DNA from: Gardnerella vaginalis
Lineage (GTDB): Bacteria > Actinomycetota > Actinomycetes > Actinomycetales > Bifidobacteriaceae
Reading direction: 5' to 3'
Assembly (NCBI GenBank): GCA_946997215.1
Contig: CAMPUL010000019.1
Span: 1-33,092, forward strand
DNA: 33,092 nucleotides
Numbering within the stretch: position 1 is the first letter of the stretch; the number at the start of each line of letters is the position of its first letter. The notes beneath the pieces were generated by a model, which saw nothing but the letters and a program-made list of their open reading frames with translations, did not search any database and was not told the origin of the DNA. The position numbers and the translations under genes are program-made. This document shows positions 1-33,092 of this stretch, in pieces.

Positions 1-432
1 GCCATTTAACGTATCAAGCGTACAAACATGAGTTACTTCTACGTTTGTTGCTGAAACCGACCCATTATAACATTTAAGAAAGACATCATCCGCCTTCAAA
101 TTAACAACTTCTACCTTGCCATTGTTCACTTCTACATAAAGCTTACCAATCTCAATATCCGTGATGAGCACTTGATTAGAATCAGATTCAACCTCACAAA
201 CTTCCACATCATGTGGCAAACTCACAACAATTTCAGGCATACCCTGAGTAAACCACCTCAGCCAATTCGAAGCTGAGACTTTTTTAGTTTGAATAAGCCT
301 TATAACATTTTGCGCTTCCTCAACCCTCAATATATCTTGTTCACAGTTAACAAAGCTCACACCAAAGGTATCAGCACGTTTCACCGTTAAACGAACATCT
401 TTCGTCTCTGCGATAAACTTCTTATTATCCAT
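1..432 (-). CDS. DUF4097-like beta-strand repeat protein, 3' part cut by window edge
   Basis: The frame is open from an ATG at 432 to the window edge, giving 144 residues with no stop. A very good ribosome-binding site (AGGAGGTG, complement of 441-448) lies 8 bases before the ATG. The N-terminal third is mixed. From about residue 70 the protein is a regular series of short alternating beta strands with Val, Asn and Gly turns (VEVNNGKVEVVNLKADDVFL and similar), which is the look of the DUF4097 right-handed beta-helix family. Members are often found next to PadR-type regulators or membrane proteins; their biochemical role is poorly known. No signal peptide is visible at the N-terminus. The gene begins 26 bases after the recombinase stop on the same strand, so the two are probably co-transcribed and may travel together. 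The family call rests on repeat character only. Confidence 0.6.
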   Translation of the reverse strand, partial: MDNKKFIAETKDVRLTVKRADTFGVSFVNCEQDILRVEEAQNVIRLIQTKKVSASNWLRWFTQGMPEIVVSLPHDVEVCEVESDSNQVLITDIEIGKLYVEVNNGKVEVVNLKADDVFLKCYNGSVSATNVEVTHVCTLDTLNG

Positions 433-458
433 TCCTTAAGCACCTCCTCGTGCACATA

Positions 459-1415
459 CTAATAATCAGGCCTCATTTTACCTTTTGAGCTATATTTCTT
501 AGACTTGCGTTTGACCGTTCCGTCCTCTCCAACTTCCAAATTACTCCGAGCCGCCATCTCAAGCTCAACCGCTTCAAACTTCTCTTTAGAAATAATGCCT
601 GCATGATGATCTGTATTCAAATACTGACAATCCGAATTTCCCGGAACAGCAATCGCCACATCGCCTGTATATTTACGCCTAGTCAAAGTGCTCTCAACAG
701 CCCGTTTACTCCAAACGTCTTTCCCCTTGGGAGACTTAACACCTTTACTTTTTAACCTTTTAATAATACCGCCGATACTTAATCCTTTTAAATACCAGTC
801 AAAAATATCTCTTACCACTTGCGCTTGGTCTTCATCAATAATAAGCATTCCATGCTTATCTTTTTTATAACCATAACAAACTCTGCTATAAAGACCTGAT
901 GTGCCATCTTCTGCTCTACGTCTTAATCCCCAAACAATATTCTCACTACGCCAATCATTCTCTGCTTGACTACAAGCCTGAACCACACTGATTAAAAGTT
1001 CATCATCGACAGTTTCCGTATCAATCTTATCTGTCTCAAAAATAATTCTCGTACCACATGATCGAATCTTTCTAATAGCCTCTAAGCCTTCTTTCGTATC
1101 ACGACCAAAACGGCTCACACTTTTAGTAAGAATAATATCAATATTACCTTTCTCGCATTCTTCAATCATTCGGTTAAACTCGTTTCTTGAAGATCCAACC
1201 TTAGCTGAAGCAACATCAAGAAAAATATCTGCAACAAACCAAGTCATGTGAGAAGCAGCAAGACGAGTAAGACCAGACACTTGAGTCGAAAGACTATCTA
1301 ATTGCTCTTTACGATTTGTGCTCACACGAGCATAAACCCCAACCGCATAATCCTTAATTACACGCTGAGGATGGATGACTATCACATCTTTATTTAGCTC
1401 ATCTATCTTATCCAT
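459..1415 (-). CDS. Serine recombinase (resolvase/invertase catalytic domain plus Recombinase domain)
   Basis: Site-specific DNA recombinase. The N-terminal catalytic domain shows the active-site motif YARVSTNR, with the nucleophilic serine near residue 32, then TKSVSRFGRDT and an ETDKIDTE segment typical of the resolvase fold. A Recombinase domain follows (about residues 160-270, with the YGYKKDKHGMLIIDEDQAQV segment). The start at 1415 is preferred because AAGGAG (complement of 1424-1429) is 8 bases away; the ATG at 1421 would leave only 2 bases. At 318 residues it is short for a large serine integrase. The C-terminus ends soon after the Recombinase domain in a Lys/Ser-rich tail, and no Cys-containing zinc ribbon is visible. 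It lies directly beyond the 3' end of the RumA-type methyltransferase gene on the same strand, a typical position for an integrase beside its attachment site. It probably moves the element extending past the left window edge. Confidence 0.88.
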   Translation of the reverse strand: MDKIDELNKDVIVIHPQRVIKDYAVGVYARVSTNRKEQLDSLSTQVSGLTRLAASHMTWFVADIFLDVASAKVGSSRNEFNRMIEECEKGNIDIILTKSVSRFGRDTKEGLEAIRKIRSCGTRIIFETDKIDTETVDDELLISVVQACSQAENDWRSENIVWGLRRRAEDGTSGLYSRVCYGYKKDKHGMLIIDEDQAQVVRDIFDWYLKGLSIGGIIKRLKSKGVKSPKGKDVWSKRAVESTLTRRKYTGDVAIAVPGNSDCQYLNTDHHAGIISKEKFEAVELEMAARSNLEVGEDGTVKRKSKKYSSKGKMRPDY

Positions 1416-1504
1416 AGCCATCTCTCCTTATTTTTAGACTAACGAAACTTAGATTTCTTCTCCATGATAATTAGCCTAAACCTTATTTTCCCACTCCACA
1501 AGCT

Positions 1505-1537
1505 GGGTGCAGGGTGGGTGCAAAGTGTGTGCACCTT
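1505..1537. repeat. Three 11-bp-spaced copies of a GKGTGCA motif
   Basis: Three direct copies start at 1505, 1516 and 1527 (GGGTGCA, GGGTGCA, GTGTGCA), exactly 11 bases apart, so they face the same side of the helix. A looser copy (TTGTGCA) begins at 1552. An inverted copy, TGCACCCACC at 1696-1705, is the perfect complement of 1513-1522 and touches the stop codon of the methyltransferase gene. This iteron-like cluster fills the gap between the recombinase start and the gene end. It could bind the recombinase or an accessory factor; function is inference. Confidence 0.55.
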
Positions 1538-1704
1538 TTAACGTTAACATCTTGTGCACTCGACCCTAGAGCGTTGACATGTTTCCTCATACAGCCAAAC
1601 TGCGCTCAAAAACCGCGAGAAGTAAGCTTAAAACCGCCGCGCATTAAACCTTTTAACGATAGCCCTCGCAAATCCCTGCTACATAAGGGCAAAAATGCAC
1701 CCAC

Positions 1705-3114
1705 CTAATCAGCCTTTGACATCAATACGACAGTCTCGACGTGGTGAGTGTTGGGATATATGTCGAACGCTCGCAAAGACTGAACGCTGTAGCCAAGCTC
1801 CTTAAACGTGCCAACATCGCGAGCAAGACTAGTCGGATCGCAAGCAACATACACAACAGCTCTTGCTCCAGACTTCGCAATCTGCTTACAAACTTGAGCT
1901 TTAGCACCAGCGCGCGGAGGATCTAACACAACAACATCAGGATGCGCAAATCGGCGAACAATCTTAGACGACTTACTCGCCTTAAACACATGCGATTCAA
2001 GCGTTTGCGCAACATCGCCTTCAAGAGCTTCAACAACATCCCTGCTAAGACCCGCGCGCCCAATGTTTCGCCTTGCATTCTTTACAGCAATCGGCGCACC
2101 CTCAATGCTAAGCACGCGAGCTGGTTCTGCAGAACCAATTGAATCCGCAGCACCAGAAGAATCTCCGCCAACATTAGCCAAAGTCGCAAGCGGAATCGTA
2201 AACAAACCCGAACCAGAATACAAATCCCACAAAACCGTATTCTTAGTGCGACCACCAAGCGCAGAACGGACTAATCCCAAAACGTAGTTCACTAAATGCT
2301 CTGGAGCTGCGCGATGAATCTGCCAAAAACCGCGCGCGTCAACATCGTAATCAAAAGTACGCACACGCGATGAATCGCCAGCAGCCGCAACGCGCACGCG
2401 CTCGCGCAACAATGCCGAACCTGCAACCAACTCATCATTTACTATAAGCGCATAATTTTCGCCAATCGCATCAAGAAGCGCAGCCTTGTCATTAAAATCC
2501 AAACCCTCAACCCGAGGCTCTGGAACAGCAAGGCGAATTTGCGCATTTGGCGAGAAAGAACGATTCCACAAGTCCAAAGAATCCGCAACTGCTAAAACCG
2601 CGCGCGACGCAAGTGGCATAGTATCAATCGCAATGCGATCATGCGACTCGCGCTTACGCATAGACAATCGGCCTTCATCATCCGCAACCAACTCCATGCG
2701 CGTACGCCAATTAAATCCGTTAAGCTCCTCGTCCCCTGGAATGCGCTCAACGTTAACATCACTATCCAAAACATCTATATGCGCTAAGCGCTGGAATTGA
2801 TTGGCAATTACGGAAGCCTTCCAACGAATCTGACCAGGCAAAGAAACGTGAATTAAATCCGCTCCTCCAACTCCGCCGCCCTGAACCAAAGGACCAGCGA
2901 GCTTCCATTGCGGCTCCACACGATCCGCACTAGGCTCCAAAACTTCTACAACTTCGCCAGTAAAAAAGTGCGCTTTTGCACGCATCGGCTCATCCATGCG
3001 CACAACAACCAGCTCACCAGGGAGCGCAAATCGCACGAATACAACGCGTCCGTCAAGATGACCTACACATCTTCCTTGATCCGCATATCTCTCGATTCGC
3101 ATCGTCACTTGCAT
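1705..3114 (-). CDS. TRAM-domain class I SAM-dependent RNA methyltransferase (RumA/TrmA family)
   Basis: Predicted to form 5-methyluridine in rRNA or tRNA. An N-terminal TRAM-type beta domain (about residues 3-60) is followed by the Rossmann methyltransferase domain. Family signatures are present: WDLYSGSGLFTIPLA (SAM site), VVVLDPPRAGAK, YVACDPTSLARD with the catalytic Cys, and a C-terminal FDIYPNTHHVETVVL. The Cys motif that binds an Fe-S cluster in RumA/RlmCD is not visible; the equivalent stretch reads GGGVGGADLIHV, as I recall for actinobacterial members such as Rv2689c. The start ATG at 3114 has AGGGG 6 bases upstream. It is the last gene of a minus-strand set with DUF3159 and DUF3710, a grouping conserved in Actinobacteria. 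The 3' end of rumA genes is a documented integration site for mobile elements using serine recombinases, which fits the neighbour at 459-1415. The gene itself looks complete. Confidence 0.88.
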   Translation of the reverse strand: MQVTMRIERYADQGRCVGHLDGRVVFVRFALPGELVVVRMDEPMRAKAHFFTGEVVEVLEPSADRVEPQWKLAGPLVQGGGVGGADLIHVSLPGQIRWKASVIANQFQRLAHIDVLDSDVNVERIPGDEELNGFNWRTRMELVADDEGRLSMRKRESHDRIAIDTMPLASRAVLAVADSLDLWNRSFSPNAQIRLAVPEPRVEGLDFNDKAALLDAIGENYALIVNDELVAGSALLRERVRVAAAGDSSRVRTFDYDVDARGFWQIHRAAPEHLVNYVLGLVRSALGGRTKNTVLWDLYSGSGLFTIPLATLANVGGDSSGAADSIGSAEPARVLSIEGAPIAVKNARRNIGRAGLSRDVVEALEGDVAQTLESHVFKASKSSKIVRRFAHPDVVVLDPPRAGAKAQVCKQIAKSGARAVVYVACDPTSLARDVGTFKELGYSVQSLRAFDIYPNTHHVETVVLMSKAD

Positions 3115-3180
3115 GTACTACCCCTTAGTTCTGCGTTTTGTTAAGCTGCTTTTCGTCACGCTAATCCTCTAACGCTGATT

Positions 3181-3942
3181 TTAGTTAATCTGACTTTCTC
3201 CGATTGGATTTACACCACTCTGCTTTTCGTCAATCTGCTTTTCGTTGCGATTTTTATGATGAAGTCGCATAAATGGAGTTGCAATAATCAAGTAAGAAAC
3301 CCAAATCGCGAGCGCCCAGAACGGCAATCCCATAATCAAACGTACTGTGCCAAGCCACACAACGTGATTCGTCAAATATAGTGGCACTTGCAAAACAAGC
3401 CTCAGCGCAAAAACAGCAATCCACAATCCAGTAACATACATGTATGCTCGCTTAAGCGGCTTATAATCAAGCCATTCGTGCAGCCACTTGCCAAAATTTT
3501 CCGTAGGCATTTTGCGAATCGACTCAATCACAAGCCCAAGCGCTGGCACGCGCACAATCAGCGAAATCGCAAGAAGCACACCATACACAGCGTTTGTAAT
3601 GAAGCCCATCATATAGTAGTCGCGCGCTTGATGACTCGTCCACACCCAAATAAGGCAGATTCCAACGGAAACAAGTCCACTAATTGCTCCCATAAGCGAC
3701 TGCTTCTGAATAAGACGAATCACAACTTGCAAAACAGCAAGAACAGCGGATGCAATAACAGTTGTATGCAAATTGTTTGTTACAACAAAGCAAATAACAA
3801 ACAGCAAGCCTGGCAGCATGGATTCAATTACGCCACGAACTCCGCCAATGGAGTCAATCACAGAAAACGCTTTTCCATCGGATCCAATGGAAGCTAAAGA
3901 GGCTAATCCTGAGCGTTTTTTGTTGCGCGCGTTTTTTTCCAA
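3181..3942 (-). CDS. DUF3159 family membrane protein
   Basis: Integral membrane protein of the actinobacterial DUF3159 family; function unknown. The conserved opening (SVIDSIGGVRGVIESMLPGL) is at about residues 27-46. About five or six hydrophobic segments follow, for example LLFVICFVVTN, VIASAVLAVLQVVIRLI and LWIAVFALRLVL. The short hydrophilic tail is Lys/Gln/Asn-rich. The best start is a TTG at 3942, 8 bases after AAAGG (complement of 3951-3955). It lies between the RNA methyltransferase and DUF3710 on the same strand, so an operon is likely. The gap to DUF3710 is almost entirely filled by a 14-bp tandem repeat (3963-4018). The end of the coding region also contains partly repeated sequence, seen in the protein as KQIDEKQ. 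Confidence 0.82.
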   Translation of the reverse strand: MEKNARNKKRSGLASLASIGSDGKAFSVIDSIGGVRGVIESMLPGLLFVICFVVTNNLHTTVIASAVLAVLQVVIRLIQKQSLMGAISGLVSVGICLIWVWTSHQARDYYMMGFITNAVYGVLLAISLIVRVPALGLVIESIRKMPTENFGKWLHEWLDYKPLKRAYMYVTGLWIAVFALRLVLQVPLYLTNHVVWLGTVRLIMGLPFWALAIWVSYLIIATPFMRLHHKNRNEKQIDEKQSGVNPIGESQIN

Positions 3943-3962
3943 GACAATATCCTTTGCTGCCT

Positions 3963-4018
3963 GACTTTTACCGTTCGACTTTTACCGTTCGACTTTTGTT
4001 ATTCGACTTTTACTGTTT
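3963..4018. repeat. 14-bp tandem repeat, 4 copies, just upstream of the DUF3159 gene
   Basis: Unit GACTTTTACCGTTC. Copies 1 and 2 (3963-3990) are identical; copies 3 and 4 (3991-4004, 4005-4018) have diverged. The array begins 21 bases from the TTG start at 3942 and 7 bases behind its ribosome-binding site, and ends 7 bases short of the DUF3710 stop codon. It is therefore transcribed within the operon. Confidence 0.9.
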
Positions 4019-4025
4019 TATTTTA

Positions 4026-4862
4026 CTAACGAACTTCGGAGAACATTGGGCCGCGAGTTAGCGTAGTTTTGACTTCTACTTGCTGATCTGCGCCAAGCGG
4101 ACCCTTTGGACGGCCTGGAATTTCGCCAGAATCACCATTGTTAGAATCAACATTATCAGAACCACCATTACCAGAATCTCTAGGAACCGAAACATCATGC
4201 ATTGGAATCATATCTCTTGGTGCTAATGGCTCACTTCCACGATCTACAACAATGTCACTAAACCACTTATTAAGCAAAACTGCTTCATCACTCGCCTTTT
4301 TTGAATCGCCAGCAACCGAAGAATCGCCAGCAGCTACACCAGAAAAGACTCCGCGAAGCATCCAACGCGGGCCATCCACTCCAACAATTCGCGTATCTAC
4401 AGTTTTATCTTCCACTTTAACTGGCAATATAATCTCTTTGCCAAAAACGCCATTCACTTCCCTGGCATCAGCATTTCCCTTAAGCAAATCCGCGCGAACT
4501 TCGCTCCAAATTCCTTCTGTTTTAGGAGCCGCAAACGCCTCAACTTCTACGCTAGAAGACTTATACGTAACTGTTATACCAAGAACTTGATTAGACTCGC
4601 GTTGCTTTTTTACGCGCAACTCTATTCCTTGCAAATACGGAATGCGAATAGACCCAAAGTCAATGTACGTACTTAAATCAGGAACCTTTTCGTCTGCAAT
4701 ATCCCAAGGTCCTCTAAGATTTCCTCGACCCAAATACGTGTCTGCGCTGTATCCGCCTTCAATAAGCTCGTTTAAGGCTGAATTTTGGGATTGCAAATCC
4801 GCAAGATTTCCAGCATTTTTACTATCAGCTTTAGCCTTGCGCTTTGACTTAAACCATCCCAT
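4026..4862 (-). CDS. DUF3710 family protein
   Basis: Soluble protein of the actinobacterial DUF3710 family; function unknown. The family core is recognisable: RGPWDIADEKVPDLSTYIDF (about residues 49-68) and the RWMLRGVFSGVA segment (about 166-177). The C-terminal 60 residues are low complexity (Gly, Asn, Asp, Ser), ending in a GRPKGPLGADQQVEVKTTL tail. The start ATG at 4862 is preceded by AGAGGAATC. The usual actinobacterial neighbours (a DUF3159 membrane protein and the TRAM methyltransferase) follow on the same strand, so co-transcription is likely. Many actinobacteria also have dut and an OB-fold gene here; neither is in this window. Confidence 0.83.
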   Translation of the reverse strand: MGWFKSKRKAKADSKNAGNLADLQSQNSALNELIEGGYSADTYLGRGNLRGPWDIADEKVPDLSTYIDFGSIRIPYLQGIELRVKKQRESNQVLGITVTYKSSSVEVEAFAAPKTEGIWSEVRADLLKGNADAREVNGVFGKEIILPVKVEDKTVDTRIVGVDGPRWMLRGVFSGVAAGDSSVAGDSKKASDEAVLLNKWFSDIVVDRGSEPLAPRDMIPMHDVSVPRDSGNGGSDNVDSNNGDSGEIPGRPKGPLGADQQVEVKTTLTRGPMFSEVR

Positions 4863-4931
4863 GATTCCTCTTTTCTAACGGCCAATGCCACTTTTGCTCA
4901 ACTTCACTAGACTACCACAAGCAAAGCAAAA

Positions 4932-5810
4932 TCACACATTGTATCTTATGCTTAGCGCAGCGTGATCCGACCAGCGCGAATCGTAGCTTGGAGCGCGATC
5001 AATCACAAATCCGCAAGCAGTTTCCGCAAGCTCTGGAGTTGCAAATTGATAGTCTAAACGCCATCCAACATTGTTATCAAAAGCCTTGCCGCGCTGACTC
5101 CACCACGTGTATGGTCCTTGAATATTGCCAGCAAGCATTCGCATAACGTCTACAAATTCATACTCGTTAATCCAGCGGTCGATGTACGCGCGCTCCTCTG
5201 GCAAAAATCCAGCACTTTTCTCATTCGCTTTAGCGTTTTTAATGTCAAGAGGCGTGTGTGCAATATTAAAGTCACCACACAAAATCGCCTGATTTCCGCC
5301 ACTTGCAGCAATATCTCTAAGCTCCCCTAATCGCGTAAGCATAGTGTCTAAAAAGCGGAATTTTTGATGCATTTTTTGCGGATCGTCAACATTTCCAGCG
5401 TGAACATACACGCACGCAACCGTAATATCATACCCTTCAGGCGTATGTACGTCGGTTTCTATCCACCGCCCAGAATCCACGTCTTCGCTTAAACCAGGCA
5501 AACCGTAACGCTGCTCTACGACTGGCAAAGACGTTACAAGCGCCACTCCAGCACGCCCTTTTATATTGCAAATCTGATTTGTAACGCAAAATTGCCCATT
5601 ATTTTGCGCAGACTCATTTTGCACGGATTCACCACTTTTAGACGCATACAAATCCTTGATTTTGCACATAATTGGGTCAATCGCATCTTGCGGAGCACGA
5701 ACCTCTTGCATACACCACACATCTGGAGTGTGATTTTGCACCCAATCAAGCATCCCCTTGCGCTCGGCAGCGCGAATACCATTCAAGTTTGAAGTTGCAA
5801 TAGTAATCAT
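4932..5810 (-). CDS. xthA: Exodeoxyribonuclease III
   Basis: Double-strand-specific 3'-5' exonuclease and AP endonuclease of the exonuclease-endonuclease-phosphatase fold, acting in base excision repair. Motifs in order: SNLNGIRAAERKG at the N-terminus, WCMQEVRA with the metal-binding Glu, CGDFNIAHTPLDIKN with the catalytic Asp and Asn, and near the C-terminus WRLDYQF then SDHAAL with the catalytic Asp-His pair. The length of about 292 residues is normal. I prefer the ATG at 5810, so the protein begins MITIATSNLNG; a GTG at 5819 in frame would add three residues and has no better ribosome-binding site. The upstream region is dominated by a long 13/14-bp tandem repeat (5831-5968), so its promoter must lie in or beyond the array. 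Confidence 0.93.
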   Translation of the reverse strand: MITIATSNLNGIRAAERKGMLDWVQNHTPDVWCMQEVRAPQDAIDPIMCKIKDLYASKSGESVQNESAQNNGQFCVTNQICNIKGRAGVALVTSLPVVEQRYGLPGLSEDVDSGRWIETDVHTPEGYDITVACVYVHAGNVDDPQKMHQKFRFLDTMLTRLGELRDIAASGGNQAILCGDFNIAHTPLDIKNAKANEKSAGFLPEERAYIDRWINEYEFVDVMRMLAGNIQGPYTWWSQRGKAFDNNVGWRLDYQFATPELAETACGFVIDRAPSYDSRWSDHAALSIRYNV

Positions 5811-5830
5811 AAAATCCACTCTAATCGAAT

Positions 5831-5968
5831 ATGCGTATTACAAATGCGTATTACAAAATAGCAAGTATTAAATAGAAGATATTAAATGGCAAGTATTAAA
5901 TGACAAATATTAAATGACAAATATTAAATGACAAATATTAAATGACAAATATTAAATGACAAATATTT
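5831..5968. repeat. Tandem repeat array upstream of xthA (2 x 13 bp, then 8 x 14 bp)
   Basis: Two perfect copies of ATGCGTATTACAA (5831-5856) are followed by eight copies of a 14-bp unit with consensus AATGACAAATATTA (5857-5968). Copies 4-7 (5899-5954) are identical; the three copies nearest xthA have diverged and the last ends in TTT. The array starts 21 bases from the xthA start codon and ends 35 bases before the argR stop. Identical copies next to diverged ones indicate recent expansion by slippage. Confidence 0.95.
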
Positions 5969-6003
5969 TAATCTTTGCGCACAGCTTTGCTACAGATTTT
6001 CCA

Positions 6004-6546
6004 CTACCTTGACGCAACAGAAAGCATCCAATTTGCACGATTTTCCGCTTCTTCGTTAGAAACACAAACCATAAGCACGGTATCATCGCCAGCAACCGAA
6101 CCTAAAATCCCCTTTAATGGCTGCCTATCAATAACACTAGCAACATATTGAGCAGCGCCCGAAGGAGTGTGAATCACAACAATATTATTAGCAAATCCAA
6201 CTTCTGTAATAAGACCAGAAAGAGTTCTTGCAACTTGTTGATCAATCCTGACTGTGTCCATTGCGTGGCGATTGCCAGTGCCATCCCCCAAAACGTATGC
6301 AATTCTGCCATCCGTAAGGCGAATTTTAACAGCATTTATCTCGTCTAAATCGCGACTCAAAGTTGCTTGAGTAACATCAAAACCGTTATGAGCCAAGACT
6401 TTAGCTAGCTGAGATTGAGAAGTAATAACCTCACTTAAAAGCGCCTGCTCAATCGCGTTTAATCGCGCAGCCTTAGTTGCAGGACGTTGCTTGCCAGCAG
6501 AGTCATTATCATCAAAATTCCCAAAATTCTTCTTTGCGTGAACCAT
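6004..6546 (-). CDS. argR: Arginine repressor ArgR
   Basis: DNA-binding, arginine-responsive hexameric repressor. The N-terminal winged helix (about residues 25-90) contains the family signature SQSQLAKVLAHNGFDVTQAT followed by LSRDLDEINAVKI. The C-terminal oligomerisation and arginine-binding domain ends in GILGSVAGDDTVLMV, including the Asp pair that contacts arginine. I choose the ATG at 6546 (AAAGG at the complement of 6557-6561, 10 bases away) over the TTG at 6555, which would abut the ribosome-binding site. In bifidobacteria argR sits inside an arg biosynthesis cluster beside pheST. Here pheT is directly upstream, but argC, J, B, D, F, G and H are absent from both sides, so this is an orphan regulator whose targets lie elsewhere. 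Upstream AT-rich palindromes such as 6584-6597 could be autoregulatory ARG boxes. Confidence 0.93.
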   Translation of the reverse strand: MVHAKKNFGNFDDNDSAGKQRPATKAARLNAIEQALLSEVITSQSQLAKVLAHNGFDVTQATLSRDLDEINAVKIRLTDGRIAYVLGDGTGNRHAMDTVRIDQQVARTLSGLITEVGFANNIVVIHTPSGAAQYVASVIDRQPLKGILGSVAGDDTVLMVCVSNEEAENRANWMLSVASR

Positions 6547-6583
6547 AGCTGGCAAACCTTTCTAAAAAAACTATTCCAATCTA

Positions 6584-6597
6584 ATATACATGTATAT
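6584..6597. promoter_or_regulatory. Palindrome upstream of argR, possible operator
   Basis: A perfect 14-base palindrome, ATATACATGTATAT, lies 37 bases upstream of the argR start in an AT-rich stretch that also contains TATGCATA-like sequence. ARG boxes are AT-rich imperfect palindromes and ArgR commonly represses itself, so this is a candidate operator. The match is weak and such palindromes are easy to find in AT-rich DNA. Confidence 0.25.
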
Positions 6598-6698
6598 ATG
6601 CATAACTTTACGTATATTTAGCAATAATGGCCAATATTCACTAATATTTATTAATCTTTACTAATATTTGCATATTGGATATAACGAATATACTAAAT

Positions 6699-6722
6699 AA
6701 AATCACAATAAAAATCACAATA
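6699..6722. repeat. 12-bp tandem duplication between pheT and argR
   Basis: AAAATCACAATA occurs twice head to tail (6699-6710, 6711-6722), directly after the pheT terminator hairpin in the direction of transcription. The rest of the 6547-6789 gap holds AT-rich sequence with the argR upstream palindrome; no gene is seen. Confidence 0.8.
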
Positions 6723-6765
6723 AAAATGCGGCCAAACAACTAAAGAATAGTTATTCAGCCGCATT
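6722..6765 (-). terminator. Rho-independent terminator after pheT
   Basis: An 8-bp stem, AATGCGGC at 6725-6732 pairing with GCCGCATT at 6758-6765, encloses a loop that itself holds a 5-bp stem (AACTA/TAGTT). On the minus strand a run of five T follows. It lies 24 bases beyond the pheT stop and separates pheST from argR. Confidence 0.75.
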
Positions 6766-6789
6766 AATTAAAAACGATAACTTGCGATT

Positions 6790-9408
6790 TTACACGCGCA
6801 AAGTTGCATGCAAATCTTTAGCCGCTCTTGTAATTGCATCTCGAACAGCTTCCATTTCTTCTCCAGAAAGCGTACGATCTGCAGCTCTAAACGTTACCGA
6901 ATAAGCAAGAGACCGCAAGCCATCTGAAAGCTGCTCGCCTTCATAAACATCGAACAACTCTACAGACTCCAGCAAATCGCCAGAAGCTTTAACAATGGCT
7001 TTCTCTAAATCGCTAGCGCTCAAAGAAGAAGGAGCAACAAACGCAAAGTCCTGCTTAACAGGTGGGAATGTAGAAACAGGCTTTGCTTGAACAGGCTTAA
7101 CTTGCATTGCGTCAAACAATGCGCTCAAATCAAGCTCGAATGCTGCAGAATGCTTTGGCAAGTCCAAATTCTCATTCACGCTAGGGTGAAGCTCTCCAAC
7201 AATGCCAATTTCCACATCGTCGCCGCCATCAACAGCAACAAACACTTTTGCACTTCTTCCTGGATGCCAAGAAGCAGGAGCATCGTTCGCACTAAGCTGA
7301 CGAATCTTAAAATCAACGCCAATGCGCTTTCCTAAACGCTGAACAGCTTCTAGAGCATCGCTGTAATCAACGTCTCGATGCGTACCAAGCCAACCAGTTT
7401 CTTCTGCTTTGCCAGTAAAAAGCGCTGCAACATGCAAAGGCTGCTTAGGCAAACCAGCATCCAAAGCTGCAAGTTGAGCATCCGTAGGACGAACTGATCC
7501 AGGCAAAGCAGGAATTGCAGGAGCATTAGGATCTGCAAAATACACGTGACCAAGCTCATAAAGCGAAACATTGCTTAAACCGCGGCGAATATTTCTGCGG
7601 ACTGTTCCAGCTAAAGTGGTAAGAACATTCCTGCGAAGCCAAGGACGATCGCCAGCCAAAGGATTTGCGATTTTTACGCTAACTTTAGCAATCGAATCAG
7701 CATCTTCGCGGAAAGCATCAAAATCTTCCTTACCAACAAATGGGTAGCTCAAAGACTCAACTAAGCCCATTTCTGCAAGCTCGTAAGCAATAGCTCTACG
7801 AGTTGCCTGATTTTGTGTTAAACCAGTTTTGCCAGTAACAGGAACAGCTGGAACCTTAACAGGAATCTCATCGTAGCCAACAAGGCGCGCAATTTCTTCA
7901 ACCAAATCGCATGGAGCATTCAAGTCTGGGCGCCAAGTTGGAGGCAAAACAGAGAACGAACCATTTCCACCGCCAGCAACCGAGCATCCAATATCCGTAA
8001 GAATATCGCTAATTCGGTTCAAATCAATGCTTAATCCAGAAACGCGCTCTACCTCGCTAGCTTTGAAAACAATAACGTTTCTATCAACAGTATTGTTTAC
8101 ATCTGTAGGCGTATTAGAAGGCTCTCCAAAGCCAATCTCGCTAAGCATTGTAACAGCCATTTGAGCAGCTGCAGGCTGAAGCTGAGTATCTACTCCGCGC
8201 TCAAACCTACGAGAAGCTTCGGTTGGAAGCTTGTGTCTACGAGCTGTACGCGCAATAGAAACGGGATCAAAGTGTGCAGCTTCAACAAGAATATTCTTTG
8301 TTTCGCTCGTCACTTCTCCATACATTCCGCCCATTACGCCAGCAAGTCCAAGAACACGCGAACCGTGATTTCCCTTTGGAGAATCGCAAATAAGCAAGTC
8401 CTCAACGTTAAGCTCTCTATCTTTGCCATCTAAAGTTGTTAAATGCTCTCCAGCTTTAGCGCGGCGAACAACAATAGGGCCTTCGATCTTATCTAAATCA
8501 TAAGCGTGAAGGGGCTGACCTAAGTCGAGCATTACGTAATTTGTAACGTCTACTGCAAGAGATATTCCACGCATTCCAGCGCGAGTCAAACGCCTACGCA
8601 TCCAATTAGGGCTTGCAGCTTGTGGATTAAAGTTGCGAACTACACGCGCGTAGTATCGATCGCATCCAACAGCGCCATGAATAGGGTTTGTATCTTCAAT
8701 GCTAACTTCAATATCTGTAGACGCGTTTTCAACAGAAACTTGACTTGCCTTATTATTAAGTTCCACCACTGGATCCGTGTATGCAGCACCAGTTGAATGG
8801 TGATATTCGCGCGCAACACCCCTGTAAGAGAACGCGTATCCGCGATCAGGAGTGATGTTAATCTCTAGCAAAGGCTTGTTTAAGTGAAGAAGCGACATTG
8901 CGTCGTCTCCAGGCTTTAACGCCTCATATTCTGCTTTAGAGAATCCATATTCGCGAAGCAAAATAATGCCATCGTGACTATCTCCCAAACCAAGCTCGCG
9001 CTCGGACGCGCACATTCCATTAGAAATGTGGCCGTAAGTTTTGCGAGGCTCAATCTTAAAATCGCCAGGCAAAACTGCTCCAGGAAGAGTTACAACAACC
9101 TTTTCTCCAGCAGCCATATTTGGAGCGCCGCAAATAATACCACGAGGAACCTTATTGCCATTTTCATCTACCTCGTTGTATTTATCTCCAACATCAACAT
9201 GGCACCAATTAATAACCTTGCCATTTTTTTGCGGCTCTGGAGTAGCATCAACAACGTAACCTACAACAATAGGACCTGTAACTTGAGAATCGTGAATCTC
9301 TTCTTCTTCCAAGCCAACTCGCACCAAATCTTTAGCAAGCTGCTCGTAAGTCAAACCTTCTGGCACTTCAACATGATCTTTAAGCCAGTCAATATCTACC
9401 ATTGGCAT
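6790..9408 (-). CDS. pheT: Phenylalanine-tRNA ligase beta subunit
   Basis: Beta chain of the alpha2-beta2 phenylalanyl-tRNA synthetase. All expected modules are present in 872 residues, a normal actinobacterial length. The EMAP-like tRNA-binding fold is at about 40-160 (IVVGYVVDATPEPQ, ICGAPNMAAGEKV), B3/B4 at about 220-410 (SLAVDVTNYVMLDLGQPLHA), B5 at about 430-510 (CDLVEEIARLVGYDEIPV), the catalytic-like core (GLVESLSYPF to LSNVSLYELGHVY), and a C-terminal anticodon-binding FDX-ACB domain (FPPVKQDFAFV to the end). The ATG at 9408 lies 3 bases after the pheS stop, so the subunits are translationally coupled. A terminator follows at 6722-6765. The protein begins MPMVDIDWLKDHV; the second Met is an alternative start. 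Confidence 0.97.
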   Translation of the reverse strand: MPMVDIDWLKDHVEVPEGLTYEQLAKDLVRVGLEEEEIHDSQVTGPIVVGYVVDATPEPQKNGKVINWCHVDVGDKYNEVDENGNKVPRGIICGAPNMAAGEKVVVTLPGAVLPGDFKIEPRKTYGHISNGMCASERELGLGDSHDGIILLREYGFSKAEYEALKPGDDAMSLLHLNKPLLEINITPDRGYAFSYRGVAREYHHSTGAAYTDPVVELNNKASQVSVENASTDIEVSIEDTNPIHGAVGCDRYYARVVRNFNPQAASPNWMRRRLTRAGMRGISLAVDVTNYVMLDLGQPLHAYDLDKIEGPIVVRRAKAGEHLTTLDGKDRELNVEDLLICDSPKGNHGSRVLGLAGVMGGMYGEVTSETKNILVEAAHFDPVSIARTARRHKLPTEASRRFERGVDTQLQPAAAQMAVTMLSEIGFGEPSNTPTDVNNTVDRNVIVFKASEVERVSGLSIDLNRISDILTDIGCSVAGGGNGSFSVLPPTWRPDLNAPCDLVEEIARLVGYDEIPVKVPAVPVTGKTGLTQNQATRRAIAYELAEMGLVESLSYPFVGKEDFDAFREDADSIAKVSVKIANPLAGDRPWLRRNVLTTLAGTVRRNIRRGLSNVSLYELGHVYFADPNAPAIPALPGSVRPTDAQLAALDAGLPKQPLHVAALFTGKAEETGWLGTHRDVDYSDALEAVQRLGKRIGVDFKIRQLSANDAPASWHPGRSAKVFVAVDGGDDVEIGIVGELHPSVNENLDLPKHSAAFELDLSALFDAMQVKPVQAKPVSTFPPVKQDFAFVAPSSLSASDLEKAIVKASGDLLESVELFDVYEGEQLSDGLRSLAYSVTFRAADRTLSGEEMEAVRDAITRAAKDLHATLRV

Positions 9409-9411
9409 GAG

Positions 9412-10479
9412 TTACTCTCCCATCACAAACTGTTCTGCGAAGCGCTTATCGCCTTCAACCAAATCGTGCATATCGTTAATATCGTGACGAAGCAACAAAG
9501 TGCGCTCCAAACCAACACCGAAAGCAAATCCCGTATAAACATCTGGATCTAAGCCTGCAGACTTAAGAACGTTCGGGTTAACCATTCCGCAACCGCCCCA
9601 TTCAATCCAACCTGGGCCACCCTTCTTATCAGGGAACCACAAATCAAGCTCAGCACTAGGCTCCGTAAATGGGAAGTAGCTTGGGCGCAAACGGCTTTTT
9701 GCATCTGGACCAAACATTGCAACAGCAAGGCGATCGAGCACGCCCTTTAAATCTGACATGCTTAGGTGCTTATCTACAGCTAAAGCTTCGCATTGATGGA
9801 AAACTGGCGTATGCGTTGCATCAAGCTCATCCGTGCGGAACACACGGCCTGGGGACGCAATGTACAGAGGAACGCCTCGCTCAATTAGCGCGCGAACCTG
9901 GTCGGAAGAAGTTTGCGTACGCAAAACCATGTTGGATCCAACAAATCCTGCAGCATCCTTTGCCTGATTTCCTTGCACGTAGAAAGTATCTTGCATTTGG
10001 CGAGCAGGATGATCTGGACCAAAATTCAACGCGTCAAAATCGAACCACTCAGTTTCCACTTCTGGACCTGCAGAAATCTGCCAACCCATAGACACAAAAA
10101 AGTCTTCAAAATCTTCAATAATACGCGCAATCGGGTGGCGAGCGCCAAGCGGCTTACGATTTATTGGCAAAGTCATATCGACTGTTTCTTTTTGAAGCAT
10201 ATTTGCTTCTTCAACAGCTTTAATACGCTCTTGCGCAGCCGCAAATTCCCTACCAAAATCAGCACGCAAAGCAGACATTACTTTGCCAGCTTCTTTCTTT
10301 TCTTCTACTGGAAGACTTCCAATAGCTTTGCTAGCAAGTGTCATTGCAGACTGAGCGCCAGCATACTTAGTTTTTGCCGCTTTTAGATCTTCCATTGTTT
10401 TAGCGGCTTGAACACAAGCAATGCCCTCTTTTACTACCTTTGTAATTGACTTTGCGTCAAATGGCTGACTCTTTGCCAC
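9412..10479 (-). CDS. pheS: Phenylalanine-tRNA ligase alpha subunit
   Basis: Catalytic alpha chain of phenylalanyl-tRNA synthetase (class II), attaching Phe to its tRNA together with PheT. The N-terminal coiled-coil arm covers about residues 1-95. The catalytic core shows HPIARIIEDFEDFFVSMGW, DHPARQMQDTFYV, RTQTSSDQVR (motif 2 region), FRTDELDATHTPVFHQ, EPSAELDLWF and the closing GFAFGVGLERTLLLR (motif 3). I choose the GTG at 10479: AGGAAGGG lies 4 bases upstream and the protein then begins VAKSQPFD, giving 355 residues as in other bacteria. The longer frame from 10536 would overlap the upstream SpoU gene and add 19 residues without family character. No T-box or attenuator fits in the short gap before it. 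Confidence 0.95.
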   Translation of the reverse strand: MAKSQPFDAKSITKVVKEGIACVQAAKTMEDLKAAKTKYAGAQSAMTLASKAIGSLPVEEKKEAGKVMSALRADFGREFAAAQERIKAVEEANMLQKETVDMTLPINRKPLGARHPIARIIEDFEDFFVSMGWQISAGPEVETEWFDFDALNFGPDHPARQMQDTFYVQGNQAKDAAGFVGSNMVLRTQTSSDQVRALIERGVPLYIASPGRVFRTDELDATHTPVFHQCEALAVDKHLSMSDLKGVLDRLAVAMFGPDAKSRLRPSYFPFTEPSAELDLWFPDKKGGPGWIEWGGCGMVNPNVLKSAGLDPDVYTGFAFGVGLERTLLLRHDINDMHDLVEGDKRFAEQFVMGE

Positions 10480-10532
10480 AGCACCCTTCCTATCCGTATA
10501 TGCGTACTTTTGTGAAGCATTCAAAAAACGTC

Positions 10533-11573
10533 TCAAATCCCCATTTTTCGCTCATGACTAGACATAGCCAAGCCCATTAGCATTACTGCAGCACTGGTTG
10601 CTAAGTTCATTGATTCCGCTTTTCCGTAGATTGGTATTACCGATATTTCGTCTACTTTATTTAAGACTTCTTGCGGCAATCCCCTGGCTTCATTTCCAAA
10701 TAATATTGCGATATTAGAGGTATTATTAGATGTATTATTAGAGGCGATATTATGCGCATTAGACACATTATTAGACGCTATATTAGACTCATTTCTAAAG
10801 GAATCTAAAACACTCGCAAACGACTTTGGTTTTTTATTTTCCGTTCCGTAAATATCTGCAGCAATCACTTTGATTTTTGCATTTTTTGCCCAATCAAACC
10901 ATTCGTTTTCGCTCATTTTTACTACTGGCAAGTGGAATAACGATCCTGCACTAGATCGAACAAGCTTTGAGTTAAATCGACTTACGCAATCGTCAACAAA
11001 AACAACAGCATTGCATCCAGCTACGTCTGCAACGCGAATAATCGCCCCAGCGTTGCCTGGGTCTCTTACTTGCCAACATGATGCAATTAATATGTCTTTA
11101 TTGTTGCAAGATTTAGCATCATCGACAACTTCTTTCTCAATCTCACTAATCTCATCGATTTCGCTAATCTTGCCAATCTTATTAAATTCTTTACTAAATT
11201 CTTCGTCTAAAACCTTAGAATCGCAAAGTGCAACAATCCCCTGGCAATCCGTGCTGATTTTTCGCATAACTTCTGATGTTGCAGGATGAACATAGCAATT
11301 ATTCTTTAATGATTCGTCAACGATTTTAGCGATAACTTCTATAGGGCCACCACTACTGACGCTACTATATCTACGATTACTGCCACTATTAACAGCATCT
11401 TGCAAAACATAAATGTCTAAAATCGACTTATGCGCGTACCTTACAGCTTCCCTAACGCTTTGCGGTCCTTCAACTAAAAAGCGCCCATCCCCTCGCGATT
11501 TTGCGCGACTTATTGCACAAATGCGCTTAACGCGATCGCTATGCGCGTTGTCTATTAACTCTTTTAACGGCAT
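10533..11573 (-). CDS. SpoU/TrmH-family RNA 2'-O-methyltransferase with in-frame repeat insertions
   Basis: Predicted SAM-dependent 2'-O-ribose methyltransferase of rRNA or tRNA with the SPOUT knot fold. The N-terminal substrate-binding part has GRFLVEGPQSVREA (about residues 31-44). The catalytic part has all three SpoU motifs: motif 1 RDPGNAGAIIRVADVAGCNA, motif 2 ILFGNEARGLPQEVL, and motif 3 IPIYGKAESMNLATSAAV. Two low-complexity inserts are unusual. One is Glu/Ile/Lys-rich (GKISEIDEISEIEKEV) before motif 1; the other, Asn/Ser-rich (about 30 residues, SNN-type units), sits directly before motif 2. Both are encoded by short degenerate DNA repeats. The gene ends 53 bases before the preferred pheS start, as in bifidobacteria. 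Its exact target nucleotide cannot be read from sequence. Confidence 0.85.
   Translation of the reverse strand: MPLKELIDNAHSDRVKRICAISRAKSRGDGRFLVEGPQSVREAVRYAHKSILDIYVLQDAVNSGSNRRYSSVSSGGPIEVIAKIVDESLKNNCYVHPATSEVMRKISTDCQGIVALCDSKVLDEEFSKEFNKIGKISEIDEISEIEKEVVDDAKSCNNKDILIASCWQVRDPGNAGAIIRVADVAGCNAVVFVDDCVSRFNSKLVRSSAGSLFHLPVVKMSENEWFDWAKNAKIKVIAADIYGTENKKPKSFASVLDSFRNESNIASNNVSNAHNIASNNTSNNTSNIAILFGNEARGLPQEVLNKVDEISVIPIYGKAESMNLATSAAVMLMGLAMSSHERKMGI
10713..10790. repeat. In-frame 12-bp minisatellite inside the SpoU methyltransferase gene
   Basis: Imperfect units of ATTAGAnGTATT type (12 bases, one of 15) repeat from 10713 to 10790. Lengths are multiples of three, so copy-number change keeps the frame. 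They encode the Asn/Ser-rich stretch just before catalytic motif 2. Confidence 0.8.
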
Positions 11574-11654
11574 AATATCACTCTACTTTATACGTATTTA
11601 CAACACGCTTAACTGTTACAATACAAGGCTACTCAACAAAACTTCGCGACAAAA

Positions 11655-12614
11655 CTACTCGTGATGCTCCGACGAACTTTGAGTAGTATAGCCCTTTGGC
11701 TCCAACTGGAATGTTGTGTGCGAAACAGAAACTGGAAAATGCTCGCGCAAACAATCTTGAAGCTGGCTCAAAATATCCGCACACTGCCCCATTGTTAAAT
11801 CGCGCTCAACAACAACATGAGCCATAAAAATAGGCATTCCTGTAGAAACTGTGCTTGCGTGCAAATCGTGAACAGCAAGAACGTGCGGAACATGTTCAAG
11901 ATGGTCTCGAACTTTTTCTATATCCAATCCTTCTGGAGTTTGCTCAAGCAAAACTTTTACAGCATTTTTAAGCAAGTGCAAAGCGCGTGGAATCATCAAA
12001 ATCGCTATAATTCCGCCAGCCACAGCGTCAAAACCACTCCAATTGGTAGCTATCATAACAACTGCAGAAATAACTACCGCTACAGAGCCTAAAGCATCGT
12101 TCATAACTTCCAAGAACGCTGCTCGCATATTCATATTGTCTTTAGATTGAGAAACCAAGATTATAAGCGAAGCAATATTTGCAAGAAGACCTAGAATACC
12201 AAAGAAAAGCAGCTGATTTACACTGTGGATTTCATTATGACTTGCGCCAAAAAGACGCATCCCCGACTCCACAATCGCATAAACGCCTACAAAAAGAAGC
12301 ACAAGAGCGCCAGCTGCAGCAGTAATCACCTCTAGCCTTGCCCACCCCCAAGTGCGCTTTGCATTAGGCTTTTTGCGCATTAAAATCGCAGTAACCGTAG
12401 ATGCAGCCAAAACGGAAATATCCGTTAGCATATGGCCAGCATCAATTAGCAAAGAAATCGAATTAGTTAAAATAGAGCCGATTACTTCTGCCAAAAACAC
12501 AATTGACGTTAGCGCTAGAGTTAGTGAAAGCTTATGCTGATGCGCGTGACTTGCGCTAATAGCGTCTTTAACAGAAGCGGCATTAGCGCCTGAATTTTCT
12601 AAATGATTATGCAC
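11655..12614 (-). CDS. Cation diffusion facilitator (zinc or other divalent metal efflux)
   Basis: Inner-membrane proton-coupled antiporter of the CDF family (CzcD/ZitB type), exporting Zn2+ or similar ions as a dimer. A His-containing N-terminal tail is followed by six predicted membrane segments. The metal-site motifs are visible: LLIDAGHMLTDISVL in segment 2 (Asp/His...Asp) and a matching HxxxD-like site in the EVMNDALGSVAVV segment 5. The cytoplasmic C-terminal domain (about residues 215-300) has the usual HDLHAST and TTFQLEP strands. The start is a GTG at 12614, with AGGAG 6 bases upstream (complement of 12621-12625). Two bases beyond that site a seven-copy 13-bp repeat begins, so expression may depend on copy number. 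The upstream gene is miaA, 169 bases away on the same strand. Confidence 0.92.
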   Translation of the reverse strand: MHNHLENSGANAASVKDAISASHAHQHKLSLTLALTSIVFLAEVIGSILTNSISLLIDAGHMLTDISVLAASTVTAILMRKKPNAKRTWGWARLEVITAAAGALVLLFVGVYAIVESGMRLFGASHNEIHSVNQLLFFGILGLLANIASLIILVSQSKDNMNMRAAFLEVMNDALGSVAVVISAVVMIATNWSGFDAVAGGIIAILMIPRALHLLKNAVKVLLEQTPEGLDIEKVRDHLEHVPHVLAVHDLHASTVSTGMPIFMAHVVVERDLTMGQCADILSQLQDCLREHFPVSVSHTTFQLEPKGYTTQSSSEHHE

Positions 12615-12626
12615 AAAAATCTCCTA

Positions 12627-12717
12627 TTTTAATATTCACTTTTAATATTCACTTTTAATATTCACTTTTAATATTCACTTTTAATATTCACTTTTGATAT
12701 TCACTTTTGATATACGC
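12627..12717. repeat. 13-bp tandem repeat, 7 copies, adjoining the CDF ribosome-binding site
   Basis: Unit TTTTAATATTCAC. Copies 1-5 (12627-12691) are identical, copy 6 has one change and copy 7 (12705-12717) is diverged. The array starts 13 bases from the GTG start and 2 bases behind AGGAG. Read on the minus strand each unit holds GTGAATATTAAAA. The identical copies lie nearest the gene. The rest of the gap to miaA (12718-12783) holds a small imperfect palindrome, GCACATTGTGTGC, and nothing else I recognise. Confidence 0.95.
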
Positions 12718-12783
12718 TTTTATATACATTTAGCGCACATTGTGTGCAATTTGTACACACTTTGTTTCCACTTTTTAGTATTC

Positions 12784-13767
12784 TCATTGCAATTCACCAA
12801 GATGATGAGAAGTTGATTCAGCAATCAAATCATCTTTGAAATTGCCATTATCCGCCGCGTCGATTATTTCCATAGCATCGTCAACAACATTTGACTTCAA
12901 AGCATTAATCCAATGAATACGCGAGTCTCTTCCAAACCAGCCCATTTGCTTGCGCGCAAGTCGCCTAGTTTTTTGCGCAATATCGTCAAATGCTTCGTCT
13001 TCACTACACAAGCCGTCTAAATAGTCCATTATCTGCTTGTACCCCAAAGCCCTGCTAGCAGTAACACCAAGCTTTGAGCGAATCGCCTTAACTTCGTTTA
13101 CAAAACCCTGCTCGCGCATCATTTTTGTGCGAAGATCCACTCGCGCATCCAAATCTTCTCTGCTTAAGTCCAATCCGATTTGCACGCAATCAATCAAATA
13201 CTTGTATTTTGGCAAAGTTGCAGAATACGGCTTACCTGTTAGCTCAATAACTTCTAGCGCGCGAATTGTTCGGCGCGAATTTCTTGGATCCATATTTTTA
13301 GCTGCAACGGGGTCTAACTTTTGCAATTCTTCAAAAAGCGCCATTGCTCCTTGCGATTTTTCGCGCTCTTCCAAAGCTTTGCGAACATCAGGATTTGTGC
13401 CAGGAAAAGTTATATCGTCTACGGCAGCGCGAGCATATAGGCCAGATCCTCCAACAAGAATCGGGCGAATACCTTTTTCTTGCAAATCACGTATGCATTG
13501 GCGTGCAAGCGTTTGAAACTTTGCAACGCTCATTGCCTCTTGCGGGTCAATAACATCTATTAAATGATGCTTAATCTCGCTTTGCTCTTCTTTAGTAGCT
13601 TTTGCTGTACCAATATCCATGTAACGGTACATTTGATATGCGTCTGCGTTTATGATTTCCGCTTTTACACCGCGTTCAGCAAATTTCTTTGCAATTGCAA
13701 TACCAAGACTCGTTTTGCCAGATGCTGTTGGCCCTACAATCGAAATCACTTTCGGCGGTTTGCACAC
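12784..13767 (-). CDS. miaA: tRNA dimethylallyltransferase
   Basis: Transfers a dimethylallyl group to N6 of A37 in tRNAs that read UNN codons. The P-loop GPTASGKT is at residues 12-19, with [39 protein letters not shown] and [11 protein letters not shown] following in family order. The C-terminal part contains [13 protein letters not shown] and the [20 protein letters not shown] motif. The length of 327 residues is normal. The start is a GTG at 13767, with AGGAG (complement of 13774-13778) 6 bases away. A 15-bp tandem duplication (13786-13815) fills most of the gap to carD. It probably shares a transcript with carD upstream. Confidence 0.96.
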
Positions 13768-13785
13768 AATGCGCTCCTACGTAGC

Positions 13786-13815
13786 AAATTTAAGCTAATA
13801 AAATTTAAGCTAATA
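13786..13815. repeat. 15-bp perfect tandem duplication upstream of miaA
   Basis: AAATTTAAGCTAATA occurs twice without a gap (13786-13800, 13801-13815). It starts 19 bases from the miaA start and 7 bases behind its ribosome-binding site, and ends 9 bases before the carD stop codon. Confidence 0.9.
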
Positions 13816-13824
13816 AAAATAAAC

Positions 13825-14451
13825 TTACTTCTTTTTAGCTTTTTTAGACTTTTCCGCAAGCAATCTAAGAGTATCTGCAGCAGCTTCTTCTGGAGCATGA
13901 GTATGATGTTCTTCGTCTCCTGGCAAAGGATTAGCATATCCAAGATTCACATTAAGCAAACGTTCTGCTTGAGTCTCGTCAATCTTTTCCGATAATGCGA
14001 TTTCCGAGATAAGAATACTGCGGGCGCGAGCAAGCATGCGCTTTTCTCCAGCAGAAAGTCCATGTTCATCAACATCTCGCTGCGACAAATCGCGAACAAC
14101 TTCCGCAATCTTATTAACATCGCCAGTAGCAATTTTCTCAACGTTAAGCTTGTATCTTCTAGACCAATTCATCTCTTTTTCAATGATTGGCGTACGCAAA
14201 ATCTCAAAAACTTTAGCAACTTCTTTGGCGCCAACAATGTCTCTAACGCCAACTTTTTTAACATTATCTACTGGAACGTTAATCTCTAAACCATCTGAAG
14301 ACAATACGACTAAGCGCAAATATTGCCTAGTAACACCCTTAACAGTACGTTCACTAATTTCCTCGACTCTAGCCGCACCATGACGAGGATAGACGACCAT
14401 ATCGCCGACTTGATAACCCACAGAACCCTCCGTATGCACAGAAAAACTCAT
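13825..14451 (-). CDS. carD: CarD-family RNA polymerase-binding transcription factor
   Basis: Binds the RNA polymerase beta lobe and stabilises the open promoter complex, mainly at rRNA and housekeeping promoters. The N-terminal CarD/CdnL/TRCF Tudor-like domain is at about residues 11-65 (YQVGDMVVYPRHGAARVEEI, LRLVVLSSDGLEINVPV). The helical DNA-binding domain follows at about 85-165 (NWSRRYKLNVEKIATGD with the conserved Trp, AGEKRMLARARSILISEIAL). After that comes a less conserved tail with an EEHHTHAPEEAAADTL segment and a Lys-rich end, making the protein longer than the 162-residue mycobacterial CarD. It is divergent from glgB, with about 100 bases of shared promoter region, and probably co-transcribed with miaA. 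Confidence 0.93.
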   Translation of the reverse strand: MSFSVHTEGSVGYQVGDMVVYPRHGAARVEEISERTVKGVTRQYLRLVVLSSDGLEINVPVDNVKKVGVRDIVGAKEVAKVFEILRTPIIEKEMNWSRRYKLNVEKIATGDVNKIAEVVRDLSQRDVDEHGLSAGEKRMLARARSILISEIALSEKIDETQAERLLNVNLGYANPLPGDEEHHTHAPEEAAADTLRLLAEKSKKAKKK

Positions 14452-14550
14452 TTCAGTTTCCCATAAGGCAAAGACTTGAGCGCTGTTAAATTATTTTTTT
14501 GACTTATTAGCCAAACTTTACTCAAAACACACAAGACATACGCAAATAAT

Positions 14551-14567
14551 GTTGTATGATAGACAAC
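14551..14567. promoter_or_regulatory. Palindrome overlapping a possible -10 box at the glgB start
   Basis: GTTGT (14551-14555) and ACAAC (14563-14567) form an inverted repeat around TATGAT (14555-14560). If TATGAT is the -10 box, transcription would begin at about 14567-14568, exactly on the second ATG, giving a leaderless message. I see no convincing -35 at the right distance and no ribosome-binding site before either ATG. Candidate only. Confidence 0.3.
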
Positions 14568-16838
14568 ATGAGTACAGTATCTAACATCAATGAAGATGCA
14601 ATCGCAGTAGCCGTTCGTCAAGACGTGCTTGCTGCGGTGAGCAATGCAGAATATTACAATCCGCACGAGGTCCTTGGTGGACATCTCGGAACTGGCAAAG
14701 GCGCTGGTACTGCCACGGTTCGCGTTTTGCGACCAATGGCCAAGAAAGTAACAATTCTCACTAAGAGCGGCGAATACGAAGCTCAGCACGAATACAATGG
14801 CATTTTTGTTGCCACTATTCCTGCTACCAAACACGCTAAGAGCAAAGAATGGTCTGTTCCTAGCTATCGCATTCGTACCGTAGAAGTAGACGGCACCGAG
14901 TCCGTAGACGACGATCCGTACCGCTACTTGCCTCAAATCGGCGATATGGACATGTACCTGTTTGGCGAAGGCAGGCACGAAAGACTTTGGGAAGCTTTAG
15001 GCGCTCATGTTAAAAGCATTACTGATTCTTGGGGTCTTGTAAGCCCAGAAACAGGCAAAATGGTTAAAAAAGTTACTGGAACATCCTTTACTGTGTGGGC
15101 CCCAAACGCTCGCGCTGTAAGAGTTGTTGGCAACTTTAACTATTGGAATGGCCGCCGTCACGCAATGCGTTCGCTTGGCTCTAGTGGCATTTGGGAGCTT
15201 TTTATTCCAGGAGTAGGCGCAGGCGAGGTTTACAAGTTTGAGATTATGACTCAAGCTGGAAACTGGATTATGAAGGCAGACCCAATGGAGCGCTCGCACG
15301 AAGTTCCACCTAACACTGGTTCTGTTGTTGTTGACTCCGACTTTAAGTGGCACGATAACGAGTGGCTTGAGCATCGCGCAAAGACGAATGCGCATGATGG
15401 CCCTGTTAGCATCTACGAAGTTCAAGCAAATAGCTGGAATCGCGATTACGACAATTATCGCGAGCTTGCAGATCACTTGGTTGACTACGTTCAGCAAGAG
15501 GGCTTTACTCACGTTGAATTTATGCCTCTTACACAATATCCATTCTCGGGATCTTGGGGATATCAAGTTACTGGCTATTACGCTGTTGATTCTAGGCTTG
15601 GAAGCCCAGACGACTTTAAGTACTTAGTAAACAAGCTCCACAAGGCTGGGATTGGTGTGATTATGGATTGGGTTCCAGCACACTTCCCTAAGGATGACTT
15701 TGCTTTGGGTAGATTCGACGGCACTGCGCTTTACGAAGACCCAGATCCACTTCGCGGCGAACACCCAGATTGGGGAACGTACATATTCAACTTTGGCAGA
15801 CACGAGGTTCGCAACTTCTTGGTTGCTAATGCGTGCTTCTGGCTTAGCGAATATCACGTTGATGCTTTGCGAGTAGATGCCGTGTCTTCTATGCTCTACT
15901 TGGATTACAGCCGCGAAGCTGGCCAATGGCGTCCAAACATGTATGGCGGACGCGAAAACCTTGAGGCTATTGACTTTATTAAGGAAGCAAACGCTACTGC
16001 ATACAAGAATAATCCTGGAATTATGATGATTGCAGAAGAGTCCACTGCATACCAAGGCGTTACTGCTCCTACAGACATGGGTGGCTTAGGCTTTGGCTTA
16101 AAGTGGAACATGGGCTGGATGCATGACACTTTGCAATACCTTAAAGAAGAGCCGATTAATCGCCGTTGGCATCACAACGAAATCACATTCTCTATGGTTT
16201 ACGCGTATTCCGAGCATTATGTGTTGCCACTTAGCCACGATGAAGTTGTGTATGGCAAGGGATCTCTTCTTGGAAAGATGCCTGGAGACGAATGGCAACA
16301 GTTTGCTGGCCTTCGAGCGCTCTTGGCGTATCAATGGTCTCACCCAGGAAAGAATCTTCTGTTTATGGGCGGAGAAATCGGCCAGTCTTGCGAATGGAAC
16401 TTCAACAATTCGCTTAATTGGCACGAGCTTCAATGGCCATTCCATCAAGGAGTTCAAAAGCTGGTTGCAGATCTTAATGCTTTGTATAAGAGCTCTAGGG
16501 CATTCTGGAGCCAAGACTTTACGCCAGACGGATTCCAGTGGCTTACTAGCGACGATTCCGACCACAACACATTAAGCTACATGCGAATCGGAGACAACGG
16601 CGAAGAAATCGTTGTTGTTGTTAACTTCTCTGGTCAAGCATGGCAAGATTACCAAGTGGCATTGCCTAAGGGCGGAAAGTGGCAAGAGATTCTTACTACC
16701 GACGACGCTAAGTATTGCGGATCCGATATTCACAACGGCACATTTACTGCTGCAGCCGAAGAGTATCATTCTAGGCCATATTCTGCGAGGATTACTGTTC
16801 CAGCACTTGGAGCTGTATTCCTTAAGCCACTAGATTAA
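14556..16838 (+). CDS. glgB: 1,4-alpha-glucan branching enzyme
   Basis: Glycogen branching enzyme (GH13_9): cuts alpha-1,4 chains and rejoins them as alpha-1,6 branches. Two N-terminal carbohydrate-binding/E-set domains are seen: [14 protein letters not shown] at about residue 35, and [20 protein letters not shown] at about 174-193. The catalytic barrel contains [39 protein letters not shown] with the nucleophile Asp near 441, MIAEEST with the acid Glu near 494, and [14 protein letters not shown]. The C-terminal beta domain runs from about 640 to 760. The ATG at 14568 ([10 protein letters not shown]) is as likely a start as 14556. It is followed closely on the same strand by a two-component system. 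No other glycogen genes are in the window. Confidence 0.97.
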
Positions 16839-16880
16839 GGTAATGATTAAATAGCTAAAAAGGAATCTAAACTAGGTAAA

Positions 16881-17630
16881 ATGTTGGACACTCCATCACA
16901 AACAAGTGCTCCTCGAACAATTCTTGTTGTAGAAGACGAGCCAGATTTAGCTACAGCTATAGCGCAAAGAATTGCTGCTAGAGGTTGGAAAGCTAGAGTT
17001 GTTTGCGATGGAGTGTCTGCCGTTAAAGCAGCGTTAAGCTTAAAACCAGACCTTATAATCATGGATATTATGCTTCCTGTTATGGATGGCATAGAAGCAA
17101 CGCGAAGAATAGTATCTAAATGCCCGATTCCTGTTCTTATGCTTACAGCAAGAGACTCAGAAGCAGATAAATTGGCTGGACTAAGCGCAGGAGCAGACGA
17201 CTACGTTACAAAGCCATTCTCCCCTAGAGAGCTTATTGCAAGATGCGGTGCGCTTTTAAGAAGAGTTGAGCGTGCTGCAATAATAGCAAAAAGAGAACAA
17301 TACAACACTTTAATTAAGTTTGGAAACTTGATTATTGACACAAAGCAAAGACTTGTTACGATTGGCGAAAAAGCAATCCACTTTACACCTACAGAGTTTT
17401 CTTTACTTACGACTTTTGCAAATCACCCTCACGAAGTGTTAAAAAGAGAAACGCTTTTAGAAAAAGTTTGGGATTGGCCAGATGCTTCGGGAACGCGCAC
17501 AGTTGATTCCCACGTTAAATCTTTAAGACATAAGATTGGATCTGATTGGATTCGCACAATACATGGAGTAGGCTACGCTTTTGAGCCACCTAAAGAAGAT
17601 TATGAGCCAGAATTTGATTCTCAAAAATAG
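16881..17630 (+). CDS. OmpR/PhoB-family response regulator
   Basis: DNA-binding half of a two-component system. The receiver domain (about residues 12-125) has the acidic pocket VVEDEP, the phospho-acceptor Asp at 62 (LIIMDIMLPVMDG), the switch Thr in MLTARDS and the conserved Lys in DYVTKPFSPREL. The C-terminal winged helix (about 145-240) shows HFTPTEFSLLTTFANHPHEV and SGTRTVDSHVKSLRHKIG. The start ATG at 16881 has only a weak AGG before it. The gene lies 42 bases after glgB and overlaps the kinase gene by 29 bases if the kinase starts at 17602. The signal and regulon are unknown; position suggests read-through from glgB but not function. Confidence 0.93.
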   Translation: MLDTPSQTSAPRTILVVEDEPDLATAIAQRIAARGWKARVVCDGVSAVKAALSLKPDLIIMDIMLPVMDGIEATRRIVSKCPIPVLMLTARDSEADKLAGLSAGADDYVTKPFSPRELIARCGALLRRVERAAIIAKREQYNTLIKFGNLIIDTKQRLVTIGEKAIHFTPTEFSLLTTFANHPHEVLKRETLLEKVWDWPDASGTRTVDSHVKSLRHKIGSDWIRTIHGVGYAFEPPKEDYEPEFDSQK

Positions 17631-18738
17631 CAAAGATCATAAGAACATAAAAAATAGCAATCTACTAAAGAGTTCATTAAAAAATTCGATGAAGAACACT
17701 CTAAAGAATCCACTGCCTCATCCTAAAAGCGCAATAGGATTTTTTACGTCATTAAAAGGCGAATTGTCTGCGATTATTGTTTTTGCAACAGCTATAGCAT
17801 TTGTTATGGCATGGTTTTTACTAAAAGTTGGATTAAGTGGTTGGATTGCAATGCCACTAACTCTTGCAGTTGCATTAGGAATAACATACGCATTTTCTAG
17901 AGGATTAACTTCCCCACTTAGACAAATGCGCGATGCTGCAGAGACTATGGCAGATGGCGACTATTCTGTACGTGTTCAGATCGAAAGCAGAAAAGACGAA
18001 GTTGGAAAGCTCACTCTTGCTTTTAACGAGATGGCAGAAGAACTAGAGCACGCAGACAATATGCGCCGAGACCTTATAGCAAACGTTAGCCACGAGCTTA
18101 GAACGCCTGTTAGCGCTTTGCAAGCAATGGTAGAAAACCTTGCAGATGGCGTTGTGGAGCCAACGCCTTCCAATATGGAAGCAATCGTAAATCAAACACA
18201 TAAATTAGCTGATTTAATTACTTTTCTTCTTGACTTATCTAGAGTAGAAGCAGGCGCAGAAAGCCTTGTTATTACAAGCTTTGACTTTAAAGACTTTATT
18301 AACAACATTGTAGAAACGGTAAAAATCGCAGACGCGGGTCACAATCACAGCATAAGTCTTAATATTGAGAACAACATTATGCTTGTTGGAGACAAAAATC
18401 GCCTATCTCAATTGTTTACAAACGTAGTATCTAACGCAATCAAGCATTCTGCAGACAACACTAAGATTCTTATAAGCGCTAAGTCGAATCACGAAAAAAA
18501 TATTTTAGTTTGCAATGTTATTAATTTTGGAACGCAAATTCCTGAAGAAAATCGAGCAGACATTTTCCGCAGATTTGTTAAGGGAAATCAAGGAATAGGA
18601 ACAGAGTCTGGCGGAACTGGATTAGGACTTTCGATTGCAAGATGGGCTGCGCTGCTTCATCACGGAAACGTTAGAGTTGTAGACGATAAGCGCGGAGTTA
18701 ATTTTGAGATAACATTGCCGCTTACATATAGCGAATAG
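17602..18738 (+). CDS. Membrane histidine kinase without an extracytoplasmic sensor domain
   Basis: Sensor kinase partner of the preceding response regulator. Domains in order: a Lys/Asn/Ser-rich cytoplasmic leader of about 45 residues with repeated SLKNSMKNTLKNPL-like text, two closely spaced membrane segments (SAIIVFATAIAFVMAWFLL and WIAMPLTLAVALGITYAF), HAMP (PLRQMRDAAETMADGDYSVR), HisKA with phospho-His near 164 (NVSHELRTPVSALQAMVENL) and HATPase_c with N, G1 and G2 boxes (FTNVVSNAIKHS, GTGLGLSIARWAALLH). The loop between the membrane segments is only a few residues, so sensing must be within the membrane or cytoplasmic. I use the ATG at 17602; a TTG at 17581 is possible. The gene overlaps the regulator gene, showing tight coupling. 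Confidence 0.9.
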   Translation: MSQNLILKNSKDHKNIKNSNLLKSSLKNSMKNTLKNPLPHPKSAIGFFTSLKGELSAIIVFATAIAFVMAWFLLKVGLSGWIAMPLTLAVALGITYAFSRGLTSPLRQMRDAAETMADGDYSVRVQIESRKDEVGKLTLAFNEMAEELEHADNMRRDLIANVSHELRTPVSALQAMVENLADGVVEPTPSNMEAIVNQTHKLADLITFLLDLSRVEAGAESLVITSFDFKDFINNIVETVKIADAGHNHSISLNIENNIMLVGDKNRLSQLFTNVVSNAIKHSADNTKILISAKSNHEKNILVCNVINFGTQIPEENRADIFRRFVKGNQGIGTESGGTGLGLSIARWAALLHHGNVRVVDDKRGVNFEITLPLTYSE

Positions 18739-18760
18739 CAAAGTCGCGCGAGCTTTAAGA

Positions 18761-18799
18761 GCTAAACATACAAGCTAAACACGCAAAATCCTTAAACAC
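18761..18799. repeat. Imperfect 13-bp repeats between convergent genes
   Basis: GCTAAACATACAA (18761-18773) and GCTAAACACGCAA (18774-18786) are adjacent, followed by a third partial copy TTAAACACGCAAA from 18792. They lie between the kinase stop and the ComF stop. No terminator hairpin is evident there. Confidence 0.55.
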
Positions 18800-18805
18800 G
18801 CAAAT

Positions 18806-19543
18806 CTAAGAGTATAAAACGCTTTCTTTAGACCACACTCCAGCCAGCGCAAAACACGCAAAAACAGCAACACCGCTTTTATTTAGCTCTTTAACACAGT
18901 TTTTTAGCGTAGACCCCGTAGTAATAATGTCGTCTATAATAATCACTTTGTACCCGTTTTTAATGCCACTTGCATCCACCAATAAACCTTTAGACGTGCG
19001 CAAAGACCTTTGCCTACTCCCACTTAGTTGAACAGACTTTCCTCTTACATTAATCATTTTAATTGCTTTAACAAAAGTAGCATCAATGCCTTGTTTTTTA
19101 AGGCTTTTAACAACATTTTTAGCTATTGGATCCATATGACTTCTGCCGCGCTTTCTTTTAGACGCAAAAGACGAAGGAACTGGAATAATGGCCACTTTGC
19201 TTGAGCTTCCAACAACACTAATAATCAAGCTAAAAAGCAAGTCCGAAAAAGGCTTATCTAAAAGTTGGTTTCCATGATCTTTCCATTGCAAAATACACCT
19301 TCTTACAGTCCATCCGTATGTTGCACAAGAATAGATGTTTTTGCAAAATACGCCACTAAACGGGTCTCTATGCCATTTACTAAACTTTGATTTGCATTCG
19401 TTGCAAAGCACGCAATCTGCCATTGAGCAGCCAGCGCAGCAAATTGGAAAAGCAAGATTAAGAATAGTATTAAGCACATTTACCCAAGAAACGTTGGAAA
19501 TAAGCCGATTTTGTTTGCTTTTATTAAGGTTTTTGTAAATCAT
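18806..19543 (-). CDS. comF: ComF-family phosphoribosyltransferase-like protein
   Basis: Homologue of ComFC, a DNA-uptake-associated protein of naturally competent bacteria, with a type I phosphoribosyltransferase fold. Three pairs or single cysteines near the N-terminus (CCAGC, CVLCNEC at about residues 35-50) form the usual zinc-finger-like module. The PRPP loop VIIIDDIITTGSTLKN lies at about 198-214, and KRKRGRSHMDPIAKNVVKSL and SVQLSGSRQRSLR match the family core. At 245 residues it is full length. No ComFA helicase is adjacent, as is common in actinobacteria, where ComF proteins are widespread and their role uncertain. It is convergent with the histidine kinase and follows a HAD phosphatase on the same strand. 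Confidence 0.88.
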   Translation of the reverse strand: MIYKNLNKSKQNRLISNVSWVNVLNTILNLAFPICCAGCSMADCVLCNECKSKFSKWHRDPFSGVFCKNIYSCATYGWTVRRCILQWKDHGNQLLDKPFSDLLFSLIISVVGSSSKVAIIPVPSSFASKRKRGRSHMDPIAKNVVKSLKKQGIDATFVKAIKMINVRGKSVQLSGSRQRSLRTSKGLLVDASGIKNGYKVIIIDDIITTGSTLKNCVKELNKSGVAVFACFALAGVWSKESVLYS

Positions 19544-19620
19544 AAAAAGACGATAGCAACACTAAAAACAAATAACAATAAAATTAGAGCAATGTGGTTA
19601 AAGGCTTTTTACTTAAGACT

Positions 19621-20433
19621 TTAATTAAGACTTTCCAATAGCCTAGAGCACAATTCAAAAGTATTATTAGGGTTTTTTACGCAAATCGCAAGCGCTCCTG
19701 TTAAAGAAGTTGGGTAATCGTTACCGCCTTTGTACATGCGATCTCCCACAAAAGCAACAGATTTTAGCGAAATGTCGCAAATCTTACAAAGAGAATCAAG
19801 AGCATATGCTTTATTGTTTCCTTTGCAAACAATATCAACACTTGTCTCTCCACCAGCTCGAACAGAAAAGTCGGGCAAATCTTTAGCAATTTGTTCAGCT
19901 AGCTGTTCCTTTAGCTTGCCACTAGGATCCCAATTCTTTTTAAGTTCGATTGGAGCAAGCTGCCCTAGTGCAGAAAAAGTGATTTGAGTACCACGATTTT
20001 CTATTTGACTACCCCAAAGGTCTTTGTCTCCAACGCCTTTTAGCAATCCCATTTTTTTAGCGCAATCTTTAACAACACAAATAATGCGATTTGCGTCTTT
20101 TACGGAAATCGTGTGAGAATACACACATTTAAGATTGCCATCAACAATTCGATAATAGCTTGTTCCATTAGTTGGCATAATGTGAAAATTGTCTAAATTC
20201 GTAGAAGCAGGCAAGACGCTTAGAACTTGACTTTTAACAAGTCGCAAGTCTCCACCAGTAATTAGCGCAATTGGCATTTTATTGATTAAATCGCCAAAAA
20301 CCTTGCACATTGGACTAGTCATAGGCTTTTTAGAACATGCAAGAGTGTTGTCTAAGTCAAAACCAATAAGTGAACACAAAGCAAGACGCTCACAAAGCCC
20401 CTGCTCATTGTACTCATGAATATTTGGCTCCAA
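19621..20433 (-). CDS. HAD-IIB family hydrolase (phosphomannomutase/sugar phosphatase-like)
   Basis: Haloacid dehalogenase-type phosphatase or mutase. Motif I is IGFDLDNTLA (two Asp), motif II ITGGD, and motif IV FVGDRMYKGGNDYPT, a form reminiscent of eukaryote-type phosphomannomutase and sugar-phosphate phosphatases of subclass IIB. The cap domain lies between (about residues 75-190). The likely start is the TTG at 20433, because AGGAGG (complement of 20440-20445) lies 6 bases upstream; an in-frame TTG at 20460 would place that site inside the gene. The protein is then 270 residues. Substrate cannot be told. Neighbouring envelope-glycan genes make a sugar phosphate plausible. Confidence 0.8.
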   Translation of the reverse strand: MEPNIHEYNEQGLCERLALCSLIGFDLDNTLACSKKPMTSPMCKVFGDLINKMPIALITGGDLRLVKSQVLSVLPASTNLDNFHIMPTNGTSYYRIVDGNLKCVYSHTISVKDANRIICVVKDCAKKMGLLKGVGDKDLWGSQIENRGTQITFSALGQLAPIELKKNWDPSGKLKEQLAEQIAKDLPDFSVRAGGETSVDIVCKGNNKAYALDSLCKICDISLKSVAFVGDRMYKGGNDYPTSLTGALAICVKNPNNTFELCSRLLESLN

Positions 20434-20551
20434 CGATTTCCTCCTGTACAAACTGTGCAATTCAAGTATTCCATATTATCAACATATTTACTACACCGTT
20501 TTGTGTTTGCACATTAATCAAATGCCCTAGCGTACAAATAAAGTTAAGTGT

Positions 20552-20980
20552 ATGACGTCTTTAGTATGGGAACAAAAAAGATATAGAAACCGCCACGGAC
20601 GCGGTATGCGTGCGCCAATGTTTGGCACGCGACTTCCTAGATACAGAACAGCCAGCGGAATGTTCGATTCAATGGTAGCAGCTCAAATTAGAAGACTTAA
20701 CAGTGCTTGGTCAAATCTTATAAAAGACGTTCAATTTGCTGTAGAAGATGTTCCTCCAAGCCAGCCCGTTTTGTGGGAAAGCAATAAAAGAATAATGTCT
20801 CAAGCTTTTCCTGCATCTAAAGGAATACCACAAAGAGTAGTTTTATACAGGCTTCCACTATGCACACACGTTACTAGCAGAGCGGAGCTTCAATACGCGA
20901 TTAGAGACGAGATAGTGCAACGTTTAGCAGAATTGTACGGAAGAAGACCAGAAGAAATCGATCCGGATTGGGGATTGTAA
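20552..20980 (+). CDS. Zincin-like (metallopeptidase family) protein lacking HExxH
   Basis: Matches the actinobacterial zincin_1 family (Rv3259-like): RNRHGRGMRAPMFGTRLPRY at the N-terminus, FDSMVAAQIRRLNSAW, FAVEDVPPSQPVLWES, and PQRVVLYRLPL near the C-terminus. Where catalytic family members have a HEIAHH zinc site this protein has RDEIVQRLAELYGRRPEEID, so it cannot bind zinc in the usual way. From memory, a whole actinobacterial subfamily shares this loss, so it is probably a non-enzymatic paralogue rather than a broken gene. It is 142 residues, full length for the family. In Mycobacterium the homologue lies beside whiB2 and manB in an envelope-related cluster; here envelope genes follow. 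No ribosome-binding site is evident before the ATG. Confidence 0.75.
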   Translation: MTSLVWEQKRYRNRHGRGMRAPMFGTRLPRYRTASGMFDSMVAAQIRRLNSAWSNLIKDVQFAVEDVPPSQPVLWESNKRIMSQAFPASKGIPQRVVLYRLPLCTHVTSRAELQYAIRDEIVQRLAELYGRRPEEIDPDWGL

Positions 20981-20999
20981 ATATTGGGGATTGTAAATA
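20968..20999. repeat. 16-bp perfect duplication spanning the zincin-like gene's stop codon
   Basis: TTGGGGATTGTAAATA occurs twice without a gap (20968-20983, 20984-20999). The TAA stop at 20978-20980 is inside the first copy and is repeated downstream. GATTGTAAA of the second copy (20989-20997) is also complementary to TTTACAATC at 21024-21032, giving a possible 9-bp stem between the convergent genes. Confidence 0.9.
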
Positions 21000-21019
21000 G
21001 CAACCTAAAAGCCCTAAGT

Positions 21020-22660
21020 CTACTTTACAATCGAAGGATTTGAGCGAACTTTAACACTTATGCTATTAGGGTCAAGCGACTTAGAAGGAAGCCACGCAAC
21101 GCTTGCAAAACCAGCGTCGTTTACTGCTTTTGACTGAATTCTAGACGCAAACGAAACTCCAGATTTAGACTTAAGAGTAAACATAACAGCTTTAGGATTA
21201 ATATCTTTCGCTAAAATTGTTGAAACAGTATAAGACTTAACTTCAATAGTTTTAGACGCTACTTTTAAGCCAGAAGAATCGTAAGCACTAAGCTTTACAT
21301 TTGCATTATCAACAGATCCATTTGCAATATGTAGCGAAGCTTCGTCTGCAGAAAATGGGGAAACAAGTGCACTATTTGTAATAGAACGAACTGAATTAAC
21401 AAAAGCAATATCGCTTTGACCATCTTTGCCACTTCTTTCAACAGAAGCCATAACAAAAATCGGAACGTTACTTTGAGCAAAAATCGCCCCAACGCCCTTA
21501 GGTACTTCTTGTAAATCAACAACTTGAATCTGTCTTGCACTAAAATCTACTTGCTTTATGCTCTTTTTTCCAAAATCATCGAGCCAATACAAATCGACTT
21601 TTCCGCTTTTATTAGACCAAATATAAGCTTTAGCTTGATCACCCTCAATAACACCTGGCAAAACAGGCTCTAAAGATGCTGATTCTTGCGGAGAAATAAC
21701 ATCCACGCCTTTAGAAACAAGACCGGATGAACGAATAAACTTAACAAACGACGAGACTGGAGCTTGCTCACTTAAAACTTGAATATAAAGGCCATCCGAC
21801 TTTGCTGCAGCTGCAGAAATGTTAAAGTAAGCGTCACTATGAGCTGGAACAGTAAAAGTGCTTCCTGTAGAAAGATTTAGTTGCGCGCCCGATTTATTAG
21901 TTGACCACGCTTTAACGCTTACAACAGTAGGCTTAGACGAAAGATTAACAGAGTTTAATCTTACAGAAACACCTTCCGCTATTCTTGGAATAATAAAGTT
22001 TTGGCGCATTGAAGGAGATACGCAAGAAGTGGCAGATAAGCCTTTTAAGTCGCCGTTTGTAGCCCAAGATGCAACAGATGCAGCAGACCCAGTTCCAGAT
22101 TGCGCACTTAAAAGACTACTTTCCAAAACTTGAGCGTCTTTATCTACATTACTTTCTGCAAAATAAGCTCTATTTTGGCTTTCACTTGAATCACTAGGAT
22201 CACTAGAAGAACTAGAAGGATTGTTAAAAGATTTGTTAACTAAATCTTTAGAATCGCCAGCATATTTTACGCCATTAAGAGTGGACTTGTAAACGCTTCC
22301 AAAAGATGCATATTTCGATATTGACTTTAAGTCTCCTTCGGATTCTTGAAACTCGCTATCGCCATATTTTGCTGAATCCGGTAGAGCTATTCTGCTAGGG
22401 CAAACTGTTTGCAAATTTGTAGAACTAACACGCTTTTCCACGCTTCCAATAGGAAAAATAGGGTCATCTGTTAGCTGTTTTAGTGGGCATATGCAAGACG
22501 CAACAACAGCGCAAGAAACCAGTATTGCTGCGCTTAAAATAGACAAAGACCACAGTTTGAATCTTCTAAAACGAACAGAAGCGCTAATTGAAGCAGCATC
22601 TTGTGCATGACGATGACTATTTTTAGAATTCGTATTTGACTTCATTAATCTACCTGCCAT
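21020..22660 (-). CDS. DUF5719-like membrane-anchored extracytoplasmic protein
   Basis: One membrane segment near the N-terminus (about residues 35-55, LWSLSILSAAILVSCAVVAS) is followed by about 490 residues of Ser/Val/Ala-rich, beta-strand-like sequence predicted to lie outside the membrane. A Ser/Asp-rich linker (PSSSSSDPSDSSES) is at about 145-160. The strand-rich second half, with repeated patterns such as SVRLNSVNLSSKPTVVSVKA and KVDLYWLDDFGKKSI, resembles DUF5719 proteins. These are found next to large membrane glycosyltransferases in Actinobacteria. Function is unknown; an envelope role is inferred from the neighbour. The start is 22660, or the Met at 22645, which has AGGTAGATTA before it. 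A 14-bp duplication sits 44 bases upstream. No catalytic motif is visible. Confidence 0.65.
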   Translation of the reverse strand: MAGRLMKSNTNSKNSHRHAQDAASISASVRFRRFKLWSLSILSAAILVSCAVVASCICPLKQLTDDPIFPIGSVEKRVSSTNLQTVCPSRIALPDSAKYGDSEFQESEGDLKSISKYASFGSVYKSTLNGVKYAGDSKDLVNKSFNNPSSSSSDPSDSSESQNRAYFAESNVDKDAQVLESSLLSAQSGTGSAASVASWATNGDLKGLSATSCVSPSMRQNFIIPRIAEGVSVRLNSVNLSSKPTVVSVKAWSTNKSGAQLNLSTGSTFTVPAHSDAYFNISAAAAKSDGLYIQVLSEQAPVSSFVKFIRSSGLVSKGVDVISPQESASLEPVLPGVIEGDQAKAYIWSNKSGKVDLYWLDDFGKKSIKQVDFSARQIQVVDLQEVPKGVGAIFAQSNVPIFVMASVERSGKDGQSDIAFVNSVRSITNSALVSPFSADEASLHIANGSVDNANVKLSAYDSSGLKVASKTIEVKSYTVSTILAKDINPKAVMFTLKSKSGVSFASRIQSKAVNDAGFASVAWLPSKSLDPNSISVKVRSNPSIVK

Positions 22661-22703
22661 TTATCCGTCTAATCAATCATAGCTTCTAACTAATCATCCT
22701 AAT

Positions 22704-22731
22704 TATTCACGCTCTATTATTCACGCTCTAT
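22704..22731. repeat. 14-bp perfect duplication spanning the glycosyltransferase stop codon
   Basis: TATTCACGCTCTAT occurs twice (22704-22717, 22718-22731). The upper copy encodes the last codons (ending in Glu-Arg-Glu and TAA, 22717-22719); the lower copy lies in the gap before the DUF5719-like gene. Confidence 0.9.
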
Positions 22732-25700
22732 TACGTTATTGCTGTTAAAACGAGGCAAAGCAACCAGGCAATACAATAGCAGCACTAAAGCAAAAACAAC
22801 AATCCATGGAATTCTCCAAGAAAGTGGGCGCGAATGACTATAAATCGAAGTTTTAGAAGAAGACATGTCTGCTACATCGTCGAATCTGCAATACGTTCCA
22901 TGACTAGATGAAACAACAAGCTGAGTTCCTTCCGAAGCGTTTACGTTTGCAATCAACTTTTCAGTTGCGTCTTTATTTGCATACCCTTCTAAAGCAATCA
23001 TTGAATTATTAGCAGCCAAATTATCTTTAGCTTTAGAATTATTAACAATGTAAATTCCGCCAATACCAAGCTGCTTTAAGGTTACAATCGACTCATCACT
23101 TGCATGAGAAAGAAGCTTGGAAGCTGCGTAATAAAGCGTATTTGTACTAGGAGAATATCCGTATAAAACATCTCTAACTTGCAAAGATGGAGATAAGTCA
23201 ACTAAATCGCCACGAGCGGTACGCATAAGCGAAATATTCAACTCACGACTATTCACAGCTTTAATCGCAAGAACGCGATTTGCACTATTCTTATTCAAGT
23301 AGTCCGAAACAACCATCGGCAGGCCACTATCGCTTGCGTAAACGGATGTTACAGGTCCGCTAATAATCGCGAATAATCCAAGCAAAGCAGCAACAGCAAA
23401 AATTCCAAAAGCTAAAATTCCTCTTGCAATATGAATAAGCCTTTTCATCATTGCCTTAGCAGAACGATTCATAGCTGCACGCTTAGAAACACGCGTAGTG
23501 TAATCGTCTGGATTATTGTCTTGATTAGCAGAATTAGATTTTCGCAAAGGCTCAAACCTACGAACAGCTTTTCCTGCAACCATGCACATGCATGCAAGAA
23601 CACCAAGCGCGCTTAAGCTTACGCCTGGAAGAACACTTGCGCTAATAGGACCGTCAAAATCTGAAGCAACAACAACGCGGCAAGCGACTAAAGAAAGCGC
23701 CATTCCGCTAACTATTACAACCCACATCATTCTTGAAGCTCTTAAAGCAAACGGAAGAGCAAGTGCGCATAAAGCCATTAGTACAGCTAACGCAGCAAAC
23801 ACAATCATGATTATTCCGCGAAGTTGCAAAATTAGCATTGAACCCGAAGAAAAATGATTCAAATCAATGTTAAATGCTCGAAGCAAAACGTCTATATAAC
23901 TGCTAGCTCTAGGAGCGCCATTTATTTTTTGAGAAGGCAAAGCCATACTAGCAAAAATTTGACGCCACATTCCAGTTCCAAAATAGCGCACAACGCTACC
24001 AAGAGTTGGCAAAAGAACCAAAACAGATGGAATAGGCATTAGCGCAAGCATAAAACGATGCGAGCGCACCATAATTATTGATGCAACAAAAATAACAAAC
24101 ATTGGCAGCAAAAGCTGAGGACTTGCAGCAAGGGGAACCATAAAGCACAAAGATGCGCAAGCTGCGCTTTGGATTGACGCAACTGGAACAACAGGGTCTT
24201 CTGTAACGTACATTCCTACAGCGTGGAAAGCGAACGCAAATGCAGCTGGCAAAAATACCATTGTTAGAATCATTGGCAAATCGCCTCTAGCAAAAACTCC
24301 AAAAGCCATTGCAATCATTGCCCAACAAAGGCCGGAACATACTCGCACAATGTCTGATCTAGTAAACACACCTGCTAGCGCCCAAAAACTTAGTAGCATT
24401 GCAGGGGCAGCAAGGAAAAATATGGCGTTTATTGCAGCTAACGTATTTCCGCCAAACACAATGGAAGCTAACATCCAAATCATAAGAAGCGGAGATGGAG
24501 GAAGAGGAGACGCAAAACCGTCGTCTGGAATGTATGCTCCAATCGCAGCATTAAATAAATCGCTAAAACTTGTTCCAGTAGAAAGAAGCTGGCTTGAATA
24601 AAGCGAAGAGCCAGAAAGAATCTTGTTAATCGGCGCTCCGTAAAGAAGTATTACGGTTGCAAAAACAAGAAGAGATGCACAAATTGCTGCGCTCCATCTA
24701 AACAAAACTCTTCTATGCAAGTGTTTTCTTGCAAGTGGACTTAAAATAACACCCTTTTTTTGAGTCTTAAAAGCAATAGTTTTGTCTTTCCAACGCGTAA
24801 TTTGACTACGACTTGCTATAAGAGAAGTGAGTCGTTTTAAGGAAACTTTTGAAACTCTAGACACTCGTCTTCTTGCAAAAATAGCGCGAGGTAATTGTGC
24901 TAACGCAATCCAAGGAAGCATAAGACGCATAAACGCAACATACGGCTGCTTAGCAAACAAAGATTGCAGTGCTCGGATTATTGACATTGGAACAGAGCAA
25001 AGCCAAATAAGAGGCCACATAATAACGCTAACATCTGTATACATGTATCTTTGCTTTGCCATAATCGAATAAGCGAGACCGTAGCAAACATTGGTTTTTT
25101 CTGCATCGCGCTCTTCGCCACTCCTAGTGCGAAGACCGTCAAAACGCGCTCTTCTATGCGCGATTCTGGCTTGTGGTACAACAACAACTCGCCCACCGCT
25201 TAAAACGACTCGCCTACAAAAATCGTTAGACTCTTCAAAAGTGGTAAGCCAAGGCTGAGTTCCTCGCATTGTTTGCCAAGTGCTAAGCGAAACTAAAGCG
25301 CCTGCAAGAGAAACAGAATAGACGTCTCCCCTAAAATCGTATTGCTCTTGATCTGGCTCGCCTTCTACGCTAAGTGAATGCACTTTATGCTTCCACGCAT
25401 ACATGCCAACGTTGTGAAGAATTTTTCCTTGCCAATCAACTTGTTTTGCACCAAGAACGCAAGCTGTTGGAGTGTTTCGCCAAGTCTCTCTTAAAGCTTC
25501 CAAGCATTTTGAATCGCAAGGTTTTGAATCGTCGTGCAAAAGCCACAGCGACTTAACTCCTTGCAATGGTAAGAGTTTTCTTAAAGACTTTTCTACGGCA
25601 TCGCCGAATGATTTTGCAGACTTAATTGGAAGAATAACAACTTTTACTTGTTTATATTGTTTATAGGAATCAGTGTTATAGTCGTTAGCGTACCCGTTAC

Positions 25701-26055
25701 CGTACAACGGATTACTGTTGGAAAAATCCGCACTAGAAATTAATTCTGCTAATTGAGTTGGCTCTATTTGAACGTTAAAAGACTTTACTAACTCTTTTTG
25801 TGTTTTACTAGCGCAATCAGCTACAACAATAGTTCCAGGAAGAACACTTTGATTTATAACCGCTTGCAAAGTTTCTTCGTAAAACCGCGTATCTTGCTCA
25901 ACACTCATTATTGAAACAATAGAAGAATCAACCTCGCGAGGCTTTATTCTATTCATAGCAGAAAAGACTTGTAAAACATCGTTTTCAAAAGTGCAAGTTT
26001 CAGCGGTTATTGAATCCATACATAATAGTTTACGCAAGGGGTATGTATTATGCAT
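22717..26055 (-). CDS. Large membrane glycosyltransferase (GT2 domain plus polytopic membrane region)
   Basis: 1112 residues. The N-terminal GT2 domain (about 38-310) has strand VSIMSVEQDTRF, a DxD-like LLHDDSKP near residue 175, and a C-terminal EESNDFCRRVVLSGGRVVVVP element matching the catalytic-base region of GT2 enzymes. About fourteen hydrophobic segments follow between about 340 and 1100, with a loop near the end (about 930-1070) predicted to be outside the membrane. This layout is seen in actinobacterial envelope glycosyltransferases beside LCP and DUF5719 genes; donor and acceptor are not readable. The start may be the Met at 26019 instead of 26055; neither has a clear ribosome-binding site. 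It is divergent from the first LCP gene, sharing a short promoter region, which points to a common role in making and attaching a wall glycopolymer. Confidence 0.82.
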   Translation of the reverse strand: MHNTYPLRKLLCMDSITAETCTFENDVLQVFSAMNRIKPREVDSSIVSIMSVEQDTRFYEETLQAVINQSVLPGTIVVADCASKTQKELVKSFNVQIEPTQLAELISSADFSNSNPLYGNGYANDYNTDSYKQYKQVKVVILPIKSAKSFGDAVEKSLRKLLPLQGVKSLWLLHDDSKPCDSKCLEALRETWRNTPTACVLGAKQVDWQGKILHNVGMYAWKHKVHSLSVEGEPDQEQYDFRGDVYSVSLAGALVSLSTWQTMRGTQPWLTTFEESNDFCRRVVLSGGRVVVVPQARIAHRRARFDGLRTRSGEERDAEKTNVCYGLAYSIMAKQRYMYTDVSVIMWPLIWLCSVPMSIIRALQSLFAKQPYVAFMRLMLPWIALAQLPRAIFARRRVSRVSKVSLKRLTSLIASRSQITRWKDKTIAFKTQKKGVILSPLARKHLHRRVLFRWSAAICASLLVFATVILLYGAPINKILSGSSLYSSQLLSTGTSFSDLFNAAIGAYIPDDGFASPLPPSPLLMIWMLASIVFGGNTLAAINAIFFLAAPAMLLSFWALAGVFTRSDIVRVCSGLCWAMIAMAFGVFARGDLPMILTMVFLPAAFAFAFHAVGMYVTEDPVVPVASIQSAACASLCFMVPLAASPQLLLPMFVIFVASIIMVRSHRFMLALMPIPSVLVLLPTLGSVVRYFGTGMWRQIFASMALPSQKINGAPRASSYIDVLLRAFNIDLNHFSSGSMLILQLRGIIMIVFAALAVLMALCALALPFALRASRMMWVVIVSGMALSLVACRVVVASDFDGPISASVLPGVSLSALGVLACMCMVAGKAVRRFEPLRKSNSANQDNNPDDYTTRVSKRAAMNRSAKAMMKRLIHIARGILAFGIFAVAALLGLFAIISGPVTSVYASDSGLPMVVSDYLNKNSANRVLAIKAVNSRELNISLMRTARGDLVDLSPSLQVRDVLYGYSPSTNTLYYAASKLLSHASDESIVTLKQLGIGGIYIVNNSKAKDNLAANNSMIALEGYANKDATEKLIANVNASEGTQLVVSSSHGTYCRFDDVADMSSSKTSIYSHSRPLSWRIPWIVVFALVLLLYCLVALPRFNSNNVIERE

Positions 26056-26078
26056 GTTAAAATCTCAATAGAATACAC

Positions 26079-26084
26079 TACAAT
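26079..26084 (+). promoter_or_regulatory. Possible -10 box for the first LCP gene
   Basis: TACAAT lies 35 bases before the ATG at 26120 in the 64-base divergent gap. TTAAAA (26057-26062) is a poor -35, 16 bases upstream. The gene also has a usable ribosome-binding site (GAAGGAAG). Weak evidence. Confidence 0.3.
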
Positions 26085-26119
26085 GGTGATTTATATGTGC
26101 ATTTACGAAAGAAGGAAGC

Positions 26120-27601
26120 ATGGCAGCCTCTCGGTATAATCAAGACCGTCGGTACCAAACTAACTATTGGGACTCATCTGCACCACACCATACTCTCAAT
26201 AGCCAAATGCTTAATAATTCTCGTAAAATCATTTGCATGGCGATTATTGCCGTTCTAGTCTTTTTAACTACAATAATCGCATCCGTATGGCTTGACTTTT
26301 CTTCTACTATTAGTTCACGCGTTATAACCACCATTCCAACAAGCAGCAAGCAGATTCAGTCAATAGACCCTAATGCTGGTAAAACTATTAATATTCTTGT
26401 TCTTGGTCAAGATACTCGAGAAGGTAAGAATCGCGCTTTTCAGGGCGGCGGAGAAGACGAAAATCATCAATCAGATACAGCAATGATTGTTCAAATCAGC
26501 GCAGACAGGTCTTATATAAACATTGTTTCAATTCCTAGAGATTCAATGGTTAAAGCCGCATCATGCAATACGACTAACGGCAGAATTCCAGCTAGACGTA
26601 AAGTTATGTTTAACTCGATCTTTGCACTTGGCTACGCTAAGGGAGGTGACTTAGCAAGCGCAGCATCATGTACGCTTGCAACAGTAAACGAGATTACTGG
26701 CTTAAACATAACAGATTTTATTGTTGCAGACTTTAGTGGCTTAAGCGATATGATTAACGCGATTGGCGGAGTAACCTTGTGCATTCCTGTAAACACTAGG
26801 GATTATTACACGGGCGTTAATCTAAAGCGCGGACTTCAACACCTTGATGGCGTGCAAGCAACACAATATGCAAGAATGAGGCACGACAGCGCAAGCGACG
26901 GAAGCGATATTATGCGAACAACGCGCCAGCAATATCTTCTTAAGCAGCTTATTCATCAAGCTCTATCAAAGAATCTTCTAACACAGTCGAGTCAGCTTTA
27001 TCAACTTGCAAAATCAGCTCTAAAGTCACTTAATATGAGCCAGGGTCTTGCAAACCCTACAACACTGGTTGGTTTAGCTGCAAGTCTTCGTAATCTAAAA
27101 CCTTCGAACATTTACGCGCAAACAATACCTATTGCGACCGACCCATACGATGAAAATCGTGTTATTTTAGACGAAAGTGCGCAAGACGTTTGGGATTTAA
27201 TGCAAAAAGATAAGCCTTTAACTAAAGATTTAGGCGAAAAATCAAGTAAAAGTGAAAAGTCTTCAAAAAAGAACTCAAAGAGCAGTAAAAAGTCTGATTC
27301 TAAAGAGAACTCCAATTCGTCTAGTGCAGATTCTAACGACTCTGCGGAGTCTACAAATTCTGGCGAGAATAGCCTTAATTCCTCTAATTCCTATGCAGAT
27401 TCAAATGCAGTTAAAATTGGGCGCGTGGATCCAAAAACTGGATTAGCAAAAGACAGCTTAGGCAGACTTATTGATCCAAATAGCGGCGGAATCGTTAACC
27501 CAGAAGACGGAACAATAAGAAACCCGCAAACTGGTCACTACATGGGAATTGCAGATAAATACCTAAATAATACAGTATGCGCTGTTCCAAAAGGAAAATA
27601 A
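26120..27601 (+). CDS. LytR-CpsA-Psr (LCP) family glycopolymer ligase with Lys/Ser-rich tail
   Basis: LCP enzymes move lipid-linked glycopolymers onto peptidoglycan outside the membrane. One membrane anchor (about residues 36-56, IICMAIIAVLVFLTTIIASV) precedes the LCP domain (about 85-265): NILVLGQDTREGKN, SDTAMIVQISADRSYINIVS, IPRDSMV with the conserved Arg, and TQYARMRHDSASDGSDIMRT with the other catalytic Arg residues. A Cys pair (AASCNTT and AASCTLA) may form a disulphide. The tail is unusual: a Lys/Ser stretch (about 375-430, SSKSEKSSKKNSKSSKK), then an Asn/Ser stretch, then repeated D/N-P-x-x-G turns (VDPKTG, IDPNSG, VNPEDG, RNPQTG). The tail could bind wall polymers or lipids. It is the first of two LCP genes here; the second starts about 200 bases on. 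Confidence 0.93.
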   Translation: MAASRYNQDRRYQTNYWDSSAPHHTLNSQMLNNSRKIICMAIIAVLVFLTTIIASVWLDFSSTISSRVITTIPTSSKQIQSIDPNAGKTINILVLGQDTREGKNRAFQGGGEDENHQSDTAMIVQISADRSYINIVSIPRDSMVKAASCNTTNGRIPARRKVMFNSIFALGYAKGGDLASAASCTLATVNEITGLNITDFIVADFSGLSDMINAIGGVTLCIPVNTRDYYTGVNLKRGLQHLDGVQATQYARMRHDSASDGSDIMRTTRQQYLLKQLIHQALSKNLLTQSSQLYQLAKSALKSLNMSQGLANPTTLVGLAASLRNLKPSNIYAQTIPIATDPYDENRVILDESAQDVWDLMQKDKPLTKDLGEKSSKSEKSSKKNSKSSKKSDSKENSNSSSADSNDSAESTNSGENSLNSSNSYADSNAVKIGRVDPKTGLAKDSLGRLIDPNSGGIVNPEDGTIRNPQTGHYMGIADKYLNNTVCAVPKGK

Positions 27602-27802
27602 CGCGCTTATAAAACTTTGTTAAAGCGTTTATAACTACGTTGCTTTATAATGCCATTGTTAGTTTTTAGCAATAAAAATAAACAATAAGCAAGCAATAAC
27701 AAGCTATAAGCAAAAACAAGCTTACAGATAAACGCTGAACGTTAAACATTAAACGCTGAACGATGAACGCAATCAAATTTGCAAAATGCTACGGGAGGAT
27801 AA
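27602..27802. other. Intergenic region between the two LCP genes, with direct repeats
   Basis: A 12-base direct repeat AAACGCTGAACG (27730-27741 and 27751-27762, 21 bases apart) lies upstream of the second LCP gene, in a stretch rich in related AACGnTnAAC text. Just after the first LCP stop, CGCTT and AAGCG form a weak 5-bp stem. The second LCP gene has a good GGGAGG ribosome-binding site at 27792-27797. No gene is seen. Confidence 0.5.
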
Positions 27803-29152
27803 ATGAGCCAGCAACGTCCAGAAGACGCTTTGGGGAATCAAAATAATCCACCTAGCTTTGTTCCATCGAATAAACACAACAAAAACGCAAATTCAATACC
27901 GAGTTTTCCGCCTAAGAATGCACACAATAACGCGCATAAAAACAACGAACCAAACAAGCAAGAAACTATTCAGCGCGCACCGTCGTTTGAGCCAAAGCCT
28001 AGAAAAGTAAACCAAAATTCACAAAGCTATCGAGCACAAAATCACAGAGCACAAGGCTACAGCTCGCAATACTACCCCGAACAAAATCAACGTTTGAGTC
28101 AAAATAATGCAAGTGCATCTAGCTTTACTCCAAACAGAATCCAAAACTTTAGTCAAAATGAAATTAGGCCAATAGCAAGTAATTCTTCTGTTGGAGCTCT
28201 TGCTTTTAGAAAAAAACATCGCTTACTAAAGTATTTATCCTTGCTTTTAGTAATAATATTGATTCTTGTAGGAGCAAGCGGCGTTTTATCTTGGAACTGG
28301 ATTGACTCTCAAATTAAGCGAGATAATTGGCTAACGGATACTCCAGATACTCAAGAAACAACTTGGCTAATCCTGGGATCGGATCAGCGAGAAGGCGAAG
28401 AAGCAAAAGAAATAACTGGATTTAGAACAGATACGATTCTTGTTTTAACAAAACCAGTAAGTGGGCACAGCTCCTTAATATCCATTCCAAGAGACTCGCT
28501 AGTTTCTGTAAACGGCCAACAGATGAAGATTAACACAGTTGCACAAGATCTTGGAAATAGAGCACTAACAAAAACTGTTGAAAAAATTACGGGTCACAAA
28601 ATAGACCACGTTGCAGAAATAAAATTCGCAGGACTTACAAACGTTGTAAACTCACTGGGAACAATAGACTTATGCTATGATCGCACAGTTAGCGATGCCT
28701 ACAGTGGACTTAATTGGACTGCAGGATGCCACAGTGTAGACGGAAACGTTGCATTAGCATTTTCTAGAATGAGATATGCGGATCCTCAATCTGATTTTGG
28801 AAGAGCTGCAAGACAGCGAATGGTAATTAGCGCAATAATGAAAAAAGCTTTATCTAGTAGCACGCTTACAAACTTTTCAACAGTAAAAGGCTTTGCAAAA
28901 GCATCGCTTGATTCTGCAACATTAGACGAAAACTCAAATCCTGGAACACTGCTGAACATGGGTCTTGCTTTTAAGGAAGCAACAGGAAAAGACGGCGTAA
29001 CAGGCACAGTCTACTGGACTAATCCAGATTATTGGGTGTATTCAGTTGGATCATCCGTTTTGTTAGACGATGCTAAAAACATTGAACTATTCGATCAATT
29101 ATCTGCTGGAACGCATGCGCCTGGAAACGTTGGAACGCTTGCAGAGCAATAA
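27803..29152 (+). CDS. LCP family glycopolymer ligase with Asn/Gln-rich N-terminal region
   Basis: Second LCP protein. The first 135 residues are a disordered, Asn/Gln/Ser/Pro-rich cytoplasmic region with short repeats (PSFxP, and QNHRAQGYSSQYYPEQNQ). A membrane anchor follows at about 147-170 (YLSLLLVIILILVGASGVL), then the LCP domain at about 185-380: TWLILGSDQREGEEA, FRTDTILVLTKP, SLISIPRDSLVSVNG, KINTVAQ, and ALAFSRMRYADPQSDFGRAARQ with the catalytic Arg residues. It lacks the Lys/Ser tail of the preceding paralogue. Bacteria with several LCP proteins often divide or share substrates between them. The start ATG at 27803 has GGGAGG upstream. A hairpin follows the stop and may end the transcript. 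Confidence 0.93.
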   Translation: MSQQRPEDALGNQNNPPSFVPSNKHNKNANSIPSFPPKNAHNNAHKNNEPNKQETIQRAPSFEPKPRKVNQNSQSYRAQNHRAQGYSSQYYPEQNQRLSQNNASASSFTPNRIQNFSQNEIRPIASNSSVGALAFRKKHRLLKYLSLLLVIILILVGASGVLSWNWIDSQIKRDNWLTDTPDTQETTWLILGSDQREGEEAKEITGFRTDTILVLTKPVSGHSSLISIPRDSLVSVNGQQMKINTVAQDLGNRALTKTVEKITGHKIDHVAEIKFAGLTNVVNSLGTIDLCYDRTVSDAYSGLNWTAGCHSVDGNVALAFSRMRYADPQSDFGRAARQRMVISAIMKKALSSSTLTNFSTVKGFAKASLDSATLDENSNPGTLLNMGLAFKEATGKDGVTGTVYWTNPDYWVYSVGSSVLLDDAKNIELFDQLSAGTHAPGNVGTLAEQ

Positions 29153-29160
29153 ACATAATT

Positions 29161-29183
29161 TTGGCTAATCATAATTTAGCCAA
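29161..29183 (+). terminator. Hairpin after the second LCP gene, possible terminator
   Basis: TTGGCTAA (29161-29168) pairs perfectly with TTAGCCAA (29176-29183) around a 7-base loop, 9 bases after the stop at 29152. A short T-rich stretch (TTTAGCCTTT) follows rather than a pure T run. It is moderately stable and the termination strength is uncertain. Confidence 0.45.
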
Positions 29184-29214
29184 TTTAGCCTTTAACCACA
29201 TTTATAGTTTTTAC

Positions 29215-29247
29215 TTGCATATTTCTTAATCGCAATACACTATTGCG
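29215..29247 (+). promoter_or_regulatory. Hairpin and possible leaderless promoter at the EccC-like gene start
   Basis: CGCAATA (29231-29237) and TATTGCG (29241-29247) form a perfect 7-bp inverted repeat with a 3-base spacer, ending 2 bases before the ATG at 29250. There is no ribosome-binding site. TTGCAT (29215-29220), then 17 bases, then CACTAT (29238-29243), would start transcription at about the ATG itself. The inverted repeat would cover the -10 and start site, so it could be an operator. Confidence 0.4.
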
Positions 29248-29249
29248 TT

Positions 29250-31025
29250 ATGGAATACGAAAACAATGCAAATAATACTAAAAGCATAGCTTCAAAACCA
29301 ATGTTTTGGATGCAAATAATGGCAAATATTGTGCCTATTTTAGCCAATATTGCTCTTGCTATAATGGCGTTTTTGCAAAAAAGTTGGATGATGCTTGCAA
29401 TGATTGTTCCTAGCATAATGATGTATATTGCTTGCTTAATACCGCAAATTGTTCAATATAATTCAAACAAAAACAACAAAAGTTTAGTAAAGAATAATAC
29501 GAATCAAAGCATTCACTTTAGCAAAACAACAGTCGACTCTCATATTAAAGGTGTTCCAGAAACTCTTGTTCCAATCAACCTAGAAGCAATGCTGATTAAT
29601 AACGCAAATCAAATTGTTTCTACAAATTACTCTAAAAACATGCAAAATCGTGTTCCTCCATGGAAAAATGTTGTATACGCTTGGCTAGTGTCTTCTAAAA
29701 ACTCTTTAGAAGCTCCAATCGGAATAAACAGCAGCGGTTATTTTTGTATAGATCTTGTTAAAAATGGGCCGCACGCGCTTGTAGCAGGAACAACAGGATC
29801 TGGAAAATCCGTTTTACTAACATCTTGGTGTTTGGCTTTAGCTTTTAGATACTCACCTAAATTATTGCAATTTGTGTTTATGGATTTTAAGGGAGGAGCT
29901 ACATTCGATTCACTTTCTACGCTTCCACACAGCGTTGGAAACGTTGGAGACTTAAATCTTAAGCATGCTGCAAGAGCATTGCGAGGATTAGAAATGGAAT
30001 TAGACAGGCGAGAAAGATTAGTTGCAAATCAAGGCTGCCACGATATTAGTCAAGTAAAACCAATCGAGCCTTCAATGGTGATTGTTATAGACGAGTTTCA
30101 TGCCCTTAAAAATCAACTACCCGATTACATGAATCGCCTAATACGCATAGCTTCGGTTGGAAGGTCCCTTGGAATGCATCTTATAGCGTGCACACAAAAC
30201 CCAATGGGACAAGTAAACGCAGATATGAAGGCGAATATGTCTATAAACATTTGTTTAAGAGTTAGAGACGCAATGCAATCGCACGAGCTACTCGGGTCGC
30301 AAGCCGCAGCAAGCATAAACCCAAATAAGCCTGGAGCAGCATATTGCAATACAGGAGACGGAATAGTAGCATTACAATGCTCACAAAGTCAAAATAAAAA
30401 TTCGCTTATAAAAGCAATCGAATTGGCTGGAAAATTCTATTGCTACAAAACTCCTAAACAATTGTTTAGCACTCCCCTACCAAGATACTTAAATAATTCA
30501 ACTCTTAATAAATATTGCAAAAACACAAAAGATAGCGAGTTTGGACTTTTAATCGGCTTAAAAGACGATGGAATTAACTTAAGCGAAGCAATTTTGCCAA
30601 CAAATCTTGGAAACATAGCGATTATTGGCGGAAGCAAACGAGGAAAGTCTAATCTTATAAATGTGATTAAAAATGCGATTAGTATGCAAAGTCTAGATTC
30701 AAAAAACATTCACATTCAAGACAACGCAGACTCACTTTTGGAGCCTTTTAACAGCGACGAAAAATCTCAAGAATTCCAACACAAATTAAAAGACACTAGA
30801 ACAACAGTAATATTTTGCGCTCAAAACGCAAGATACATACGCATACCAGATCAAGCGCCAGTAAGAATAATCTTCCCAACAGGCGATGCTGCAACAGACT
30901 CAATGCTTGGAATACCTACCGACTTACTAAAAACACTAAGCGTGGAAGATTATCAAACACCAGGAAGATGCATAATGGTGATTCCTGGAAAAGCTAATTT
31001 GCTGCAAATATTGAGTTTTACATAA
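29250..31025 (+). CDS. FtsK/SpoIIIE-type ATPase, EccC/EssC-like, two ATPase modules
   Basis: 591 residues. Two membrane segments lie near the N-terminus (about 22-42 and 46-68), followed by a first FtsK/SpoIIIE domain with an intact P-loop (GTTGSGKSVLLTSW, about 179-192), FMDFKGGATFDSL and Walker B (MVIVIDEFHAL, about 275-285). A second, reduced ATPase module has a P-loop-like GGSKRGKSNL (about 459-468) but no obvious Walker B; it ends in a TPGRCIMV element like the last EccC domain. Two N-terminal membrane helices plus FtsK modules match type VII secretion EccC/EssC rather than the DNA translocase FtsK, which has four helices and a gamma domain. Full EccC proteins have three ATPase domains. 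No WXG100 substrate or other type VII gene is in the window. It could be a membrane translocase for protein or DNA. Confidence 0.75.
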   Translation: MEYENNANNTKSIASKPMFWMQIMANIVPILANIALAIMAFLQKSWMMLAMIVPSIMMYIACLIPQIVQYNSNKNNKSLVKNNTNQSIHFSKTTVDSHIKGVPETLVPINLEAMLINNANQIVSTNYSKNMQNRVPPWKNVVYAWLVSSKNSLEAPIGINSSGYFCIDLVKNGPHALVAGTTGSGKSVLLTSWCLALAFRYSPKLLQFVFMDFKGGATFDSLSTLPHSVGNVGDLNLKHAARALRGLEMELDRRERLVANQGCHDISQVKPIEPSMVIVIDEFHALKNQLPDYMNRLIRIASVGRSLGMHLIACTQNPMGQVNADMKANMSINICLRVRDAMQSHELLGSQAAASINPNKPGAAYCNTGDGIVALQCSQSQNKNSLIKAIELAGKFYCYKTPKQLFSTPLPRYLNNSTLNKYCKNTKDSEFGLLIGLKDDGINLSEAILPTNLGNIAIIGGSKRGKSNLINVIKNAISMQSLDSKNIHIQDNADSLLEPFNSDEKSQEFQHKLKDTRTTVIFCAQNARYIRIPDQAPVRIIFPTGDAATDSMLGIPTDLLKTLSVEDYQTPGRCIMVIPGKANLLQILSFT

Positions 31026-31063
31026 AAATATGACTTAAATCACTCAAAAGATTAAAAAAATTT

Positions 31064-31092
31064 TTGTAAAAGTCTTGAAAAAAAGTTATATT
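31064..31092 (+). promoter_or_regulatory. Sigma-A-like promoter of the whiB gene
   Basis: TTGTAA (31064-31069), a 17-base spacer, and TATATT (31087-31092) form a good housekeeping-type promoter in an AT-rich stretch. The start would be near 31099, leaving a leader of about 80 bases before the ATG at 31180. Confidence 0.55.
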
Positions 31093-31179
31093 CATGCTTT
31101 CCTGGAGTGCGGATAGTTTTATACAAAATCTAACAAATTTAGTCAAAACATACGCGTATTAAAAAGAGGTTATTTACTT

Positions 31180-31452
31180 ATGAGTAGCGCATTCGACTGG
31201 CGTGCAAAAGCAGCTTGCCGAGATAAGGATCCTGAACTTTTCTTCCCAGTAGGAAATAACAGCGCATCCAATCAGCAAGTTGAAGAAGCCAAAGCGGTGT
31301 GCAGAACTTGTAATGTGGCGGACAATTGCTTAAGATGCGCTCTAGAAACAAGCCAAGATTACGGCGTTTGGGGCGGACTTAGCGAAGATGAAAGGCGCTC
31401 GCTAAAGCGTAGAGCAATGCGAGCGCGCAGAAATCAAAGCACTGAATTTTAA
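31180..31452 (+). CDS. whiB1: WhiB-family Fe-S transcription regulator, WhiB1-like
   Basis: Ninety-residue WhiB-like protein. Cys13, Cys41, Cys44 and Cys50 hold the 4Fe-4S cluster (pattern C-x27-C-x2-C-x5-C). The GVWGG turn (about 66-70) is followed by a basic RRSLKRRAMRARR DNA-binding tail. DWRAKAACRDKDPELFFPVG and WGGLSEDERRSLKRR are very close to what I recall of mycobacterial WhiB1, an essential NO-sensitive regulator that binds sigma-A region 4. Position supports this: in Mycobacterium tuberculosis whiB1 lies beside pdtaS (Rv3220c), and here a PdtaS-like gene is convergent with a 16-base gap. WhiB2 is the alternative. A strong promoter is upstream at 31064-31092. Confidence 0.87.
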   Translation: MSSAFDWRAKAACRDKDPELFFPVGNNSASNQQVEEAKAVCRTCNVADNCLRCALETSQDYGVWGGLSEDERRSLKRRAMRARRNQSTEF

Positions 31453-31461
31453 GTAAGAGAC

Positions 31462-31477
31462 TACTCTACTACTCTAC
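31462..31477. repeat. 8-bp duplication spanning the pdtaS stop codon
   Basis: TACTCTAC occurs twice (31462-31469, 31470-31477). Read on the minus strand, the duplication produces two successive in-frame TAG codons at the end of the kinase gene. Confidence 0.7.
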
Positions 31478-32953
31478 TCCAGGCACGCGCAGCTTAATAT
31501 CTAGCAGAACGCGAGTTCCGCCTTCTCTGCGCGATTCCCACTTAACAGTGCCACCAAAATCGTTAGTAACAAAAGTGTTGATTAGCTGAGTGCCTAATCC
31601 AGATCCAGAAGACTTTGCCATTCCATGCAAGGATTCGCTTTCGATTCCGCCGCCATTGTCTTCTACAACAATACTAAGGTTGTCTCCACCACGACCAACA
31701 GAAATCGTAATATGACCTTCGCTCATTCCTTCAAAACCATGCTCAACTGCATTTGTAACAAGCTCGGTTAAAACAAGAGAAAGAGGCGTTGCATCTTGAG
31801 CTGCAAGCTTGCCGAATTTACCACAAAAATCAACCGTAATATTTTGATTTTGCGAAGCAAGTTCAATCGTCATTTTAAGCAAGCTAGAAATTACTTTGTC
31901 GAAGTCAACAACCTCATCGGCAGTCTGGCTTAAACCTTCGTGAACAAGAGCAATAGTTTGAACTCGCCTTTGAGCTTCTTCTAGCTCTTTTCTAACTTCG
32001 TACGACTTAGTTTTTCTAGCTTGAAGACGAAGCAAAGCAGAAACAGCTTGAAGATTATTCTTAACGCGATGATGAATCTCGGAAATGGTAGCGTTCTTAG
32101 TCTGAAGCTCCTTTTCTCTTCTAAGAACCTCCGTAACATCTCGGCAAAGAACAACTGCGCCAGTTCTATCGTTAGGCCCATAAAGCGGCAGCGAGCGCAT
32201 AGAAACAACGGAATTATTTACTTCTAACTCACAATCAACATCTGCTTTACCGCTTAAAACTAAAGGCAAGCTTTCGGGAACAACATCGTTTGTGTGAAGA
32301 AGACGCGCTCCAAACTCGCACAAGAACTCGCCTTGCATAGTGTTTAATCCGCCAAGTCTGCGGAAGCAGCTGATTGCGTTTGGAGAAGCATAACGAACAA
32401 CACCGCTTTCTTCTAAAATAATAAAACCGTCTGCAACTCGAGCATTGTGGCGCTGATTTAGCATTGAATCGTGGTACGGAAACTGCTCGCGCGCAATCAT
32501 GTCGAACAACGTTTTGCCAGCATTAATGCTTTCCGTCTCGTACCTACCGTTTGATTCTCTTGTTGCAAGATTTGTTTCCCTAAGAACAAGACCAAGCGTT
32601 TTGCCGTTGTGGCGAACTGGAGCGTAAACGTTGCAAACAGTAGCTCTGCCAACAGTTCTTAAAACCGAAGAGTGGAAACTTGTTTCTTTACTCATTGCTG
32701 CTTCTAGCTCATTATGCATTGATTCGTCTAGCTTTACGCCGAGTAAATCTTCGGTTCTAAGTGTGATTGCTGTAGATGGACGGCATTGTTCTGCTACAAC
32801 GTAATCGCCATTGCCATTTTGAATAACTAAAAGCAAGTCTGCAAAACTTAAATCTGCTATTACTTGCCAATCTGCTACGAGGTGATGCAACCATTCGCGA
32901 TCCGAATCGTCAAAATCTGGACGCGTTGCAAGAATATGAGAAAAATCAGCCAT
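31469..32953 (-). CDS. pdtaS: Soluble sensor histidine kinase, PdtaS-like (HisKA_2)
   Basis: Cytosolic kinase of the HisKA_2/HWE-type group. The N-terminal GAF-like region (about residues 1-150) and a PAS domain (about 165-285, ILEESGVVRYASPNAISCFR, GAVVLCRDVTEVLRR) precede the phospho-acceptor helix SEIHHRVKNNLQAVSALLRL (His near 295). A HATPase domain with LVLTELVTNAVEHGFEG (N box) and VVEDNGGGIESE, SGLGTQLI (G boxes) follows. There are no membrane segments. Domain order and adjacency to a WhiB1-like gene match mycobacterial PdtaS, which phosphorylates the RNA-binding ANTAR regulator PdtaR; PdtaR is not in this window. At 494 residues the length is normal. There is no ribosome-binding site before the ATG at 32953. 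A TATATT lies just upstream and a large tandem repeat begins 12 bases away. Confidence 0.9.
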   Translation of the reverse strand: MADFSHILATRPDFDDSDREWLHHLVADWQVIADLSFADLLLVIQNGNGDYVVAEQCRPSTAITLRTEDLLGVKLDESMHNELEAAMSKETSFHSSVLRTVGRATVCNVYAPVRHNGKTLGLVLRETNLATRESNGRYETESINAGKTLFDMIAREQFPYHDSMLNQRHNARVADGFIILEESGVVRYASPNAISCFRRLGGLNTMQGEFLCEFGARLLHTNDVVPESLPLVLSGKADVDCELEVNNSVVSMRSLPLYGPNDRTGAVVLCRDVTEVLRREKELQTKNATISEIHHRVKNNLQAVSALLRLQARKTKSYEVRKELEEAQRRVQTIALVHEGLSQTADEVVDFDKVISSLLKMTIELASQNQNITVDFCGKFGKLAAQDATPLSLVLTELVTNAVEHGFEGMSEGHITISVGRGGDNLSIVVEDNGGGIESESLHGMAKSSGSGLGTQLINTFVTNDFGGTVKWESRREGGTRVLLDIKLRVPGVE

Positions 32954-32964
32954 GTTTTAATAAT

Positions 32965-33092
32965 ATAAACACGCGAATATAAACACGCGAATATAAACAC
33001 GCGAATATAAGCAGACTAAATAAGCAGACCAAATAAACAGACCAAATAAACAGACCAAATAAACAGACCAAATAAACAGACCAAATAAACAG
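32965..33092. repeat. Tandem repeat array upstream of pdtaS (3 x 14 bp, then at least 6 x 13 bp), continuing past the edge
   Basis: Three identical copies of ATAAACACGCGAAT (32965-33006) are followed by 13-bp units ATAAGCAGACTAA and ATAAGCAGACCAA, then four identical ATAAACAGACCAA copies (33033-33084) and a partial copy to the window end. On the minus strand each 14-mer reads ATTCGCGTGTTTAT, so each junction creates a TATATT -10-like hexamer facing the kinase gene. Confidence 0.95.

What the first reader, a model, noticed from the sequence alone, without database searches (positions are those of the whole stretch)
3942..33092. A recurring class of 13-16 bp tandem repeats placed directly behind ribosome-binding sites
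In this window the first repeat unit begins 12-21 bases from the start codon of five genes: DUF3159 (14 bp x 4), xthA (13 x 2 then 14 x 8), CDF (13 x 7), miaA (15 x 2) and pdtaS (14 x 3, 13 x at least 6). Unit sequences are unrelated, but unit length and position are alike and several copies are identical, implying recent expansion. No single mobile repeat explains this. It suggests a slippage process with a preferred length (little more than one helical turn), tolerated or selected just upstream of translation starts, which could act as many expression rheostats.
Basis: partly seen in the sequence, partly recalled or inferred. Interest (0 to 1): 0.72.

Follow-up and report, generated by a model that had tools for sequence, protein, structure and literature searches.

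The report
Genome-wide short tandem duplications in Gardnerella
The short tandem repeats are real and part of an unusually high load of small DNA duplications in Gardnerella chromosomes, but they are not placed at gene starts: they are seen where they do least harm, above all around stop codons.

Summary
The arrays exist as described. The window is Gardnerella, about 96% identical to G. piotii UGent 18.01. The placement claim fails genome-wide: in 1.43 Mb of Gardnerella DNA, window included, 14.0% of 114 exact arrays in co-directional spacers lie 10-22 nt from the start codon, against 12.7% expected (p 0.37). Arrays lie nearer stops; 36 cross one of 884 stop boundaries, 4 one of 912 start boundaries. 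What is unusual is the load: exact duplications with 9-60 bp units in noncoding DNA are 13 times denser than in seven low-GC Actinomycetota and 14 times denser than in two Bifidobacterium. Units are mostly 7-17 bp, with no helical-turn peak. In coding DNA 158 of 164 units are divisible by 3; in noncoding DNA 56 of 125. Array length differs between related genomes at most spacer sites compared. Best explanation: a raised rate of short slippage duplications in the genus, filtered by selection. Expression tuning is untested and lacks positional support. The cause was not found. Nearest described case: tandem repeats of archaeal Borgs (PMC9879509).

The parts
3963..4017 (-). 14-bp tandem array x3.9 in the DUF3710-DUF3159 spacer, 20 nt between start codon and array
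   Evidence: unit and copy number differ in orthologous spacers (by eye)
4127..4178 (-). 15-bp array x3.5 inside the DUF3710 gene (unit divisible by 3)
5831..5857 (-). 13-bp array x2.1 upstream of xthA
5862..5967 (-). 14-bp array x7.6 upstream of xthA; the place is 65 nt shorter in G001 and 83 nt shorter in G015/L001
6633..6727 (-). 10-bp (6633-6669) and 12-bp (6699-6727) arrays in the spacer upstream of argR; the second is longer in G001 and L001
12627..12722 (-). 13-bp array x7.4 upstream of the CDF transporter gene; G001 and L001 carry an unrelated spacer and gene start here
13786..13818 (-). 15-bp array x2.2 upstream of miaA; same in L010 (= G001) and L001
20967..20999 (+). 16-bp duplication across the stop codon of the zincin-like gene; single copy in G001 and G015; a different duplication at the same site in G010
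22702..22733 (-). 14-bp duplication across the stop codon of the gene at 22717-26055; single copy in G001, followed there by a 4-bp microhomology (ATTA)
32962..33010 (-). 14-bp array x3.5 upstream of pdtaS
33007..33092 (-). 13-bp array x6.6 upstream of pdtaS, runs off the window end

Best explanation
Gardnerella chromosomes acquire short tandem duplications (unit mostly 7-17 bp) at an unusually high rate, in spacers and in genes. The likely step is replication slippage: the growing strand loosens, re-pairs a few to about 17 bases back on a microhomology of a few bases, and is copied again; once two copies exist, further slippage adds or removes copies. Selection then decides where they are seen: in genes almost only if the unit is divisible by three, across stop codons because the original stop usually stays in the first copy, rarely across start codons. 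The five arrays upstream of starts are the part of this process that lies between the upstream gene and the translation start, not a class of their own. Shown here: the excess, the unit range, the frame filter, the stop/start asymmetry, the differences in array length. Inferred: slippage as the molecular step, and a raised mutation rate rather than relaxed selection. Unknown: which replication or repair difference causes it.
For: Load: noncoding exact duplications 144 in 185 kb (G001, G010, G015) vs 3 in 51.7 kb (seven low-GC Actinomycetota) and 4 in 74.1 kb (two Bifidobacterium), p 2e-12 and 1e-16; TRF arrays of at least 2.9 copies (period 9-20, 85% match or more): 50, 13 and 9 in G001, G010, G015 against 0 in 387 kb and 0 in 400 kb of controls. 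Coding exact duplications with a unit of 12 bp or more: 49 in 685 kb, 15 in 349 kb, 8 in 173 kb (G001, G010, G015) vs 2 in 336 kb low-GC and 0 in 326 kb Bifidobacterium. Frame filter: 158 of 164 coding vs 56 of 125 noncoding divisible by three, p 1e-24. Boundaries of spacers of 15 bp or more: 36 arrays across 884 stops vs 4 across 912 starts; without that spacer limit 39 and 6, and in 31 of the 39 the stop lies in the first unit. Births: 20967-20999 and 22702-22733 are single copy in G001. Microhomology: match beyond one unit averages 2.5 bp in 140 noncoding and 2.3 bp in 161 coding two-copy arrays vs 0.94 for an assumed chance match of 0.32 per base. Tandem-duplication indels of 8-18 bp: 13 in six Gardnerella pairs, 0 in 17 aligned Bifidobacterium pairs.
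Against: The excess inside genes is weaker by other counts: near-exact units of 12, 15 and 18 bp number 161 in 1.23 Mb of Gardnerella and 104 in 1.54 Mb of Bifidobacteriaceae, a factor of 1.9; over the loci, exact units divisible by three run at 15.6 vs 10.1 per 100 kb, against 6.4 vs 1.2 for other units; and the seventy Bifidobacteriaceae loci there do hold 25 units of 12, 15 or 18 bp. So part of the spacer excess may be weaker constraint. In G015-G001 only 10 of 105 indels of 8-18 bp scored as tandem duplications, and three of the six Gardnerella pairs had none. Arrays near stops exceed even uniform placement (41% vs 17%), which needs constraint elsewhere in spacers or a local cause. 36 of 140 noncoding and 48 of 161 coding two-copy arrays show no microhomology. 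In 8 of 39 stop-spanning arrays the stop lies in a later unit. None of the repair families asked for is lost in Gardnerella alone except possibly a second Y-family polymerase. Genes were called with my own simple finder.
Confidence: 0.75

Rival explanations
1. Selected expression rheostats: arrays are kept just upstream of translation starts because copy number tunes translation or promoter spacing.
For: In the window, 3 of 8 exact arrays in co-directional spacers lie 10-22 nt from a called start (4 of 8 if miaA starts at 13767), and the pdtaS array differs between relatives: 14x3.5+13x6.6 here, and by eye shorter in G001, about two 14-bp copies in G015, none in G010.
Against: No enrichment near starts in about 114 arrays under three start rules; preference for stops; convergent spacers as rich as co-directional ones; no evident trend in predicted start-region openness among natural variants. 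The miaA array is the same in the window, L010 and L001.
Confidence: 0.1
2. Relaxed constraint: Gardnerella spacers are freer than those of relatives and so keep ordinary duplications longer.
For: The excess is larger in noncoding than in coding DNA when near-exact copies, or exact units divisible by three, are counted.
Against: Exact duplications with a unit of 12 bp or more inside genes are also in excess: 49 in 685 kb of G001 vs 0 in 326 kb of Bifidobacterium and 2 in 336 kb of low-GC controls.
Confidence: 0.2
3. Low GC content alone makes spacers prone to chance or slippage repeats.
For: Array units are richer in A and poorer in C than co-directional spacers overall (A 39.2% vs 32.5%, C 9.4% vs 14.9%).
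Against: Shuffles predict 1.8 where 67 are seen in G001; samples of seven Actinomycetota with 30-42% GC have 3 in 51.7 kb of noncoding DNA.
Confidence: 0.07

Closest known systems
Tandem repeats of archaeal Borg elements (PMC9879509; start of abstract and passages seen)
   Same: Unrelated tandem arrays in spacers and genes, recent and independently arisen; units in genes divisible by three while 14-38% of spacer units are; flanking partial repeats; A-enriched units; variable copy number
   Different: Borgs are linear extrachromosomal elements of archaea, the repeats are perfect and the example units in the passages are 18-21 nt; here it is a bacterial chromosome with mostly 2-copy arrays of 7-17 bp
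Homopolymer tracts of Gardnerella and colony phase variation (PMC11287997; start of abstract and passages seen)
   Same: Same genus; slipped-strand mispairing proposed; abundant variable tracts
   Different: Tracts of eight or more of one nucleotide were searched for; the one use of the word tandem in the held text is in a mass-spectrometry reference
Bacterial VNTR or minisatellite loci as used in MLVA typing (papers seen in search listings only; otherwise recalled)
   Same: Tandem units of about 10 bp or more whose copy number differs between strains
   Different: Usually a limited number of loci per genome (recalled); here about 25 exact duplications per 100 kb in G001 (197 in 800 kb), with frame and stop/start filters visible

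Membership tests
VNTR / minisatellite loci | Head-to-tail copies of a unit of about 6-100 bp | tested here: met
VNTR / minisatellite loci | Copy number differs between strains of one species | tested here: inconclusive
   Array length differs between the window and genomes 76-96% identical in the main aligned pieces; no set of strains of one species was available
Phase-variable contingency loci | Copy number changes within a clonal population and alters expression | not testable with these tools
   no reads and no expression data
Phase-variable contingency loci | Arrays concentrated at translation-start positions | tested here: not met
   promoter positions were not tested
Borg-type pervasive tandem repeats | Units in genes divisible by three, spacer units not | tested here: met
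   158 of 164 vs 56 of 125
[quoted passage not shown]
   mean extension 2.5 vs 0.94 bp under an assumed match rate; A 39.2% vs 32.5%; both effects modest
Borg-type pervasive tandem repeats | Extrachromosomal linear archaeal element | tested here: not met
   the window holds housekeeping genes and matches Gardnerella assemblies

The most novel reading that the evidence does not exclude
The Gardnerella lineage carries a change in its replication or repair machinery that acts as a specific mutator for 7-17 bp tandem duplications, so that its whole chromosome continually makes new minisatellites, in frame in genes and freely in spacers. This would supply heritable on-off or graded variation, possibly including the colony switching for which no obvious mechanism was found (PMC11287997, passages).
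Probability: 0.2. Interest if true: 0.8.

Novelty: new variant of a known kind. Interest (0 to 1): 0.5.

Why it matters
A bacterial genus whose spacers hold short tandem duplications over ten times more densely than the relatives sampled would be a natural test of which replication factors hold slippage back, would supply ready strain-typing markers, and could mean that clonal Gardnerella populations are more varied than homopolymer counts suggest. It also shows how a start-codon pattern seen in one window can come from selective noticing.

Tried and rejected
Start-proximal preference: tested with TRF arrays, exact duplications and two other start rules; rejected each time. Helical-turn unit length: the spectrum is broad, rejected. 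Low GC as cause: controls were picked by an AT-rich pattern count in 296 genomes of the phylum and stretches of seven fetched; rejected within the phylum. Repair genes, asked in three Gardnerella and nine Bifidobacterium genomes: Pol I 5' nuclease, ExoVII large subunit and NucS found in 12 of 12; RecJ model over its cut-off in 0 of 12 (one Bifidobacterium below it); SbcC model over its cut-off in 0 of 12 (and in only 1 of 14 control genomes); no lead. Y-family polymerase domain: one hit in 3 of 3 Gardnerella, two in 9 of 9 Bifidobacterium, a correlation only. RNA openness of natural variants: no evident trend. Promoter positions, transcripts and fresh mutation rates were not tested. Papers: ten searches. 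Among the titles and abstract starts listed I saw none on minisatellites of Gardnerella. Listed of found: 0 of 0, 15 of 18, 20 of 57, 15 of 17, 5 of 82, 12 of 1,132, 4 of 4, 10 of 13, 12 of 35, 8 of 8. Most subscription papers are outside that library, so novelty in print is not settled.
Full report
What was checked. Pfam supports DUF3159, xthA (Exo_endo_phos), CDF, miaA and pdtaS. Four of five arrays begin 12-21 bases from the start codon; pdtaS begins at 9. By eye, a Shine-Dalgarno-like motif lies between array and start in three of five.

Where it comes from. A scan with the XthA protein kept 80 loci; the first ten (L001-L010) are eight named Gardnerella and two named only Bifidobacteriaceae bacterium (L003, L009), which I counted as Gardnerella from their similarity. 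The nearest, 97% identical over the protein, is G. piotii UGent 18.01, whose contig length equals that of G001:C2. The window aligns to the G001 sample over 32.6 kb with 4.3% substitutions. Window 19500-33092, two fifths of it, aligns to G001 at 95-96%, to G015 at 83-89% and to G010 at 76-90% in the main pieces.

Controls and samples. I took 800 kb of G001, 400 kb of G010, 192 kb of G015 (all Gardnerella), 200 kb each of two Bifidobacterium (G016, G005), and 387 kb of seven AT-rich Actinomycetota. It places the miaA and xthA starts 18 and 9 nt downstream of the ORF starts, which is why three start rules were compared.

The load is the real finding. Exact tandem duplications with a unit of 9 bp or more in intergenic DNA: G001 67 against 1.8 in shuffles, G010 28 against 1.2; the Bifidobacterium samples 0 and 3. 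Counting every base outside called genes: 87, 35 and 22 in G001, G010, G015, against 3 pooled in seven low-GC genomes and 4 in the two Bifidobacterium. Over the loci, units of 9-20 bp not divisible by three number 12 in 186 kb of ten Gardnerella loci and 17 in 1.36 Mb of seventy other Bifidobacteriaceae loci; units divisible by three number 29 and 137, which is only 1.5 times denser. The window is richer than its kin, 11 in 2.9 kb of noncoding DNA; G001 C2 530-567 kb, its counterpart, has 7 noncoding.

Unit length. Spacer units exceed shuffles from 7 bp; in G001 they end at 17 with one at 21, in G010 at 16 with two at 18. Near-exact copies continue thinly to 23, with seven longer. There is no peak at one helical turn.

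Selection leaves clear marks. Pooled over G001, G010, G015 and the window, duplications almost wholly in coding DNA have a unit divisible by three in 158 of 164 cases, almost wholly noncoding ones in 56 of 125. Arrays cross stop boundaries 36 times among 884 and start boundaries 4 times among 912. Without the limit on spacer length the counts are 39 and 6; in 31 of the 39 the stop lies in the first unit, so the protein should be unchanged. In co-directional spacers arrays are nearer the start in 31.6% against 49.1% expected, and within 10 nt of the stop in 41.2% against 16.7%. The 10-22 nt zone upstream of starts holds 14.0% against 12.7%. Two other start rules give the same. TRF arrays point the same way: G001 14.7% against 13.2% (129 arrays, p 0.33), G010 20.0% against 14.0% (30 arrays, p 0.22). 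In the window itself 3 of 8 fall in the zone, so the start-codon pattern is a feature of this window that does not carry over to the genome samples.

Change between relatives. By eye, the pdtaS array is shorter in G001 and G015 and absent in G010. The DUF3159 spacer has arrays of other units or lengths in L001, L003, L005, L007 and L010, about one copy in L004 and L006, and none seen in L002, L008, L009 (in L002, L004, L008 and L009 the protein match does not begin at residue 1, so the upstream stretch shown is shifted). The miaA array is the same in L001 and L010. Of 34 spacer arrays of G001 with both flanks found in G015, 8 have the same length, 7 differ by whole units and 19 otherwise; of 29 coding ones 12, 8 and 9. 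These are the ones with both flanks found among 318 arrays, since only part of G015 was held. The reverse comparison gives 13 of 39 spacer and 10 of 22 coding arrays of the same length. Lengths were extrapolated from flank matches, so small differences are uncertain. Two births can be read directly: 20967-20999 and 22702-22733 are single copy in G001, and G010 has its own different duplication at the first site. The CDF array cannot be compared, because G001 and L001 carry an unrelated spacer and gene start. Tandem-duplication indels of 8-18 bp: window-G001 2 of 12 indels of that size, G015-G001 10 of 105, L004-L006 1 of 7, three other Gardnerella pairs 0; window-G015 gave 2 of 14 and overlaps these data; eighteen Bifidobacterium pairs, some sharing loci and one without any alignment, gave 0.

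Mechanism. Matches beyond one unit average 2.5 bp in noncoding and 2.3 bp in coding two-copy arrays, against 0.94 for an assumed chance match of 0.32 per base. This fits slippage on short microhomology, but 36 of 140 and 48 of 161 show none. Units are A-rich. No candidate gene was found: Pol I 5' nuclease, XseA and NucS are in 12 of 12 genomes asked, RecJ is over its cut-off in none. The one difference seen is one Y-family polymerase hit in three Gardnerella and two in nine Bifidobacterium, a correlation without a test.

Function. Predicted openness of the start region in natural variants ranges from 0.24 to 0.52 with no evident order by array length; the 10-90% range of 183 genes from twelve G001 stretches is 0.32-0.62. 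This neither shows nor excludes an effect on expression. The 800 kb of G001 hold 160 TRF arrays of period 9-25 in spacers, and some may matter, but position gives no sign that they were selected for it.

Known ground. Borg elements show the same set of marks (PMC9879509, start of abstract and passages). Gardnerella homopolymer tracts are described, with phase-variable colonies for which no obvious switch was found (PMC11287997, start of abstract and passages). My searches listed no paper on minisatellites in this genus, within the limits told in Tried and rejected.

Change of odds on checking. Re-reading searches showed that the excess inside genes is weaker by some counts and that most 8-18 bp indels did not score as tandem duplications. 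I therefore lowered the best explanation from 0.80 to 0.75 and raised relaxed constraint from 0.15 to 0.20.

Noticed in passing
window 12615-12790 and the first part of the CDF gene: Spacer and gene start of the CDF transporter are unrelated to those of G001 and L001, which agree with each other: looks like an allele swap by recombination.
   Followed up: partly
G001, G010, G015 versus nine Bifidobacterium genomes: Gardnerella genomes have one Y-family polymerase domain hit, the Bifidobacterium genomes two.
   Followed up: no
L170 near 12246-12782 (G010): A different 16-bp duplication near the same stop codon as window 20967-20999.
   Followed up: partly
window 13786-13818: The 15-bp miaA array is the same in the window, L010 and L001, unlike most others; it may be constrained.
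   Followed up: no
window 459-1421: A serine recombinase (Resolvase and Recombinase domains) lies at the window's left side.
   Followed up: no
G016:C1:858363-858865: The Pol I 5' nuclease match is split into two pieces in this Bifidobacterium genome, perhaps a frameshift or a sequencing error.
   Followed up: no
window 33007-33092: The 13-bp pdtaS array runs to the last base of the window, so its true length is unknown.
   Followed up: no
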